Positions 1-64,000 of a stretch of DNA of 64,000 bases are shown here, in pieces. The notes beneath the pieces are model-generated. The model made no database searches. It was not told the DNA's origin and was given only the letters and a program-made list of their open reading frames with translations. Position numbers and translations under genes: made by a program. Every line of letters starts with the position of its first letter. Position 1 is the first letter of the stretch. The stretch comes from Vallitalea guaymasensis (GTDB taxonomy: Bacteria; Bacillota; Clostridia; Lachnospirales; Vallitaleaceae): contig NZ_CP058561.1 of assembly GCF_018141425.1 (NCBI RefSeq), forward strand, positions 3,286,001-3,350,000, in the 5' to 3' direction.

Positions 1-1
1 T

Positions 2-220
2 TATATAAGTCAATTATTTAAGAAAGAGACAGGGACAACTTATGTAAAATATCTGACTGGACTAAGAATAGAAAAAGCTAAAGAATTATTACAGAAAACT
101 GATATGTCCATTAATGATGTATGTATCAACAGCGGATTTAATGACTACTTCTATTTTATAAAGAAATTCAAGAAATATACTAATATGGCACCATCTTATT
201 ATAGAAAGAGCAATATATAA
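2..220 (+). CDS. AraC family transcriptional regulator, C-terminal fragment
   Basis: The window opens inside this gene; only the last 72 codons are visible, ending in TAA at 218-220. The fragment contains the end of an AraC-type double helix-turn-helix domain: YVKYLTGLRIEKAKELL for the second-HTH lead-in, then a SINDVC...GFNDYFYFIKKFKK stretch and the closing MAPSYYR, the usual AraC signature order. It sits 30 bp upstream of a sugar-binding lipoprotein and two enzymes for Gal-GalNAc disaccharides. It therefore probably belongs to a sugar-responsive regulator (YesN-like response regulator or plain AraC) of that locus. The sensing domain lies outside the window, so the inducer cannot be inferred. 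Confidence 0.85.
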   Translation, partial: YISQLFKKETGTTYVKYLTGLRIEKAKELLQKTDMSINDVCINSGFNDYFYFIKKFKKYTNMAPSYYRKSNI

Positions 221-249
221 TCATTATCAAAATGTTGAGGTGTTATCTT

Positions 250-1806
250 ATGAAGAAGGACAGATTAATATATATATTATTACTGATTATAATTATGATG
301 TTTACAGGGTGTAAAAAAAATAATAATGAAGTATTTGATATTAATGAAAAAGAACCTATGGAGATTTCAATAGCCTTTTGGAATATTGATAATGCCTTGA
401 GTGGTGGAGATAATGATAAAATGTTACGTGAGATTGAAGAAAAATTAAATATAAAACTTATTCCCTATGAAATTACTCATGATGATGATAGAAGAAAGAT
501 TAATCTATTGGCATCATCTTCACAACTACCAGATGTTGTAGCAATCGGTGCTATTGGTACACCTTTGTATAATCAATGGATTGATAAAAAGATTATTAAA
601 CCCTTACCCAAGGATTTATCCAAGTGGACAAACCTTAACAGTTATATGAATTGTGCTGAGATGAACCAATTCAGACATTCTGATGGAAATTATTATGGTA
701 TACCAAGAAAGACATACGATAATAGTCATAGTGTAAAGTTAAGTGGAATGGATCGTAAGATTTTTTGCCGCTATGATTTAGCAAGGAAGGCTGGGATAAC
801 TGAAGAACCTGAAACCTATGATGAGTTTCGGGCTATGATAAAGGCTATTATGAAAAATGATGCTGAAAATAAGGACATAGAGGGAATGACTGTTACAGTA
901 CCATTCATCTTAGATAGTTTTTTCATGTCTTACAGCGTTCCTTTAGGAATGAGTGACGGCAGTGGTAGTGATTTCAAGTGGGTCAAGAAGGATGATAAGT
1001 ATATCCCTGCCTATTTTGCTGGAGACTTAAAATCTTCTTTTGAACTTGCAAGAGAGATGTATGAAGAATCAACAATAGCGAAAGATATTCCTTTGGCGAA
1101 AGAGGAACAATCCATAAACAAATTTATAAATGGATCATCAGCGGCTCTGCTAGGTAATATGATATCATGGAAACTGGCTAAAAGATGGAACGAAAAATAT
1201 CCAGATAAAAAGTTTGAGGATCATGTGAAAATTCTATCGCCTTTAAAATCAAAAGATGGCAATACCTATGGAAGTGTATTCAAAAAATATTGGTCGGAAT
1301 CATATATAACGACAGATGACCCTGTCAAACAGGAAGCTATTCTTAATTTATATGAGTATTTTTTGAAAAATGAAGATATGCTTAGGCGAGGATATGAAGA
1401 TGAAGATTATATATCAGCCAATGGTGTGAAAATAGCAAAACAAGGTAATGATATTAACGACAAATATCCTATTACCTTACTTGCTGATTTAGTGCAATGG
1501 AATAATGTATATAGATATTTAACTCTTACAGGGGACCCAACGAAAGATAAGTATTATAAAATGGATGTTGAGTATAGCTATCAACTATTGGAAACGGATT
1601 TACCTAAATATTATGAAATAAATTTATCCATGCAAACTCCAACTATGAGTAATTTTATGATAAAACCAGCAGATGATATCATTAAGGTTATGATAGGCAG
1701 AGAAAGTGTAGATAAGATGTACAATGATATAATGAAAAATTATGAGAATAAAGGGCTTTATAAAATGATAGATGAAGTGAATGAATTAATGGATGATCTG
1801 AATTAA
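250..1806 (+). CDS. Sugar ABC transporter substrate-binding lipoprotein
   Basis: Extracellular solute-binding protein of 518 aa, anchored by a lipobox (signal peptide MKKDRLIYILLLIIIMMFTG then Cys). Its length and pattern (SQLPDVVAIGA near the N-terminus, long helical C-terminus) fit the large family-1/LplA-type oligosaccharide binders of clostridia. An in-frame upstream ATG at 232 exists, but GAGGTG at 237-242 places the start at 250. The protein lies directly upstream of GH112 and GH101 genes, so galacto-N-biose or a related disaccharide is the likely ligand; this is inference from context. The partner permeases are not in the window and may lie upstream. Confidence 0.85.
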   Translation: MKKDRLIYILLLIIIMMFTGCKKNNNEVFDINEKEPMEISIAFWNIDNALSGGDNDKMLREIEEKLNIKLIPYEITHDDDRRKINLLASSSQLPDVVAIGAIGTPLYNQWIDKKIIKPLPKDLSKWTNLNSYMNCAEMNQFRHSDGNYYGIPRKTYDNSHSVKLSGMDRKIFCRYDLARKAGITEEPETYDEFRAMIKAIMKNDAENKDIEGMTVTVPFILDSFFMSYSVPLGMSDGSGSDFKWVKKDDKYIPAYFAGDLKSSFELAREMYEESTIAKDIPLAKEEQSINKFINGSSAALLGNMISWKLAKRWNEKYPDKKFEDHVKILSPLKSKDGNTYGSVFKKYWSESYITTDDPVKQEAILNLYEYFLKNEDMLRRGYEDEDYISANGVKIAKQGNDINDKYPITLLADLVQWNNVYRYLTLTGDPTKDKYYKMDVEYSYQLLETDLPKYYEINLSMQTPTMSNFMIKPADDIIKVMIGRESVDKMYNDIMKNYENKGLYKMIDEVNELMDDLN

Positions 1807-1847
1807 TTAGTCTTAGTTATTAAATGATGAAATTAGGAGGTATGGAT

Positions 1848-4004
1848 ATGAATAATAAAGGAAGAGTAACTCTACCAACAGATGTAGATATTATAAATGA
1901 GACTCTTGAGACTATGGAAAGATTAGGTGTTGACGCACTTCGTGACTGTGATGGAACTGAGTTTCCAAAAGAACTATTAGGTAAAGGTGCCAAGGTATAT
2001 GCTACATATTATACGACTAGAAAAGATAATGAATGGGCTAAGAATAATCCTGATGAAATACAGCAAATGTATCTTGTAACAGAACCTGAGACAGCAATTG
2101 GTGATACTCTTGATATAGAGTTGTTACGTGATTTCTATAAGCCACAATTCAAGGTTAATACCATGCATGATATTAAACGATGGTGGGAAGTAATAGATCG
2201 TACTACAGGAGAAGTTGTACCTGTATCTCATTGGGATTATGATGAGGAAACTGGTAAAGTAACAATAAAGACAGACAAATATCATGAGTATACTGTTAGT
2301 TTTCTTGCATTCATCATGTGGGATCCAGTTCATATGTATAACTACATTACTAATGATTGGAAAGATGTACCTCATCAAATGACTTTTGATGTAAGACAGC
2401 CTAAAACACAAAAATATGTAAAGGATAAGCTGGCAAAATGGTGTGAAGATAATCCTAACGTTGACGTAGTTAGATTTACAACATTTTTCCATCAATTTAC
2501 ACTTAATTTCAATGATGAAGGAAAAGAAAAATTTGTTGATTGGTTTGGTTATTCAGCAAGTATCAGTCCTTATATCCTAGATGAATTTGAAAAAGAAGCA
2601 GGTTATAAGTTTCGTGCAGAGTATATCATTGACCAAGGATATCAAAATAATACTTTTCGTATACAATCAAAAGAATTTAAGGACTTTATGGACTTTCAGC
2701 AGCGAGAAGTTGCCAAATTAGCTAAAGAATTAGTTGATATTGTTCATAGTCATGGTAAAGAAGCTATGATGTTCCTTGGAGATCACTGGATCGGTACAGA
2801 ACCTTTTGGAAAATATTTTCCAGAAATTGGATTAGATAGTGTTGTTGGTTCAGTTGGAAATGGTACAACACTGAGACTTATCTCAGATATACCTGGAGTA
2901 AGATATACAGAAGGTAGATTCTTGCCATACTTTTTCCCAGATACATTCCATGAAGGTGGAGAGCCTAAAAAAGAAGCAGTAGAAAACTGGGTAACCGCAA
3001 GACGTGCCATTCTACGAAGTCCAGTAGATAGAATCGGTTATGGAGGTTATTTGAAACTTGCTCTTGAGTTTCCAGATTTTATGGATTACATTGAGAGTGT
3101 TTGTAATGAATTCCGTACTCTCTATGATAATATCGGAGAGGGAAAACCATATGTAGCACCATTCAAAGTAGCTGTCTTGAATTGCTGGGGTAAGATTCGC
3201 TCATGGGGAACTTACATGGTGGCACATGCATTATGGAATAAAAAATGTTACTCATATGGTGGAATATTAGAAGCATTAGCAGGTATGCAGTTTGATGTGA
3301 AATTCATCAGTTTTGAGGATATAAAAAATGATAAATCCATATTAGATGACGTAGGTGTAATCATAAATGCAGGAAGTGCCTATACTGCAAACAGCGGTGG
3401 AGAAAATTGGGCTGATGCAGAGATAGTAACAACAATTAAAGAATTCGTTGCTAATGGTGGTGGATTCATTGGTGTTGGTGAGCCAAGTGCATATGAGCAA
3501 AATGGACGATTCTTCCAAATGGCGTCAGTACTTGGTGTAGACCGTGAGCTTGGTTTCAGTCTATCAACGGATAAGTATAATTGGGAAGAGAAACCACATT
3601 TCATTACAGAGCAATGTAAGGATGATATTGATTTTGGAGAAGGCATCAAAGATGTCTATGCACTAAAAAATGCTCAAGTAATTGTTAATAACGGTGGAGA
3701 TATTGAGATGACTGCAAATGAATTTGGAAATGGACGTAGTGTTTATCTAAGTGGACTTCCATATAGTTTTGAAAATACACGTATATTATACCGTTCTATA
3801 TTCTGGGCGGCTGGTAAAGAAAATGAAATGAAAAAGTGGTATAGCGATAATATTAATGTTGACGTACATGCATATATGAATACAAAAAAATATTGTGTTG
3901 TGAATAATACATATACGAAACAGTCCACTACGATTTATAAAGGTGATGGAACAGCATTTGAATTGGATTTACAAGAGAATGAAATTCTATGGTTTGATAT
4001 GTAG
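1848..4004 (+). CDS. 1,3-beta-galactosyl-N-acetylhexosamine phosphorylase (GH112)
   Basis: Cytoplasmic 718-aa inverting phosphorylase. It cleaves Gal-beta-1,3-GalNAc (or -GlcNAc) with phosphate to galactose-1-phosphate and the free N-acetylhexosamine. Length and sequence follow the GH112 family. The motif GDHWIGTEPFGKYF places an Asp at residue 312, matching the general acid of the bifidobacterial enzyme (about residue 313). A glutamine-amidotransferase-like middle domain (IINAGSAYTANSGGENW) and a small C-terminal beta domain follow. AGGAGG at 1835-1840 selects the ATG at 1848 over those at 1824 and 1842. Some clostridial GH112 members prefer galactosyl-rhamnose, but the GH101 neighbour argues for galacto-N-biose. 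Confidence 0.9.
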   Translation: MNNKGRVTLPTDVDIINETLETMERLGVDALRDCDGTEFPKELLGKGAKVYATYYTTRKDNEWAKNNPDEIQQMYLVTEPETAIGDTLDIELLRDFYKPQFKVNTMHDIKRWWEVIDRTTGEVVPVSHWDYDEETGKVTIKTDKYHEYTVSFLAFIMWDPVHMYNYITNDWKDVPHQMTFDVRQPKTQKYVKDKLAKWCEDNPNVDVVRFTTFFHQFTLNFNDEGKEKFVDWFGYSASISPYILDEFEKEAGYKFRAEYIIDQGYQNNTFRIQSKEFKDFMDFQQREVAKLAKELVDIVHSHGKEAMMFLGDHWIGTEPFGKYFPEIGLDSVVGSVGNGTTLRLISDIPGVRYTEGRFLPYFFPDTFHEGGEPKKEAVENWVTARRAILRSPVDRIGYGGYLKLALEFPDFMDYIESVCNEFRTLYDNIGEGKPYVAPFKVAVLNCWGKIRSWGTYMVAHALWNKKCYSYGGILEALAGMQFDVKFISFEDIKNDKSILDDVGVIINAGSAYTANSGGENWADAEIVTTIKEFVANGGGFIGVGEPSAYEQNGRFFQMASVLGVDRELGFSLSTDKYNWEEKPHFITEQCKDDIDFGEGIKDVYALKNAQVIVNNGGDIEMTANEFGNGRSVYLSGLPYSFENTRILYRSIFWAAGKENEMKKWYSDNINVDVHAYMNTKKYCVVNNTYTKQSTTIYKGDGTAFELDLQENEILWFDM

Positions 4005-4034
4005 ATAATAAGATAATAGAGTCTGTATAGTTAC

Positions 4035-4076
4035 AAGCAGGTATTTACTTTATTAAAGTAGATATCTGCTTTGTTC
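4035..4076 (+). terminator. Intrinsic terminator-like hairpin after GH112
   Basis: A 17-bp stem with two G-U pairs (AAGCAGGTATTTACTTT against AAAGTAGATATCTGCTT, 3-nt loop) follows the GH112 stop by about 30 bp. The U-tract is weak (TTTGTT). The rest of the 380-bp gap to the GH101 gene is AT-rich; I see no other gene there and no clear promoter. Confidence 0.6.
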
Positions 4077-4384
4077 AGCTGTGGAAAAGTATATTCTAAT
4101 ATCTATGTAGCTGTAAAATGAGTGTTATTGATTCATATGCCATGAATGTTTGTATGAAATGCATAAAAAATAATGGATATAAAGTATTTTGTGCAATAAA
4201 TATATAAGGTGCTAAGATTTGGACATAAAAGAATAATAATTTTACATACAGACTAATTAAAAAAATTGTTAATATATATATATTATTGTTAATAATTACT
4301 TAATTCTTATTTTTGCTTGAATAGAGGGGTTAAAGTAATTCCTAGCAGTCTTGGAAAACTACCAAATTTAAGGAGAGTGAAAAA

Positions 4385-7300
4385 ATGTACCAAAGAAAAT
4401 TAACCAAACGAATAGCTGCATTGGCTATGACAATCATGATGATGGTTTTTTATGTTCCAACATCAGCAACAGAAGAAGATGTAACCACAGAACAGGCAAA
4501 AGATAATCTCTATAAACAAGATTATAATGGTGAATGTCATTTTTCTACACTTACAGGTGGTGGAACAACTGTAACTAACAATGGTGTATTGGGTTTTACA
4601 AATGTAGGGGATACAAGAATAATTGATACAGAATCACATAGTATCGCAGATGGTGAAGTAGAGATTGAATTCACTGTTCCAGATGAAACATTGGGACGAT
4701 TTGGAGTTTTGGTTCGAAGCATAGATGCTAATAATTGGCTGTTAATTGGACATGATGGAACTGCTTGGGGAGTGAACAAGGCAGGTAAATGGGAATTCAC
4801 TACTCAAGGAAAAACTTTCAATAGAGGTGAAGTAGTCAAATTACGAGTTAGGTATGAGGGGAAAAATATAATTATCTGGGCAGCAAAAAAAGAAGGTGCC
4901 AATGGTTTTGAAGATTTTGGAATGCCTATACTGGATAAATCCTTTGATTGGGTACCTACAAATAGTGGTTATCAAGGATACAGGAAATGGTATACGAATG
5001 TAACAACAACTGTTGAATATATGTATTCAGGTAATATTGGAGCAATAAATGGAGAGCCACAAGGAATCAAAGATGATACTATCATTGTTGTACAAAATCA
5101 AGATGTCACACTTCCATCAACAGTTAAAGTCATCTATAATGATGGTGCCTTAATTGAAAAAAATGTAACATGGAATTCTCAATCAGTAGATACATCAAAT
5201 CCAGGTATAGTCCAAGTTAAAGGTACTATTGAAGGTATGTCTTTTGAGCCCACGCTAAATGTACAAGTTAACTCTAGCATTGTTTCAGAAGTCACTCCAA
5301 TGAAAGTTAACTTAATAAAAGACAGCATGGATGAAAGTTATTTACCTAGAGAAGCATTTGCTAAATTAAAAGTAGATGAAAATACAACAGTAGATATTGT
5401 AGCTAATATTACAAGCTGGACAGAACTTACTACAGAAAATGACACTTTTACAGCTACAGGTGTACTTGATAAAAAAACTGAAAATGATTCTTTTGCAACA
5501 GTTACAGCTACTGGAAAAATCATTGATAAATCTTCTTCAGTAAAATATACTCAAGAATATACTGCTCCAGAAGGTATTACATGGAATACAATAGATGGTT
5601 CAGGTAGATATGATATTGATAAAACAGAAGGGGAACTTACTATAATAAATGATGCATCTAGTAATTATAGTCTAGTAGAGAATGAATCCCCAACTATAGT
5701 AAATGGTGAATTAAGTGTCACTATGAAAGCAACCCAAGTATCAGAGTATGGTATCTTGTTTAGGGCTACAAGTGACAGCAAGTATGCCAGCATCATATAT
5801 AAAGGTGGAACAGATTGGGCTATAAAAGATTCCAATAACATAGAAAAAACATTCACTGGTCCACAGATTGCAGAGAATACTAATGTTACAATCAAATGTA
5901 GATATATTGGAAACAAAGTAACGGTCATCATAAATGATAGTGTATGTCTTGATGAGATAGTTACTGGTATAACTCTTGAAAAAGGTAAAGTTGGTTATGT
6001 AAACTATGGTACAGCAAAAACTCTAAAGGTAACTGAACTGATAAATGGTGAAGTTGGTACAATCATCAAGACGGCAATTCCTCAGATTACATATATACCA
6101 ACATACAAAGTTCAAACATATCCACGTGTAATGCCAACTCTTCCATCAATTATGGATATTAAATACTATGGTGGTATAAGTGGCAGGTCGCAGATAATAT
6201 GGAATCATGTTCCTATTAAAGACATAGTTGCTAACACTACCCTACAAGTTAGTGGAAACATTGAAGGAGAGCTTTTTGAAAATATAGCTGCCATAGAAGT
6301 GTTAAATGAAGAACCACGTTCCTACGAACTTGATTTTGACAATAAAGAAACAGCAGCAGATGGCTGGAAAATAGGCAGGGGGTCTGGTTCTATATCTGCA
6401 ACAGATGACGGTAGACTTTTAATTAGTGGACTTTCAGATCAAGGAGTAGCTTATTTCAAGCTAGATGATACTCCTGCTCTAAAAAACATGATATTTGAAG
6501 CAGACGTAGAATTTGTTCTGGCTACAGAGGATTCAGTATTCAGGGGCGGACCATTAATCAGATATATAGATTCCAATAACTGGGCAAACATTTCTTTGGA
6601 TGTTGGAAAGCTAGTATGGAAAAACGGACAAGGCTATGGTTCATTTCCAGGTTCATTTTCTCCACAAAAGGGAAAAGTATACCGAATGAAATTAAAAGCC
6701 CATGAGGGTAATTTTTCCATATACTTTGACGGAAATGAAATTGGTAAACAATCAGTATCATCTCTTCCAGATGGTGAAGGATATATTGGTTTCCATAGCT
6801 GGGCAGGACAGTCTTTTATTATTGATAATGTAAAGGTAACAGAGATACCTCCTCTTGCTCCTCCAGCAATAGAAGAAAAAACAACTATAATATCTTCAGC
6901 AAAAATGGATGTTACAGTTGACGAGAATTTCCCAAGGGTATTAAGTTACAAATGGAAAGAGGACGGTTCAATACTCCATGGTGAAGATGAACAACTGTTC
7001 ATTATGGAAGTTAATGGTGAACAATATATCCCTACAGTTACATCAACAATTGCAGAAGATAAGTCTTCAATCATATATACAATGAAGGATTTTGGTAGTA
7101 CAGGAATTGAACTTCAAGGAAAGATGAGTGTCAATGATAATAAACTAAGATTTGAAATCATCAATGTAATAGAGCCAAATGTTAAATTCCAGACACTTAA
7201 TATTCCAAAACAAAGCTTAGCATCAGTTAAAGCTTCTGAAAACGGTAAAATAGCATCAGTTATAACTACTGGTGATTGGAATAACATTATTGAGAAATTT

Positions 7301-10186
7301 TCATCTGTACAGGAACAGACACTTGGAGTGCAAGGAAAAACCTATGCTTTCATCAGCAATAATGATTTTGCTGTAAGTGTTGATTCTAATGTTACAACAG
7401 GTGGTTCAAGAATTTCTCTTTCAACAGATAACAGAGGTGCTGATAAGAAAACTGGAATAGGAGCAGGAGCTTGGACTTATAGAGAAGAATTAGGAAAAGC
7501 AGATACAGGAGCAGACTATTTCCAAGAACATAAACCATGGGTGCAGATTGCCATTGCAAAAGATGAGAACAATGATAGTACCATTGACTGGCAAGATGCA
7601 GCCATACTGTATAGAAAAGATATGAAAATACCTTTTGGTGGAGAAGATATCAAGAATAATATTTCATATGTATCAATGAATATCGGATATACCCAAAACC
7701 CATTTTTAAAAGGTCTTGATATGGTTAAGAACATATACAATTATACTGATGGATTCGGTCAGATAGTCCTTGAAAAAGGTTATCAGGCTGAAGGACATGA
7801 CGATTCACATCCTGACTATGACCATTTTGGTATTAGACAAGGTGGTATCAAGGATTTCAATAAGCTTATTGAAGCAGGAAAAGATTATAATGCTAAGATT
7901 GGTATTCATATTAATGCAACTGAATATCATCCAGATGCATTCATGTATCCACAAAATATCGTAAGTCTAAATTCACCAGGTTGGGGCTGGTTAGATAAAG
8001 CTTATTATGTAAACCAAAGAAAAGATATAACTACAGGGGAATTATATAGAAGATTAGATTTATTGAAGAAAGCAGCTCCAGATCTTAATTTTGTATATGT
8101 TGATGTATACACAGGTAATGACTGGAATGCGGCTCAACTAGGTGAAAAGGTCAATTCACTTGGTTATATGCTTGGAACTGAGATGAATGGACCACTAGAA
8201 CAATATGTTACATGGACTCATTGGGGAGGAGATGCAGCATATCCAAACAAAGGGAACAATTCACAGATTATGAGATTCATAAAATATAATACACAAGATA
8301 CTTTTGTAGGAGACCCTCTACTAAAAGGTAACAAACATCTATTGCCTGGCGGTTGGGGTAATCAGCAGACAGTAATAGGTGAAATGGGTACAGGAATATT
8401 CTATAATAATGATTTGCTTACGAAATATATGCAGCATTTTGAAATAATGAAAATGACTTCAGACCAAGTTGATTTCACTGAAGGGGTAAAAGCTGTTCGT
8501 GAAGGTAATGATATCAACTATTATAAAGATAACAGATTGATAGCTACAACACCTGAAGATTCATATAATGATACCTATGTAGGTAAGACAAAATTATTCT
8601 TGCCATGGGTACCTAATGCAGATGATGGTAACAAATCAACTAGTATAGAAAAGATATATGCATGGACACCATTTGAAAATGATACAACTCAGTGGACACT
8701 TCCTTCTGAATGGAGTGATAGTACTAAACTAAAACTTTACAAGCTTGATGATCTAGGAAGACATTATATTAAAGATATTGATGTTACTGAAGGTAAGATT
8801 ACACTTTCATTGGAACAAAATATTCCTTATCTAGTAACACAAGGGGAAGTAACACAAAATAGAATAAATACTTGGGGCGAAGGACAGCAGATTGTTGATC
8901 CTGGATTTGATTCGGCGGGATTCGTCAACGATAATATTACAGGTGCTGGATGGACAAAAACAGGTGAAAATGTATCAATAGTTAAAGAAATAGAAAATAT
9001 ACACCAAGGTAGTCCACGTGGTGGTAATGATATACTTAAGATAACAAATGGAGAAGGTGGTATAAGCCAAGTCATCAATGGACTTGAAGAAAATAAAACA
9101 TACTCTATTTCAACGTGGATTCAAAATAATGATGAAAGATCAGTTACATTGAATGTTAATTGTGGTGATAAGGATTACTCAAGTGTAATCATTAGAAGAG
9201 GTAAAACAAGAAGTGGACAAGCTGTAAAATTCAATGGTGATACATTCCTAAGAGCAAATGTAGAATTTACAGTTCCAACAGGTGTATCGACAGCGACCGT
9301 TTCTGTCAATGTGGCAGAAGGTAATGGAACAGTATATATTGATGATTTTAGATGTTATGAAGAGCCTGGTGTAACTAGTGAACAAGGATATACATTCTAT
9401 GAAGATTTTGAGAATGTAGATGAGGGTATTTCACCTTTTGTACTTGCACCAGGAAGAGGAAACTCCAATAGAAGCCATTTAGCTGAAAAAGATTTATATG
9501 GTCGTCAATTCATGAGTTGGGTCATTAACGGAAGATTTTCATTGAAATCCAATCAGCAAGATGGTGAAAGAGGTGAGATGCTTATAACAGAAGATGGAGC
9601 ATTTACACTAAAACCTAACACAACTTATGAACTAGGTTTGACCTATGCACTTGCAAGAGATGATATAAATTATTCATTGAATATAAAACAACCTGATAAA
9701 ACAACAGTAGCAAGTATACCTCTAACAGTAACAGGCAGTTCAAATGCGATTGAACAAATAGACAGAGGTGTAGCTAAAAAAGTTAAGAAGACATTTACAA
9801 CTGGTGACAACACCAATGGATTGTATATGACTCTTGATAAACAACAAGGGAAAGAACAAATTATCTTAGATGATATTTATATCAAAGAAGTAACTAATGA
9901 TGTAGAGGCAAATCTAGCTTATGTAAACTTGAATACATCAGTTAATGAGATAAATCTGGATATGAATTTCATACCATTCAACGTTACTGCCCTAATGAGT
10001 AATGGTGCTGATGTAGATATGAGCAAAGCAGTATTGACTTATGATATATCAGATACAACGGTATTACAGATTAATGATAACAAGATTAATCCATTGAAAA
10101 AAGGTACTGCTGATATTACAGTAAAGGTAACTGTTGGTGACAAAACAGTTAATTCTAATACTGTGACTATTGTGGTTGGTGACTGA
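4385..10186 (+). CDS. Secreted endo-alpha-N-acetylgalactosaminidase (GH101)
   Basis: A 1933-aa secreted enzyme that releases Gal-beta-1,3-GalNAc from Ser/Thr of mucin-type glycoproteins. Order of parts: signal peptide (about 1-29); a concanavalin-like domain (about 45-225); an Ig-like segment (230-300); two further LamG-like beta-sandwich regions (about 395-560 and 645-820); the GH101 catalytic block (about 830-1490, with KGYQAEGHDDSHPDY); carbohydrate-binding-like beta domains; and a C-terminal Big_2-type Ig domain (about 1850-1933). Candidate nucleophile is D1240 (FVYVDVY) and candidate acid/base E1266 (GTEMNGPLEQ). There is no LPXTG or SLH anchor. AGGAGAGTG at 4370-4378 supports the start. 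The GH112 phosphorylase upstream would process its product. Confidence 0.9.
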   Translation: MYQRKLTKRIAALAMTIMMMVFYVPTSATEEDVTTEQAKDNLYKQDYNGECHFSTLTGGGTTVTNNGVLGFTNVGDTRIIDTESHSIADGEVEIEFTVPDETLGRFGVLVRSIDANNWLLIGHDGTAWGVNKAGKWEFTTQGKTFNRGEVVKLRVRYEGKNIIIWAAKKEGANGFEDFGMPILDKSFDWVPTNSGYQGYRKWYTNVTTTVEYMYSGNIGAINGEPQGIKDDTIIVVQNQDVTLPSTVKVIYNDGALIEKNVTWNSQSVDTSNPGIVQVKGTIEGMSFEPTLNVQVNSSIVSEVTPMKVNLIKDSMDESYLPREAFAKLKVDENTTVDIVANITSWTELTTENDTFTATGVLDKKTENDSFATVTATGKIIDKSSSVKYTQEYTAPEGITWNTIDGSGRYDIDKTEGELTIINDASSNYSLVENESPTIVNGELSVTMKATQVSEYGILFRATSDSKYASIIYKGGTDWAIKDSNNIEKTFTGPQIAENTNVTIKCRYIGNKVTVIINDSVCLDEIVTGITLEKGKVGYVNYGTAKTLKVTELINGEVGTIIKTAIPQITYIPTYKVQTYPRVMPTLPSIMDIKYYGGISGRSQIIWNHVPIKDIVANTTLQVSGNIEGELFENIAAIEVLNEEPRSYELDFDNKETAADGWKIGRGSGSISATDDGRLLISGLSDQGVAYFKLDDTPALKNMIFEADVEFVLATEDSVFRGGPLIRYIDSNNWANISLDVGKLVWKNGQGYGSFPGSFSPQKGKVYRMKLKAHEGNFSIYFDGNEIGKQSVSSLPDGEGYIGFHSWAGQSFIIDNVKVTEIPPLAPPAIEEKTTIISSAKMDVTVDENFPRVLSYKWKEDGSILHGEDEQLFIMEVNGEQYIPTVTSTIAEDKSSIIYTMKDFGSTGIELQGKMSVNDNKLRFEIINVIEPNVKFQTLNIPKQSLASVKASENGKIASVITTGDWNNIIEKFSSVQEQTLGVQGKTYAFISNNDFAVSVDSNVTTGGSRISLSTDNRGADKKTGIGAGAWTYREELGKADTGADYFQEHKPWVQIAIAKDENNDSTIDWQDAAILYRKDMKIPFGGEDIKNNISYVSMNIGYTQNPFLKGLDMVKNIYNYTDGFGQIVLEKGYQAEGHDDSHPDYDHFGIRQGGIKDFNKLIEAGKDYNAKIGIHINATEYHPDAFMYPQNIVSLNSPGWGWLDKAYYVNQRKDITTGELYRRLDLLKKAAPDLNFVYVDVYTGNDWNAAQLGEKVNSLGYMLGTEMNGPLEQYVTWTHWGGDAAYPNKGNNSQIMRFIKYNTQDTFVGDPLLKGNKHLLPGGWGNQQTVIGEMGTGIFYNNDLLTKYMQHFEIMKMTSDQVDFTEGVKAVREGNDINYYKDNRLIATTPEDSYNDTYVGKTKLFLPWVPNADDGNKSTSIEKIYAWTPFENDTTQWTLPSEWSDSTKLKLYKLDDLGRHYIKDIDVTEGKITLSLEQNIPYLVTQGEVTQNRINTWGEGQQIVDPGFDSAGFVNDNITGAGWTKTGENVSIVKEIENIHQGSPRGGNDILKITNGEGGISQVINGLEENKTYSISTWIQNNDERSVTLNVNCGDKDYSSVIIRRGKTRSGQAVKFNGDTFLRANVEFTVPTGVSTATVSVNVAEGNGTVYIDDFRCYEEPGVTSEQGYTFYEDFENVDEGISPFVLAPGRGNSNRSHLAEKDLYGRQFMSWVINGRFSLKSNQQDGERGEMLITEDGAFTLKPNTTYELGLTYALARDDINYSLNIKQPDKTTVASIPLTVTGSSNAIEQIDRGVAKKVKKTFTTGDNTNGLYMTLDKQQGKEQIILDDIYIKEVTNDVEANLAYVNLNTSVNEINLDMNFIPFNVTALMSNGADVDMSKAVLTYDISDTTVLQINDNKINPLKKGTADITVKVTVGDKTVNSNTVTIVVGD

Positions 10187-10267
10187 AAGATAAAGAAGTG
10201 TAATAAGAGGTAAAGTAGAAAGATATAGTGTAGAATAAAAACATTATGATTTTATTAAAATATAGTT

Positions 10268-10316
10268 CCAAGGGTTAGACTAAGCTTACAGCCTATCCTT
10301 TGGGGCTATTTTTTGA
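10268..10316 (+). terminator. Rho-independent terminator after GH101
   Basis: CCAAGGGTTAG pairs imperfectly with CTATCCTTTGG, with an alternative AGCC/GGCT extension, and is followed by ATTTTTTG about 80 bp after the GH101 stop. Confidence 0.65.
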
Positions 10317-10363
10317 ATAAAATAAATGGGTAATGATACAATATATAAATGAATTTAAAATAG

Positions 10364-10393
10364 GTAAAACTTTTTTTAATAGCTATACGTCTA
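10364..10393 (+). promoter_or_regulatory. ECF-sigma-type autoregulatory promoter
   Basis: GTAAAAC at 10364-10370 and CGTCTA at 10388-10393 are separated by 17 bp containing a T-run, about 50 bp before the sigma gene. This resembles the AAC ... CGTC elements used by extracytoplasmic-function sigma factors of the SigM/SigV/SigX type and suggests that the downstream factor drives its own operon. Confidence 0.5.
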
Positions 10394-10444
10394 TATAGTG
10401 TCAGACAATTTATGATGCGTATCAGTGAGGAGCTTTATTCAATT

Positions 10445-10930
10445 ATGAAAAAAAAGGATTTAGAAAAAATAGTTACAAATTATATTATCGATAATAAAGA
10501 AAAATATTATAGATTGGCGTATAGCTATGTAAAAAATCCGGATGATACATTGGACATAGTACAAGAATCTATTTACAAAGCTCTTTCATCTATAAATAAA
10601 CTAAAAAATCCTGATTATATTAATACTTGGTTCTATAGAATAGTAGTTAACACTTCTTTGGACCATTTACGTAAACAGAAGAAAATAGATGTAGTAGATG
10701 AAGTAACCCTAGAAAATTACAGTGATGGGATACATGATAATTACCAGAATGTAGACTTATTAAGAGCTCTAGATGATTTACCTGTAGATTATCGAAGTAT
10801 TATAGTACTTAGATACTTTGAGGGGCTGAAAATAGAAGAAATAGCAAATGTGTTGAATGAAAATGTAAATACTATAAAAACCAGATTATATTCTGCACTT
10901 AAAAAATTAAAGATTAAGCTTGATGCTTAA
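10445..10930 (+). CDS. ECF RNA polymerase sigma factor (SigV-like)
   Basis: A 161-aa sigma-70 family ECF factor. Region 2 contains YRLAYSYVKNPDDTLDIVQESIYKAL and NTWFYRIVVNTSLDHLRK. Region 4 contains DLPVDYRSIIVLRYFEGLKIEEIANVL followed by the TIKTRLYSALKKLK recognition helix. The ATG at 10445 follows GTGAGGAG (12 bp spacing); an upstream ATG pair at 10412/10415 is in frame but has no RBS. It is followed after 17 bp by an RsiV-like anti-sigma gene, so the two form a surface-stress module. SigV of Bacillus responds to lysozyme; whether that holds here is inference from the partner. Confidence 0.88.
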   Translation: MKKKDLEKIVTNYIIDNKEKYYRLAYSYVKNPDDTLDIVQESIYKALSSINKLKNPDYINTWFYRIVVNTSLDHLRKQKKIDVVDEVTLENYSDGIHDNYQNVDLLRALDDLPVDYRSIIVLRYFEGLKIEEIANVLNENVNTIKTRLYSALKKLKIKLDA

Positions 10931-10947
10931 CTTTTAGGAGGTAAATT

Positions 10948-11829
10948 ATGAGTGATAAAAAATTAGAAAAGCTAAAAAATGAATACATGAATATACCTGT
11001 ATCGGACAAATTGGATTTTATAGTAAAGGATTCTATAAGAAAAGGAGTTAAGAAAAATATGAGAAAAAATAATATAATAAGATGGGTTGGAGCAGTAGCA
11101 GCTTCCTTAGCTATATTTGTAACGGTAATAAATTGCAGTGAGTCATCTGCTAAAGCGTTAGCTGATGTTCCCATTATAAGTAATCTGGTAAAAGTATTCA
11201 CATTCAGAGAATATAAGGTCAATGAAGATAATCATGAAGCCAATATCAAGGTGCCTTCCATTGAGGGATTGGAAAATGAAGAATTAGAACTTAGCTTGAA
11301 TGAAAAATATATCCAAGAGGGTAAAGAACTATACAACAATTTCATGGATGAAATAAAAGATGAGGAGGAGAATAAAGGACCTTCAGCAGTAGACAGTGGA
11401 TACAACGTGATAACTGATACTGATAAAATATTTGCTATAGAAAGATATATAGTTGAAATGAAAGGTTCATCTCGTGAAAAGATAAAATATGATACAATTG
11501 ATAAAGAAAAAGAAATACTAATAACCCTACCATCACTATTCAAAGATGATTCATATATAGAAATAATCAGCAATAATATTAGAGAACAAATGGAACAACA
11601 AATGAAGACAGATGAGAATGTAACATATTTCTTTGCTGATAAAGAAAAAGGCGAGAGGGGTTATGATAAAATAGCTAGTGATCAGAACTTCTATATAGAT
11701 GAAAAAAACCAATTAGTCATTTCATTTGATGAATATGAAGTTGCTCCAGGATGTATGGGTGTAGTTAAATTCGTGGTCCCAACAGAGATCATATCTGATA
11801 TTTTAGTTGGAGATGAATATATTAAGTAA
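10948..11829 (+). CDS. RsiV-like membrane anti-sigma factor (DUF3298)
   Basis: A 293-aa single-pass membrane protein. A cytoplasmic N-terminus of about 45 residues would hold the sigma factor. One transmembrane segment (IIRWVGAVAASLAIFVTVIN, about 43-62) is followed by the ADVPIISNLVKVFTFREY stretch typical of RsiV/DUF4179 proteins. The extracellular part ends in a DUF3298-like domain (NFYIDEKNQLVISFDEYEVAPGCMG). RsiV of Bacillus binds lysozyme through this domain and is then cleaved by signal peptidase; the layout here fits that model, but lysozyme binding is inference. It is translated from TTTTAGGAGG at 10931-10940, just after the sigma gene. Confidence 0.82.
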   Translation: MSDKKLEKLKNEYMNIPVSDKLDFIVKDSIRKGVKKNMRKNNIIRWVGAVAASLAIFVTVINCSESSAKALADVPIISNLVKVFTFREYKVNEDNHEANIKVPSIEGLENEELELSLNEKYIQEGKELYNNFMDEIKDEEENKGPSAVDSGYNVITDTDKIFAIERYIVEMKGSSREKIKYDTIDKEKEILITLPSLFKDDSYIEIISNNIREQMEQQMKTDENVTYFFADKEKGERGYDKIASDQNFYIDEKNQLVISFDEYEVAPGCMGVVKFVVPTEIISDILVGDEYIK

Positions 11830-11880
11830 AATAATGGGGCTGTAGGATAATATATTTTTCAGATGGTTGCAAGTTTTGGA

Positions 11881-11926
11881 AGATAGACTAGGTTTAGCAC
11901 AACCTAATCTATCTGCCTGTTTATTT
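11881..11926 (+). terminator. Terminator between convergent anti-sigma and gntR genes
   Basis: A 14-bp inverted repeat (AGATAGACTAGGTT / AACCTAATCTATCT, one mismatch, 6-nt loop) is followed by GTTTATTTTTTG. It lies between two convergent genes and probably serves both strands; the U-tract is clear only on the plus strand. Confidence 0.7.
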
Positions 11927-12577
11927 TTTGATATACTCATCAAAGTTTTCTTGAAAATAGAAAGAATTTACATCTGCACGGATATGATGATGAACAAGCT
12001 GTTCTATCTTATCTGTTTTCCCATCAATGATATATTTTAGTATTAGTTGGTGTTCTTCCAATATTTCAGTAAGTTTTTCTTCTTTTAACATATTCAGCTT
12101 TCTATATCTTATATAATGAGCATTAAATTGTTGGATGATATCCCATAAAAACAAGCGTCCAGCCAATGTGAATAGAATTTTGTGAAAAGCATCATCGAGA
12201 TACATAAAATCATTGAAGGAATCATGATTTTTTATACATTCTTCCTGTTTTGTCAAGATGGATTTCAATTCATGCAATCCTTTTAAAGGGATATTTAGAG
12301 ATAATTCTTTAATGATTTCCTTTTCAAGTGTACTTCTAAGATATATAATCTGTTCTACAGATTCTAAGTCGATGTATGAAACTATACTTCCTTTTTGAGG
12401 GTATATATCTACATATCCTTCGGCAGAAAGCTGTTTCAGAATATCACGAATGGGGGTTCTGGATATCTGAAAACGCTCAGATAAAGTTGTTTCACTAATT
12501 ATAGTGCCTGGTTTTAATTCCATACACAATATTTCTTCTTTCAGTTGCCTTATAATTTCTTCCTTTTTTGATGCCAT
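11921..12577 (-). CDS. GntR/FadR-family regulator of hexuronate genes (UxuR-like)
   Basis: A 218-aa DNA-binding repressor candidate. The N-terminal winged HTH contains PGTIISETTLSERFQISRTPIRDILKQL; the C-terminal all-helical FCD ligand domain has the usual HHHIRADVNSF ending. It is divergent from uxuA-uxuB, and matching palindromes with a GTATAC centre lie in front of both genes. That is strong context for a UxuR/ExuR-like repressor responding to fructuronate, tagaturonate or a related acid. The ATG at 12577 gives a family-typical start; the frame stays open to a TTG at 12607 (228 aa), and neither has a strong RBS, so the start is uncertain. Confidence 0.85.
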   Translation of the reverse strand: MASKKEEIIRQLKEEILCMELKPGTIISETTLSERFQISRTPIRDILKQLSAEGYVDIYPQKGSIVSYIDLESVEQIIYLRSTLEKEIIKELSLNIPLKGLHELKSILTKQEECIKNHDSFNDFMYLDDAFHKILFTLAGRLFLWDIIQQFNAHYIRYRKLNMLKEEKLTEILEEHQLILKYIIDGKTDKIEQLVHHHIRADVNSFYFQENFDEYIKK

Positions 12578-12622
12578 TCTAAGTTCCAACTTTCTATATA
12601 TGTTCAACCTATTGTTAAAATA

Positions 12623-12642
12623 TTAACTGGTATACAAGTTAA
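12623..12642. promoter_or_regulatory. UxuR-like operator in front of the regulator gene
   Basis: The near-palindrome TTAACTGGTATACAAGTTAA has the TGGTATACCA-type core known for E. coli UxuR/ExuR sites. It lies 46 bp before the gntR ATG and suggests autoregulation. Confidence 0.65.
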
Positions 12643-12787
12643 TTATTTAACGATAAGTATTATGAATTATATTACATCCAACAAGCAATAGGTGATGCTA
12701 ATCATCAATCAATTAGCGATTTTGCTTATATATTCCAGTATACATAAAAATATATGATTGGTAAAGGGAAAAATGAAAAAAAATACA

Positions 12788-12815
12788 TTGACAAAAGGTA
12801 TATGTTTATTATACT
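12788..12815 (+). promoter_or_regulatory. SigA-type promoter of uxuA-uxuB
   Basis: TTGACA at 12788-12793 and TATACT at 12810-12815 are separated by 16 bp. Transcription would start near 12822, immediately before the operator palindrome at 12831, so a bound repressor would block initiation or early elongation. Confidence 0.75.
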
Positions 12816-12828
12816 ATTAAACCATAAG

Positions 12829-12844
12829 AACTTGTATACAAGAA
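12829..12844. promoter_or_regulatory. UxuR-like operator at the uxuA transcription start
   Basis: A perfect 12-bp palindrome, CTTGTATACAAG (12831-12842), extends to 16 bp as AACTTGTATACAAGAA. It shares the GTATACAAG half with the operator near the regulator gene and lies just downstream of the uxuA promoter. Confidence 0.7.
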
Positions 12845-12919
12845 CTTTTCCTAGGAAATAAATAGATTTAGAATGAGTATTGAAATTTTGTAATAGCATT
12901 GAATACAAGGAGGAATACT

Positions 12920-14011
12920 ATGCAGATGACATGGAGATGGTATGGAGAAGGCAATGACTCCATAACCTTAGACCATATTCGCCAGATTCCTGGAGTTACA
13001 GGAGCAGTTTGGTCTTTACATGATAAAGTGGCTGGTGAAGTATGGGAAACCGAAAGAATCGAAGAAGTAGTAAGTCAAATAACTAGCAAGGGGTTAAGCC
13101 CAGCAGTAGTTGAAAGTGTAAATGTTCATGATGATATAAAATTAGGTTTACCTAGCAGAGATAAGTATATTGATATTTATATTGATACTATCAAGAAATT
13201 ATCCAAGGTAGGTGTGAAAGTTATATGTTATAATTTTATGCCTATATTTGATTGGACTAGAACGGAATTATACAAGGAATTGCCAGATGGTTCTAATGCT
13301 CTGTTCTATGAAAAAAATGCTATTCAGAACGATCCTAAAACAATGGCTCAGAAGATACTAGATGGAGCAGGAGAATTCACTATGCCTGGCTGGGAGCCAG
13401 AACGTATGGCAAAATTAGATGACTTATTCAAAGCTTATGAAGGAATGACAGAAGAAATTCTCTTTGATAATTTGAAATATTTCCTTAAGCGTATCATTCC
13501 AGTATGTGAGGAATATGATGTGAAAATGGCTATTCATCCGGATGATCCACCATGGCCTATTTTTGGATTACCTCGTATTGTTAGAAGCAGAGATCATATT
13601 AAGAGATTTCTTGAGTTAGTAGACAGTCCTTATAATGGATTGACTCTATGTACTGGTTCTCTAGGTCCTAACCTAGAAAATGACATACCAGGTATTATCC
13701 GTGAATTCCATGACCGAATACATTTTGCACATATACGTAATGTCAAAGTCTATGAAAACGGAGATTTTGTTGAGGTATCTCATAGAGGTAAAGATGGTAG
13801 TGTAGATATCTATGAAGTATTGAAGGCATATCATGATAATGATTTTGAAGGATACATTCGTCCTGACCATGGTAGACATCTATGGGGTGAGGAAAAAGAT
13901 TGTAGACCTGGTTACGGATTATATGATAGAGCTCTAGGGGTCATGTATATGTTAGGTGTATGGGATAGTCTTGATAAGAGAAAGGAGGAGCTTGATGTTA
14001 AAGTTAAATAG
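12920..14011 (+). CDS. uxuA: Mannonate dehydratase
   Basis: A 363-aa cytoplasmic enzyme that dehydrates D-mannonate to 2-keto-3-deoxygluconate in glucuronate breakdown. It belongs to the xylose-isomerase-like TIM-barrel UxuA family. The sequence shows MTWRWYGEGNDSITLDHIRQ at the start, MAIHPDDPPWPIFGLPRI (metal-binding His region) and IHFAHIRN plus RPDHGRHLWGE near the end, all characteristic of UxuA. AAGGAGG at 12907-12913 selects the ATG at 12920 (an earlier in-frame ATG at 12899 lacks an RBS). It overlaps uxuB by 17 bp, so the two are co-translated, under an operator-controlled promoter. Confidence 0.93.
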   Translation: MQMTWRWYGEGNDSITLDHIRQIPGVTGAVWSLHDKVAGEVWETERIEEVVSQITSKGLSPAVVESVNVHDDIKLGLPSRDKYIDIYIDTIKKLSKVGVKVICYNFMPIFDWTRTELYKELPDGSNALFYEKNAIQNDPKTMAQKILDGAGEFTMPGWEPERMAKLDDLFKAYEGMTEEILFDNLKYFLKRIIPVCEEYDVKMAIHPDDPPWPIFGLPRIVRSRDHIKRFLELVDSPYNGLTLCTGSLGPNLENDIPGIIREFHDRIHFAHIRNVKVYENGDFVEVSHRGKDGSVDIYEVLKAYHDNDFEGYIRPDHGRHLWGEEKDCRPGYGLYDRALGVMYMLGVWDSLDKRKEELDVKVK

Positions 14012-15602
14012 AGAAAGCATAGAGAATAAATCAGCATGGGAAGCAATAGGTGTAGAATTACCAGAGTTTGATTACAACACTGTTTTACATAAAACAAAAG
14101 AAGAACCTAAGTGGGTACATTTTGGAGCTGGTAATATATTTAGAGGATTCATCGCTAATACTAATCAAAAGCTACTTGACACAGGTAAGGCAGATACAGG
14201 AATAGTGGCTGTAGAATCCTTTGATTTTGAAGTAATGGACAAAGTATATGAGCCTTATGATAATCTAACATTATTAGTATTAATGAATGCTAATGGTGAT
14301 TTTAATAAAAAGGTTATTGGCAGTATCGTTGAAGGAATAACAACAGATAAGAGCAGGACTTCTGACAATGAAAGATTAGTCAGTATATTTGAGAATCCAA
14401 GCTTACAAATGGTAAGTTTCACTATAACTGAAAAAGGATATTCCTTAACAGATGCTTCTGGTAATTATATGACAGTTATACAAAAAGACATAGAAAATGG
14501 ACCAGAAAGTCCCCTTCATACTATGAGTATAATTACTTCATTAGCATATCGCAGATATCAAAAGGGTAAATTCCCAATGACATTTGTAAGTATGGATAAT
14601 TGTTCTCATAATGGAGATAAATTAAAACAGGCAGTAATAACAATAGCAAAAGAATGGTTAGGAAAAGGTTTTGTTGAAGAAGGTTTCATCAATTATCTTG
14701 AAGATGAAAATAAAATAACATTCCCATTATCAATGATTGACAAAATAACTCCAAGACCATCAGAAACAGTAAAAGAAGTCTTATGTAATGAAGGAATAGA
14801 AGACATGGATGTAATTATTACATCAAAGAATTCTTATATGGCACCTTTCGTCAATGCTGAAGTAAGCGAATATCTTGTTATAGAAGATAAGTTCACCAAT
14901 GGCAGACCAATGCTTGAAGAAGCAGGAATCATATTTACTGATAGAGAAACAGTAAATAAGGTAGAAACTATGAAAGTAACAACGTGCCTTAATCCTTTAC
15001 ATACTGCTTTGGCGGTATCAGGATGTTTGCTTGGACATACTTTGATAGCTGATGAAATGAAAGATGAGACCTTGAAAAAATTTGTTACAACTATTGGATA
15101 TGAAGAAGGGTTAAAAGTTGTTGTGGACCCAGGAATCGTTAATCCAAAAGCCTTTTTGGATGAAGTAGTGAACGAGAGATTTGCTAATCCTTTTATACCA
15201 GATACTCCTCAAAGGATTGCTACAGATACATCACAGAAAATGGGTATCAGATTTGGTGAAACAATAAAATCTTATGCAAAAAGAGATGACCTTAATCCAG
15301 AGGATCTAGTAGCTATTCCATTGGCTATTGCAACTTGGTGTAGATATCTATTAGGTGTTGATGATAACGGTAAGGAATTTGTTCTTAGTCCTGACCCATT
15401 AATTGAAGATTTACAAGCCTTAGTAGAAGGAATTAAGCTAGGAGATACCACAGCAGATATTAGTGGTATTCTATCCAATAAAAAGATCTTTGGTATTGAT
15501 TTATATGAGGTGAATCTAGGTAAGAAGATTGAAGGTATGTTTATGGAAATGATTAAAGGTACTGGAGCTGTACGTAGTACATTACAAAAATATGTTGGTT
15601 AA
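13995..15602 (+). CDS. uxuB: Fructuronate reductase (mannitol dehydrogenase family)
   Basis: A 535-aa NAD-dependent reductase converting D-fructuronate to D-mannonate, the step before UxuA. The N-terminal Rossmann region has VHFGAGNIFRGFIA; the C-terminal mannitol-dehydrogenase domain has CLNPLHTALAVSGCLLG. The start at 13995 follows AAAGGAGGAG (13981-13990) and lies inside the end of uxuA, implying translational coupling. No uronate isomerase (uxaC) or KDG kinase/aldolase is present in the window. The closest alternative is tagaturonate reductase, but the UxuA partner favours fructuronate. Confidence 0.9.
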   Translation: MLKLNRESIENKSAWEAIGVELPEFDYNTVLHKTKEEPKWVHFGAGNIFRGFIANTNQKLLDTGKADTGIVAVESFDFEVMDKVYEPYDNLTLLVLMNANGDFNKKVIGSIVEGITTDKSRTSDNERLVSIFENPSLQMVSFTITEKGYSLTDASGNYMTVIQKDIENGPESPLHTMSIITSLAYRRYQKGKFPMTFVSMDNCSHNGDKLKQAVITIAKEWLGKGFVEEGFINYLEDENKITFPLSMIDKITPRPSETVKEVLCNEGIEDMDVIITSKNSYMAPFVNAEVSEYLVIEDKFTNGRPMLEEAGIIFTDRETVNKVETMKVTTCLNPLHTALAVSGCLLGHTLIADEMKDETLKKFVTTIGYEEGLKVVVDPGIVNPKAFLDEVVNERFANPFIPDTPQRIATDTSQKMGIRFGETIKSYAKRDDLNPEDLVAIPLAIATWCRYLLGVDDNGKEFVLSPDPLIEDLQALVEGIKLGDTTADISGILSNKKIFGIDLYEVNLGKKIEGMFMEMIKGTGAVRSTLQKYVG

Positions 15603-15622
15603 GAGATAATAGAAATTAAGGA

Positions 15623-15660
15623 AACTGAGACATGAGTATGTAGATGTCTCGGTTTTTTTA
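15623..15660 (+). terminator. Terminator of the uxuAB operon
   Basis: An 11-bp stem, AACTGAGACAT / ATGTCTCGGTT (one wobble), is followed by a seven-T run 20 bp after the uxuB stop. The remaining gap up to 15866 shows nothing further that I can support. Confidence 0.85.
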
Positions 15661-15866
15661 TGTATTTTTTTAGGTACTATTAGTATATCAACTACTTATT
15701 ATTGTTTTTGACTATACAACCATTATTGATATAAAAACTACTTGATCATAATAAAATTGTAGATTTTTATGTACAGTTTAATTCATTATTGTGATGGATT
15801 AAAACAGGATAATCTGATAAAATAAAGTCATATAATTTAGAATAAATACGAATAGGAGATAATAAT

Positions 15867-16664
15867 ATGGCACTAATTGAATGTAATTTTACTTCCAAAG
15901 TACTCGACTTAACAACTGAATTAATAGCTATTCTACCAGAAAAAAGCATAGGGTCCAATAAGAAATATCCAGTACTCTATCTATTACATGGCTTATCTGG
16001 AGGACATAAAGACTGGCAGAGAAGGACGTTGATTGAAAATTATGTAAGAGATAAAGAATTAGTAATTATAATGCCAAATGTTCATAGAAGTTTTTACACA
16101 GATATGAAGAATGGTTATAAATATTTCACCTTTGTAAGTGAAGAACTCCCTGCTGTTGCTAAAGAATTCTTTCCTATCTCAGATAAAAGAGAGGATACAT
16201 TCGTAGCAGGATTATCAATGGGTGGATTCGGTGCAATGAAACTTGCTCTTAATCATCCTGAAAAATTCAGTAAAGCAGCTAGTCTATCCGGTGCACTAGG
16301 AATGCTTAACAATATGGAAAAAATGGAGGAATACATTAAAACCAACAAAGATAATCCTGTACCAGATAATATTACTTTTCAGATAGAAGAAGTAAGGAAT
16401 ATATTCGGTAGTTATGAAGAAATGAAAGATAGTTGCAATGACTTATTTTACGTTATGGATAAGAATATAGCTGAAGGCAAGGAGATGCCAGACTTCTATC
16501 AATGCTGTGGTACAGAGGATTTCTTATATGAAGATAATATCAATTTTAGAGATTATGCCAAATCAAAAGGAATGAATCTTACCTACGAAGAATGTCCTGG
16601 TGAGCATACATGGGATTTCTGGAATAAGATGATTGAACACGTTATTGAATGGTTAGATATTTAA
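15867..16664 (+). CDS. Alpha/beta-hydrolase esterase (acetyl/tributyrin esterase type)
   Basis: A 265-aa cytoplasmic esterase of the putative-esterase (S-formylglutathione hydrolase-like) family. The nucleophile is S117 in GLSMGGFG; the likely triad Asp is in CCGTEDFLYEDN and the His in PGEHTWDFW. The lid region and length match EstA-type carbohydrate acetyl-esterases of Gram-positive bacteria, but substrate cannot be read from sequence. No signal peptide is visible. GGAGATAATAATATG gives a clear start. It stands between the uxu operon terminator and a DUF3137-LemA pair and may be transcribed with them or alone. Confidence 0.85.
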   Translation: MALIECNFTSKVLDLTTELIAILPEKSIGSNKKYPVLYLLHGLSGGHKDWQRRTLIENYVRDKELVIIMPNVHRSFYTDMKNGYKYFTFVSEELPAVAKEFFPISDKREDTFVAGLSMGGFGAMKLALNHPEKFSKAASLSGALGMLNNMEKMEEYIKTNKDNPVPDNITFQIEEVRNIFGSYEEMKDSCNDLFYVMDKNIAEGKEMPDFYQCCGTEDFLYEDNINFRDYAKSKGMNLTYEECPGEHTWDFWNKMIEHVIEWLDI

Positions 16665-16711
16665 TAGATTATATAATGAGGATTAATAATAACTAATCAG
16701 GGGGAATTTTG

Positions 16712-17674
16712 ATGAAGTCTTTACAAGAGTATAGAAATTTTTATAATGATAGGTTAAAACCTAAGTTGGAGGATATTGAAAAACAAAGAACTGAAATAAG
16801 AAGTAAGAGGAATAGAGCTTTGATTATCTATTTTTCCATAGCTGCAATAATAGCTATAATCATTATATCTTCCACAAGATCACCATTTGCAATATTCATT
16901 ATATTTGGGCTGATTATCATTGGACTAATGATTGTTTCAAGTTTCAGTGGTAATTTCAATAAGATATTCAAGACAGAGATAATTAATGAAGTTATCAAGT
17001 TTTTTGGAGAAGATTTAACTTATACACCAAAAGAGCATATAACAGAAAGAGAATATAAACAATCTAATCTTTATGGAAGTTACGACAGATATAATGGAGA
17101 AGATTTGATATCTGGAACTATATTTGTAACAGATGAAGATGAGAGAAATGGAAATGGCATTAATGTGAGGATGTCTGAACTACATACGGAAGATAGACAT
17201 ACTGATAGCGAAGGTAAAACACATTATTCAACTATATTCAAAGGCGTTTTTATGATAGTTGATTTTAATAAATCATTCAAGAGTTCAACATATGTACTGA
17301 AAGACAGTGGCATATTGAATTGTATAGGAGGAAAATCTGGAACTAGCAGAGTCAAGCTGGAAGATGTAGAGTTTGAAAAAGAATTTGAAGTATACAGTGA
17401 AGATCAGATTGAAGCAAGATACATATTAACACCTAGTTTCATGGAAAAACTTAAAGGATTGAAAGATAAGACCAAAGGAGAAATGAGAATTGCTTTTAGG
17501 AATAATCAAATGTATTTAACAATATATACTTATGACAACCTACTAGAAGCAAGCCTTGGACAGTCACTAGAAAAATTTGAGGATTTGGCAGTATACTATG
17601 AACAATTGAATTTTTATTTTAGTATTATAGAGGATTTAAGTCTTAATAATAATATATGGAATAAAGATTATTAA
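16712..17674 (+). CDS. DUF3137 membrane protein
   Basis: A 320-aa protein with two adjacent transmembrane helices near residues 32-75 (IIYFSIAAIIAIIIIS and FAIFIIFGLIIIGLMIV) and a long soluble DUF3137 domain containing LISGTIFVTDEDER and STIFKGVFMIVDF. Function is unknown. DUF3137 genes are often next to lemA, as here (LemA gene 85 bp downstream). GGGGGA precedes the ATG at 16712. There is a short gap with no clear terminator between the two genes, so an operon is likely. Confidence 0.8.
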   Translation: MKSLQEYRNFYNDRLKPKLEDIEKQRTEIRSKRNRALIIYFSIAAIIAIIIISSTRSPFAIFIIFGLIIIGLMIVSSFSGNFNKIFKTEIINEVIKFFGEDLTYTPKEHITEREYKQSNLYGSYDRYNGEDLISGTIFVTDEDERNGNGINVRMSELHTEDRHTDSEGKTHYSTIFKGVFMIVDFNKSFKSSTYVLKDSGILNCIGGKSGTSRVKLEDVEFEKEFEVYSEDQIEARYILTPSFMEKLKGLKDKTKGEMRIAFRNNQMYLTIYTYDNLLEASLGQSLEKFEDLAVYYEQLNFYFSIIEDLSLNNNIWNKDY

Positions 17675-17759
17675 GAGATTTATCTAAGGTATCGTGGTAA
17701 GTTGATAATTAAGTAAGTATAGAGGTGTTCTATACTAGAAAAATTAAGGAGAGATGAGA

Positions 17760-18311
17760 ATGATTTATGTAGTTATTGGAGTTGTACTAATATTTTTGAT
17801 TGGTATTATGATGTATAACAGCATTGTTAGAAAGAAGAATCAAATAAAGAATGCTTTTGCAGGGATTGATGTTCAACTTAAAAAACGTTATGATTTGATT
17901 CCTAATCTTGTAGCAACTGTTAAAGAGTATATGCAGCATGAAAAAGAGTTATTGACTCGTATTACTGGGTTAAGAACTAAGGCAAGTAGTCCTAATCTAA
18001 GTAATAATGAGAAGTTACAATTAGACCAACAAACTAACTCAGCTATGAAAGAATTTAATGTAGCAGTAGAAAATTATCCAGATTTAAAAGCTAATACTAA
18101 TTTTGTTAATTTACAAAGGACCCTTTTTGAAGTGGAAGAGCAGTTATCTGCGGCTAGAAGATTCTATAACTCAGCAGTAACTGATTATAATAATAGTATC
18201 ATGACTTTCCCTAGTAATGTAATTGCTTCTATAGGTGGTTTTAAGAGTGAGGAAGTATTCAGTATTAGTAGTGAAGAGAGACAAAATGTTAGTGTGAAGG
18301 ATTTGTTTTAG
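17760..18311 (+). CDS. LemA family membrane protein
   Basis: A 183-aa LemA-fold protein. A short extracytoplasmic N-terminus and one transmembrane helix (VVIGVVLIFLIGIMMY) are followed by the four-helix LemA domain, with IDVQLKKRYDLIPNLVATVK and FVNLQRTLFEVEEQLSAARRFYN, the family's conserved segments. Cellular role is not established. AAGGAGAG at 17746-17753 best fits the ATG at 17760; the in-frame ATG at 17754 is too close. Its 3' end is duplicated as a remnant at 20392-20570 in front of the second tail-fibre cassette. Confidence 0.9.
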   Translation: MIYVVIGVVLIFLIGIMMYNSIVRKKNQIKNAFAGIDVQLKKRYDLIPNLVATVKEYMQHEKELLTRITGLRTKASSPNLSNNEKLQLDQQTNSAMKEFNVAVENYPDLKANTNFVNLQRTLFEVEEQLSAARRFYNSAVTDYNNSIMTFPSNVIASIGGFKSEEVFSISSEERQNVSVKDLF

Positions 18312-18766
18312 ATAAGGGAATAAAAATGGTATTATAATGTCGTGTTATGGTGTGATTAAACTAAACGGTGCAATGGATTGATATTGTACTGTTTAGTTTT
18401 TTTGTTGTATTAATCTGGTTTTAGAGGGATTGTTTATGATATGTAAAACGTGTCGTGTTAATGTCGTGTTGCATGATGTTATTATTAATTCAAGCAAAAC
18501 ATGTTTTTGGTAGTAATTAATACGTACGTTATTAGATTAAAAATATTAAACAATTTAGGAGGTATCAACAATGCCACAATATACATCAAATATGGATTTG
18601 TATAAAGTAGATTTAGAAACAGATGGTAATTCCACATTTAACATTAAGACTATGTTGAATGATAATTGGGATAAGATTGATAGTAAATATGATGAACAGG
18701 AGGGGAGGATAAGAGGAAATAGTGAGGTTGTTAATGAGGTAAAAGAGGATATAGGTGATAAGAGTG
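18193..18766 (+). repeat. Direct repeat copy A: lemA 3' end, terminator, leader, fibre N-terminus
   Basis: About 570 bp is nearly identical to 20452-21013. The repeat runs from the last part of lemA (CCTAGTAATGTAATTGCTTC...) through the terminator and a 160-bp leader to codon ~64 of the tail-fibre gene, and then similarity stops abruptly. Confidence 0.9.
18361..18404 (+). terminator. Terminator after lemA
   Basis: A 14-bp stem, CTAAACGGTGCAAT / ATTGTACTGTTTAG (two G-U pairs, 8-nt loop), is followed by a T-rich run. Confidence 0.9.
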
Positions 18767-19182
18767 AGCTAAAGACTGAGGAAAAGAGTAGTTTGGTTGG
18801 GGCGGTTAATGAGGTTAGTACAGGTATGGCTGATATTGCGAATCAAAAAGCAAACTATATAGGTAATACTAAAACCATTGATTTCGTTCAAAAAGATAAT
18901 GGTAATAGTGGTTCTTCTAAAACCATTGACTGGACACAATCAAATAAGCAAAATATAAATGTTAATGCAAATACTACTTTAACGTTTACATCTCCTAATA
19001 ATGCGTGTAATTTAATGTTAGTGATTACTTATACAGGAACATATACTATTACGTTGCCTGAACACAAAACAGTGGGGGGAAATCCCTTAGAATTTTCTTC
19101 TGCTGATGGTAAGAGAGATTTATTGTCGTTGTATTATGATGGAATAGATTATTACTGCATGTTAAGTGCAGATTGGCAATAG
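18571..19182 (+). CDS. Phage tail-fibre-like protein, cassette A
   Basis: A 203-aa protein. Its first ~60 residues (MPQYTSNMDLYKVDLETDGN onward) are nearly identical to those of the 675-aa fibre at 20827 and resemble the N-terminal attachment segment of clostridial phage tail fibres. A short coiled region (EVVNEVKEDIGDKSELK) follows, then a beta-rich tail (NINVNANTTLTFTSPNN...), as in a small receptor-binding tip. AGGAGG is 7 bp before the ATG. No capsid, terminase or lysis genes are nearby, so this is an orphan fibre module rather than an intact prophage. Confidence 0.7.
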   Translation: MPQYTSNMDLYKVDLETDGNSTFNIKTMLNDNWDKIDSKYDEQEGRIRGNSEVVNEVKEDIGDKSELKTEEKSSLVGAVNEVSTGMADIANQKANYIGNTKTIDFVQKDNGNSGSSKTIDWTQSNKQNINVNANTTLTFTSPNNACNLMLVITYTGTYTITLPEHKTVGGNPLEFSSADGKRDLLSLYYDGIDYYCMLSADWQ

Positions 19183-19192
19183 AGGTGATATT

Positions 19193-19903
19193 GTGGCACA
19201 TATAGAATATATACAAGATGGATATAAATTTGTTATTTTTACTTCATCTGAAAATTGGACAGCACCTGCAGGTGTGACAAAAGTTGACATAACTCTTGTT
19301 GGTGGAGGTGCAGCTGGTAGTGGTGGTTACATAGGTGGTAATTCAGAGTGCCGTAAAGCCTATGGAGGTATAGGCGGTGAAGGTGGAGAAGTAAAGACAA
19401 AATATGATATTAATGTAATAGGAACGATCACTGTGGTTATAGGTGCAAGTCAAGGAAACACTTCTTTTGGAAATATAACTGCTACAGGAGCGAATTTGAG
19501 AACTGATGTTACGTCCGGTTATGCTTGGTGTAACCCTTTCAATGAGGAAACTTATGCTAGGGATGCATCTAATGGTTTGTATGGAACTCATTGCCCATTG
19601 ACCAATACATATTATGCAGGTAGTGGAGCATCAGCAGGTGCTACATCAGTTGTAAACTGGTATCACACTTGTAGGATAGATGCCCTTGGGGGTTCATACT
19701 ATGATGGGGGCGGCAGTCAGAGTAGTTCTGGTACAGCAAACACTGGGGGAGGAGGTGGTGGTGGTGAAGGGCTAAACTACTCTAATGATTCTATAAATAT
19801 GGATGATCAATCTAGACCTGGTCACCTTGGTGGTAGTGGAGTAATTATCTTAAGATATAAGATTGAAAAGAGTAATAATATATTTTTTACTAATAATTTT
19901 TAA
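19193..19903 (+). CDS. Glycine-rich phage tail-fibre-like protein
   Basis: A 236-aa protein with GTG start (AGAGGTGAT just upstream), 10 bp after the previous gene. The pattern is that of glycine-rich tail-fibre domains: VTKVDITLVGGGAAGSGG early, a GGGGGGEG run near residue 200 and the closing GGSGVIILRYKI. Such domains form trimeric fibre tips. It is predicted to act with the upstream short fibre; a cytoplasmic or secreted role outside phage is possible but unsupported. Confidence 0.65.
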   Translation: MAHIEYIQDGYKFVIFTSSENWTAPAGVTKVDITLVGGGAAGSGGYIGGNSECRKAYGGIGGEGGEVKTKYDINVIGTITVVIGASQGNTSFGNITATGANLRTDVTSGYAWCNPFNEETYARDASNGLYGTHCPLTNTYYAGSGASAGATSVVNWYHTCRIDALGGSYYDGGGSQSSSGTANTGGGGGGGEGLNYSNDSINMDDQSRPGHLGGSGVIILRYKIEKSNNIFFTNNF

Positions 19904-19915
19904 GGTGGTGGAATA

Positions 19916-20245
19916 ATGCAATATGCAATGGTTAAAGAGAATAAAATTGATAATATCATAGAATGTGATAATTATACTATAGCGCAGATGATGAAAAATG
20001 AATTAAATATGGATTACGCTATTGGCATTGAATTATTTAGCGTTTCCATTGGAGATATATATGATAATGGAAAATTCTATGATGGTAAAGGAAATGAGAT
20101 TCAAAGACAATTGACTGACCCTGAAAGGATAACAATGCTTGAAGTTGAAAATATTGAATTGAAACAAAGTAAAGTTAACTTAGAGCAAACGGTTTTAACT
20201 CTTATGACTCAAGTAGCACAATTGAAAGTTGGAGGTGCTAGTTAA
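19916..20245 (+). CDS. Small phage-tail accessory protein, cassette A
   Basis: A 109-aa protein of unknown function. An N-terminal alpha/beta part (MQYAMVKENKIDNIIECDN) precedes a C-terminal coiled coil (MLEVENIELKQSKVNLEQTVLTLM), an arrangement seen in small phage proteins encoded after tail fibres. AAGGTGGTGG precedes the ATG. Its stop overlaps the start of the next small gene (TAATG). Confidence 0.6.
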   Translation: MQYAMVKENKIDNIIECDNYTIAQMMKNELNMDYAIGIELFSVSIGDIYDNGKFYDGKGNEIQRQLTDPERITMLEVENIELKQSKVNLEQTVLTLMTQVAQLKVGGAS

Positions 20246-20376
20246 TGTATAAGTTTTTAAAAGAGCAAAGGAAAAAAGGATTGGTAACTGATGAGATGTT
20301 AGGTTTATACAAGGGTATTTTTATAAATCAAGTACAATATGACGAATTAAAAGCTATAGAAGTCAGTGTGTCATAA
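20245..20376 (+). CDS. XkdX-like small phage protein, cassette A
   Basis: A 43-aa protein, MYKFLKEQRKKGLVTDEML..., with the helix-turn-helix length and spacing of XkdX-family proteins, which are encoded just after tail fibres in many Firmicute phages. It is translationally coupled through TAATG. A counterpart of equal length closes cassette B at 23116. Confidence 0.6.
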   Translation: MYKFLKEQRKKGLVTDEMLGLYKGIFINQVQYDELKAIEVSVS

Positions 20377-20391
20377 GATACTTTTCTATAC

Positions 20392-20570
20392 ATAATGATG
20401 TATAATAGTACTGTTAGAAAGAAGAATAAAATAAAGAATGCTTTTGCAATGATAGTATCATAACTTTTCCTAGTAATGTAATTGCTTCTATTGGTGGTTT
20501 TAAGAGTGAGGAAGTATTCAGTATTAGTAGCGAAGAGAGAGAAAATGTTAGTGTGAAGGATTTGTTTTGA
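20392..20570 (+). pseudogene. lemA remnant with internal deletion
   Basis: The sequence matches the lemA gene: its start (GATGTATAATAG...GTTAGAAAGAAGAAT) corresponds to about 17811-17867, and its end (from CCTAGTAATG through GATTTGTTTTGA) matches the lemA 3' end. About 330 bp between the two is missing and the reading frame is broken. It is a by-product of duplication of the fibre cassette rather than a gene. Confidence 0.88.
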
Positions 20571-21013
20571 TAAGGGAATAAAGATGGTATTATAATATCG
20601 TGTTATGGTGTGATTAAACTAAACAGTACAATGGATTGGTATTGTACTGTTTAGTTTTTTTGTTGTATTAATGTGGATTAGAGTGATTGTTTGTGATTAG
20701 TAAAACGTGTCGTGTTAATGTCGTGTTGCATGATGTTATTATTAATTCAAGCAAAACATGTTTTTGGTAGTAATTAATACGTACGTTAGTCAATTAAAAA
20801 TATTAATAATTTAGGAGGTATAAACAATGCCACAATATACATCAAATATGGATTTGTATAAAGTAGATTTAGAGACAGATGGTAATTCCACATTTAACAT
20901 TATGACAATGTTAAATGATAATTGGGATAAGATTGATAGTAAATATGATGAACAGGAGGAGAGGATAAGAGGAAATAGTGAGGTTGTTAATGAGGTAAAA
21001 GAGGATGTAGGTG
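20452..21013 (+). repeat. Direct repeat copy B: lemA 3' end, terminator, leader, fibre N-terminus
   Basis: Partner of 18193-18766. Differences are scattered single bases, some inside the terminator stem that keep pairing (wobble pairs in copy A become Watson-Crick pairs here). Confidence 0.9.
20619..20661 (+). terminator. Duplicated terminator after lemA remnant
   Basis: A perfect 14-bp stem, CTAAACAGTACAAT / ATTGTACTGTTTAG, with a seven-T run. It is the copy-B version of the terminator at 18361. Confidence 0.88.
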
Positions 21014-22854
21014 GTTGGAAAATTTATAACAATATTACTGAACTGGGATTGACTATAGGTTCTGAAACAATAGTTGATATCTGTGAAGCTATGCCTGATA
21101 AATCAGAGCTTAGGTTTATGAAAATAACCACAAATCCATCTACAGCTTATCCTATGGCTTCTGGGATATTAAATATACGAAAGTATAGTAGTTATAGGAC
21201 GGAGGTAAGATTTGTATGGGGGTATGACAATAAAACAAAAGAATGGATTGGATATTATGATACGAATATTGAGCCTAATTTTAGTGGATGGAAATGTATT
21301 GAAGAGAAATTGGATGATATTGCGTATAAAACCGTTGGTGGAACTGCTAATAATATTACGGTAACTAAACAAGGATTTAGCCTAACAGATGGTCAATATG
21401 TAGAGTTTAAAACTACAGCTAATAATACAGGGAATATGACTTTAGATGTTAATAGTTTAGGTGTTATATCACTTAGAGATGAAGATAGTGAGCAATTATC
21501 AAGTGGTGATATAGAAGCTAACAAATACTATAAGGCTATATATGATGCAACGCAAGGTTTTTTCGTCTTAGCCCCTAGAGGCGGAGGGGCTGAAATAAAT
21601 GCTAATGAAGGTAATTTTATAATATCTAGCAACGTTAATAAAGGTGATGCATTATTCTTTGATGAATTAGACAGAGCAATATTATCCAAAAAATTAGATG
21701 TGAATATGACTTATGAAAGAACTACCGACATTGTTCCGTCAAGCAATGTATTCGGTGGAGATAGAGCTTTTTTACAATTGTCAGATACAAGTTATGTATA
21801 TGTTTTTAATGATGGTTCTAATTCTAATACAATCACAGCTCAAGCGTTAACCATAGCATCAAATGGTGTAGCTACGATAGGTAATAAAACAGCATTGGGA
21901 ATAGGTACAATTACTTTTTTTAAAGCTGTGGGAATGAATGATACTCAATTTATTGTAGCTTGTCGGAATAATGTCGATTCAAATAGACAGGCTGTAAGAT
22001 TATTTTCAGTTTCTGGAAATACTATCATTCCTAGAAATAATGTTTCACCAGAAGCCTTTATCATAAATCAAGATGCCAATATAGCAATTAGAGTTAATGA
22101 TTTAGTTTTAGTAGTAATATTTGACTATAATTTCTATACTTTTACTATATCTGGTAATACATTGACCTATAGAAATAGAATTGACACATTTGGTGGTGGA
22201 ACTGATTATCATTATGTCAATGTAAATGATAATGATTTTATGATGATTAGAATAAGCGGTGGTGTTTTGAGATTATCAGGATTTAGAGTCAATAATTTTG
22301 GAGTTGTTACAGTAAGTGAAATAAGAAATTTATCAGGCGCTACTAATCCTATGCTATCAGCTACATTGGGTGGCATTGCCATGGTAAATGATACATCAGG
22401 AGTATTTGTTTTTAGAGAAGGAAGTTTTAATAATTCATATGCTACTTTCACTGTAAACACTTCTTCGCCATATATTGCAAATACTCCAATTTACAGGGGG
22501 GCTTATTCTAGAGACGCTTTGGATTCGCAACAAATGTATTCAATGGCAGATGGAGCAATATTGATAAGTCGAGACAGTGGCGTAAGAGCAATTAAAACAA
22601 TATTCTTTAATAGTTCAAACGATACTGTTGATACAGGGATTTTTAATCTTAGGAATATTTCTGGGTTTGCAATTTTTCCTCGTAGAACAAATTCAAAAGG
22701 AGAAATCAATATTCTTCAAAGTTTTGGAAATGGATATAGAAATGCAAGATTTGAAGCTTTAAAGAAAGTACAAGGTCTAGCTATAACGGGAGGAACTACA
22801 GGACAGCAAATAAATGCATATGATTTTAGGGGGGATGAATATGATTTTAATTAA
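20827..22854 (+). CDS. Phage tail-fibre-like protein, cassette B
   Basis: A 675-aa protein. Residues 1-62 match the cassette A fibre almost exactly; the remainder is unrelated to it. A pyocin-knob-like segment (about 60-160: GWKIYNNITELGL ... GWKCIEE) is followed by a beta segment (GGTANNITVTKQGFSL) and a long repetitive beta region from about 290, with recurring short blades (FLQLSDTSYVYVFNDG; FIVACRNNVDS), possibly a beta-propeller receptor-binding domain. The start has the same AGGAGG context as its paralogue. It overlaps the next gene by 14 bp. Confidence 0.7.
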   Translation: MPQYTSNMDLYKVDLETDGNSTFNIMTMLNDNWDKIDSKYDEQEERIRGNSEVVNEVKEDVGGWKIYNNITELGLTIGSETIVDICEAMPDKSELRFMKITTNPSTAYPMASGILNIRKYSSYRTEVRFVWGYDNKTKEWIGYYDTNIEPNFSGWKCIEEKLDDIAYKTVGGTANNITVTKQGFSLTDGQYVEFKTTANNTGNMTLDVNSLGVISLRDEDSEQLSSGDIEANKYYKAIYDATQGFFVLAPRGGGAEINANEGNFIISSNVNKGDALFFDELDRAILSKKLDVNMTYERTTDIVPSSNVFGGDRAFLQLSDTSYVYVFNDGSNSNTITAQALTIASNGVATIGNKTALGIGTITFFKAVGMNDTQFIVACRNNVDSNRQAVRLFSVSGNTIIPRNNVSPEAFIINQDANIAIRVNDLVLVVIFDYNFYTFTISGNTLTYRNRIDTFGGGTDYHYVNVNDNDFMMIRISGGVLRLSGFRVNNFGVVTVSEIRNLSGATNPMLSATLGGIAMVNDTSGVFVFREGSFNNSYATFTVNTSSPYIANTPIYRGAYSRDALDSQQMYSMADGAILISRDSGVRAIKTIFFNSSNDTVDTGIFNLRNISGFAIFPRRTNSKGEINILQSFGNGYRNARFEALKKVQGLAITGGTTGQQINAYDFRGDEYDFN

Positions 22855-23116
22855 TAATAATGTAATTTATTGTGTATCTGACTTTTATGAAATAATAGAG
22901 AATTATGGATATAGAATTAATGGTGTTGACTATCATGAGTCAGTAGGTGAAATAATAGACATAGAATGCCCAACTCATGTGATACCATTTAAATATTGTT
23001 ATACAAAAGAAAAAGGGTTTTATATTAATGAAGTATGGAAAAACCAAACAGAGCAATTAATTAATGAAGCTATTGATAATATGACATTAGAGCTTATCGA
23101 AAGTGGGGTGCTATAA
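22841..23116 (+). CDS. Small phage-tail accessory protein, cassette B
   Basis: A 91-aa protein of unknown function (MILINNNVIYCVSDFYEIIE...), positioned like the 109-aa protein in cassette A but without clear similarity to it. AGGGGGG at 22828-22834 fits the ATG at 22841 better than the ATG at 22835. The stop overlaps the following small gene (TAATG), repeating the coupling seen in cassette A. Confidence 0.55.
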   Translation: MILINNNVIYCVSDFYEIIENYGYRINGVDYHESVGEIIDIECPTHVIPFKYCYTKEKGFYINEVWKNQTEQLINEAIDNMTLELIESGVL

Positions 23117-23247
23117 TGACTAAACTGGTAGAAAGTTTAAAGAGATTGTATTTTACTGAAAAAGTTTCTTTAGTAAAGCTAGAAGAGCTAAAAGCTAATG
23201 AGAAGATAACACAAGAGGAATATGAGTATATATTTGGTACGTCATAG
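23116..23247 (+). CDS. XkdX-like small phage protein, cassette B
   Basis: A 43-aa protein, MTKLVESLKRLYFTEKVSLV..., with the same length and overlap arrangement as the cassette A XkdX-like gene. Both genes end in near-identical sequence (TCATARGATACTTTT), marking the 3' boundary of the duplicated cassette. Confidence 0.55.
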   Translation: MTKLVESLKRLYFTEKVSLVKLEELKANEKITQEEYEYIFGTS

Positions 23248-23273
23248 GATACTTTTATGCATTAAAAATACAA

Positions 23274-23495
23274 TTATCCATCATCATTATTTTCACCTTT
23301 ATCACCATGATCTTCATTTGAAGGTGAAAATATAAAATGAATATAATGCTTAAAAGTTCCAAATATAGTTTTAGCTTCAGTATATGTATTGATTTTTTTA
23401 ATCTTATCTAATTTAACAAGAGATAATACTTTATATATAATAAGAAGCATTAAAGCTAAGTTTAATAATATTAATGGTGGTAAGTAGCTTGTCAT
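23274..23495 (-). CDS. Small single-pass membrane protein
   Basis: A 73-aa protein, not recognised. One N-terminal hydrophobic helix (LPPLILLNLALMLLIIYKVL) is followed by a basic stretch and an acidic C-terminal tail (EDHGDKGENNDDG). AGGTGAT lies 4 bp before the ATG at 23495, which supports translation. It is opposite in strand to the phage-like cassettes. A holin-like role is conceivable but not supported. Confidence 0.45.
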   Translation of the reverse strand: MTSYLPPLILLNLALMLLIIYKVLSLVKLDKIKKINTYTEAKTIFGTFKHYIHFIFSPSNEDHGDKGENNDDG

Positions 23496-23726
23496 ATTTA
23501 TCACCTATTTTTCATTTAAAATATTTATCTATATGAGTATATGTCCAAAGATACAAGCTTAGAACAGTAATGTTAACAAAATAATAATAACATCATATAA
23601 ATATGTAATTGAAATAAGGTAATTAAAATGATATTATATTGTTTATGTGATGCGTGTTTTGTTTAATAACTAATAATATGCATTGATTATATGAATGTTA
23701 TAATAATTAATATGCGAGGTTAAGAA

Positions 23727-25679
23727 ATGAAAATTATTAGAAAAAGATTTTCGATGTTAATTGTATTATTTATGCTACTAAATTTATTTATTGTCAACAG
23801 TAATGCACAAGAAATGAATGGAGGATATCCCAAAAAATTTGATACACTGTTTGAAGCAGATTTAAGTAAATTAGACTTTACTAATAAAAAAGAATTGCTA
23901 AATAATACTAATTTCACTGATTCAGTAATATGGCCTACTAAAGATAAACTTCCAAAAGGATTCAATCCAAAAGAATTGATTGAATATGGTAAAGATCCAG
24001 GGTTAGGTGTTAGAGATTTACATGAGATAGGTTTGACAGGAAAAGGAGTAAGTATTGCATATATTGATCAGCCTTTATCACTTGGGCATGAAGCATATGA
24101 CAATGTAGATTTACATTATACAATAATAAAAGATGAAAGAGATGAAAATTTTTTATACAAAACTTCTATGCATGGACCGGCTGTTCTAAGTTTATTATCA
24201 GGTAAGGAAATAGGTGTAGCACCTGATGCAAGTGTATATTTCTATGCTACGCCTTCTTGGTTAGGTGACCAAGGAATAGATGCAAAAGCATTTTATCAAA
24301 TTGTTGAAGATAACAAGAAATTAGATGAAGACGATAAAATAAAAATAATTGGACTATCAGATAATATTGACATAAGAGAGGCTAATCCAGAAGCATTAAG
24401 AGAAGCTGTTAAATATGCAGAAAAAAATGGGATAATGGTGTTTTTCTGCCATGATCCAATGGAAGACTTATCGTCAGTACGAGCTAAAATCAATACTAAT
24501 AAAGATAAATATAATAATTATGAATTACCTAAACATTGGAATAGGTCATATATTGGTTTTGGTGTACCAACTGGTAGTAGAACTGTAGCAAATCATTTAG
24601 GAAAGGATAAGTATACATATTATACTACTGGTGGAGCAAGTTGGGCAACACCATATATGGTTGGAGTTATAGCCTTAGGATTACAGATTAACCCTAATTT
24701 ATCAAAGAGTGAATGTGTAAAGTATTTAAGACAAAGTGCAGCAGCAACTAAAAATATAATTAATCCAAAAGGTTTTATTGAGTTAGTAAGAAAAAATTCG
24801 CCTAAAGACTATCGTTATTTTTTATATAACAAGAGAAAAGTATCATCTAGGGATTATAAAGCTCTAGTAGATTATACAAACAAATTTGATAAAAACACAG
24901 AAAAAATATTGATTGATATATCTGCTCATAAAGATGCATACTCAATCTATAATTGTCTAAGGCAAGACTACAATAAACGTAAAGGTAGATTATTAGGGAT
25001 ACAGATTATAGGCTCATCTGATGAAGTACCAGCATTCAATATACACTTTAAAGTTAAAATGAAATCGGATATTGATGACAAAGGATATTTTTTAAGCGAT
25101 CATTTTTATTCTAATTTTAATTCAAAGGATTTAAAGAAAGGTAAAGAATTAAGTGTTTATTCTGCTATAGAACAAAAATTAAAGATTGATTTTATTCCAA
25201 GATGGCCTGTTGCAAGACTACCCTTAGGAAGAGGCGACATAGATAAATATTTTGATAAATACAATAAATATAAAAAAGAGACTAATAATAAAAGAATACC
25301 TTTAGTCGATTTTTCTAGTCCTATATTTAATTATGAGATTCATAACGATGATACAGGAATATTATTAAATAGGATGGAGAAGTTTCAGCTAATTAATAAG
25401 GATGACTATAGATTATATGGAAATATGTTAGGTAAATATCCTGTGCAAACACAAGTATTAGGAGATTTTTCTAAGGAAAACTTAAAAAAAGAAAATGAAT
25501 TAGGGATTATGAATTTGACAATTAATAGCCATGGGCAGTGGGATAATGTAGACCAATATATTGTAAGCGATGATCATAATGAATTCAAAAATAAAGCAAG
25601 AGAACAACATATTAATGGCTCAAACGAAATGGTATCTAGATTATCTTTAGTTAATAAAAAAATATTAATACTATACTAG
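23727..25679 (+). CDS. Secreted subtilase with caspase-like second domain, 5' part of a frameshifted gene
   Basis: A 650-aa reading frame with a signal peptide (cleavage near NSNAQE). Residues about 90-340 form an S8 subtilisin-like domain with candidate triad D114 (AYIDQ), H149 (SMHGPAV) and S305 (GGASWATP). From about 375 a second domain resembles clan CD cysteine peptidases of the C25/gingipain kind: IIGSSDEVPAF, FIPRWPVARLP, then H602 in NSHGQW. The frame ends 50 residues later at an A7 run (25656-25662), before the expected catalytic Cys. One extra A would join it to the downstream frame. Either this is a recent frameshift, a sequencing error, or slippage. Confidence 0.75.
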   Translation: MKIIRKRFSMLIVLFMLLNLFIVNSNAQEMNGGYPKKFDTLFEADLSKLDFTNKKELLNNTNFTDSVIWPTKDKLPKGFNPKELIEYGKDPGLGVRDLHEIGLTGKGVSIAYIDQPLSLGHEAYDNVDLHYTIIKDERDENFLYKTSMHGPAVLSLLSGKEIGVAPDASVYFYATPSWLGDQGIDAKAFYQIVEDNKKLDEDDKIKIIGLSDNIDIREANPEALREAVKYAEKNGIMVFFCHDPMEDLSSVRAKINTNKDKYNNYELPKHWNRSYIGFGVPTGSRTVANHLGKDKYTYYTTGGASWATPYMVGVIALGLQINPNLSKSECVKYLRQSAAATKNIINPKGFIELVRKNSPKDYRYFLYNKRKVSSRDYKALVDYTNKFDKNTEKILIDISAHKDAYSIYNCLRQDYNKRKGRLLGIQIIGSSDEVPAFNIHFKVKMKSDIDDKGYFLSDHFYSNFNSKDLKKGKELSVYSAIEQKLKIDFIPRWPVARLPLGRGDIDKYFDKYNKYKKETNNKRIPLVDFSSPIFNYEIHNDDTGILLNRMEKFQLINKDDYRLYGNMLGKYPVQTQVLGDFSKENLKKENELGIMNLTINSHGQWDNVDQYIVSDDHNEFKNKAREQHINGSNEMVSRLSLVNKKILILY

Positions 25680-26647
25680 ATACAAATTACTATAATATAT
25701 TTTCTAGAAGTTGTTTAAATGCTTATAATTTAGATAAAAGTAATATCTTTTATAAAGGATTAGCAGATGGATTATTGATATCTGCTATAGGTCATTCGAG
25801 TATAGGTTCAAATAATGGATTTAATGTATATGCTGAACTTAAGGATATGAAGTATAATAATTCAGCTTACAACTATATGTTATATGTTTACAGTATTGTC
25901 AGGGGAAATACAATTAGTGATAGTTATTATAAAGCTAAAAAGGCATATGCTAAACAAGTTTTAAAACACCCAACTATTAGTGATGAAGGAAGTCATGGAA
26001 ATCAACAATTTCAATTACATAATATATTATCTCAAAATTATTTGGGGGTATTAGATTATGAGCAAGGAGCTAATATCAATCTTAGTAGCTTAGAAGATAC
26101 TATTGAAGATAATAGTAGCTTAGTGATAGAAAAAACTATTAATGATGATAGAAGATCAACAATAGAAAATACAAATAGTAAAGAAAATACTAAAATACAA
26201 AAAAATATTGATAGAAATATTAATTTTAGATTATTGCCTTATTTCAATAAAGAACAGAATGATTTTATTTCATTTGTAGATGATAATATAGAATATATGC
26301 CGATATCCTATGATGTTGAATTTAATGAAAAACAATGTATAGTGAACGATATAGGAGCTGTAGTAGACGATAACTGTGTTTATATTAAGATAAAGTGTCA
26401 ATCAAATGAAATAACCGATATAGGTATATTTTTACAATGCAATGCAGAAGGTCTTAAGAAATTTTATAAATACGGTGTAAAAAAAGGTGATAATACTGTA
26501 ATTATGAAATTGGATAAAAAGTCTGCTTTAAATTATCCAGAAGGCATAGGAATAATTATAGGTGATAAAAACTTTATATTAATTGAAAAACAACTTATAG
26601 ATACATTATGCTTAATTGATGTTAGATCATTAAATAATTATCAGTAG
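25658..26647 (+). CDS. 3' part of the frameshifted subtilase/caspase-like gene
   Basis: This continuation in the -1 frame is open from 25658 to a TAG at 26645-26647. It starts with NINTILDTNYYNIFSRSC, whose Cys (codon 25712-25714) is the best candidate nucleophile of the clan CD domain, followed by GLLISAIGHSSIGSNNGF, typical of the domain's closing strand. A Ser/Asn-rich linker and a C-terminal beta domain of unknown type follow. A TTG at 25775 could start a shorter product but lacks an RBS, so it is better read as part of the upstream gene. Confidence 0.65.
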   Translation, partial: KNINTILDTNYYNIFSRSCLNAYNLDKSNIFYKGLADGLLISAIGHSSIGSNNGFNVYAELKDMKYNNSAYNYMLYVYSIVRGNTISDSYYKAKKAYAKQVLKHPTISDEGSHGNQQFQLHNILSQNYLGVLDYEQGANINLSSLEDTIEDNSSLVIEKTINDDRRSTIENTNSKENTKIQKNIDRNINFRLLPYFNKEQNDFISFVDDNIEYMPISYDVEFNEKQCIVNDIGAVVDDNCVYIKIKCQSNEITDIGIFLQCNAEGLKKFYKYGVKKGDNTVIMKLDKKSALNYPEGIGIIIGDKNFILIEKQLIDTLCLIDVRSLNNYQ

Positions 26648-26659
26648 ATTAGTAAACAG

Positions 26660-26700
26660 AAAGCCTAGAAGTCCTTATATAACAAGGGGTCTAGGCTTTT
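26660..26700 (+). terminator. Terminator between convergent genes
   Basis: AAGCCTAGA pairs with TCTAGGCTT, with an inner CCTT/AAGG extension, followed by TTTTGC. It separates the frameshifted peptidase from the convergent S41 protease gene. Confidence 0.75.
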
Positions 26701-26742
26701 GCTCATCTTCTCTAAAAACTATTCATTAAGACTTTTGATTTT

Positions 26743-28248
26743 TTATTGTTGTTTAATAAGCTTATAAACGTATTCAAGCTGAGTATCAATTTTTTTCATA
26801 TAATCATCATAGGTCAACTCTACTGGATAATCAGGTTTAACCCCAGATACAAGTGGTATATTTTTAACGGGTTCTTCATGCATAATGAGTTGCTGCAATG
26901 GTATAGTCAGTTGTAATTTTGTATTTGGAAGATAATATGTAGGAAGAATACCTGCTGTTGTGCTATAGTAATTTCCAGAAGCTTCTTCTCCCACTAAATA
27001 TCCATTTTTCAACTCTTGAATTCTTTGAGGGAAGATAGACCCACAAGAAAATGATCCTCCGTCCACTAGAGCATATACATTGCCTTTGAAATTATTTTCT
27101 TTCATAGGTTCAATTTGTTCTAGATTATAAGAATAAAGATCTTCTTTAATAAGTTTGACCCCTTCTTCCGTCAATTGTTCTTCTGTCATTCCTTCAAGTT
27201 CTGATAGAGATTCTTTTAATTGGGTAAAACTTTCCAAGCTTTGTTGACTTTCAGGTGTGAGCAAATCATTTCTTACTAAGTCATAATCTTTAATTGTTTC
27301 ACTTTTTATAGCATTGAATGGTTGTGATTTTACATATGCCAATATATAATTAAGCAATTCAAGATCACCACCTAAATTTCCACGTACGTCAAAGATTACA
27401 TTCTTTATTTTAAGGTAGTTAACATCTTCAAAGAATTTATCAACATATAATTTAAAACTATCATAATCACTAGGAGCAAAAGTAAAAATTCTAAGAACAG
27501 CAGCTTTTTTTTCTGGGTGGAATTCTGCTTTTAAAGGTTCTAGTGGATTGCCATAAGAGTCTTTAATATAATTGGAATGTGCGAAAGTATAGATTTTCTG
27601 TGTATCCACATCCTCAGATTTAATAACCACTGTTTTAATCTTATTATCTTTCATATCTTTATATTTAATTGTATGTTTGTCTGTATACTTAATCATTTGT
27701 GGATATAGAGAATCCAGCATAGCTTCAAGGATTTTATAATTTAAACCATTTGTTCCAGTTTCACTTCCAGTAGAATACATTAATTTGGATACGATATCAT
27801 CTACTTTATCGCCATTTATTTCAAGAATTTCAGCTCCTACAGGAATATAATCATTTATGAAATCACAATACATTTTTTTGTTAATAAATTTAACTTTCAA
27901 TGGTAAATATGATTTATCCTCGTTTGTATTCATTGAAAATCTATCACTTGACATGATTGATGTATGACCATCATTGATGGCATTGACAATATAGGATAAC
28001 TCATTGTAAAAATCACGAATGGTTGTTTTATCATTTATCTTGGATTTTGCTTTTAAGAATAGTTCGTCTAGTTTTTCTTTTTTTACATTTTCATATAGAT
28101 TCCCATGGTTCTTTTCTAATAATTCTTCAAAGACTTGTAAATCTGCTAGGTATGCCTCTTTACTATACTTTAATTCTTCTCCGTAAGCAGTTGTCGCCGT
28201 AAACGACAACATACAGATGATAATAAAACTACTGATTATTCTTTTCAT
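26743..28248 (-). CDS. Secreted S41 family (C-terminal processing) peptidase
   Basis: A 501-aa protein with a signal peptide (cleavage after TTAYG). An N-terminal helical region ends in AINDGHTSI, followed by a PDZ-like part (GAEILEINGDKVDDIVSKL) and the S41 core: NVIFDVRGNLGGDLELLNYIL and, near residue 400, LVDGGSFSCGSIF with the candidate catalytic Ser. The usual Lys a few turns later is not obvious, which is common in the tricorn-like/interphotoreceptor-retinoid-binding branch of S41. AAGGAGG lies 9 bp before the ATG. Substrate unknown. Confidence 0.85.
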   Translation of the reverse strand: MKRIISSFIIICMLSFTATTAYGEELKYSKEAYLADLQVFEELLEKNHGNLYENVKKEKLDELFLKAKSKINDKTTIRDFYNELSYIVNAINDGHTSIMSSDRFSMNTNEDKSYLPLKVKFINKKMYCDFINDYIPVGAEILEINGDKVDDIVSKLMYSTGSETGTNGLNYKILEAMLDSLYPQMIKYTDKHTIKYKDMKDNKIKTVVIKSEDVDTQKIYTFAHSNYIKDSYGNPLEPLKAEFHPEKKAAVLRIFTFAPSDYDSFKLYVDKFFEDVNYLKIKNVIFDVRGNLGGDLELLNYILAYVKSQPFNAIKSETIKDYDLVRNDLLTPESQQSLESFTQLKESLSELEGMTEEQLTEEGVKLIKEDLYSYNLEQIEPMKENNFKGNVYALVDGGSFSCGSIFPQRIQELKNGYLVGEEASGNYYSTTAGILPTYYLPNTKLQLTIPLQQLIMHEEPVKNIPLVSGVKPDYPVELTYDDYMKKIDTQLEYVYKLIKQQ

Positions 28249-28702
28249 TTGTTGTGCCTCCTTATTAACTTTTAATATGTTTTTTATTTAGATTAATCTT
28301 CTATCTTTATAGATGGTATTTTATAAAGATGAATTATGGAATTAATTACCATAATTATATAATAGATTATTAATCTTAATTAATTCTTAAATTATTCTGA
28401 AACTTTTCTTGTTTTTATATAGAATTATATTTTTTTATTTCATTGAGTGATGAGGTAATATTATAAATCCCTAATCTATATTTAAGATTTAGTAGATAAT
28501 ATGGAATGCTTTTAGTTTAATATTAAGATTTAATTAAGGAATATTTAAGCTATTATTCAAAAATGAATAGTAAAATATAATCCGAGAAGGGTATAAGCCA
28601 AAAGAGATATTCTAGATTGAATCTAAAGTAGATTTTAATAAAAGTCTTAGAATATGATACCTAGAAAAGATGAAGATTATTAATCAATAGGAGGAATTAA
28701 GT
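28249..28702. other. AT-rich intergenic region between divergent genes
   Basis: 454 bp with no supportable ORF. TATAAT at 28576-28581 with a poor -35 (TTATTC, 17 bp upstream) could be the promoter of the plus-strand lipoprotein gene. I see no operator palindrome or structured RNA. Confidence 0.4.
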
Positions 28703-29587
28703 GTGAAAAAAACAGTTATATTTATAATGAGTTTATTACTTATTACATCATTATTTACAGGATGTGGGAAAAAAGAGGTAGAAAAACAAGATGAAGTAGT
28801 AACAACAGATACAACAGAGTCAACCAAAACTAAAAAGGTAACAGAAATAGAAAATGCAAAGGAAGTAACAGAAGAAGTAACAAAAGAAACAACCCAAGAT
28901 ACTGAAAATCAAGAAATAATGGAAGGAACAGAAGAAACAGTAGTAAATGGAACATGGACACTTTCTGAAAATGGAGATACCCTACGATTAGATGGTACAA
29001 TTACAGAAACTTCATATGATGATTTTATGAAAGTTTTCAATTCAGATGTCAAAACATTAGTTATAAACTCAGGAGGTGGAGATACTTATTCAGGATTACG
29101 AATAGCAAAAGTTATTTATGACAGTAAGATTGATGTTGTTGTTGATAAAATATGTGCTTCCTCAGCAGCAAACTATTTATTTATGGCAGGTAGAAATAAA
29201 GTAGTAAAAGAAGGTTCTTTACTAATGTTCCATGGTGGAGTAAATAGTTTTGATATGAAAAATTTAGAAGAAGAACTAAAGAATCAAGGTGTATCTGAAA
29301 AGATGATAGAAGAGCAAAAAGGCTATATCACTATGCAGAGAGAATTAGAAAAAGACTTTTATGAGTTAGTAGGAGTCGATTTGAAGCTTTTAGAATATTC
29401 CCATGTGATTACTGAAAAAGTAGGATTCTGGGCACCAAGTCCAGAAGTCTTAAGTTCATTTGGTGTTACTAATATTGAAAAAATGTGGTATCCTGCTACA
29501 GATGAAGAGTTTAAGAAAACAGTAACAAGTATTAACGAAATGATGGGAACTAATACCACTGTTAGTAATGAAGCTGTTGAAAAATAA
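28703..29587 (+). CDS. Lipoprotein with ClpP/SppA-like serine protease fold
   Basis: A 294-aa lipoprotein (lipobox LFTG-Cys) with a Thr/Glu-rich linker (residues about 25-85) and a ClpP/crotonase-type domain. The block LVINSGGGDTYSGLRIAKVI forms the oxyanion strand-turn; KICASSAANYLFMAG carries the candidate Ser (S153/S154); GSLLMFHGG follows. This matches the secreted COG3904-like family near SppA/ClpP. Substrate unknown. GTG start with AGGAGG 6-7 bp upstream. It lies 35 bp before the promoter of the riboflavin riboswitch but is not part of that operon. Confidence 0.75.
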   Translation: MKKTVIFIMSLLLITSLFTGCGKKEVEKQDEVVTTDTTESTKTKKVTEIENAKEVTEEVTKETTQDTENQEIMEGTEETVVNGTWTLSENGDTLRLDGTITETSYDDFMKVFNSDVKTLVINSGGGDTYSGLRIAKVIYDSKIDVVVDKICASSAANYLFMAGRNKVVKEGSLLMFHGGVNSFDMKNLEEELKNQGVSEKMIEEQKGYITMQRELEKDFYELVGVDLKLLEYSHVITEKVGFWAPSPEVLSSFGVTNIEKMWYPATDEEFKKTVTSINEMMGTNTTVSNEAVEK

Positions 29588-29621
29588 CGGGAATAGTTGT
29601 GGCTATTGCAAAATTTACTTC

Positions 29622-29651
29622 TTGATTTTTACAAGCAAAATATGATATACT
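29622..29651 (+). promoter_or_regulatory. Promoter of the riboflavin operon
   Basis: TTGATT at 29622-29627 and TATACT at 29646-29651 (18-bp spacer) lie about 18 bp before the FMN aptamer, so the transcript begins just ahead of it. Confidence 0.65.
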
Positions 29652-29668
29652 AAAAAAAATTGAATAGA

Positions 29669-29778
29669 AACCTTCAGGGCAGGGTGTAATTCCCGACCGG
29701 CGGTAAAGTCCGCGAGTGAAAACTGACTTGGTGAAATTCCAAGACCGACAGTAAAGTCTGGATGAGAGAAGGAAAATA
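29669..29778 (+). promoter_or_regulatory. FMN riboswitch (RFN element)
   Basis: The aptamer is nearly canonical: AACCTTCAGGGCAGGGTG, AATTCCCGACCGGCGGTAAA, GTCCGCGAG, CTTGGTGAAATTCCAAGACC and GACAGTAAAGTCTGGATG, closing with GAGAAGG, which pairs with CCTTC at the 5' side. It controls ribD-ribE-ribBA-ribH through the terminator at 29873. Confidence 0.97.
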
Positions 29779-29872
29779 ACAAAGAGTTTATTGAAAACTT
29801 TTGTTATTAAATTAGTCAATGTTAATATATTTATTAATATTTTATTTGACTAACTCATGTATGAATAGATGA

Positions 29873-29903
29873 CCTTGAAGAATTATTTTCTTCAAGGTTT
29901 TTT
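29873..29903 (+). terminator. Riboswitch-controlled terminator
   Basis: A 10-bp perfect stem, CCTTGAAGAA / TTCTTCAAGG, with six Ts, about 95 nt after the FMN aptamer. It would stop transcription when FMN is bound. The remaining 240 nt to ribD holds a GTAACAT-T-ATGTTAC palindrome (30095-30109) of unknown role just before the RBS. Confidence 0.88.
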
Positions 29904-30142
29904 GATGTTTTTGATGTATAACAAACTGATTATCTTTTTTAATGAGTATTAGTATGAAATTATAATTAGTTATACATACACAGTACTTAATAATAGATAC
30001 TAACCATTATTTTATTATCTATTGTAAATCAAAAAATCACTTCTCGCATCATCAATCAACCTTGCAGATTTCTACTTACAATTAGTATAACCATGTAACA
30101 TTATGTTACGAATACTTTGTACTAGGAGGTAGATAAATTGCA

Positions 30143-31282
30143 ATGAAACAATTAAATCCCAAGGAATTAAAAGACAAAGAAAATACTTACAATGAACATA
30201 TTAAGTACATGAAAAGAGCCATAAGCCTATCTAAAAAAGGTATAGGATATGTTAATCCAAATCCATTGGTTGGAGCTGTTATCGTAAAGGACGGCTTAAT
30301 AATAGGTGAGGGCTATCATGAAAAAATAGGATATAACCATGCGGAAATCAACGCTCTTAATAACTGCAAAAAAAGCACAAAAGGAGCCACTATGTATGTT
30401 ACTCTTGAACCCTGTTCTCACTATGGTAAGACCCCACCTTGTGTTAACGCAATAATTAAAAGTGGAATAAAGCAGGTAATAGTAGGTATGAAAGACCCTA
30501 ATCCATTAGTAGCAGGAAAAGGAATCAAAATACTTAGAGATAATAACATTACAGTTACATGTGGCATCTGTCAAGATGAGATACAAGAACTAAATAAAAT
30601 ATTTATTAAGTATATAACAACCAAAAAGCCCTACTGCATTATGAAAACAGCTATGACACTCGATGGAAAAATCGCTACCTCAACAGGTGATTCCAAATGG
30701 ATAACTAGTGATAGATCAAGAGAATATGTCCATGAAATAAGACATAAGGTGACAGCAATAATGGTAGGTATAGGTACTGTCATAGCCGATAATCCATCAT
30801 TGACAACTAGATTGACTAACCAAACAGGTGTTAATCCCATACGAATTATAGTTGATACAACATGCAGAATTCCTCTACAAGCTAGAGTATTATCAGAAAA
30901 AGGAAAAACAATAATTGCAACAACTAATGATGCACCTATAGAAAAAGTGAAAGCTCTAGGAAAAAAAATGGGTATTACTATTCTTATGATTGATAAAAAG
31001 AATAATAGAGTTGATATGAACAAGTTAATAACTGAATTAGGTGAAATGGAAATCGACAGTATTTTATTAGAAGGAGGAAGCGAGTTGAATTATAGTTGCC
31101 TAGAAGCAGGTATAATCGACGAAGTATATGCTTTTATCGCTCCAAAACTTATTGGAGGACAACAAGCAATAACACCAATAGGAGGAAAAGGGCTTACACA
31201 GATAAAAGATGCCTATACCCTAAAAGATATCCAATTAGAAAAAATAGATGATGATATATTAATCAAGGGAAAGGTTAATTAG
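30143..31282 (+). CDS. ribD: Bifunctional riboflavin deaminase/reductase
   Basis: A 379-aa enzyme for two consecutive steps of riboflavin synthesis (pyrimidine deamination, then NADPH-dependent ribosyl reduction). The N-terminal cytidine-deaminase-like domain has YNHAEINAL and PCSHYGKTPPCV zinc ligands; the C-terminal reductase has KTAMTLDGKIAT and the closing LLEGGSELNYSCLEAG. AGGAGGT at 30124-30130 precedes the ATG by 12 bp, slightly long. First gene of the FMN-controlled operon. Confidence 0.95.
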   Translation: MKQLNPKELKDKENTYNEHIKYMKRAISLSKKGIGYVNPNPLVGAVIVKDGLIIGEGYHEKIGYNHAEINALNNCKKSTKGATMYVTLEPCSHYGKTPPCVNAIIKSGIKQVIVGMKDPNPLVAGKGIKILRDNNITVTCGICQDEIQELNKIFIKYITTKKPYCIMKTAMTLDGKIATSTGDSKWITSDRSREYVHEIRHKVTAIMVGIGTVIADNPSLTTRLTNQTGVNPIRIIVDTTCRIPLQARVLSEKGKTIIATTNDAPIEKVKALGKKMGITILMIDKKNNRVDMNKLITELGEMEIDSILLEGGSELNYSCLEAGIIDEVYAFIAPKLIGGQQAITPIGGKGLTQIKDAYTLKDIQLEKIDDDILIKGKVN

Positions 31283-31293
31283 GAGGGTTGCAA

Positions 31294-31941
31294 ATGTTCA
31301 CAGGATTGATTAGTGAAGTGGGAGAGATAGTCAAAATAGAAAAGGGAAAACATTCAGCTAAACTAACTATAAGAGCCAATAATCTTCTTAATGATATTAG
31401 GTTGGGTGATAGTATTGCTGTAAATGGCGTTTGCTTAACGGTAACAACCTATAATAAAAATAACTTTACAGTTGATGTTATGCCTGAAACCATGTCTATG
31501 ACCAATATAAAATATCTGCAAAATAAACACTCAGTTAATCTAGAACCTGCTTTAAGAGTAGGAGATAGGTTTGGTGGACACATGGTTACAGGACATATTG
31601 ACGGTACAGGAACAATAAAAAGTCTATTAAAAGATGACAATGCAACAAGAGTAACTATTAATATTTCAAAAGACCTTAGAAAATATATTCTCTATAAGGG
31701 TTCTGTTGCAGTAGATGGGATAAGTTTAACAGTAGCTGATATTTTAACGGATAGTTTTCAAGTATCAATAATACCTTTAACAAGTATTGATACGACTATT
31801 CTAGAGAAAAAAATAGGTGATACAGTTAATATAGAATGTGATGTTATTGGAAAATATGTGGAAAGTATGTTGCATGAGAACACAGATGATAGTCAACCCA
31901 AATTGAATAAAGATTTTTTGAGGTCAAATGGTTTTATGTAA
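31294..31941 (+). CDS. ribE: Riboflavin synthase alpha chain
   Basis: A 215-aa protein that dismutates two 6,7-dimethyl-8-ribityllumazine molecules to riboflavin. The start MFTGLISEVGEI is diagnostic, and the two internal lumazine-binding repeats are visible (NGVCLTV about residues 46-53 and DGISLTV about residue 145; GGHMVTGHIDG between). AGGAGGG at 31281-31287 directs the ATG at 31294. It lies 11 bp after ribD. Confidence 0.95.
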   Translation: MFTGLISEVGEIVKIEKGKHSAKLTIRANNLLNDIRLGDSIAVNGVCLTVTTYNKNNFTVDVMPETMSMTNIKYLQNKHSVNLEPALRVGDRFGGHMVTGHIDGTGTIKSLLKDDNATRVTINISKDLRKYILYKGSVAVDGISLTVADILTDSFQVSIIPLTSIDTTILEKKIGDTVNIECDVIGKYVESMLHENTDDSQPKLNKDFLRSNGFM

Positions 31942-32033
31942 TTAAAGGTGTATGACGAAATTAAATATTTAACTTTAGGGTATGGATTTATAAGCATCTA
32001 ATAATAGAATAAATTAATTTTGAGGTGAGAAGA

Positions 32034-33242
32034 ATGAAATTCAATACTATTGAAGAAGCATTAGAAGATATAAAACAAGGTAAAATGATAATCGTAGTAG
32101 ATGATGAGAATAGAGAAAATGAAGGAGATTTACTTGTAGCAGCAGAGAAAATTACTCCTGAGATAATGAATTTTATGATAAAGAATGCTAGAGGAATCGT
32201 ATGTGTTCCTATGCTGGAAGAAAGACTTAATGAATTAAATATACCATTAATGGTTGATAAGAATACCGACTCCAAAAAAACAGCTTTTACTGTATCAGTA
32301 GATTATTATGAGTCAACTACAGGAGTATCCGCTTATGAAAGATGTGAAACTGTTAATAAGTTGGTAGATAAAAATATAACTGGGGATAAGTTTACAAGAC
32401 CCGGTCATATTTTTCCATTGATAGCCAGAGATAATGGTGTATTTGAAAGAAATGGACATACAGAAGCGGCTGTAGACATGACAAGATTGGCTGATTTGTA
32501 TCCTGCAGGAGTTATATGTGAGATTGTAAATGAAGATGGAACTATGGCTAGGTTGCCACAATTAATGGAGTTTGCCCTTAAGCATAGTCTTAAAATTATA
32601 TCCATTGAAGACCTTGTTGAATACAGAAAACAACATGAAAAGATTATTGAAAGAAAAGCTATTGCTAAGTTACCAACAAGATATGGAAGTTTCCATATAT
32701 ATGGATATACAAATAAAGTGACGGGAGAAGAACATATCGCATTGGTAAAAGGCAATATTAATGATGGCGAACCTGTATTATGCAGAATACATTCAGAATG
32801 TTTAACTGGTGATGTATTAGGCTCTATTAGATGTGATTGTGGAGAGCAACTTGATGAAGCAATGAAAAGAATATGTAAGGAAGAAAAAGGCGTAATAATT
32901 TATATGAGACAGGAAGGCAGAGGAATTGGATTAATTAACAAAATAATGGCTTACCAATTACAAGATGGAGGTCTAGACACTGTTGATGCAAATCTTGCTC
33001 TAGGATTCAAAGATGATTTAAGGGAATACAGTGTTAGCGCTCAGATATTAAAAGATCTTAGTGTAGATAGAGTAAGATTGATGACTAACAATCCTGATAA
33101 GATTGATGGCATAGAAAAATATGATATCAAGGTTGTGGAGAGAGTTCCAATAGAAATCATATGTAATAAGAATAATGTACATTATCTAAATGTAAAAAAA
33201 CAAAAGATGGGTCATATATTAAAGAACCTAGAGTTGAGTTAA
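32034..33242 (+). CDS. ribBA: Bifunctional DHBP synthase / GTP cyclohydrolase II
   Basis: A 402-aa fusion. The RibB domain (1-200) has VVDDENRENEGDL and GHTEAAVDM. The RibA domain (200-402) has RIHSECLTGDVLGSIRCDCG zinc motif and YMRQEGRGIGL. It supplies both precursors of lumazine. TGAGGTGAG precedes the ATG at 32034; an upstream in-frame GTG at 32025 lies within the RBS. The gap from ribE is 92 bp with no terminator. Confidence 0.95.
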   Translation: MKFNTIEEALEDIKQGKMIIVVDDENRENEGDLLVAAEKITPEIMNFMIKNARGIVCVPMLEERLNELNIPLMVDKNTDSKKTAFTVSVDYYESTTGVSAYERCETVNKLVDKNITGDKFTRPGHIFPLIARDNGVFERNGHTEAAVDMTRLADLYPAGVICEIVNEDGTMARLPQLMEFALKHSLKIISIEDLVEYRKQHEKIIERKAIAKLPTRYGSFHIYGYTNKVTGEEHIALVKGNINDGEPVLCRIHSECLTGDVLGSIRCDCGEQLDEAMKRICKEEKGVIIYMRQEGRGIGLINKIMAYQLQDGGLDTVDANLALGFKDDLREYSVSAQILKDLSVDRVRLMTNNPDKIDGIEKYDIKVVERVPIEIICNKNNVHYLNVKKQKMGHILKNLELS

Positions 33243-33320
33243 TTAAGTTAAAGTTTAGATATTGAAGTTTTATAACTAGTTTCTAATAAAGATAATATTT
33301 AAGAAAGGAATTGATATAAT

Positions 33321-33785
33321 ATGATTACATACGAAGGTAAACTAATAGGAGAAGGATTGAAATTTGGTATTGTAGTAGGGAGGTTCAACGAATTCATATC
33401 TAGCAAGTTATTGGAAGGTGCTATTGATGCATTGAAAAGACATGGAGTATCTGCTGAAGATATTTCAATTGCATGGGCACCAGGAGCATTTGAGATACCA
33501 TTAATCTCTAAGAAGATGGCGAAAACTAATAAGTATGATGGTGTTATTTGTCTTGGAGCTGTAATTAGGGGAGCTACTGCCCATTTTGATTATGTGGCAA
33601 GTGAAGTTTCTAAAGGAATAGCAAATGTATCACTTGATACTGAAGTACCCGTTATCTTTGGGGTGCTGACTACAGATACCATTGAACAGGCTATTGAAAG
33701 AGCAGGAACAAAAGCAGGTAATAAAGGGTTTGAGGCTGGAATGGCAGCAATAGAAATGGCTAATCTGCTTCGTAACATTAACTAA
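33321..33785 (+). CDS. ribH: 6,7-dimethyl-8-ribityllumazine synthase
   Basis: A 154-aa lumazine synthase beta chain: [20 protein letters not shown] at the start, [24 protein letters not shown] (active-site His) and a full-length C-terminus. It condenses the RibBA and RibD products and completes the operon with RibE. Confidence 0.96.
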
Positions 33786-33805
33786 TAGAAGTCTATATAC
33801 AAAAA

Positions 33806-33842
33806 GGGTATTCAAAAAACTTAAGGCTTTTTGAATACTCTC
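33806..33842. terminator. Bidirectional terminator between ribH and lrp
   Basis: GGTATTCAAAAA pairs with TTTTTGAATACT. The plus strand continues into TCTCTTTG, and the minus strand into CCCTTTTTG, so it can serve both convergent genes. Confidence 0.75.
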
Positions 33843-33866
33843 TTTGATTAATTTATGTACTCAGTT

Positions 33867-34307
33867 TTATTCATAGTCAAAATTCAATGATTTGAATTCA
33901 ATTGGGCTAGATAAAATAATAAGTGTTTCCGTACTCCCATATTGCTGTATTTTGCCAATTAAATATTCTAGGTCAGAGGTGTTTTGACATAATACCTTAA
34001 TCGTCATGGAGTATTTTCCAGTTACATGATGACATTCAACAATTTTTTTGTTTTCTTGAACTAGTGCTAAGAACTCTTTTCTTTTTGCGGACTTAATTGA
34101 AATGTTTATAATAGCCTTTACTGTTTTTCCTAGTTTTTTTGGATCAACAATAGCTCTATATCCAGTGATTATGCCACTTTTTTCTAGTTTTCTTACCCTT
34201 TCAGCAACAGCAGGTGGAGTTAGTGAAACTTTTTCTGCTAATATTTTCATGGGCATTCTTCCGTCATCTTGCAAATATCTAATAATATCGTAGTCGGTTG
34301 AATCCAT
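33867..34307 (-). CDS. Lrp/AsnC family transcriptional regulator
   Basis: A 146-aa regulator with N-terminal HTH (MDSTDYDIIRYLQDDGRMP ... TPPAVAERVRKLEKSGII) and a C-terminal RAM/ACT-like effector domain (GKYSMTIKVLCQNTSDLEYLI). AGGAGGG supports the ATG at 34307; the frame is open to 34343. It is divergent from the glutamate dehydrogenase gene, so amino-acid-responsive control of gdh is plausible. Confidence 0.9.
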   Translation of the reverse strand: MDSTDYDIIRYLQDDGRMPMKILAEKVSLTPPAVAERVRKLEKSGIITGYRAIVDPKKLGKTVKAIINISIKSAKRKEFLALVQENKKIVECHHVTGKYSMTIKVLCQNTSDLEYLIGKIQQYGSTETLIILSSPIEFKSLNFDYE

Positions 34308-34981
34308 TTCATCCCTCCTAAAAATAAAATTATATCTTAACAAGGAAATTATATATCATGGGTTATCTACTAAAATAACAATTTTTTTTTATAGATGCTG
34401 TATTTTCTATTACTTAATTGATATTAAATATAGAGTTTAAAATATAAAGCCAATCCCCTTGTTTCAATATGTTTGCAAAAGTCTGACCTTTTCTTTTGCA
34501 GTTTAAACATAGTCTACTTTTCTATTATAACAGAAAAATTAAAATAAATCATTAACATACTTCGATTTAAAAAGATAAAATTTTATATTTTTTATAGAGA
34601 TTAAGTCTAATTAAGCAAATTTAACATACTTAAATAAAATAATAAATATATATGAATAACTTAATTAAATAAAGCTAATAATAAAATAGATATATTAACC
34701 AAGCAATTTAATACATGATATACACAAAAAATAAATATAATGTTAATATACGAATAGAGAGAGTTACATTCAATCAAGGACTATAATTATACCCTGAAAG
34801 CTACTTAAATAATACATAAGTTTTTTAACTTCAAAAAGAGAGTTGCAAATTGATATTTACTAATTTATTCTTCTCTTTTTGTAGCTAAAATATTATCTGA
34901 TTGGACTATTATTTTATAATGGTGGTTAGATAAGGAGAATAGGTATCGAAAATTTTATTTAAGATTGGGAGGCATAAGTAT
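34308..34981. other. Long AT-rich region upstream of gdh
   Basis: About 670 bp with no supportable gene. It holds a 10-bp inverted repeat CAAAAAGAGA (34832-34841) / TCTCTTTTTG (34872-34881) separated by 30 bp, and a TATAAT at 34915-34920 without a good -35. The repeat could be a leader hairpin or a regulator site. Confidence 0.45.
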
Positions 34982-36241
34982 ATGTCAGAAAAAACGCTTA
35001 ATCCTTTTAAGATTGCACAAAAACAATTAAAAGAAGCATGCGATGCACTAGGAGAAGAAGATGCAGTATACGAGTTATTGAGTCAGCCTGAAAAAGTTTT
35101 AGAAGTTACTATTCCTGTTAAAATGGATGATGGTACAACAAAACTATTTACTGGATATCGTGTTCAACATAACGATGCATCTGGTCCTACTAAAGGCGGT
35201 ATTCGTTTTCATCCTGGAGTAACAAAAGATGAAGTAAAAGCGTTAGCAACTTGGATGACTTTTAAATGTGGGGTTGTAGGCTTACCATATGGTGGAGCAA
35301 AAGGTGGAGTTATCGTTGACCCTACAGTTCTTTCAAAAAGAGAACTTGAAAGATTATCAAGAGGATATGTAAGAGCAATTGCTCCAATTATTGGAGAAAG
35401 AAGAGATATTCCAGCACCAGATGTTAATACTAATGGTCAAACAATGGCATGGATGGTTGATGAATATTCTAGCCTAAGAGGTGTTGGTCAAACATTACCA
35501 GCTTCATTTACAGGAAAACCTGTTGAATTTGGTGGATGTCTAGCAAGAAAAGAAGCTACTGGTTATGGCGTTATGCTTATGATGAGAGAAGCAGCTAAGT
35601 ACAAAGGAATGAACATAAAAGATATGAAAATAGCAGTTCAAGGCTTTGGAAATGTTGGAAGTTATGCTGCTATGTATGCTCAGGCTTTTGGAGCTAAAGT
35701 TGTTGCTGTATCAGATGTTTCATGTTGCTTATATAATGAAAATGGTTTAGATGTTAATGATATTATGGAATATGCAACAGAAAATAAATTGATCACTGGT
35801 TATACTGGTGAATGTGAAGAATTAGAAAGAGAAAAAATATTTGGAATAGAATGTGATGGATTTGCTCCATGTGCACTTGAGAATTCTATTACAAGCAGCA
35901 CAGCAAAAGATATCAAAGCTAAGATAATAACTGAAGGTGCTAATGGTCCAACTACTCCAGAAGCAGAAGAATATTTATTGGAAAAAGGAGTATTCATAGT
36001 ACCAGATATTTTAGCTAACTCAGGTGGAGTTATCGTTTCATATTTTGAGTGGGTTCAAAACCTACATAACTATTATTGGCGTTTTGACGAAGTACAAGAA
36101 AAACAAGAAGTAAAAATGGTAGATGCTTTTGTTAAAGTTACAAATGCCATGGATGAAAGAAAAGTTGATATGAGAAAAGCTGCTTACCTAGTAGCTATTA
36201 AGAGCCTTGCAATGCCAATGAGGCTTAGAGGTTGGTTTTAA
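34982..36241 (+). CDS. gdhA: Glu/Leu/Phe/Val-type glutamate dehydrogenase
   Basis: A 419-aa NAD(P)-dependent enzyme interconverting glutamate and 2-oxoglutarate plus ammonia. Catalytic-domain motifs: GPTKGGIRFHP and LPYGGAKGGVIVDP (substrate and catalytic lysines), DIPAPDVNTNGQTMAW. The Rossmann part shows VQGFGNVGSYAA and ANSGGVIVSYFEWVQN. Length matches the hexameric 420-aa class (RocG/GudB-like). Cofactor preference cannot be fixed by eye. GGGAGGC precedes the ATG. Confidence 0.93.
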   Translation: MSEKTLNPFKIAQKQLKEACDALGEEDAVYELLSQPEKVLEVTIPVKMDDGTTKLFTGYRVQHNDASGPTKGGIRFHPGVTKDEVKALATWMTFKCGVVGLPYGGAKGGVIVDPTVLSKRELERLSRGYVRAIAPIIGERRDIPAPDVNTNGQTMAWMVDEYSSLRGVGQTLPASFTGKPVEFGGCLARKEATGYGVMLMMREAAKYKGMNIKDMKIAVQGFGNVGSYAAMYAQAFGAKVVAVSDVSCCLYNENGLDVNDIMEYATENKLITGYTGECEELEREKIFGIECDGFAPCALENSITSSTAKDIKAKIITEGANGPTTPEAEEYLLEKGVFIVPDILANSGGVIVSYFEWVQNLHNYYWRFDEVQEKQEVKMVDAFVKVTNAMDERKVDMRKAAYLVAIKSLAMPMRLRGWF

Positions 36242-36244
36242 CAA

Positions 36245-36395
36245 TTAACTAAGGAACGATGTAGTAATAGTTTTAGCTTTAACTGTTCGTAGGACACGTT
36301 AAAATATGAATCATCTTATGCAAAAGAAGAGTTTCAAACCCTAGATATTTGCACTTATAGGTTGATGAAGAGTATTTGAACCGTTCCGTAGTTAA
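36245..36395 (+). other. Region bounded by a 14-bp inverted repeat downstream of gdh
   Basis: TTAACTAAGGAACG (36245-36258) is inverted, with one mismatch, at 36382-36395 (CGTTCCGTAGTTAA), enclosing about 120 bp without an ORF. It could be the closing stem of a structured 3' UTR or a small RNA. I recognise no known family. Confidence 0.4.
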
Positions 36396-36490
36396 ATTAT
36401 AGTAATAGATTTAGTCTTCCTTAAAGAACTACTAATAACTGTGACTAATACTTACTTATAATAGATAATAGTATTAATATTAGTAGTAAA

Positions 36491-36537
36491 CGAGTAAAAG
36501 CACTAAGACGTAACTTAGTGCTTTTGCTCGTTTTTTG
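36491..36537 (+). terminator. Strong terminator downstream of gdh
   Basis: CGAGTAAAAGCACTAAG pairs with CTTAGTGCTTTTGCTCG over 17 bp (one mismatch, 6-nt loop), followed by TTTTTTG. It lies 250 bp after the gdh stop. Confidence 0.9.
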
Positions 36538-36602
36538 TTAATCATTTTTTATTATATATTAGGATAAATTATTTTGAAAAAATTACTAGTCACATAGTAG
36601 TA

Positions 36603-37844
36603 TTAGTTTAATGCACTGTTCAAAGCATGAACAATTGTTTCTTCATTGAAATCTTTAATATGTTTTTCATATACATTACCATCTTTAGTAATAACTGCAG
36701 CAGGGAATTCTTTTATACTTAATCTATCAGATATTCCTGTTGATTTGTATACATCTACTCTGTTAACAGCTATTTTATCACCAAAGAAATTCTCTATTTT
36801 TTCCACTTCTGTCAAGAACTCTCTTGAATCAGCATCAATGGCATTATATATATAAGTTAAACCAGGTTTTTCTTTTTGCATGATAACAGTATTGAATGTC
36901 TCATTCTCCGCTATGTATTTCTCTGCGGCAAAACCAGCTATGGCTCCGTCACCAACAGCAGTTGCTACTTGTTTCAACCATTTTTCTCTAACATCTCCAC
37001 AAGCGAATACACCTTCAATATTTGTCTGCATCTTATCGTTTGTAAGAATATAACCTTGTTTAGTAAGGTTTATCTGATCTTTGAAAATCTCAGTATTAGG
37101 TATATAACCAATAAATTCAAAGCAAGTATCGCATTTTACTGGTATTTTATCACCTGTCTTAAGATTTTTTAGTACTACAGTATCAAGATGTTCTTCACCT
37201 TCAAAAGAATCTGTAATAGTATTCCAGATAAATTCCATCTTAGGATTTTTAAGTGCAGCTTCTTTAGCTATTTCATTACAGTCCATGATTCCTTCATCAT
37301 GCATAACTGATACAATAACTTTATTAGCAAATTTAGTTAAGAACATTCCTTCTTCAATAGCAGCGTCACCACTACCGATAACAACTACATCTTTACCAGT
37401 ATTAGCAGCAGCGTCACATGTTGCACAGAATGAGATTCCTTTATCAAATAGATAGTCTTCTTCATTCTTTGCTTTTGTTACTCTTGGACGTCCACCTGTT
37501 GCAAGGACAACTGATTTTGCTATGAATTTATTTCTAAATGTTTCAACTACTTTTTCTTCACCTTCAAGTTGTACACTCTTAACATCTGTCAACTTGAATT
37601 TTACACCCATCTTTTCAGCTTGTTTTTTCATCTGATTAGTGATTTCCTCACCCTTAGGGCTGTTTGGAAATCCTGGGTAGTTCTCTATCTCATTGGTATA
37701 AGTAGCAAGTCCTCCTACCAAAGCTTTTTCTATAAGAAGAGTACTTAGTCTAGCTCTAGCTGAATAAATCGCAGCAGTAAGACCAGCTGCTCCACCGCCA
37801 ATAACAACTACATCATAATTTTCAATACGTTTTTCTCTTGGCAT
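36603..37844 (-). CDS. Thioredoxin-reductase-like flavoprotein with thioredoxin-like C-terminal domain
   Basis: A 413-aa FAD/NAD(P)H disulfide oxidoreductase. FAD motif GGGAAGLTAAIYSARA; redox motif CATC near residue 147; NAD(P) motif VIGSGDAAIEEGMFL; second FAD motif GVFACGDVR. After about residue 325 comes an added ~85-residue domain (LTYIYNAIDADSREFL ... EFPAAVITKDG) resembling a thioredoxin fold but without a CxxC. It is the last gene of an operon with split YeeE and TusA genes, so it probably reduces persulfide or disulfide intermediates. GGAGG fits the ATG at 37844. Confidence 0.85.
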   Translation of the reverse strand: MPREKRIENYDVVVIGGGAAGLTAAIYSARARLSTLLIEKALVGGLATYTNEIENYPGFPNSPKGEEITNQMKKQAEKMGVKFKLTDVKSVQLEGEEKVVETFRNKFIAKSVVLATGGRPRVTKAKNEEDYLFDKGISFCATCDAAANTGKDVVVIGSGDAAIEEGMFLTKFANKVIVSVMHDEGIMDCNEIAKEAALKNPKMEFIWNTITDSFEGEEHLDTVVLKNLKTGDKIPVKCDTCFEFIGYIPNTEIFKDQINLTKQGYILTNDKMQTNIEGVFACGDVREKWLKQVATAVGDGAIAGFAAEKYIAENETFNTVIMQKEKPGLTYIYNAIDADSREFLTEVEKIENFFGDKIAVNRVDVYKSTGISDRLSIKEFPAAVITKDGNVYEKHIKDFNEETIVHALNSALN

Positions 37845-37869
37845 GACCAATCCTCCATTTAATTTTAGC

Positions 37870-38091
37870 TATTATTAATAAGGAAACAAACGTTGAAACA
37901 TAAGTTCAAGTAACTGAATAGAAAAAATCTAAAACCCACAGATTTTTCCTATTCAGAACATGAACTAAAATACTTAAGCCTATTATTAATAAGGAAACAA
38001 ACGTTTAAGTATAAGTTCAAGTAATTGAATAGGATAAATTCAAAACCCACGAATTTTTCCTATTCAAAACATGAACTAAAATATTTAAGCC
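37870..38091 (+). repeat. Two tandem 111-bp hairpin repeats in the sulfur operon
   Basis: Units 37870-37980 and 37981-38091 differ at scattered bases. Each begins TATTATTAATAAGGAAACAA and contains an inverted repeat around GTTCAAGTAA...TGAATAG and CCTATTCA...ATGAAC, enclosing an inner AAATCT/AGATTT-type stem. They lie between the yeeE C-half gene and the trxB-like gene and may act as transcript processing or attenuation signals. Confidence 0.85.
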
Positions 38092-38096
38092 GTTTG

Positions 38097-38654
38097 TTAC
38101 ATAAAGAATTTCACAAGTAATTTACTGCCGACGATGGCGCCGAAGAACATGGCTATCGCGAATACCCAGCCTGATAGTGATAGTGAGGCTATACCGCTGA
38201 ATAATGCACCTATGTTACATCCGTATGCAATTCTAGCACCGTATCCCATTAGTAAGCCACCTAAAACAGCAGCGAATACTTGTTTTTTTGATTTAATTTT
38301 TTTGAATTTGAATTGTGATGCAAGTAGTGTTGCAAGTAAAGCACCAAATATGATACCAAGATTTCTCATAGTACCAGGATCATTTAAGAATCCATTATTA
38401 AGTGTAGCTTGAGCTCCATCACTACTAAAGTAGTACCATTTATCTACGCTGCCACCAACAGCTTCATATATCCATGCGCCCCAATTAGCAAATACTCCAG
38501 ATACACCCCAAGGGTTACCAGTTGTAGCTAAAGTTACGATTTGGAATAATGAAAGCAGGATAGCACCTGTTATATAAGGCCATGCATCTTTTAACCACTT
38601 TTTATAGAATTCATTTTTACTTACTTTGTTAAAATATTCTTTAAACGAACTCAA
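38097..38654 (-). CDS. YeeE/YedE (TsuA-like) sulfur transporter, C-terminal half
   Basis: A 185-aa membrane protein with about five hydrophobic segments. It corresponds to the second half of YeeE/TsuA thiosulfate transporters, with the conserved Cys in GARIAYGCNIGALFSGIASL. The first half is a separate gene at 39002. Start is TTG with GGAGGTG upstream. In other bacteria the two halves are commonly one ~350-aa chain; here each part carries its own share of conserved cysteines. It presumably assembles with the other half and hands sulfur to the adjacent TusA. Confidence 0.85.
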   Translation of the reverse strand: MSSFKEYFNKVSKNEFYKKWLKDAWPYITGAILLSLFQIVTLATTGNPWGVSGVFANWGAWIYEAVGGSVDKWYYFSSDGAQATLNNGFLNDPGTMRNLGIIFGALLATLLASQFKFKKIKSKKQVFAAVLGGLLMGYGARIAYGCNIGALFSGIASLSLSGWVFAIAMFFGAIVGSKLLVKFFM

Positions 38655-38693
38655 AATGACACCTCCGTATAAGGCATTAATTTTATTTGATGA

Positions 38694-38921
38694 TTAGTGA
38701 GTTTTTTCGATGATTACTTCCCACTCGCCGTCGTCTACTTCTTCAACTTCAACGTTATGTCCATCTTTACGTGCCCATTCTGGAACATTTTTCATAGCAC
38801 AACTATGGTCGATTTGAACAACAAGTACGTCTCCAACAGCTAATTCTTTTAATTTATTTTGAGCCTTTACCAAAGGTACTGGACAAGCTTCTCCTAAACA
38901 ATCTATTACAACTTCATTCAT
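38694..38921 (-). CDS. TusA/SirA family sulfur carrier protein
   Basis: A 75-aa cytoplasmic carrier that holds sulfur as a Cys persulfide: IDCLGEACPVPLVKAQNKL contains the CPxP motif. It lies between the two halves of the YeeE-type transporter in one minus-strand operon, the place occupied by TsuB/YeeD in thiosulfate uptake. AGGAGG precedes the ATG. Confidence 0.92.
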   Translation of the reverse strand: MNEVVIDCLGEACPVPLVKAQNKLKELAVGDVLVVQIDHSCAMKNVPEWARKDGHNVEVEEVDDGEWEVIIEKTH

Positions 38922-39001
38922 AATAATATCCTCCTATTTTTAAAATTATTTTAATTTGATTTTTTATATTTAATATCTTTGGGGTTCGGGTGTTGCTTAA
39001 T

Positions 39002-39697
39002 TTAACTATTCGCTTTTGCTTTTTCATATTTGACTGCTGCTATATATAGGAACAAAATGATTAGTAACTGGATGATTACAGCACCTAGCCAGCCGAATAC
39101 ATCTGGCAAAAAGATTGCTTTACCTTTGCTTATGACATTAAGTTTCCACCATCCAAAATCATGTGCGCCCCATAATGAGCCGACAACAAAAAATACTAAT
39201 GATAGCAATTGCATCCAGAAGCCTTCACCTACACGCATTAATGTACCTGAAGCACAACCACCTGCAATAACCATACCAATACCAAATAGAAATGCGCCAA
39301 TAACAGTAGCGAAACTAATTGGTACTACATATCCCATTCCTGGGATTGGAAGACCGTTTTTGAAATAACCATATTTGATTGCTGTAAAGCCTATAGTTGT
39401 AACAGCGAATGCTATTAAAACTGCACGTGTAATTGATGTACTACCTGTTAAATATGGGTCACGCATTGAGGCTGTAAAACAGAATCTTGCCTTTTGTAAG
39501 ATAAAACCAAATAGTATTCCAGTCATCCAGAATAACAATGTATTATTAGTTTTAAGTCCTAATAAAACACCAATAACAGCAATAAAAATTAAAACAAGAA
39601 TACCGATAGGTATCTGATTCTTCTTAGGTTTTCTTCTTCTTGATCCTGCACGAGAAGAACTTCTCCTAATTGTAGAAGTTGTTCCATTTTCGCTCAT
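39002..39697 (-). CDS. YeeE/YedE (TsuA-like) sulfur transporter, N-terminal half
   Basis: A 231-aa membrane protein with a basic Ser/Arg-rich N-terminus (RRSSSRAGSRRRKPKK) and about five transmembrane helices. Conserved cysteines occur in LQKARFCFTASMRDPY and MVIAGGCASGTLMRVGEG, the first two thiosulfate-handling positions of TsuA. The third lies in the separate 185-aa protein. First gene of the operon; AAGGAGTG fits the ATG at 39697. Confidence 0.85.
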   Translation of the reverse strand: MSENGTTSTIRRSSSRAGSRRRKPKKNQIPIGILVLIFIAVIGVLLGLKTNNTLLFWMTGILFGFILQKARFCFTASMRDPYLTGSTSITRAVLIAFAVTTIGFTAIKYGYFKNGLPIPGMGYVVPISFATVIGAFLFGIGMVIAGGCASGTLMRVGEGFWMQLLSLVFFVVGSLWGAHDFGWWKLNVISKGKAIFLPDVFGWLGAVIIQLLIILFLYIAAVKYEKAKANS

Positions 39698-40044
39698 GGT
39701 AAACACTCCTTAATGATTATTGTATAATTTCATTGAAGTGACATAATAAACTTGACACTTATAAGATTTAATAAGATTGTTGAGTTTTTAACAATTTCCC
39801 AATTCCTATGATATCATAGATTTAATAACATCTAATATGCACTTTGCTAATACTGTATTAATTATTTTTATAGCATAATATTTAATAAATAATTCTATAT
39901 ATGTTAAAATAAAGTATAAACTATATATAATGGAACCATATCGTATTTATAACATTTAAAATTTTATTGCAATTTTTCCTAGTTTGTTTTATAGTTAAGC
40001 ATATAGAAGATAGTTAATTTGATAACAAAGTTTGGAGGGATAAT
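39698..40044. other. Divergent control region between sulfur operon and lysR
   Basis: 347 bp between divergent genes. TATAAT at 39926-39931 overlaps ATAATGGAACCATAT, a short dyad (ATGG-AA-CCAT) that could be a LysR-type site. I see no riboswitch or ORF. Confidence 0.4.
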
Positions 40045-40944
40045 ATGCACTTAGAATCCTTAAAGTATTTTAGAGAAGTGGCATCTGAAAAAAGTATTTC
40101 AAAGGTTGCAAAAAAATCACATATTTCTCAATCAGCGCTCAGCCAGCTTATACAGAAGCTTGAAGAAGACTTTGGATATAAGCTTTTAAACAGAAGTAAC
40201 AAGGGTGTTGAACTTACTGAGATGGGAGAAATTGTACTAAAATACTCTAATAATATTATCAGAAACTATGAGACCATGGTGGAAGAACTAGAAACCACCG
40301 TAAAACAGTATAACAAAGTAAGAATTAATGGTACTTGGGCGTTGGTTACATATTCTTTACCGTGTGTCATATATAAGATAAAGAAAAAATACCCAAACCA
40401 TCAATACGAACTTATTGCCAGCACGAAAGAAGATACAATTACAGATGTTCAAAATGACATCTGTGATTTTGGCGTAGTCAATGGTAATATTAGTAAAGAG
40501 CATGATTTGTTTACTTATGCAATTGGTAAAGAGAAAATTGTTCTAATCGCACCGGGTAAATACAATATTCCTGACAAAATCAAACTTGAGGATTTAACTA
40601 AATATGACATGATAATGTGCAATAGCAATAATCATATCAGTAATAACCTGAAAAAAGAGTTAAAAAATATAGACAAAGATCTCGACGACTTAAACATTAT
40701 ATTCAATGTGGCTACGGATGGAGCTGTAAAATTAGCAGTAAGTAATGGGTACGGGCTTGCTTTTGTTCCTTATGAATCCATAAAACATGAGCTATATGAA
40801 AAAACAGTAAAAGTTATTGAAATAGAAGATGTAAGTCTAGATGATGAAATATATCTCATTAGCAAAAAATTCAATAAGCTTACTAAGGCTCAAAGAGAAT
40901 CCATTGAATATTTTATGGAAATAGGTCAAAAGAGTTTCTGTTAA
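40045..40944 (+). CDS. LysR family transcriptional regulator
   Basis: A 299-aa regulator: N-terminal HTH (YFREVASEKSISKVAKKSHISQSALSQLIQKLEE), linker, and periplasmic-binding-like effector domain. It is divergent from the split-YeeE/TusA operon and convergent with a second TusA gene, so it is the likely regulator of sulfur uptake (CysB/CysL-like role, inferred). Its TAA shares bases with the stop of the opposite gene. Confidence 0.88.
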   Translation: MHLESLKYFREVASEKSISKVAKKSHISQSALSQLIQKLEEDFGYKLLNRSNKGVELTEMGEIVLKYSNNIIRNYETMVEELETTVKQYNKVRINGTWALVTYSLPCVIYKIKKKYPNHQYELIASTKEDTITDVQNDICDFGVVNGNISKEHDLFTYAIGKEKIVLIAPGKYNIPDKIKLEDLTKYDMIMCNSNNHISNNLKKELKNIDKDLDDLNIIFNVATDGAVKLAVSNGYGLAFVPYESIKHELYEKTVKVIEIEDVSLDDEIYLISKKFNKLTKAQRESIEYFMEIGQKSFC

Positions 40945-41159
40945 TTTTTAGTTACAGTTATCTCCCATACACCATTAAGAACTTCTTCACATGCAAAGGT
41001 ACAAGTTGATTTGTTAAAATATTCTTTTATTGATTCTACGACACAACTATGGTCTGTAACTAACATAAAAGATTCTCCGGAACTTAAGCTTTTGAATTCT
41101 TTTTTAGCTTTTAATAATGGTATTGGACAGAAATCCCCAAAACAATCAATTTTATTCAT
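40941..41159 (-). CDS. Second TusA/SirA family sulfur carrier protein
   Basis: A 72-aa carrier with IDCFGDFCPIPLLKAKKEF (CPIP motif), paralogous to the TusA at 38694 (about one-third identical by eye). It overlaps the lysR stop by 4 bp in convergent orientation. AAGGAGTT precedes the ATG. Two TusA copies suggest distinct sulfur donors or acceptors. Confidence 0.88.
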   Translation of the reverse strand: MNKIDCFGDFCPIPLLKAKKEFKSLSSGESFMLVTDHSCVVESIKEYFNKSTCTFACEEVLNGVWEITVTKN

Positions 41160-41316
41160 TGCATAACTCCTTTACTAGTGATTTTCAGGTTGATATGTTA
41201 ATAATTATATCATAACTGTGGATAAACTAAAATACAAGGGACTGTTATACTAAAAAATAACAAAAAATATAATAAATAGGTTTTATTTACGTAATAGCAA
41301 CTAGAGGTGGTTACAA

Positions 41317-42459
41317 TTGAAGATACCTTTTAATAAACCTTATCATTCAGATAAGGCAATGGAATATATAAAAAAAGTAATAGACAGTGGAAATATTGGT
41401 GGAGATGGTTATTTTACTGGTAAATGTAAAAAACTATTAGAAACAAGATTAGGCGTAAAAAATATATTATTGACCACTTCTTGCACTCATTCTCTTGAAT
41501 TGGCAATAAAATTGATTAATATAGAAAAAGACCAAGAGGTTATAATGCCATCCTATACTTTTCCATCTACAGCTAACAGTGTACTAGTTAATGGAGGAAA
41601 AGTTGTTTTTACGGAAGTTAATCATGATGATTTATGTATAGATGCTTCTAAAATTGAAGAAAAGATAACTCAGAGAACAAAAGCGATAATTGTAGTTCAT
41701 TATGGAGGCAACCCATGTGATATGGATAAAATAATGGGTATTGCTCATAAATATGGACTTTATGTTATAGAAGATGCTGCTCAAGGATTATTAAGTACTT
41801 ATAAAGGTAGACAACTTGGGACAATAGGACATTTTGGATGCTTCAGTTTTCATGAAACAAAAAATGTTTCAGCTGGCGAAGGTGGAGCTGTCACTATTAA
41901 CAGTGATGATGAAAATCTTATTAGAAGAGCTGAATATATAAGACAGAAAGGGACTAATCGCATAGATTTCAATAATAAGAACGTGGAATTCTATCAATGG
42001 GTAGACCTTGGTTCCAGTTATTGTCCATCAGAAATATTGATGGCATATCTTTATTCACAATTAGAAAATATTGATGATATCCATAACAAAAGACTTAAGA
42101 TATTCAATAGGTACCTAGAAATATTAGATAATATAGAATCAGATAAAATTCAATATTATGCCAAAGGAAATAAGTCAGAACCTTTTAATGCTCACATATT
42201 CTATATTATATTCAAAAAAGAAGCTTATGCAGATGGATTTATGGATATTTTAAAAGCTAATGATATCTCAGCATATAGACATTTTGTTCCATTACACCTA
42301 AGTAAAATGGGACTATCTCTAGGATATGAAGAAAACGATTTTCCTTATGAAAGAGATTTGTACAAGAAGTTAATAAGGCTACCAATATATCCTGATATGA
42401 CCGAAGAACAATTAATCAAGATGGAACGAATAATAGTAGAAGCAATTAATCAAATATAG
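41317..42459 (+). CDS. DegT/DnrJ/EryC1 sugar aminotransferase (WecE/RffA-like)
   Basis: A 380-aa PLP enzyme that aminates a nucleotide-linked 4-keto-6-deoxy sugar. PLP-binding Lys in FSFHETKNVSAGEGGAV; PSYTFPSTANS, EDAAQGLL and LGSSYCPSEI follow the WecE/RffA (TDP-4-oxo-6-deoxy-glucose 4-transaminase) pattern. TTG start with AGAGGTGG 6 bp upstream. Followed by GT2 and ATP-grasp genes, so the amino group may be glycosyl-transferred and acylated. No sugar-nucleotide synthesis genes are nearby. Confidence 0.88.
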   Translation: MKIPFNKPYHSDKAMEYIKKVIDSGNIGGDGYFTGKCKKLLETRLGVKNILLTTSCTHSLELAIKLINIEKDQEVIMPSYTFPSTANSVLVNGGKVVFTEVNHDDLCIDASKIEEKITQRTKAIIVVHYGGNPCDMDKIMGIAHKYGLYVIEDAAQGLLSTYKGRQLGTIGHFGCFSFHETKNVSAGEGGAVTINSDDENLIRRAEYIRQKGTNRIDFNNKNVEFYQWVDLGSSYCPSEILMAYLYSQLENIDDIHNKRLKIFNRYLEILDNIESDKIQYYAKGNKSEPFNAHIFYIIFKKEAYADGFMDILKANDISAYRHFVPLHLSKMGLSLGYEENDFPYERDLYKKLIRLPIYPDMTEEQLIKMERIIVEAINQI

Positions 42460-42528
42460 CAATTATTCAAGAATAATAAATTAAAAACAATAATGATCTA
42501 AACAAGAATGAATTAAGAGAGGATCCCT

Positions 42529-43263
42529 ATGATTTCAATAATAATTCCTGTATATAATAGTGAAAAAACCATATCATTAGTTTGTGAAAAAATTATCAAA
42601 ACAATGATAGACAATAATATGGATTATGAAATCATTTTAGTAGATGATTATAGCATAGATAGCAGTTATGAAATAATGAAAGACTTGTATAAGAAGCATA
42701 ATCATATGACATGTATAAAATTAAAACAAAATTGTGGACAGCAAAACGCTTTGTTATGCGGACTTAGATATGGACATGGAGATTGTTATGTTACAATAGA
42801 TGATGATCTGCAAAATATGCCTAAGGACATTATGATTCTTTTTAATGAATTAAAAAAAGGCTTTGATGTAGTCTATGGTATACCAGATAGTACAGTTCAC
42901 AAGGATTATAGAGGAATTGGCACAATGTTAAAAGAATTCATGTTCAGTACAATTCTTCATAAGCCAAAAAATATCAAACTAACTTCTTTTCGTATTATGA
43001 AAAAAAGTATTGTCCAAATGATTATTAGAGAAAAGTTATCCTATGTTTATTTATCAGCATCAATACTGAAATATACTAAAAATATAGGTAATGTACATGT
43101 CCCCTACTATAATAGAATTTATGGTAAATCCAACTATAACTTCAGAAAACTATATAAATTATTCATTAATATTTTAATATATTATAGCAACATTCATTTA
43201 TTCAATAAAAGGAAAAAAAATACTCCTCAATATGTTATTGAAGAAGTTTTAAAGGCTCACTAG
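42529..43263 (+). CDS. GT2 family glycosyltransferase (DPM1/ArnC-like)
   Basis: A 244-aa GT-A enzyme: ISIIIPVYNSEKTI, ILVDDYSIDSS, NCGQQNALLCGL and the DDD-type metal motif TIDDDLQNMP. These match polyprenyl-phosphate glycosyltransferases, but the protein is short and has only one weak C-terminal hydrophobic stretch (LFINILIYYS) instead of two transmembrane helices. Placement after a DegT aminotransferase suggests transfer of an aminosugar, possibly to a lipid carrier. Confidence 0.85.
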   Translation: MISIIIPVYNSEKTISLVCEKIIKTMIDNNMDYEIILVDDYSIDSSYEIMKDLYKKHNHMTCIKLKQNCGQQNALLCGLRYGHGDCYVTIDDDLQNMPKDIMILFNELKKGFDVVYGIPDSTVHKDYRGIGTMLKEFMFSTILHKPKNIKLTSFRIMKKSIVQMIIREKLSYVYLSASILKYTKNIGNVHVPYYNRIYGKSNYNFRKLYKLFINILIYYSNIHLFNKRKKNTPQYVIEEVLKAH

Positions 43264-43298
43264 ATAGTTACAAGACCAATAATGAAAGGATAAGAATT

Positions 43299-44552
43299 AT
43301 GAAGTTAATGATACTAGGTGCATCAGGTGCTCAGCTGAATGCAATAAAAAGGGCAAAAGAACTGGGATACAAAGTAGTAGCAACTGATTACTACACTAAT
43401 TCACCAGGAAAACTAATAGCAGACGAATGTGGATTAGCAAGTACTTTTGATTACGAAGAAACTCTAAAAGTTGCTTTAGAAACAAAGATAGATGGTATCA
43501 TGACTACAGGAACTGACCAGCCAGTCTATACTGTCAATAAAGTAGCTGATAAACTTAGTTTACCAAGATTTTTATCTGTAAATACAGCCTATGCAGTAAC
43601 AAATAAACGAGTAATGAAAGAAAAATTCTTAAAAGCAGGTATTCCTACTCCAGATTATAGAATCATAAAAAAAGATTTTACTGATAGTCAGTTAGAAGGA
43701 CTGGAATTCCCAGTTGTAGTAAAACCTTTTGATTCTCAAGGTCAACGAGGTATTTTTAAGTTAAATACAATAAAAGAAGTTAGACTTCACTTTGATGATG
43801 TCATTAAACACTCCAGAGAAGATTCTATACTAGTGGAGAGTTATTACAAAAATGACGAAATAACTATTAGCGGCTGGGTTCGAGATGGAAAAGCAAAAGT
43901 ATTGACAATTACTGACCGTGTAACTTTTGATAACGATAAATATATAGGAATATGTTCATCTCATGAATTCCCTTCAAAACACTATAAACAATACAAAGAA
44001 GAATTTATAGCATTAACTGATAAGATAGTAGATGCCTTCAACATTAGCCAAGGACCAATCTATTTTCAACTATTTGTTGGTGATCAAGGAATAAAAGTCA
44101 ACGAAATAGCTTGTAGAATAGGCGGTGCATATGAAGACGAATTCATACCACTTATTACAGGTGTAGATATCCTAAAAATGGTCATAGATTCTTCTATGGG
44201 ACAAGATATTGATTACTACCCTCTTGATAATTACAATATTGAAAACAACGAAAACTACCTAACAGTTCAATTATTCTTCGCAAACTTCGGCACAGTACAA
44301 TCCATAACCGATAGAGATGAAATAATTAAACTAGACGGTGTTTATAATATGAACTATAACTACAAAGAAAATGACTTCATAAAACCAATAGAAAATGCAT
44401 CAGTACGCGCAGGATACGTAATAATAACAGCCAACACCAATCAAGATATCCAGAAAAAAGTAGATAACTTATATAAAAAAATGTTGATGCTTAACAAGCA
44501 AGGTAATAATCTAATTATAAACCGAGATTATTATAAACGTTATACTGAATAA
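43299..44552 (+). CDS. ATP-grasp domain protein (carboxylate-amine ligase)
   Basis: A 417-aa protein. Pre-ATP-grasp Rossmann part (MKLMILGASGAQLNAIKRA), ATP-grasp core with FPVVVKPFDSQGQRGI and VNEIACRIGGAYEDEF (metal ligands), and a small C-terminal domain. It resembles PurK/CarB-like ligases found in polysaccharide clusters. By family it joins a carboxylate to an amine or thiol; the amino sugar made upstream is a natural acceptor, but this is inference. GAAAGGAT precedes the ATG. Confidence 0.8.
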   Translation: MKLMILGASGAQLNAIKRAKELGYKVVATDYYTNSPGKLIADECGLASTFDYEETLKVALETKIDGIMTTGTDQPVYTVNKVADKLSLPRFLSVNTAYAVTNKRVMKEKFLKAGIPTPDYRIIKKDFTDSQLEGLEFPVVVKPFDSQGQRGIFKLNTIKEVRLHFDDVIKHSREDSILVESYYKNDEITISGWVRDGKAKVLTITDRVTFDNDKYIGICSSHEFPSKHYKQYKEEFIALTDKIVDAFNISQGPIYFQLFVGDQGIKVNEIACRIGGAYEDEFIPLITGVDILKMVIDSSMGQDIDYYPLDNYNIENNENYLTVQLFFANFGTVQSITDRDEIIKLDGVYNMNYNYKENDFIKPIENASVRAGYVIITANTNQDIQKKVDNLYKKMLMLNKQGNNLIINRDYYKRYTE

Positions 44553-44583
44553 AATTGATTTTAATCTATAATATATAATCTGA

Positions 44584-44856
44584 TGTAGCCAATCGTTATG
44601 CTACTTAGAAGAAAAAGTGTTTTGTGATTATATTAAGATCACTACGAGCAAAATAGTATATGTATATGTGGAGTAGTGAGGCAGGACGCCGAACCCAGCT
44701 TTTAATCTGACAGCCCTACTGGACTGTCAGAAATAATGATTGACTCGATGTCTATTATTATTTATTGAGCTCAGGACGAGCAAGTAGCTGGCGTAACATA
44801 TACATATACTATTTTGCAAAAGCCAAGTCCGAACAAACTCTTTTTCTGACTTACTT
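44584..44856 (+). repeat. Palindromic structured element, copy 1
   Basis: A 270-bp element. Imperfect terminal inverted repeats (CTTAGAAGAAAAAGTGTTT at 44604 and AAACTCTTTTTCTGACTTA at 44835) bound an outer 20-bp stem (AAAATAGTATATGTATATGT at 44650-44669; complement at 44796-44815). Inside are hairpins CTGACAG/CTGTCAG and an A/T-rich one around GACTCGATGTC, plus a conserved GTAGTGAGGCAGGACGCC block. Copy 2 is at 62885 and a core-less copy at 54799. It fills the gap between the ATP-grasp and sulfonate-binding genes; no ORF is present. Confidence 0.9.
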
Positions 44857-44925
44857 GCACTATATATCAAACAAAAACTTATATTACTTTTAATAAATAC
44901 TTAGTATAGAAAGGATGACATACTA

Positions 44926-45864
44926 ATGAAAATGAAACCAACATTAATATTAACAATCTCAATGATTATGCTATTAATGACAGCATGTGGAAAAAAACAT
45001 GACAATACTGTCAAAATCGCCCAGCAATATGGTCTAGCTTATGCCCCTATACAAATAATGAAAGAAAAAGGTTTCCTAGAAGAAGCCCTACCTAACAATA
45101 AAATTGAATGGGTCAAACTCTCTAACACAGCAGCTATTCGTGAAGCTGTACTTGCAGATAATCTTGATGTAGGATTCATGGGAATACCACCTTTCCTTAT
45201 AGCACTTGATAACGGTATGGAGTGGAAAATGATGACAGGTCTCTCTAGTTGTCCAATTGGTCTAGTCACATATGATGACAACATAAAGACACTTAAAGAT
45301 TTTACCTCAAAAGATAAAATAGCTCTACCCCAACCAGGAAGTATACAGCATATCCTACTTGCTATGGCATGTGAAAGAGAACTTGGCAAGGCTGATGCTC
45401 TTGACAATCAATTAGTTTCCATGAAACATCCAGATGGATTCCAAGCATTGACTGCCAAACAAGATATAAAAGCACATTTTACTTCACCACCCTATTTATT
45501 CGAAGAATTAGCCAATGAAGATAACCACATGGTTATAACTGGTGAAGAAGCTATGGGAAGTGAATTTACTTTTATCGCAGGTGCTTGTACCGAAGATTTT
45601 TATACTAATAACAAAAAAGAATACTCTGCACTAATAGAAGCTATTAATAAATCTATAGAATTCATGATAAATAACGAAGATGAAACTTTGGACATATTGT
45701 CTAATTTATATGAGATGGATAAAGAGAAGTTGAAAGGTTATCTTAATTACGAAGGGATGAAATACGCTACAGACATTCAAGGTGTAGACAAATTCGTAGA
45801 TTTTATGGTAAGAAACAACTACCTTAATAAATCCTACAAAAGTGAAGAGGTCATTTGGGAATGA
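44926..45864 (+). CDS. ABC transporter substrate-binding lipoprotein (sulfonate/taurine/nitrate type)
   Basis: A 312-aa lipoprotein (lipobox LMTA-Cys) of the SsuA/TauA/NMT1 family: VKIAQQYGLAYAPIQIMKEKGF, REAVLADNLDVGFMGIPP and FTFIAGACTEDFY. Its stop overlaps the permease start (ATGA). No ATPase gene accompanies the pair. The sulfur-related surroundings favour a sulfonate, but nitrate, thiamine-precursor or riboflavin-like ligands of this superfamily remain possible. Confidence 0.85.
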   Translation: MKMKPTLILTISMIMLLMTACGKKHDNTVKIAQQYGLAYAPIQIMKEKGFLEEALPNNKIEWVKLSNTAAIREAVLADNLDVGFMGIPPFLIALDNGMEWKMMTGLSSCPIGLVTYDDNIKTLKDFTSKDKIALPQPGSIQHILLAMACERELGKADALDNQLVSMKHPDGFQALTAKQDIKAHFTSPPYLFEELANEDNHMVITGEEAMGSEFTFIAGACTEDFYTNNKKEYSALIEAINKSIEFMINNEDETLDILSNLYEMDKEKLKGYLNYEGMKYATDIQGVDKFVDFMVRNNYLNKSYKSEEVIWE

Positions 45865-46622
45865 AAAAATTATATATACGTCGATTTCTATGGATAGGAT
45901 TTTTTATAATCATATGGGAAGTTACATATTACTCTAACGTATACGCTAGACAGATTTTTCCTTCCATCGAGCAAATCATCAAATCTTTAGGTATTAGCCT
46001 TACTAAAGGTGATCTGCTCATGCAGATAGGATTTTCTTTCATCATAATTTTAAAAGGGTTACTGATAGGTATTGTGCTATCTGTGTTATTAAGCTTTTTT
46101 GATTACTTCTTCAAAAATTTCAGTAGTCTATTGGATACAATAATCGGTATACTCCACCCTATTCCAGGTATAGCGTTACTTCCATTAGTTATCATTTGGT
46201 TTGGGGTTGGAGAAAAAGCCATTCTTGTAATTATAGTACACTCGGTTTTATGGCCTATGACTATCAACATGAAAACAGGTTTTAGGTCTGTGGACAATGA
46301 ATATATAGAAGTCTCTAAGAATTTTGGTATGAACATATGGCAGATTTTTTATTATGTACTGATACCTCTTAGTCTCCTTCATATAGTATCTGGATTAAAA
46401 ATTGGCTGGTCTAGAGCATGGCGAGCACTAATCAGTTCTGAAATGGTATTTGGAGCAATTGGACCTTTTGGTGGTCTAGGCTGGTTTATCTTTGAAAAAC
46501 GAGTGTATATGGACACTCCAGGGACGTATGCTGGTTTAGTTGTTATAATTATCATTGGCATGATTATGGAAGATTTCATCTTTGGAAGACTGGAAAAGAA
46601 ATGTGAAGAAATACTATTATGA
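45861..46622 (+). CDS. ABC transporter permease (SsuC/TauC-like)
   Basis: A 253-aa inner-membrane protein with about six transmembrane helices and the EAA loop, FRSVDNEYIEVSKNFGMNIWQIF ... LPLIVSG-type LHIVSGLKIGWSRAW. It overlaps the preceding binding-protein gene by 4 bp and the convergent membrane glycosyltransferase by 6 bp. The cognate ATPase is missing from the window. Confidence 0.87.
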   Translation: MKKLYIRRFLWIGFFIIIWEVTYYSNVYARQIFPSIEQIIKSLGISLTKGDLLMQIGFSFIIILKGLLIGIVLSVLLSFFDYFFKNFSSLLDTIIGILHPIPGIALLPLVIIWFGVGEKAILVIIVHSVLWPMTINMKTGFRSVDNEYIEVSKNFGMNIWQIFYYVLIPLSLLHIVSGLKIGWSRAWRALISSEMVFGAIGPFGGLGWFIFEKRVYMDTPGTYAGLVVIIIIGMIMEDFIFGRLEKKCEEILL

Positions 46623-48200
46623 TATATTATTTATCTTATAGATTTTCACTTTCCAATCATATTCCATCATGTACTTAGGTATCCTTATACCATATAGAGA
46701 ATTACTGAACTCATGAATAAGGGTACAATTTTCTTCTATATAATTATTCATTTCATCGTGATAATAATCTTTTCCATAGAGAACATTCCATCTAGGATTT
46801 CTGTTGATGTAATCCAATTCTTCTGTATAGATGATATATTCAATATTATTGGTTGCGATATAATCCCTAAAAGACATATTATTTTCTTCTAAAAATGTGA
46901 GATTTCTATAATCCAGTAATTTATCATTATCAAAATAAAATTCCATATTTAGATTACCTAGAGTTTTAGCATCTGAAGGAATGACACTCAACTCATCTAG
47001 ATATCCATCATAATTGTAGGGCGTATATAACCTTACCTCGTTTAAAGTATAATACGACGATAAAATAATTGATAATCCCATAAAACATATTATTAACTCT
47101 TTTCTATAAGCTACAATCTTACATATTAAGGCAAGAGTAAGCAAATAGAAGAATGGAAAAATAAATATAATATTTGTTTGATTATATCTGCCAATGATGA
47201 TAAAACCAATATTTATACCTATAATACAAGTCAATAATCTAAAAATAGTTAGAGCAGAAAAAGATTCTTTCTTGTTACTATTCTTATTCCCCAAATATTT
47301 AACTAATAAATATAGAATCGATGATATAGTTATGATAGCAAAAATGATAAGATAAGCTTGTATAGGTGGCGTGTAATAAGTACCGCTTATACCAAGATAT
47401 AACTTTTTGTAATAATATGGAATTGTTAATATTTTATCATAAAAGCTAGAGCTTACCCCTAGAGTCTCACCGAAATTAGTATAATGAGTAATAAAATCAG
47501 CATCACCAATAAAACTTAGAATGACAAATATTAATGCAGTAAACCCAGTAGTCATAATTAATGTTATTAGATTACGGAATTTTTTAGTTCTATGGAATAC
47601 GTCAATTATATATAATAATCCAAAAACAACAGCTATAATAAAGCTATTTGGATGAATCCCTACAGATAAACCGATAATAAGTCCAAGTAGAATGTGTGGA
47701 TTTATTTTTTTATTACCCAGTGGCGATAAATAATGATAGAATCCAAGCATAAAGAAAAATACCATAATGCTCTCTTGTCTTGCAAAATGGGAAGCATATA
47801 TGAATTGTATGTTTACACTAAATAATATAGTCAGTAATACCGAGTACATACCATTTTTGAATATTTTGGTGCATATACAATAAAAAAGAATCAACGAAAA
47901 TATACTAAAAATAAGAGAAACCAATCTGACTGCAAAGATGTTATAACCAAAAACAAGTATAAAAGGCATTTGTATCAGATGAAATATTACTTTTATGCTA
48001 TGAGGGAATCTTGGATAAATATTAAAAAATGTTTCAGTACAATAGATTGATTTACTTTCCATCATGTTCCTTGTCAAACCGCTTAACCAAGGTTCATCAG
48101 AATGAACGAAGGGAAAAATTTCTAGACAATTCAAGCTAATAATAAAGTATAATAATAGATAGATAGCAATTATATAAAAATATTTTTTAGAATTTTTCAT
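46617..48200 (-). CDS. GT39-like integral membrane glycosyltransferase
   Basis: A 527-aa protein with 10 or more transmembrane helices. The first extracytoplasmic loop carries an acidic motif followed by aromatic residues (FVHSDEPWLSGLTRNMMES), as in the PMT/ArnT superfamily that moves sugars from polyprenyl phosphate donors. A soluble C-terminal region (about 425-527) follows. GAGGAT supports the ATG at 48200; the frame is open to a TTG at 48224. It may act with the DegT-GT2-ATP-grasp cassette upstream, but it is on the other strand and separated by a transporter pair. Confidence 0.78.
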   Translation of the reverse strand: MKNSKKYFYIIAIYLLLYFIISLNCLEIFPFVHSDEPWLSGLTRNMMESKSIYCTETFFNIYPRFPHSIKVIFHLIQMPFILVFGYNIFAVRLVSLIFSIFSLILFYCICTKIFKNGMYSVLLTILFSVNIQFIYASHFARQESIMVFFFMLGFYHYLSPLGNKKINPHILLGLIIGLSVGIHPNSFIIAVVFGLLYIIDVFHRTKKFRNLITLIMTTGFTALIFVILSFIGDADFITHYTNFGETLGVSSSFYDKILTIPYYYKKLYLGISGTYYTPPIQAYLIIFAIITISSILYLLVKYLGNKNSNKKESFSALTIFRLLTCIIGINIGFIIIGRYNQTNIIFIFPFFYLLTLALICKIVAYRKELIICFMGLSIILSSYYTLNEVRLYTPYNYDGYLDELSVIPSDAKTLGNLNMEFYFDNDKLLDYRNLTFLEENNMSFRDYIATNNIEYIIYTEELDYINRNPRWNVLYGKDYYHDEMNNYIEENCTLIHEFSNSLYGIRIPKYMMEYDWKVKIYKINNIS

Positions 48201-48369
48201 ATCAATTATCCTCGTAATTAACAAAATTTAGTAGTTTGCCTTATTATTCACATAGTTACTATATTATATCACAATAATTAACTAAAATACACGTTATATA
48301 AGGCTAATTAAATAATTGCTATAGATCCAGTAATTATTTAGTTCTATTGAGCTTATAAAATCAAGGAAA

Positions 48370-48432
48370 ATATATTGAACTTATTGAATAGGTGTATAGA
48401 TGTTTAAGTTCAATATATATCACACTATTCAA
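48370..48432 (+). other. Interleaved inverted repeats (possible pseudoknot) upstream of rhodanese genes
   Basis: ATATATTGAACTTA (48370-48383) is exactly complementary to TAAGTTCAATATAT (48405-48418). Between and after them TTGAATAG (48384-48391) is complementary to CTATTCAA (48425-48432), giving an A-B-A'-B' order that can fold as an H-type pseudoknot or as mutually exclusive hairpins. The rest of the gap to 48617 shows no ORF. Confidence 0.5.
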
Positions 48433-48617
48433 CTATCAAATACTATATCAGCAAAACTTATAACCATCTTAAAAATTAATAGTGTATAATTGTATCTATA
48501 AGAAAAAGAGTTGAGATTAATAATTCCCCAGTTTGTATATTATTTAACAATGTTTACTAATATAATCAGAAAGTATTTCTAGCAGTTCTAGTTAGAAATA
48601 TATAGGAGGAGTTAGTC

Positions 48618-49529
48618 ATGAAGTATGGAACTAACCATAAGAGAGGTATTTTACTTCCTCTATTGATTGTGTTTGTTTTGCTTTTTACTTCCTGTAATAA
48701 TACCAGTTATAAAGGAAGTAATAATGTTGTAGAACCAACTGAAGTTAAAGAGGCAATGAATAATAGTGACGTAATTATCATTGATGCAAGATCAGAAGAA
48801 GAATATGCAAAAGGACATCTTGAAGGAGCTATTTGTCTTAATCCAAGCAGCCTTACCATATCTGAACCAATTAAAGGTATGTTAGCTCCAAAAGAGCAGG
48901 TTGAGAAGGTATTAAGTGAAAAAGGAATTTCTAATGATAGTACTTTGTATATCTACGATAATAGCGGCGGGGTATATTCAGGTCGTGTATGGTGGGTATT
49001 AAAAGTCTATGGACATGATAATGTAAAAGTTATCAATAATGGTCAAAGAGGCTTAGAAAAAGCTAAACTTCCTATGTCTTTAGAAGTACCGGAATTAGCA
49101 CCAACTGAATATGTTGCCAAAGAAGCTAACAGCGATATGATAGCTACTATGGATTATGTTAAGACTGTTGCAGAAAATAAAGATAGTAAAGAAAAAATTA
49201 TAGATGTAAGAAGCAAAGCAGAATATGAAGAAGGGGCTATTCCTAACGCTATATTATATCCCCATACAAAAAATTTGTATACAGATGGAACATTCAAGTC
49301 AGCTAGAGATACATTTTTGTTCTATAAGGATTTAGGTCTTGATAAAGATGATACAATCATTCTTTATTGTAAATCATCATTCCGTGCAACACAAACAGCA
49401 CTATTACTTGATGAAGCAGGTTTTAAAAATGTAAAAGTGTATGATGGTGCATGGTTAGAGTGGTCTGCTGGTGATATGCCAACGGAGAAAGAAGAAAAAA
49501 CAGTACCTGACTCCGGGGATGCTTCATAA
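48618..49529 (+). CDS. Lipoprotein with two rhodanese domains
   Basis: A 303-aa surface lipoprotein (lipobox LFTS-Cys). The first rhodanese domain (about 38-155: IIIDARSEEEYAKGHLEGA) has YDNSGG where the active-site loop should be and therefore no catalytic Cys; the second (about 175-290: IIDVRSKAEYEEGAIPNA) has YCKSSFRATQT with the Cys. This is the usual thiosulfate:acceptor sulfurtransferase arrangement. Exported location suggests it handles external thiosulfate or persulfide. Followed 33 bp later by a larger rhodanese lipoprotein. Confidence 0.88.
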   Translation: MKYGTNHKRGILLPLLIVFVLLFTSCNNTSYKGSNNVVEPTEVKEAMNNSDVIIIDARSEEEYAKGHLEGAICLNPSSLTISEPIKGMLAPKEQVEKVLSEKGISNDSTLYIYDNSGGVYSGRVWWVLKVYGHDNVKVINNGQRGLEKAKLPMSLEVPELAPTEYVAKEANSDMIATMDYVKTVAENKDSKEKIIDVRSKAEYEEGAIPNAILYPHTKNLYTDGTFKSARDTFLFYKDLGLDKDDTIILYCKSSFRATQTALLLDEAGFKNVKVYDGAWLEWSAGDMPTEKEEKTVPDSGDAS

Positions 49530-49562
49530 TTATCATGATTTTATTTAAATGGAGGGAACATA

Positions 49563-51368
49563 ATGAAAAAACTTAATAAGTTAGTAGCTTTACTTTTAAT
49601 GGTAGTCATGGTATTAAGTGTTGCAGGTTGTGGTTCTAAGAAAGATGATACTGCAGGATCAATGGATTTAAGTAAAGGTACAGAAAGCAATACAGATACA
49701 ACTAAAGATGATGACACAAAAAAAGATGACGATGCAGAAGCATTTAATCTAGAAGAAGGCATTAATGCTTATTATGCAAACATGCCAGATCATATTTACA
49801 AAATCAATCAAAAAGAATTTATTGATAAAGTAAAAGCTAATGACGATATGGTTGTTGTTGACATCCGTACAGAGGAAGATTATAAGAAAGGTCATGTAAA
49901 AGGAGCATATAATGCACCTTGGGGACCTGCAATCGCTGAGAATATTACAAAAATATCACAGGATAAAGAAGTCTTCATTTACTGTTATTCAGGACAGACA
50001 GCAGGTCAAGCTGTAATGACATTGAACTTAGCTGGTATTAATGCAAGAAGCGTTAACTTAGGATTCAACTTCGGTATATCCAAGGTTGAAGGCTATGAAG
50101 ATGTAATTGAAGAAACAGTTAATGAGTTTGGTTCAGAAACTTATGATGTACCAAAAGAAGTTAAAACTGCATTAACAGATTATTATAATGGTTTAGCTGA
50201 TGTAAAAGATACAAAGTTCAAAAACTATAAAGTATCTGAAGATAATCTAAAAGCCATGATTGATAACAAAGAAGATTTCTATTTATTATCAATCAGAGGT
50301 GAAAAAGATTTTAATGAAGGACATATAGCTGGAGCTAGCAATATACCTTGGGGAGCAGGAATGGAAAAACAATTTGCTACTCTTCCAAAGGATAAGCCAG
50401 TTGTTGTATATTGTTATACAGGACAGACAGCAGGACAGACAGTTGCAGGACTTCGTTTATTAGGCATAGACGCAGTTTCATTAAATGGTGGATTAGGTAT
50501 GGATGCAAATGCCCCACTTGGATGGTCTAATAAAGGATATGAAGTTGTAGCTGATGGTGTAGTTGAAGCAGGCGTTAATTCTTACTTCGCTAATATGCCA
50601 GAACACATTTATAAGATTAATCAAAAAGAATTTATAGAAAAAGTAAAAGCTGACGAAGATATGGTAATTGTTGATATCCGTACAGCAGAAGATTATAAAA
50701 AAGGTCATGTAAAAGGAGCATATAATGCACCTTGGGGACCAGCTATAGCAGAAAATATTACTAAGATATCTCAAGATAAAGACGTATATATCTACTGCTA
50801 TTCAGGACAGACAGCAGGTCAAGCTGTAATGACATTGAACTTAGCTGGGATCAATGCTAGAAGTGTTAACTTAGGATTTAACTTCGGTATTTCAAAAGTT
50901 GAAGGATACGAAGACGTTATAGAAGAAACTGTAAACGAATTCGGTTCAGAAACATATGACGTACCAGAGGAAGTAAAAGCAGCATTGACAGCTTACTATA
51001 ATGGTTTAGCAGATGTAAAAGAAACTAAATTCAAGAATTACAAAGTATCTGAGAAGAACTTAAAAGCTATGATTGATGATAAAGAAGATTTCTATCTATT
51101 ATCAATCAGAAGTGCAAAGGACTTTGAAGAAGGACATATAGCTGGAGCTAATAATATACCTTGGGGAGCAGGAATGGAAAAACAATTCGGTACTCTTCCA
51201 AAGGATAAGCCAGTAGTTGTTTACTGCTACACAGGTCAAACAGCAGGTCAAACAGTAGCTGCACTTAGATTATTAGGTTATGATGCTGTATCACTTAACG
51301 GTGGAATGGGTATGGAAATAAATGCTCCACTAGGATGGATTAATAATGAATTTGAAGTTGTAAAATAA
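49563..51368 (+). CDS. Lipoprotein with four rhodanese domains
   Basis: A 601-aa lipoprotein (lipobox SVAG-Cys, Asp/Lys/Thr-rich linker to about residue 62). Four rhodanese domains occur as a duplicated pair: residues about 70-330 and 335-600 are close copies. Each domain has an active loop beginning YCYSGQTAGQAV or YCYTGQTAGQTV, so all four catalytic Cys are present. The DNA of the two halves is also closely similar, indicating a fairly recent internal duplication of about 795 bp. Probably works with the preceding two-domain rhodanese on extracellular sulfur species. Confidence 0.9.
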   Translation: MKKLNKLVALLLMVVMVLSVAGCGSKKDDTAGSMDLSKGTESNTDTTKDDDTKKDDDAEAFNLEEGINAYYANMPDHIYKINQKEFIDKVKANDDMVVVDIRTEEDYKKGHVKGAYNAPWGPAIAENITKISQDKEVFIYCYSGQTAGQAVMTLNLAGINARSVNLGFNFGISKVEGYEDVIEETVNEFGSETYDVPKEVKTALTDYYNGLADVKDTKFKNYKVSEDNLKAMIDNKEDFYLLSIRGEKDFNEGHIAGASNIPWGAGMEKQFATLPKDKPVVVYCYTGQTAGQTVAGLRLLGIDAVSLNGGLGMDANAPLGWSNKGYEVVADGVVEAGVNSYFANMPEHIYKINQKEFIEKVKADEDMVIVDIRTAEDYKKGHVKGAYNAPWGPAIAENITKISQDKDVYIYCYSGQTAGQAVMTLNLAGINARSVNLGFNFGISKVEGYEDVIEETVNEFGSETYDVPEEVKAALTAYYNGLADVKETKFKNYKVSEKNLKAMIDDKEDFYLLSIRSAKDFEEGHIAGANNIPWGAGMEKQFGTLPKDKPVVVYCYTGQTAGQTVAALRLLGYDAVSLNGGMGMEINAPLGWINNEFEVVK

Positions 51369-51380
51369 TAGATTAGATTT

Positions 51381-51418
51381 AAAAAAACTGTCAGTGAAAA
51401 ATTGCTGGCAGTTTTTTT
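51381..51418 (+). terminator. Terminator of the rhodanese operon
   Basis: AAAAAAACTGTCAG pairs with CTGGCAGTTTTTTT (one mismatch), ending in seven Ts. Confidence 0.88.
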
Positions 51419-51577
51419 GATACACAATAATATTTTTACATACTCAGTTTCTTAATTCTATAGAAATTCATAATGAATAAAATGTATATAATAGCCCCAA
51501 TATGGATAACTTGATAATGAGATATATTTATTATTAAGGCTGAAAGGTTATTAAAAAAAATAAAGGAAGGGAAAAGT

Positions 51578-51820
51578 ATGAAAACTATTATTGGAATTAA
51601 AGTAAGCAATCGACTAGAAGAAGTTGACAGGATGCAGGATATTCTTACAGAACAAGGCAGTATTATCAATACCAGATTAGGATTACATCAAGGAAACACC
51701 TCCAAAGAAGGTATTATCCTGTTAGAGTTAACTGAAGAAACTGAAAGTAAGTGTAGTGAATTAGAGGACTCATTAAAATCAATAGAAGGTATTGAAGTTA
51801 GTAAAATGACTTTTTCATAA
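51578..51820 (+). CDS. Small ACT-like protein, TM1266-type
   Basis: An 80-aa protein. The pattern IIGIKVSNRLEEVDRMQDIL ... RLGLHQGNTSKEGIILLEL ... SIEGIEVSKMTFS matches the short ACT/ferredoxin-like family that includes TM1266, annotated in other genomes as a putative iron-only hydrogenase system regulator. No hydrogenase maturation genes are near, so the annotation should not be taken as function. AAGGAAGGG precedes the ATG. Confidence 0.65.
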   Translation: MKTIIGIKVSNRLEEVDRMQDILTEQGSIINTRLGLHQGNTSKEGIILLELTEETESKCSELEDSLKSIEGIEVSKMTFS

Positions 51821-51915
51821 AAAATAGTATTAAAGGATATAAATAATTAGACAAAAGGTGCAAAATTAATTTTTGTATCTTTTTAATTGCATTAAAATAA
51901 ATCCGAACTTTTTAC

Positions 51916-51944
51916 TTGACATTACTTGGATATCCAAGTATAAT
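51916..51944 (+). promoter_or_regulatory. Consensus promoter of the marR-ABC operon
   Basis: TTGACA (51916-51921), a 17-bp spacer and TATAAT (51939-51944): a full-consensus promoter whose spacer is filled by an operator palindrome. Confidence 0.9.
51924..51939. promoter_or_regulatory. MarR operator 1
   Basis: The perfect 16-bp palindrome ACTTGGATATCCAAGT occupies the -35/-10 spacer. Confidence 0.8.
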
Positions 51945-51952
51945 TTGAATAA

Positions 51953-51968
51953 ACTTGGACATCCAAGT
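51953..51968. promoter_or_regulatory. MarR operator 2
   Basis: ACTTGGACATCCAAGT, the same palindrome with one central change, is centred 29 bp after operator 1, at about the transcription start. Spacing is close to three helical turns, suiting two repressor dimers on one DNA face. Confidence 0.8.
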
Positions 51969-52017
51969 AATTTTATAAATGACATAAGATGAATTATTCT
52001 TGAAAGGAAGTGATATC

Positions 52018-52443
52018 TTGAAGGCTGATAATACATTATATTTAATTGGAAAGGTTAGAGTCTTGATTAATCAATTTATTATCTCAGAGTTAAAGAAGAA
52101 AGGGATAAATGGAATTGTACCTTCTCATGGTAATATAATCCTATCACTTTTAAAAAATAAAAGTTTAACTATGAGTGAACTAGCAGATAAGATTGGCAAA
52201 GATCCATCTACGATAACAACACTAGTTAAAAAATTAAATGATTTTGGGTATACCCAGATGATAAAAGACGAGGAAGACAAGAGAGTCAACAGAGTATCAT
52301 TAACCTCTAAGGGGAAAGAATTAGAGGAAGCATTTATTATTATATCTGAAGAAATACATAATAAGCAATATAATAATATTAGTGACAACGAGAAAGAAGT
52401 TTTTAGACAGGTACTAAATAAGATGATAGACAATTTTAGTTAA
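52018..52443 (+). CDS. MarR family transcriptional regulator
   Basis: A 141-aa regulator. Winged HTH: SHGNIILSLLKNKSLTMSELADKIGKDPSTITTLVKKL, wing DEEDKRVNRVSLTSKG. AAGGAAGTG at 52004-52012 supports a TTG start at 52018. It is the first gene of an operon with a polar amino-acid ABC transporter, and two identical-type palindromes overlap the promoter, so it very likely represses its own operon. Effector unknown. Confidence 0.88.
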   Translation: MKADNTLYLIGKVRVLINQFIISELKKKGINGIVPSHGNIILSLLKNKSLTMSELADKIGKDPSTITTLVKKLNDFGYTQMIKDEEDKRVNRVSLTSKGKELEEAFIIISEEIHNKQYNNISDNEKEVFRQVLNKMIDNFS

Positions 52444-52463
52444 ACCAAAAGGAGGTTTATTCT

Positions 52464-53264
52464 ATGAAAAGAATACTTATGATACTATCCTTAGTATTGC
52501 TTAGTGGATTAATATTATCAGGTTGTAAATCTAAATCAAATAAGGACAATACATTGACTATAGGAATGGAACTGGCATATCCACCTTTTGAAACAAAAGA
52601 TGAAGAAGGTAATCCAACAGGTGTAAGTGTTGACCTGGCAAAAGCATTAGGTGAATACTTGGACAGACCTGTAGAAATTGAAAATATCAACTGGGATGGA
52701 TTAATACCATCATTACAGACGGGAAAAGTAGACGCGGTAATATCTTCAATGACTATAACTGAAAAACGTGGAGAGGTAATTGATTTTTCAGACCCTTATG
52801 CCCATTCCTACCTTGGTTTATTAGTTAATAAGAACTCTAATATAAATGATATCCAGGACCTGAATCAAGAAGGTAAAATAATTGATGTGAAGAAAGGCAC
52901 AACAGGGTATCTGTATGCAACAGAGAATCTTACAAAAGCAAAGATAAATGGACTTTCATCAGAGAATGCATGTGTAATTGAAGTAACACAAGGTAAAGCA
53001 GATGCTTTCATATATGATCAGCTTACCATATATCGCCAAAGTAAACTGAATGAAGAAACAACAGAAGCAATATTGATACCATTTCAAGATAGTGAAAGCT
53101 GGGGAATAGGAGTAAAGAAAGGCAATACGAAATTACTTGATAAGATAAATGACTTTATAAAAGAATTTAAAGATAATAATGGATTCAATGAAATTACTGA
53201 AAAATATCTAAAAGAGGAAAAGGAAACATTTGATGAGCTTGGTTTTCCTTGGTTCTTTGATTAA
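52464..53264 (+). CDS. Polar amino-acid ABC transporter substrate-binding lipoprotein
   Basis: A 266-aa lipoprotein (lipobox ILSG-Cys) of the family-3 solute-binding type: LTIGMELAYPPFETKDEEGN, GVSVDLAKALGEYL, DGLIPSLQTGKVDAVISSMT and DVKKGTTGYLYA. Ligand is probably a polar amino acid or cystine-like compound; the exact one cannot be read. Translated from AAAGGAGG right after marR. Confidence 0.9.
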   Translation: MKRILMILSLVLLSGLILSGCKSKSNKDNTLTIGMELAYPPFETKDEEGNPTGVSVDLAKALGEYLDRPVEIENINWDGLIPSLQTGKVDAVISSMTITEKRGEVIDFSDPYAHSYLGLLVNKNSNINDIQDLNQEGKIIDVKKGTTGYLYATENLTKAKINGLSSENACVIEVTQGKADAFIYDQLTIYRQSKLNEETTEAILIPFQDSESWGIGVKKGNTKLLDKINDFIKEFKDNNGFNEITEKYLKEEKETFDELGFPWFFD

Positions 53265-53273
53265 GGTGAAAAT

Positions 53274-54059
53274 ATGAGACGAACAGATGATAAAAAAGTA
53301 ACAGTTCTTAATAAAGTCATTAGTGCTGCATTAGTCATAGTAATTATAATATTTTTTATGTGGGTGTCCATAAAGGCAATTGATCTGAAACTTGATTTTA
53401 CAACATTATTAGAATATAAGCAGAGACTATGGCAGGGTTTTTGTATGACTATAATAATATCTATAGGAAGTTTATTACTTAGCTTGCTAATAGGCTCGAT
53501 TACTGCCATAGGGCAGAATTCTAGGATCTTGACAATTAGCTATCTATGTAAAATATATATACAGATTATTAGAGGAACCCCACTGCTTGTTCAAATATAT
53601 TTCTTCTATTATATCATCGGTACTGCATGGGGTGTTGATAACAGATATATAGCAGGAATAATCATCTTATCAATATTTGAAGGAGCTTATATCTCAGAGA
53701 TTATTAGAGGTGGTCTAGAAAGTATAGACAGTCAGCAATATGAGATATCAAAAGCTATTGGACTTACACCAAGAAAAACATTTCGATTTGTGACTTTTCC
53801 CATATTGATGTCACGAATATTACCAGCATTGACAGGACAATTTGCCTCTATTATAAAAGATTCATCCCTATTATCTGTAATAGCCTTAATTGAACTGACA
53901 CAAACCATACAAGAAATATCTGCAGTCAATTTTAGAATGTTTGAGAATTATATATTTGTGGGAGCGTTGTATTTTATACTTACCTTTGCAGTGTCCATGT
54001 TATCCAGAATGTTTGAGAGGAGGTACAAACATGAATATAGAGCTAAAAAATATCTGTAA
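53274..54059 (+). CDS. Polar amino-acid ABC transporter permease
   Basis: A 261-aa HisM/GlnP-type permease: QIIRGTPLLVQIYFFYY, YISEIIRGGLESIDSQQYEISKAIGL (EAA loop) and IIKDSSLLSVIALIELTQ. About five transmembrane helices. AAGGTG precedes the ATG; its last 29 bp overlap the ATPase gene. Confidence 0.92.
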   Translation: MRRTDDKKVTVLNKVISAALVIVIIIFFMWVSIKAIDLKLDFTTLLEYKQRLWQGFCMTIIISIGSLLLSLLIGSITAIGQNSRILTISYLCKIYIQIIRGTPLLVQIYFFYYIIGTAWGVDNRYIAGIIILSIFEGAYISEIIRGGLESIDSQQYEISKAIGLTPRKTFRFVTFPILMSRILPALTGQFASIIKDSSLLSVIALIELTQTIQEISAVNFRMFENYIFVGALYFILTFAVSMLSRMFERRYKHEYRAKKYL

Positions 54060-54765
54060 AAATTTTGGTGATAGTATTGTGTTGCAAGATATTAACTATG
54101 AAGATGATATTAATTCTATTGCAATCATTGGTCCGTCTGGCGGAGGGAAATCAACTCTACTCCGAATAATTGGAGGACTACTTACTCCAAGCTCTGGTGA
54201 AATGTACATTGATGGTAAAAAAATAAATTTCGATGAAAAGTCACTTGTTATGCTCCGTAGAAACATTGGGTTTGTATTCCAGTCCAAAGGATTGTTTGAG
54301 CATTTGACAGCTATGGAAAATGTTATACTTCCTCTAATACATACTTTTGGTATAAACAAACCTGATGCAGTCCAAACAGCAGGTAAACTATTTGATAGAT
54401 TTGGATTATCTAGGGAAAAGGATAAATATCCTTCACAACTATCTGGTGGACAGCAGCAAAGGATATCAATAGCTAGATCGGTGGCTATTAAACCCAAATT
54501 ACTGTTATTGGATGAGCCTACGTCTGCCCTAGACCCTGAGTATACTGGTGAGGTTCTAGACATGCTTAATGAATTTCAAAATGATGGATTGGATTCAATA
54601 ATAGTTACTCATGAAATGGGTTTTGCCAAGAATTCATGTGATAAGATTATTTTTTTAGCAGAGAATACAATTTTAGAAAGTGGTAAAAGTAGCAAAATTT
54701 TTAGGGAGCCTAAAACTAAGCAGTTAATAAGATTTTTGGATAAGATTTTAGAGTGGAAAGTTTAG
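54031..54765 (+). CDS. Polar amino-acid ABC transporter ATPase
   Basis: A 244-aa GlnQ-like nucleotide-binding protein: Walker A GPSGGGKST, signature LSGGQQQR, Walker B LLLLDEPTSALDP, switch His in VTHEMGFA. GAGGAGGT (54016-54023) selects the ATG at 54031; the frame is open upstream within the permease gene but without an RBS. Completes the MarR-controlled transporter. Confidence 0.93.
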   Translation: MNIELKNICKNFGDSIVLQDINYEDDINSIAIIGPSGGGKSTLLRIIGGLLTPSSGEMYIDGKKINFDEKSLVMLRRNIGFVFQSKGLFEHLTAMENVILPLIHTFGINKPDAVQTAGKLFDRFGLSREKDKYPSQLSGGQQQRISIARSVAIKPKLLLLDEPTSALDPEYTGEVLDMLNEFQNDGLDSIIVTHEMGFAKNSCDKIIFLAENTILESGKSSKIFREPKTKQLIRFLDKILEWKV

Positions 54766-54798
54766 AATTTAAACTATTTCCTATAAAAATTTTGAGTA

Positions 54799-54926
54799 TG
54801 TAAGTCAGAAAAAATATTTTGTTCTGACGTGGTTTTTGCAAAATAGTATAGGTATATGTTGCTTTTAATTCCCATGGATATAATCACAAAATATTTTTTC
54901 TTCTAAATTGGCATGACTATTGGCTA
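54799..54926 (-). repeat. Palindromic structured element, copy 3 (inverted, core deleted)
   Basis: Read on the minus strand, both ends match copies 1 and 2: TTAGAAGAAAAAA...TTTTGTGATTATAT at one side and ACATATACCTATACTATTTT followed by GCAAAAACC...TTTTTTCTGACTTA at the other. The whole hairpin core of about 130 bp is missing. This shows the element's ends can exist without the core. Confidence 0.8.
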
Positions 54927-54974
54927 TTTTATAGTTTGTTGGATGAAAATGGTGAAACTTTAATTAATATAATA

Positions 54975-55003
54975 TTGACATATTATGATTTATGTTTTAA
55001 ACT
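54975..55003 (+). promoter_or_regulatory. Promoter of the cobalamin-riboswitch operon
   Basis: TTGACA (54975-54980), 17-bp spacer, TAAACT (54998-55003), about 20 bp before the riboswitch. Confidence 0.7.
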
Positions 55004-55023
55004 AGAAAAAAATTGAATAATTG

Positions 55024-55230
55024 GAGTAGGTGGCAATTTTTATTGCATAATAGGGAATCAGGTGCAAAACCTGAACGGTCACGCCGCTGTAATGTGGAGT
55101 AGTTTTACATTAACCCACTGTATTAGTGATAGAAGTTACTTTTTTAAAAATAATCATAATAAGAAGTAATTTTTGATAATATGGGAAGGGGGAGAATTAC
55201 AAGGAAACTAAGTCAGAAAACCTGCCGGTC
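55024..55230 (+). promoter_or_regulatory. Cobalamin riboswitch
   Basis: Canonical parts in order: AATAGGGAATCAGGTGCAAA, ACCTGAACGGTCACGCCGCT, GTAATGTGGA, ACCCACTGTA, GGGAAGGGGG, and the B12 box AAGTCAGAAAACCTGCC (55210-55226). The core CGGTCACGCCGCTGT differs slightly from the consensus CCCGC-ACTGT. It precedes BtuFCD-like and CobN-like genes. Confidence 0.93.
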
Positions 55231-55640
55231 TCTAAAACACTTTCACTTATACGAAGTGAAAACTCTGCGAGTGACGGAGGGTGTGGAATACTTAATATAA
55301 TCTTGTGATTAGATATTTGCTGTATTAGGTAGGCAGGTTTTCCCTTATTTATGCTATAGAGACATTACATAATGTTTTATTGTGGAAAATATTTTGATAT
55401 ACATACAAACTAAGTATTTAAAGTGCTTGAGTAGGTGTGTGTAATATAGGGAATGGTAGCCAAATTATAGCAGATTGGAAATATAGATTTGTATTGATGA
55501 TTTTCATGCTTTTTAACTTGCAGAAGTTAAGGGGCATTTTTTATTGCAGTAATTTAACATGTGTATTCACACTGCAGTTAAAAATAATCCAATTATATTC
55601 TAAAACAAATAAAATTGATGTTGTATGGAGGAAAAAAAGG
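55231..55640 (+). other. Long riboswitch leader / expression platform
   Basis: 410 nt between aptamer and the first gene. GGCAGGTTTT (55332-55341) is exactly complementary to AAAACCTGCC of the B12 box, so it can compete with the ligand-bound aptamer. Hairpins include CACTTTCACTTATACGAAGTG (shown in part) around 55239-55259 and TTAACTT/AAGTTAA at 55513-55530. An open frame from 55437 has no RBS and is not called as a gene. Confidence 0.6.
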
Positions 55641-56729
55641 ATGAATAAAAAACTAGCAGTCATATTTACTTTAATAGGATGTATGATCATTTTAAGTTTT
55701 ACAGGGTGTAGTAATGATAAGAAAACAGAAAAGATGCCAAAAGAAATGGATAAAAAAATGTCAGAAGGTATGGATAAGAAGATGCCAAAAGGTATGGGTG
55801 AAGGTAAAATGCCATCTATGGGTGGTGCTGTAGTTACTGTATCAGAAGGCGAAGGCTATCCAGTTACTATTACTGATATGTACGGTAATGAAGTAACTCT
55901 AGAGAAGAAACCAGAAAAAATAGCAGCAATATCAGGTACTTTCCTAGGCTTATTATATGATTTAGGAGGTAAATCAATCTGTACATCTGAGACTGGTGGC
56001 GGTGCTCCTGTAGATCCAAAGGATATAGAGGGATTACCAGTAATAGGTAAAGTTTATAAGCCAGATATTGAAAAAATTGTTGCATTACAACCAGAATTGG
56101 TAATAGCCCAATTTGGTTTACAGAATGGAGTTATTCCAGTTCTAGAACAAAGTAAAATAAAAACTTTGGCTTTACATATGAGAACATATGAAGATGTTAT
56201 TGACAATATTAGAGCAATGGGACGTATTATCGATGAACCAAATAAGGCGGAAGAAGTTATCGCAGACATGGAAAAGGAAAAGAAAGCTTTAGTTGATAAG
56301 GTACCAGAGGAATCAAAAAAAGTGGTTATACTATATGCTACATCAAAAGATGTTTCAGTAAAATTACCTAAGAGTATTGCTGGAAATGTAGCAGATATAT
56401 TGAAACTTGAAAATATAGCAGCAGGTTGTGCGCCAGAAGGAATGGGTGGAGAAACTACACCTTTCAGTATGGAATATATAATAGAAAAAGACCCAGATGT
56501 AATTTTAGTAACAAGTATGTTAAGTTCTGATGAAGATGCAAAAAAAGTTATTAGTGAAAAATTAGGGAAAGATCAAGTATGGAAAGAATTAAGAGCTGTA
56601 AAAGAAGGAAATATAGTTTATCTACCACAAAAATACTTCTTATACAATGCAGGTTGTGACTTTGTTGATGCCATTGAGTATATGGCAAAAGGTGTATATC
56701 CTGAAGTATTTGGTGGTTTAGATGAATAA
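55641..56729 (+). CDS. Cobalamin/metal-chelate ABC transporter substrate-binding lipoprotein
   Basis: A 362-aa BtuF/FhuD-type (TroA-fold, class III) binding protein with lipobox FTG-C23. Between the anchor and the binding domain is a tract with Met at 32, 36, 40, 44, 48, 52, 57 and 60 separated by Lys/Glu/Pro/Gly. The binding domain begins VTITDMYGNEVTLEKKPEKI and contains KPDIEKIVALQPELVIAQ and EKDPDVILVTSML. GGAGG at 55627-55631 fits the ATG at 55641. The riboswitch points to a corrinoid or cobalt compound; the Met tract could bind a soft metal (inference). Confidence 0.85.
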   Translation: MNKKLAVIFTLIGCMIILSFTGCSNDKKTEKMPKEMDKKMSEGMDKKMPKGMGEGKMPSMGGAVVTVSEGEGYPVTITDMYGNEVTLEKKPEKIAAISGTFLGLLYDLGGKSICTSETGGGAPVDPKDIEGLPVIGKVYKPDIEKIVALQPELVIAQFGLQNGVIPVLEQSKIKTLALHMRTYEDVIDNIRAMGRIIDEPNKAEEVIADMEKEKKALVDKVPEESKKVVILYATSKDVSVKLPKSIAGNVADILKLENIAAGCAPEGMGGETTPFSMEYIIEKDPDVILVTSMLSSDEDAKKVISEKLGKDQVWKELRAVKEGNIVYLPQKYFLYNAGCDFVDAIEYMAKGVYPEVFGGLDE

Positions 56730-57711
56730 AACCATTTCAAAAGACAGTAATAAAATAGCATTTATTATAGCATTTGGAATTTTATTGATAATAGCTTTTC
56801 TATTAAGCAACGCCAAGGGAAGCATGAATGTGTCTATGAAAAGAATATTAGAAGTAATTATTAACAATGATGGTTCAGCTGAAAGGTTGGTAATATGGAA
56901 CATCAGATTACCAAGAACTATAGTAGCAGGATTAGTTGGAGTTAATCTAGCTTTGTCTGGGTGTATATTGCAAGGGGTTATGCGAAACCCCTTGGCTGAC
57001 CCAGGTATTATTGGTATATCATCAGGGGCTGGACTTGCAGGGATAATCATATTGATATTATTTCCAAAGTATCAGATGCTGGTTCCACCATTTGCGTTTG
57101 TTGGTGCAATGGGAGCAGCGATAATGATATATGTATTATCTTGGAAAGGTGGTATACAACCAATAAGAGTCATACTTGCAGGTGTTGCAGTATCAACCTT
57201 ATTAGGAGCAGGTATATCTGCATTGATGGTATTCTTCAGCGACAGAGTACATGGTGCATTAATGTTTATGAACGGTGGATTATCTGCTAGAAGCTGGCCT
57301 GAGTTGTGGACAATTTTACCCTATACGATTATAGGATTGATTATACTTTCTTTTATGTCGGAAAAGCTTAATATACTTATTTTAGGTGATGATATTGCAA
57401 GAGGTGTAGGGCTCAATGTTGAATTAGTTCGTTTCGGGTTGACGGCAGTCGCGGCTATGTTGGCTGCCAGTGCAGTATCAGTAGTTGGTTTATTAGGATT
57501 TGTGGGACTTATTATTCCCCATAGTGTCAGACTTATGGTTGGTAATGATTATAAGTACTTGATTCCTGGTTCATCATTACTTGGAGCAGCAGTTGTTATG
57601 TTGAGTGATACTTTTGCTCGTACTGTATTAAGTCCTGTAGAAATACCAGTTGGAATTGTTATGGCAATCTTAGGAGTACCGTTTTTTCTATATTTGTTAA
57701 GAAAAGATTAA
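56722..57711 (+). CDS. FecCD/BtuC-type ABC transporter permease
   Basis: A 329-aa membrane protein with about ten helices: IRLPRTIVAGLVGVNLALSGCILQGVMRNPLADPGIIGISSGAG (in part) is diagnostic of the BtuC/FecCD family, as are GFVGLIIPHSVRLMVG and a final IPVGIVMAILGVPFFLYLL. It overlaps the binding-protein gene by 8 bp. Confidence 0.93.
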   Translation: MNKTISKDSNKIAFIIAFGILLIIAFLLSNAKGSMNVSMKRILEVIINNDGSAERLVIWNIRLPRTIVAGLVGVNLALSGCILQGVMRNPLADPGIIGISSGAGLAGIIILILFPKYQMLVPPFAFVGAMGAAIMIYVLSWKGGIQPIRVILAGVAVSTLLGAGISALMVFFSDRVHGALMFMNGGLSARSWPELWTILPYTIIGLIILSFMSEKLNILILGDDIARGVGLNVELVRFGLTAVAAMLAASAVSVVGLLGFVGLIIPHSVRLMVGNDYKYLIPGSSLLGAAVVMLSDTFARTVLSPVEIPVGIVMAILGVPFFLYLLRKD

Positions 57712-57737
57712 AATACATATAGATGAGAGTTGGTTAT

Positions 57738-58523
57738 ATGGAAGAGATACTAAGAGCTGAGAATATATCAGTTAAATATAAAGAGAACCAAGTTATAAAA
57801 GATCTGAATCTAAATATAGGAAAGGGCAAAATCTATTCAATAATAGGTCCTAATGGTTCAGGTAAAACAACCTTATTGAGAACATTATCAAGGAATATCA
57901 AGCCTAATAAGGGCAAAATTTTTTTAGATGGAAAAAATATATCTGGTATCAAAAGTAAGCAGATAGCTAGGAAAATGGCTGTTTTATCTCAGATACATGG
58001 TAGTAATACAGATGTGACAGTAAGAAATCTAGTAGTATATGGGAGATATGCTTACAAAGAGTGGTGGAAGGGAGATAGTGAACAAGATAACGATATAGTT
58101 GACTGGGCTCTGGAAACTACTAACATGAAGGATTTTGCTAATAAGAAGATGTGTAATCTGTCTGGTGGTGAGAAGCAGAGAGCGTGGATTGCAATGGCTA
58201 TTGCTCAGAAACCAGAGATATTATTATTGGATGAACCTACAACTTTTTTGGATATAAGTCATCAGTTGGAGGTATTGGAGTTAGTTGAGAGTCTTAATAA
58301 AGAAAATGGTATTACTATACTTATGGTATTGCATGATATTAATCTTGCGGCTAAATATTCGGATGAATTGATTGTCATTAAAGATGGAGATGTTTATTTG
58401 AAAGGGGAACCTTGGGATATAGTAAGTGAGGAGAATCTTAAGGATGTTTTTAATATTAATGGGGATATAACAGAAGATAAAGAGAGTGGGAAGCCGGTGT
58501 TTTTTCCTAGGTTAGTAAGGTAG
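57738..58523 (+). CDS. BtuD/FecE-type ABC transporter ATPase
   Basis: A 261-aa ATPase: Walker A GPNGSGKTT, signature LSGGEKQR, Walker B ILLLDEPTTFLDI, and VLHDINLAAKYSDELIVIKD typical of the cobalamin/siderophore class. The ATG at 57738 gives a family-typical N-terminus; an upstream ATG at 57723 is possible. Completes the BtuFCD-like transporter. Confidence 0.92.
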   Translation: MEEILRAENISVKYKENQVIKDLNLNIGKGKIYSIIGPNGSGKTTLLRTLSRNIKPNKGKIFLDGKNISGIKSKQIARKMAVLSQIHGSNTDVTVRNLVVYGRYAYKEWWKGDSEQDNDIVDWALETTNMKDFANKKMCNLSGGEKQRAWIAMAIAQKPEILLLDEPTTFLDISHQLEVLELVESLNKENGITILMVLHDINLAAKYSDELIVIKDGDVYLKGEPWDIVSEENLKDVFNINGDITEDKESGKPVFFPRLVR

Positions 58524-58549
58524 CTATGTGGCTATAGTATTGTTGGAGG

Positions 58550-58634
58550 GACAGTCAGGGTAACGTGTTATAATCACTTGCCTTACCCTGAGAAGCGGTC
58601 GGTCTGCGTGATTATAACACGTTACCCTTCTGTC
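58550..58634 (+). repeat. Short palindromic element, copy 1
   Basis: Arms GGGTAACGTGTTATAATCAC (58558-58577) and the exact complement at 58608-58627 enclose a 30-nt core (TTGCCTTACCCTGAG / AAGCGGTCGGTCTGC). A short outer GACAG/CTGTC pair extends the stem. Same-orientation copy at 62493. It lies between the ATPase gene and the chelatase gene. Confidence 0.85.
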
Positions 58635-58730
58635 TTCAGATAGGTAGTATGAGAATTAAGGGCTTTGTTGTGCAGAAATAGGCGAGTGCTTATATGTAGT
58701 TAATTAAATTTATGGAGAGAGGGAATTGGT

Positions 58731-61700
58731 GTGAAGGTAACTGTGATTTCGGTTTCTACATCGGTGATAACAGGATTGATTAAGGTACAAGAGGATATTA
58801 ATAGAAGGTTTAATGATGTGTTGGAGTTACGATTGTTTTATGCATCTAGGGCATTAGAGGATAGTAAGCTTGAGGTTATGGAGAGTGATATTGTTGATTC
58901 GGATGTCACTTTTGTAGATTTGATGGGAAGTCCTAAGAAGGTTGTAGGGGCTGTAATGAGAGGATTAGGGAAGTGTAAGGGGAATATAATTCCTATAGGT
59001 GGAGCAGGTAGAAATTTCCTGCGACTTGGAGAATTGACTTCTAGTGATATGGGGATGAGTAAAAAGAGTAGTAAAAAGTCTAGGAAACCTATGGATATGA
59101 GTAAGATGCAAAAGATGGCTGATATGGCGGAAAAAATGGGTAAATTGATTCCTGTTGGGAAGCCAAGGGATATGAGAAATTTTGTTCAGATAGGTAAATA
59201 TTTTCAGAATGCTACTATTTTACAATTAACTAATATGATGTATCTGTTGTTAAGAGATTATGGGAAAGTGAAAGGGATTCCCAAACCTCAAGAATCTGAG
59301 AAGTTACCTGACATTGGTTTATGTGATCCTGAGACGAAAATGTATTTTGATGATTATAAGGAATATGCTGATATCCATGGGTTTAATAGTAATAAGCCTA
59401 CAGTGGCTTTATTATTTTATGGACACACTTATCCAAATGATACTTCAACTTGTGTTGCAAAAATAGCGGAGCAAATTAGACCATTCGCTAATGTATTGCC
59501 AATAGCTTTTTCCAAGACTAAGACAGATAATCAAGACTTATTGAAAGAATGGTTATTATATGGGATAGGTAGAAAAGTTAATTTTATCATTAATTTTATG
59601 TCATTTAGATTAGGTGCTGGACCTATGGGTGGAAATGCTGATTATGCAGTTAGTATTTTGGAAGATGTCAATGTACCAATATTCCATCCGTTCTTTATGA
59701 CTAAGAGAAGAGAAAGTGAATGGTTTAATAGTGTAGAAGGAATAAATTCATCAGAATTCTTATTATCAGTAATGCTTCCGGAATTAGATGGAGCAATAGA
59801 GACTTATCCTATTGGAGCAATGGCAGCACCAGAATATAATAGTGAGTTTGATATTGAGGTAAGGGAACTTAGTTTGATAGATGATAGAGTCTTGAAACTC
59901 GTTTCCAGAGTTAAAAATTGGTTGAAACTGCAAATTAAGAAAAATTCCGATAAAAAGGTAGCTATTATATGCTACAATTATCCACCAGGTGAGAATAACC
60001 TTTTTGGAGGAGCTTTTCTTGATACCTTCAATTCAGTGGAGAATATATTGAAAGAATTGAATGATAATGGTTATAATGTGAAGCCATTGAGTAGTGATGA
60101 TTTAATGAGTAGTTTTACAGCGGGAAGAATAGTTAATTCTGGTAGATGGTCTGACGAAGGATCAGAAGAAAATTTTATTAAATATAGTACTAAAGAGTAT
60201 AATAAGGATTTAGAAGATAAGTGGTATAAAAAAGAAATATTGGAGCAATGGGGGCAAGCGCCTGGTGACGTAATGAGTGATGGAGATAATTTCTTGATAC
60301 CAGGAATAATAAGTGAAAATGTTTTTGTTGGTCTACAGCCTACAAGAGGTATACATGAGAATCCAGAAAAAGTGTATCATGATAAAACATTATTGCCTCA
60401 TCATCAATATATAGCATATTATCAGTGGCTAAAAGAGGAGTTTAAAGCTGACGTGATTATTCATGTAGGAACTCATGGGACATTGGAATTCTTAAAAGGT
60501 AAAGAATGCGGTATGTCCAGTAGATGTCTACCAGATATGTTAGTAAGTGATCTTCCTCATCTCTATATCTATTATTGCGGTAATCCAGCAGAAGGAATGA
60601 TTGCAAAAAGACGTTCTCATGCAGCCTTGATAGGTTATCAACCACCAACATTTATCGAAGGAGAATTATATGGTGAATATGCAAAATTGGCAGCGATGAT
60701 TGATGAATACCATGAAGCCCTAAGAGTATCACCAGTAAGAAGTGATGATGTATATACTAACATATTAAAGAAGGCAGTGGAAAATAATTTACCTGAGGAT
60801 TTAGACCAGATTGAAAGTGAATTATATAGGATGAACCGTTCACTTATTCCAAAAGGTCTGCATGTATTTGGTAAATCTTTTGATAATGAAGAAGTTTACA
60901 GGTATCTTGAATTTGTCCTAAGATATGATAGAGGTAATATAAAATCTCTTAGGAGAATCTTAGCAGTTAATAGTGGTTATGATTATGATGAAATACTTGA
61001 AAATAATGATATAAACGTATTAAAACGAATAGATAGGGAAGTAAAAGACTTAATTGATACATATTGGAAAGAAAATAGTAAAATTAGCGATAGTCTTAAC
61101 CTCAAAAATGACCTAAGAATAGAAATAGATAATACAATGAAGTACGCAGAAGAACTAATTAGTAAGTGTAATGAGAATAATGAGAGCAACGGACTTCTAA
61201 AACTAATGAATGGAGAATATCTTAAGGCTAAATTAGCAGGAGATACTATCAGAAATCCAGAGGTAATGCCAACAGGTTATAATCTATATCAATTTGACCC
61301 TAGGTTTGTTCCAAGTGAAACAGCTTACGAGAGAGGCAAGAAAATAGCTGAGAATACAATTAGCCAGTATCTAAGGGAACATGGAGAATATCCAAAGAGT
61401 ATAGCGGTGGTTTTATGGGGACTTGAAACTTCTAGGACTCAGGGAGAAACAGTTGGACAGATAATGGCTTATCTAGGAATAAGACTTGGAAAGTCAAGAA
61501 GTATATGGGAACCCAAATATGAAATAATACCTGAGGAAGAATTAAAGAGACCTAGAATTGATGTAGTAATAAATATCTGTGGATTTTTTAGAGATATGTT
61601 CTCGAATATTATCAATGATCTAAATGAATTATTTGAATCAATATATGAACTAAATGAAACTGATGAATTTAATTACTTCAAATCTAATAGTAAACGACTG

Positions 61701-62474
61701 TACAGGAAGCTATTAGAGGATGGTTATGAAAAAGAGGAAGCTTTAGAGTTATGTAAATCTAGGATATTTGGACCAGCAGAAGGTGAATACGGAACAGGTA
61801 TCACTAAGCTATTTGAAACCAAGAATTGGGAAAATGAATCTCAGATAGGTGAAACTTTTGTTAAGAGTCTAAGGCATGTATATAGCAAGAATCATAGAGG
61901 AAAAGAAGCAGGGGAATTGCTTAATAATAATCTTAGTTCTGTTGATGTTGTATCACAGATAAGAAGTAATCATGAGTATGAGGTTACAGACCTTGACCAT
62001 TATTATGAATTTTTTGGTGGACTTGCTAAATCAGTTGAAATGGCTAAGGGATCAAAAGCGGAGATATATATTACTGATACGACTGGTGAACGACTTGAAA
62101 CAGAAAGTGTTGAGAAATCCATCAATAGAGGAATTAGGACCAGAGTGTTAAATCCAAAATGGATAGATGGTATGTTGGAACATAAATATCATGGAGTTCA
62201 AAAAATTGCTGATAGATTTGAGAATATCATGGGATTAGCTGCTACTACTAATAAGGTAGAAGAGTGGATTTATGATGATTTGCATAGTAAATATATTGAT
62301 GATGATGAGATGAGGGAAAGATTGAAAGATAATAATAGATGGGCTTATTTTTCTATTGTGGAAAAGATGATGGAGTATGAGAAGAGAGGTTATTGGAAGG
62401 CTACGGATGAGCAGAAGGAGAAGCTGTTGGAGGTTTATTTGGAATTGGAGGGGGATATAGAGGAGGATATTTAG
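58731..62474 (+). CDS. CobN/BchH-type chelatase large subunit
   Basis: A 1247-aa subunit of an ATP-dependent metal chelatase that would insert cobalt (or Mg/Ni) into a tetrapyrrole. The N-terminal DUF3479-like part contains VTFVDLMGSPKKVVGAVM; the CobN core contains PGENNLFGGAFLDTFNS, HVGTHGTLEFLKGKECG and AVVLWGLETSRTQGETVGQ. Residues about 105-140 are a Lys/Met-rich insertion (SKKSSKKSRKPMDMSKMQKM...) not usual in the family. GTG start with GGAGAGAGG upstream. The ChlI/BchI gene downstream and BtuFCD upstream place it in a cobalamin-controlled metal/tetrapyrrole pathway; the true substrate is unproven. Confidence 0.88.
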   Translation: MKVTVISVSTSVITGLIKVQEDINRRFNDVLELRLFYASRALEDSKLEVMESDIVDSDVTFVDLMGSPKKVVGAVMRGLGKCKGNIIPIGGAGRNFLRLGELTSSDMGMSKKSSKKSRKPMDMSKMQKMADMAEKMGKLIPVGKPRDMRNFVQIGKYFQNATILQLTNMMYLLLRDYGKVKGIPKPQESEKLPDIGLCDPETKMYFDDYKEYADIHGFNSNKPTVALLFYGHTYPNDTSTCVAKIAEQIRPFANVLPIAFSKTKTDNQDLLKEWLLYGIGRKVNFIINFMSFRLGAGPMGGNADYAVSILEDVNVPIFHPFFMTKRRESEWFNSVEGINSSEFLLSVMLPELDGAIETYPIGAMAAPEYNSEFDIEVRELSLIDDRVLKLVSRVKNWLKLQIKKNSDKKVAIICYNYPPGENNLFGGAFLDTFNSVENILKELNDNGYNVKPLSSDDLMSSFTAGRIVNSGRWSDEGSEENFIKYSTKEYNKDLEDKWYKKEILEQWGQAPGDVMSDGDNFLIPGIISENVFVGLQPTRGIHENPEKVYHDKTLLPHHQYIAYYQWLKEEFKADVIIHVGTHGTLEFLKGKECGMSSRCLPDMLVSDLPHLYIYYCGNPAEGMIAKRRSHAALIGYQPPTFIEGELYGEYAKLAAMIDEYHEALRVSPVRSDDVYTNILKKAVENNLPEDLDQIESELYRMNRSLIPKGLHVFGKSFDNEEVYRYLEFVLRYDRGNIKSLRRILAVNSGYDYDEILENNDINVLKRIDREVKDLIDTYWKENSKISDSLNLKNDLRIEIDNTMKYAEELISKCNENNESNGLLKLMNGEYLKAKLAGDTIRNPEVMPTGYNLYQFDPRFVPSETAYERGKKIAENTISQYLREHGEYPKSIAVVLWGLETSRTQGETVGQIMAYLGIRLGKSRSIWEPKYEIIPEEELKRPRIDVVINICGFFRDMFSNIINDLNELFESIYELNETDEFNYFKSNSKRLYRKLLEDGYEKEEALELCKSRIFGPAEGEYGTGITKLFETKNWENESQIGETFVKSLRHVYSKNHRGKEAGELLNNNLSSVDVVSQIRSNHEYEVTDLDHYYEFFGGLAKSVEMAKGSKAEIYITDTTGERLETESVEKSINRGIRTRVLNPKWIDGMLEHKYHGVQKIADRFENIMGLAATTNKVEEWIYDDLHSKYIDDDEMRERLKDNNRWAYFSIVEKMMEYEKRGYWKATDEQKEKLLEVYLELEGDIEEDI

Positions 62475-62492
62475 ATATTACTGCCTAAAAAA

Positions 62493-62589
62493 GGCAACAG
62501 TCAGGTTGTAAAGTGTTATAATCACTTGCCTTACTCTGAGAAGCGATCGGTCTGCGTGATTATAACACTTTACAACCTTCGGTTGTGCC
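62493..62589 (+). repeat. Short palindromic element, copy 2
   Basis: Arms GTTGTAAAGTGTTATAATCA (62505-62524, continuing C) pair with 62556-62576 around a core differing from copy 1 at only two positions. One stem pair changed from C-G to A-T relative to copy 1, so pairing is kept. Outer GGCAAC/GTTGTGCC arms plus a T-run (GTTTT) may let it act as the cobN terminator. Confidence 0.85.
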
Positions 62590-62884
62590 GTTTTATGGAT
62601 AGAGGGGGATCTGAGGAGATGGATAGTTAGTTGTTAGGTATGTACATTGTACATTGTTTTCTCGGTTTGATATGGCTTTATGGTATTTTTAATATAATGC
62701 TATTTAAATCAGTGTAAATAAAATAGATTTTTAAAAATTGTCATTACATATTTGTAGTAGCCTATAGTTAGGCTAGTAATATGTATGTTTATAGTTACTA
62801 TTACATTTTAAAATTTTAGAGAGTAATTTTGATAAGATACTAATCTTCCACAATTAGATATGAAATAGCCTGAAAGCTTTGTAC

Positions 62885-63120
62885 GTAAGAAGAAAAAGTG
62901 TTTGTGCCTATATTGAAATAGTATAGGTATATGTGAAGTAGTGAGGCAGGACGCCGAACCCAGCTTTTAATCTGACAGCCCTACTGGACTGTTAGGAATA
63001 ATAATGGACTCGATGTCCATTATTATTCGTTGAGCTCAGGACGAGCAAGTAGCTGGCGAAACATATACCTATACTATTTTGCAAAAGCCACGTAAGAGCA
63101 AAAGATTTTTTCTGACTTAT
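62885..63120 (+). repeat. Palindromic structured element, copy 2
   Basis: Same orientation as copy 1. Outer stem AAATAGTATAGGTATATGT (62916-62934) pairs with 63061-63079; relative to copy 1 a T-A pair is now G-C on both arms. The first 55 nt of the core are identical to copy 1 and the A/T hairpin is perfect here (13 bp). It lies between the cobN-like and chlI-like genes in an otherwise gene-free stretch from 62475 to 63266. Confidence 0.9.
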
Positions 63121-63266
63121 CTGCAAGATTACAATAATTACAATAGTGGTAACTTGATAAGCAATCGGTATAAGTCAATATAATTAATCATCAGTTAAAA
63201 TAATAGTATTTTTATAAATAATTTAATTAATTTGTATTAAATAAAATAGTAAAAGGAGTTAAAGTT

Positions 63267-64000
63267 ATGGAAAATATAAAAAGGCAATATCCCTTTACTG
63301 CTATAGTGGGACAAGATAACATGAAGAAAGCTCTTTTGCTTAATATAATTAATCCTTCTCTTGGAGGGGTATTGATTAGAGGTGAGAAGGGAACAGCTAA
63401 ATCTACTGCTGTGAGAGCTTTGGCTGATCTGTTGCCGGAGAGAAAAGAGATTAGTGGTTGCAAGTTTCATTGTAATCCAGAAGAAATAAGTGAATGTTGT
63501 GATGAATGTGTGGGTTTAATTGAGTCTGGAGATGTCACCAAGCATAAGGGTAAGATGAGAGTAGTTGATTTGCCTGTTAGTGCAACGGAGGATAGAGTTG
63601 TTGGAACTCTTGACATTGAGCATGCTATTAAGATGGGTGAGAAGAAATTTGAATCTGGAATTTTGGCGGAAGCTAATAGAAATATACTATATATTGATGA
63701 AGTTAATCTATTGGATGACCATGTTGTGGATATTTTGCTTGATTCGGCGGCTATGGGGGTTAACACTATTGAGAGAGAAGGAATATCTTATACTCATCCT
63801 GCTAGATTTGTGTTGGTTGGGACCATGAATCCTGAGGAAGGAGATCTTAGACCACAGCTTCTTGATAGATTTGGGCTTGTTGTAGAAGTGATGGGAGAAA
63901 GGGAAACGGAAAAAAGGGTTGAGGTTATTAAGAGAAGATTGGAGTATGAAGATAATCCTGAGAAGTTTGTTGAGAGATATATTCAAGATAATAATATATT
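63267..64000 (+). CDS. Magnesium/cobalt chelatase ATPase subunit (ChlI/BchI-like), 5' part
   Basis: An AAA+ ATPase running off the window end (244 residues visible). [20 protein letters not shown], Walker [10 protein letters not shown], a Cys cluster ([17 protein letters not shown]), Walker [13 protein letters not shown], and [20 protein letters not shown] are characteristic of ChlI/BchI. It would power the CobN-like large subunit as motor subunit; a ChlD-like partner may follow outside the window. AAAGGAG precedes the ATG at 63267. Confidence 0.93.

What the first reader, a model, noticed from the sequence alone, without database searches (positions are those of the whole stretch)
44584..63120. 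Unclassified palindromic element with covarying multi-hairpin core, three copies
Copies at 44584-44856 and 62885-63120 (same orientation) share a nearly identical ~120-nt core beginning GTAGTGAGGCAGGACGCC, bounded by a ~19-bp outer stem. Between the copies the outer stem changes T-A to G-C on both arms, and the A/T hairpin changes a U-U mismatch to G-C, so pairing is under selection. A third copy (54799-54926, inverted) keeps both ends and lacks the core. Imperfect terminal inverted repeats (AGAAGAAAAAG / CTTTTTCT) suggest a non-autonomous mobile element that carries a structured RNA. I recognise no named RNA family.
Basis: seen in the sequence. Interest (0 to 1): 0.8.

Follow-up and report, generated by a model that had tools for sequence, protein, structure and literature searches.

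The report
Dispersed CsrA-type double-hairpin repeats
The three look-alike sequences belong to a large family of short fold-back repeats scattered between the genes of Vallitalea bacteria, and each intact copy carries two small hairpins of the kind that the regulator protein CsrA is known to grip, so they may act as a genome-wide sponge for that protein.

Summary
The two full copies belong to a family with at least 73 loci in this genome; 6 of 6 same-genus (Vallitalea) genomes searched have matches. Across 89 loci from 7 genomes, 32 of 35 pairs show both-side changes and 96.5% of cells pair. A long stem encloses two hairpins with loops A(N)GGA(C/U). The window copies get no Rfam hit. Relatives match TwoAYGGAY (RF01731) weakly, below threshold, and a model built only from new sequences finds distant loci that pass TwoAYGGAY's threshold. 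TwoAYGGAY was predicted in 2014 to bind CsrA. In 392 genomes of the order, 33 of 33 TwoAYGGAY-positive genomes and 8 of 8 with the new type encode CsrA, against 225 of 392 overall. Orthologous cores differ 1.6%, flanks 9.1%. Best reading: dispersed repeats carrying a twin CsrA-binding RNA fold; binding, transcription and mobility are inferred, and orientation to genes and lack of a promoter speak against it. New variant of a known kind.

The parts
44586..44859 (+). copy 1, long form: whole element from TAGCC to TTGCA (ends are fuzzy)
44607..44627 (+). copy 1 left outer arm AGAAGAAAAAGTGTTTTGTGA, pairs with right outer arm
44648..44668 (+). copy 1 long stem P1, left arm (21 nt)
44680..44690 (+). 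copy 1 hairpin HP1 GGC-AGGAC-GCC, first CsrA-type loop
44695..44699 (+). copy 1 stem P2, left arm CCAGC
44707..44730 (+). copy 1 optional module, hairpin a (CTGACAG..CTGTCAG)
44731..44763 (+). copy 1 optional module, A/T hairpin b
44769..44781 (+). copy 1 hairpin HP2 GCTC-AGGAC-GAGC, second CsrA-type loop
44787..44791 (+). copy 1 stem P2, right arm GCTGG
44797..44817 (+). copy 1 long stem P1, right arm (21 nt)
44833..44849 (+). copy 1 right outer arm
62888..63127 (+). copy 2, long form: whole element (core 62913-63082; first three core bases unpaired)
62945..62955 (+). copy 2 HP1, AGGAC loop
63034..63046 (+). copy 2 HP2, AGGAC loop
54800..54926 (-). copy 3: deletion derivative; the G005 orthologue (L051) has a different deletion that keeps HP1 and module hairpin a

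Best explanation
The element is a dispersed fold-back repeat that carries, on one strand, a structured RNA with two CsrA-binding hairpins held side by side at the end of a long stem. SHOWN: many copies; a covarying fold; two hairpins whose loops are A(N)GGA(C/U) closed by a C-G pair; the GGA strand is the folded strand (G-U outnumbers A-C); kinship with TwoAYGGAY; co-occurrence with CsrA without exception in the genomes compared; low divergence of individual cores. INFERRED: where a copy is transcribed, a CsrA dimer binds the two loops (23 nt apart in the short form), and the pool of copies titrates CsrA (alongside FliW, whose gene sits beside csrA here) or is bound together with its host transcript. 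INFERRED: copies spread by an unidentified route, are homogenised by recombination between copies (4 of 6 orthologous pairs of the window's subfamily differ in carrying the two-hairpin module), and are lost by internal hairpin deletion.
For: Covariation: 32 of 35 pairs with both-side changes, covariation score 0.429 vs 0.111 shuffled and at most 0.066 slid. Loops: GGA in 85 of 89 (HP1) and 88 of 89 (HP2) loci of A5, and in 60 of 60 each of the window's subfamily; closing pair C-G in 87 and 88 of 88 distinct rows. Strand: G-U vs A-C cells 27:10 (A5 without the 5 outermost pairs; 59:13 with them), 7:0 (A1), 16:1 (A2). Kinship: RF01731 is a match at the element in 11 of 20 divergent loci, 26.6-37.6 bits, E 0.023-7.4, so weak one by one, and reaches 39.8 bits in Vallitalea; gathering is 43. 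Model R2, built from Vallitalea and G035 only, finds 12 loci outside G000 in the class; 10 were re-scanned and 5 pass RF01731's gathering score. CsrA: 33 of 33 TwoAYGGAY-positive genomes and 8 of 8 genomes with the new type encode CsrA vs 225 of 392 (for the 33: P 4e-9 by genome; 19 of 19 genera vs 110 of 174, P 9e-5). Host csrA lies between fliW and a flagellin gene and matches solved CsrA/RsmE chains. Low divergence: orthologous cores differ at 15 of 915 sites, flanks at 289 of 3160 (P 5e-18). Gardner et al. 2014 predicted TwoAYGGAY to be CsrA-binding RNA in Clostridia (PMC4333381, passages read).
Against: No expression data. The two window copies have no sense-strand promoter-like or terminator-like site inside the element beyond chance (1 promoter-like site found in each region, shuffles 3.0 and 2.6; 0 terminators), and I saw no conserved promoter in the flanks by eye. 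Orientation to neighbouring genes is inconsistent: for the 60 copies of the window's subfamily in G000 and G005, 30 >E> vs 15 <E<; for the divergent copies 9 vs 4 in G000, but 4 vs 22 in G002, 1 vs 8 in G001 and 1 vs 7 in G035, so many copies would be read on the wrong strand by their host operon. The fold could serve as single-stranded DNA; G-T pairs would be tolerated there too. CsrA co-occurrence may reflect shared ancestry or motility: 29 of the 33 positives are in one family. Low core divergence may be copy-to-copy conversion instead of selection. R2 hits only 4 of 20 TwoAYGGAY loci at E below 1e-4.
Confidence: 0.5

Rival explanations
1. A purely DNA-level non-autonomous transposable element (MITE-like). 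The hairpins are recognised as single-stranded DNA by a transposase or recombinase supplied in trans, and the conserved loops are its binding sites; no RNA function.
For: Many dispersed copies, most outside reading frames (51 of 60 free of any ORF of 70 aa or more; 82 of 83 free of any ORF of 90 aa or more); subfamily-specific long stems that suggest separate amplification bursts; terminal inverted repeats; orientation to genes inconsistent between genomes; no promoter; diverse neighbours.
Against: No target-site duplication signal, no clean empty site, no transposase among the 25 neighbour families shown, no match on plasmid or phage records and none in viral contigs for one exact pattern of the 6-nt-loop type. 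It does not predict CsrA co-occurrence nor CsrA-like loops.
Confidence: 0.28
2. A twin-hairpin RNA for a different RNA-binding protein, or a mRNA-end structure (stabiliser, terminator), convergent with CsrA sites.
For: Long stem, intergenic location, sometimes close to a stop codon; coupling of two unpaired positions of the internal loop (G with T 28, A with A 18, A with T 9, G with A 3, G with G 2 of 60; P 7e-6 for the first four classes) hints at tertiary structure beyond CsrA sites.
Against: Two conserved A(N)GGA(Y) loops would be superfluous for a terminator or stabiliser; CsrA co-occurrence 33 of 33; mixed orientation and no terminator-like site in the window copies.
Confidence: 0.17
3. 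Ordinary decayed repeats: the fold is a relic of one burst, and covariation comes from palindrome correction during replication.
For: Deletion derivatives exist (window copy 3, L051, L093, L130); perfect palindromes can be corrected arm to arm (recalled).
Against: Covariation also in the 3-bp HP1, 5-bp P2 and 6-bp HP2, the same fold in other genera and families, and orthologous cores 5.6 times less diverged than flanks.
Confidence: 0.05

Closest known systems
TwoAYGGAY RNA (Rfam RF01731)
   Same: Long enclosing stem with two hairpins whose loops are AYGGAY; several copies per genome (2 or more in 29 of 33 positive genomes; 15 of 33 had all 7 candidates that were scored); order of Clostridia; CsrA-encoding hosts.
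   Different: In the new type HP2 sits on an extra 5-bp stem P2, an internal loop GRAGYAGYGAG / CGNAA is conserved, the window's subfamily has mostly 5-nt AGGAC loops and an optional two-hairpin module, and there are at least 73 loci in G000. Window copies are not detected by the Rfam model.
CsrB/CsrC/RsmX/Y/Z CsrA-sequestering sRNAs (RF00018 and others)
   Same: GGA in hairpin loops, generally in pairs, fit for a CsrA dimer (PMC4333381 and PMC4383904, passages read).
   Different: Those host numerous sites in one highly expressed sRNA and were in 2014 known only from Gammaproteobacteria; here two sites per copy in many dispersed copies, no promoter seen.
Bacterial MITEs and fold-back repeats (recalled class: REP/BIME, Correia, BOX, bcr elements)
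   Same: Short, non-coding, palindromic, mostly intergenic, many copies.
   Different: No target duplication signal and no transposase found; sequence outside the twin loops changes freely between families of bacteria while the loops stay.
Bacillaceae-1 RNA (RF01690)
   Same: Its reverse complement was also predicted to hold paired CsrA motifs (PMC4333381, passage).
   Different: Bacillales and Lactobacillales; no match to our loci.

Membership tests
TwoAYGGAY (RF01731) | Match to the Rfam model at or above its gathering score (43 bits) | tested here: not met
   Window copies: no match even at E up to 5. Vallitalea relatives scanned: up to 39.8 bits. G000 and G002 each have one match at E 5.9e-6 and 6.2e-4 whose place and score the cut list does not show.
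TwoAYGGAY (RF01731) | Two hairpins with AYGGAY terminal loops | tested here: met
   Family-wide A(N)GGAY in nearly all of 89 loci; the window copies themselves have the shorter AGGAC.
TwoAYGGAY (RF01731) | Long outer stem enclosing both hairpins | tested here: met
   21-pair P1, 94.9% of cells paired, 21 of 21 pairs with both-side changes.
TwoAYGGAY (RF01731) | Reciprocal detection by a model of the new sequences | tested here: inconclusive
   R2 finds 4 of 20 RF01731 loci at E below 1e-4 (L205 at 1.7e-9) and 4 more at E 0.13-0.93, one of which (L204) lies off the RF01731 match; it also finds distant loci that pass RF01731's cut-off (5 of 10 re-scanned).
TwoAYGGAY (RF01731) | Tandem G-A pairs in a stem (noted in PMC4333381) | not tested
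   -
CsrA-binding RNA | Paired hairpins with GGA in the loop | tested here: met
CsrA-binding RNA | Host encodes CsrA | tested here: met
   6 of 6 same-genus genomes; 33 of 33 TwoAYGGAY-positive and 8 of 8 new-type genomes of the order. Not tested for the class-level genomes outside the order.
CsrA-binding RNA | Transcribed and bound by CsrA | not testable with these tools
   No sense promoter inside the two window copies.
MITE | Short, non-coding, multi-copy, terminal inverted repeats | tested here: met
MITE | Target-site duplication | tested here: not met
   Shared 4- to 7-mers in 44 usable copies not above shuffles (30, 12, 3, 0 vs means 32.5, 15.3, 6.2, 1.9); boundaries are fuzzy, so a very short duplication could be missed.
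MITE | Clean empty site in a relative | tested here: inconclusive
   Only the window's copies and 8 orthologous pairs were looked at: copy 1 in G005 is an internal deletion, copy 2 lies in a 623-base difference.
MITE | Autonomous partner with transposase between the same ends | tested here: inconclusive
   Own-genome searches for the two ends with up to 3 mismatches: 23 of 24 left-end and 32 of 35 right-end hits belong to core-bearing copies; the rest are small deletion derivatives (L093, L130) and one right half (L121) whose far side was not followed beyond 260 bases.
omegaRNA / IStron / group I or II intron / HEARO | Match to the Rfam models | tested here: not met
   No such match at gathering in the window or at E up to 5-10 in the element loci scanned.

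The most novel reading that the evidence does not exclude
A family of selfish or domesticated fold-back repeats in Clostridia has built its body around the binding site of the global regulator CsrA. Its dozens of copies form a genome-wide, evolvable CsrA buffer kept nearly identical by recombination between copies. This would be the multi-copy, repeat-borne counterpart of CsrB/RsmZ in Gram-positive bacteria.
Probability: 0.33. Interest if true: 0.82.

Novelty: new variant of a known kind. Interest (0 to 1): 0.62.

Why it matters
In 2014 CsrA-sequestering sRNAs had been identified only in Gammaproteobacteria (PMC4333381, passage); in Gram-positives a 2022 review still calls research on CsrA as an sRNA partner lacking, apart from SR1 in B. 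subtilis (PMC9029176, passages). Here the 2014 prediction gets an independent test (co-occurrence with CsrA in 33 of 33 genomes) and gains a genus where the fold exists in at least 73 dispersed loci of one genome. It would tie a repeat family to a global regulator, which can be tested in a genus that has cultured members (recalled).

Tried and rejected
Rfam intron, ribozyme, omegaRNA or HEARO identity: no match. Cis-regulation of a gene class: neighbours are diverse, 177 Pfam families among 103 proteins, the commonest in 4, and orientation is not consistent. Nested transposon (core inserted into older outer repeats): 23 of 24 left-end and 32 of 35 right-end hits carry the core, so no large core-less population at 3 mismatches. 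Insertion biased by replication: 46 of 71 G000 copies are co-directional with the leading strand (P 0.017), which gene orientation may explain (origin placed near 2.4 Mb by GC skew of fetched loci). Phage or plasmid carriage: none at the sensitivity used. Own promoter: none on the sense strand in the two window copies. REP/RAYT-type elements were considered from memory and not tested.

Rows dropped before counts: L051 and L054 (no right end) from the 60-copy set of the window's subfamily; 1 of 60 lost anchors and 15 more lost boundaries in the duplication test (44 used); 2 of 105 neighbour proteins (those of L088) were not given to the alignment. A5 was made from chosen sources: L152, L166, L286 and the long-form loci L028, L045, L061, L064 and L075 were left out, L153:1389 fell to the E-value cut that also removed reverse-strand echoes, and only 6 of the 60 copies of the window's subfamily were put in. 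Copy counts are lower bounds (3-mismatch limit; 150 of 5389 candidates scored and the list cut). The flanks include coding sequence and some misalignment (one pair, L046/L072, has 89 of 393). The named-genome scan and the viral scan used patterns for 6-nt loops, which cannot find the window's 5-nt-loop type.
Full report
WHAT IS THERE. The full copies fold far better than shuffles (z -7.91 and -8.09; 0 of 200); copy 3 less so (z -2.45; 3 of 200). Rfam gives no relevant match for the two full copies, even at E up to 5.

HOW MANY. The 19-base core has 52 places in the window's own 5.63-Mb genome (G000) and 9 in the sister genome G005, with 0 for the reversed pattern. A 53rd copy with a longer loop was found by its left end. 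A covariance model of the short form (R1) adds 18 divergent copies in G000 (list cut, 150 of 5389 candidates scored) and two more seen in fetched loci (L174:1676-1780; L061:564-672): at least 73 loci. 6 of 6 same-genus genomes have matches (G000 118 including reverse-strand echoes, G001 14, G002 32, G003 1, G004 2, G005 23). In 392 genomes of the order 7 have matches: five of the genus, G009 (same family) and G035 (another family) (G004 was missed by the stricter filter). A pattern scan of the named genome collection for the 6-nt-loop type found 24 stretches, all in two Vallitalea assemblies; three contig lengths of G005 equal those of Vallitalea sp. McD1.25.

ANATOMY. From outside in: a conserved A/T-rich left part (TAGCC...AGAAGAAAAAGTGTTTTGTGA), the 21-bp stem P1, an internal loop GRAGYAGYGAG / CGNAA, hairpin HP1, stem P2 (5 bp) and, inside P2, hairpin HP2. 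The window's copies are the long form, which adds a two-hairpin module between P2 and HP2 (28 of 60 aligned copies; 32 are short). Loops are A(N)GGA(C/U): GGA in 85 of 89 HP1 and 88 of 89 HP2 loops of A5; the exceptions are ACAGAC, ATAGAC, ATGAC and ACGAC in HP1 and ATGAC in HP2. In L054, a truncated copy outside that count, both loops read AGAAC.

COVARIATION. Short form of the window's subfamily, 21 distinct rows: 8 of 35 pairs with both-side changes, 99.9% cells paired. Long form, 28 rows: 14 of 53 pairs, 99.0%. Subfamilies together, 88 distinct rows from 7 genomes: 32 of 35 pairs, 96.5%, score 0.429 against 0.111 +/- 0.005 shuffled and at most 0.066 when slid. In each case 0 of 500 shuffles reach any measure. 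A5 is fitted to the model's structure and its rows are related, so the numbers lean upward; the margin is large. G-U cells exceed A-C cells (27:10, 7:0, 16:1), so the GGA strand is the one that folds; this does not tell RNA from single-stranded DNA.

KINSHIP. In a permissive Rfam scan of 20 divergent loci, RF01731 TwoAYGGAY is found at the element in 11 loci with 26.6-37.6 bits, E 0.023-7.4 (gathering 43): weak singly, but the same family at the same place each time; 9 of 20 had none. Elsewhere a Vallitalea copy reaches 39.8 bits. A model of the new sequences (R2) finds, in 391 genomes of the class, 8 genomes; of the 12 listed loci outside G000, 10 were re-scanned with Rfam, 9 match RF01731 at E up to 5 and 5 pass its gathering score. 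R2 also hits TwoAYGGAY loci, best L205 at E 1.7e-9, but only 4 of 20 below 1e-4. I therefore call it a relative of TwoAYGGAY, not a member by Rfam's own criterion. TwoAYGGAY itself is multi-copy: 33 of 392 genomes match, 29 of these more than once, 15 with all 7 scored candidates positive. It was listed in 2010 as probably RNA and probably not cis-regulatory (PMC2864571, passage) and predicted in 2014 to bind CsrA (PMC4333381, passages). I found no paper on its dispersal or on CsrA co-occurrence in searches of the held library, which lacks most subscription journals.

CsrA. CsrA (PF02599) is in 6 of 6 same-genus genomes and 225 of 392 of the order. 33 of 33 TwoAYGGAY-positive genomes and 8 of 8 genomes with the new type are CsrA-positive (for the 33, hypergeometric P 4e-9 by genome, 9e-5 by genus). 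29 of the 33 lie in one family, and genera are not independent, so the P values are guides. The CsrA status of the class-level genomes outside the order was not tested. The host csrA lies between fliW and a flagellin gene (Pfam matches; order), and its product matches solved CsrA/RsmE chains; that the 2jpp entry is an RNA complex is recalled.

EVOLUTION. Eight orthologous pairs G005/G000: cores differ at 15 of 915 sites (1.6%), outer arms at 44 of 932 (4.7%), flanks at 289 of 3160 (9.1%) (flanks include coding sequence and some misalignment). 4 of the 6 pairs of the window's subfamily differ in long/short form, in cases while sharing locus-specific stem variants such as AAAAGAG/CTCTTTT in L052/L060, which points to exchange between copies or repeated gain and loss of the module. 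Copies are lost by internal deletion: copy 1 in G005, copy 3 and its orthologue by different deletions, L093 and L130.

CONTEXT. 51 of 60 copies of the window's subfamily overlap no ORF of 70 aa or more, and 82 of 83 divergent copies none of 90 aa or more. Orientation to neighbours differs between genomes, and the window copies show no sense promoter; these are the main weaknesses of an RNA reading. Neighbouring genes are diverse.

VERDICT. A real, highly structured, dispersed repeat family, a new variant of TwoAYGGAY RNA, most probably a twin CsrA-binding fold (0.5), with a DNA-level mobile element as the main rival (0.28).

Noticed in passing
window 58549-58635 and 62495-62586: A second dispersed fold-back repeat: two copies share a core TTGCCTTACYCTGAGAAGCGRTCGGTCTGC inside a long stem whose arms differ compensatorily (ACGTGTTATAATCAC vs AAAGTGTTATAATCAC with matching 3' arms); these stretches match several other places in G005. 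No Rfam match at gathering.
   Followed up: partly
window 48294-48420: Another dispersed repeat of about 127 bases with inner inverted repeat ATATATTGAACTTA..TAAGTTCAATATAT, present at many places in G005; the G005 orthologous site lacks about 135 bases here.
   Followed up: no
window 44671 and 44794 (internal loop after P1): Two unpaired positions are coupled across copies: G with T 28, A with A 18, A with T 9, G with A 3, G with G 2 of 60; a non-canonical or tertiary contact is possible.
   Followed up: partly
L281:1400-1845, L153:1389-1609, L265:1295-1547; also L166, L170 and L174 in G000: Clusters of two or three copies within a few hundred bases, in the same or opposite orientation.
   Followed up: no
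window 55011-55244 and 29666-29777: Cobalamin and FMN riboswitches; the third copy lies just upstream of the cobalamin riboswitch, ahead of a periplasmic-binding-protein gene.
   Followed up: no
L054 (G005:C43): In this truncated copy both CsrA-type loops carry the same change (AGGAC to AGAAC), a coupled loss or a conversion event.
   Followed up: no
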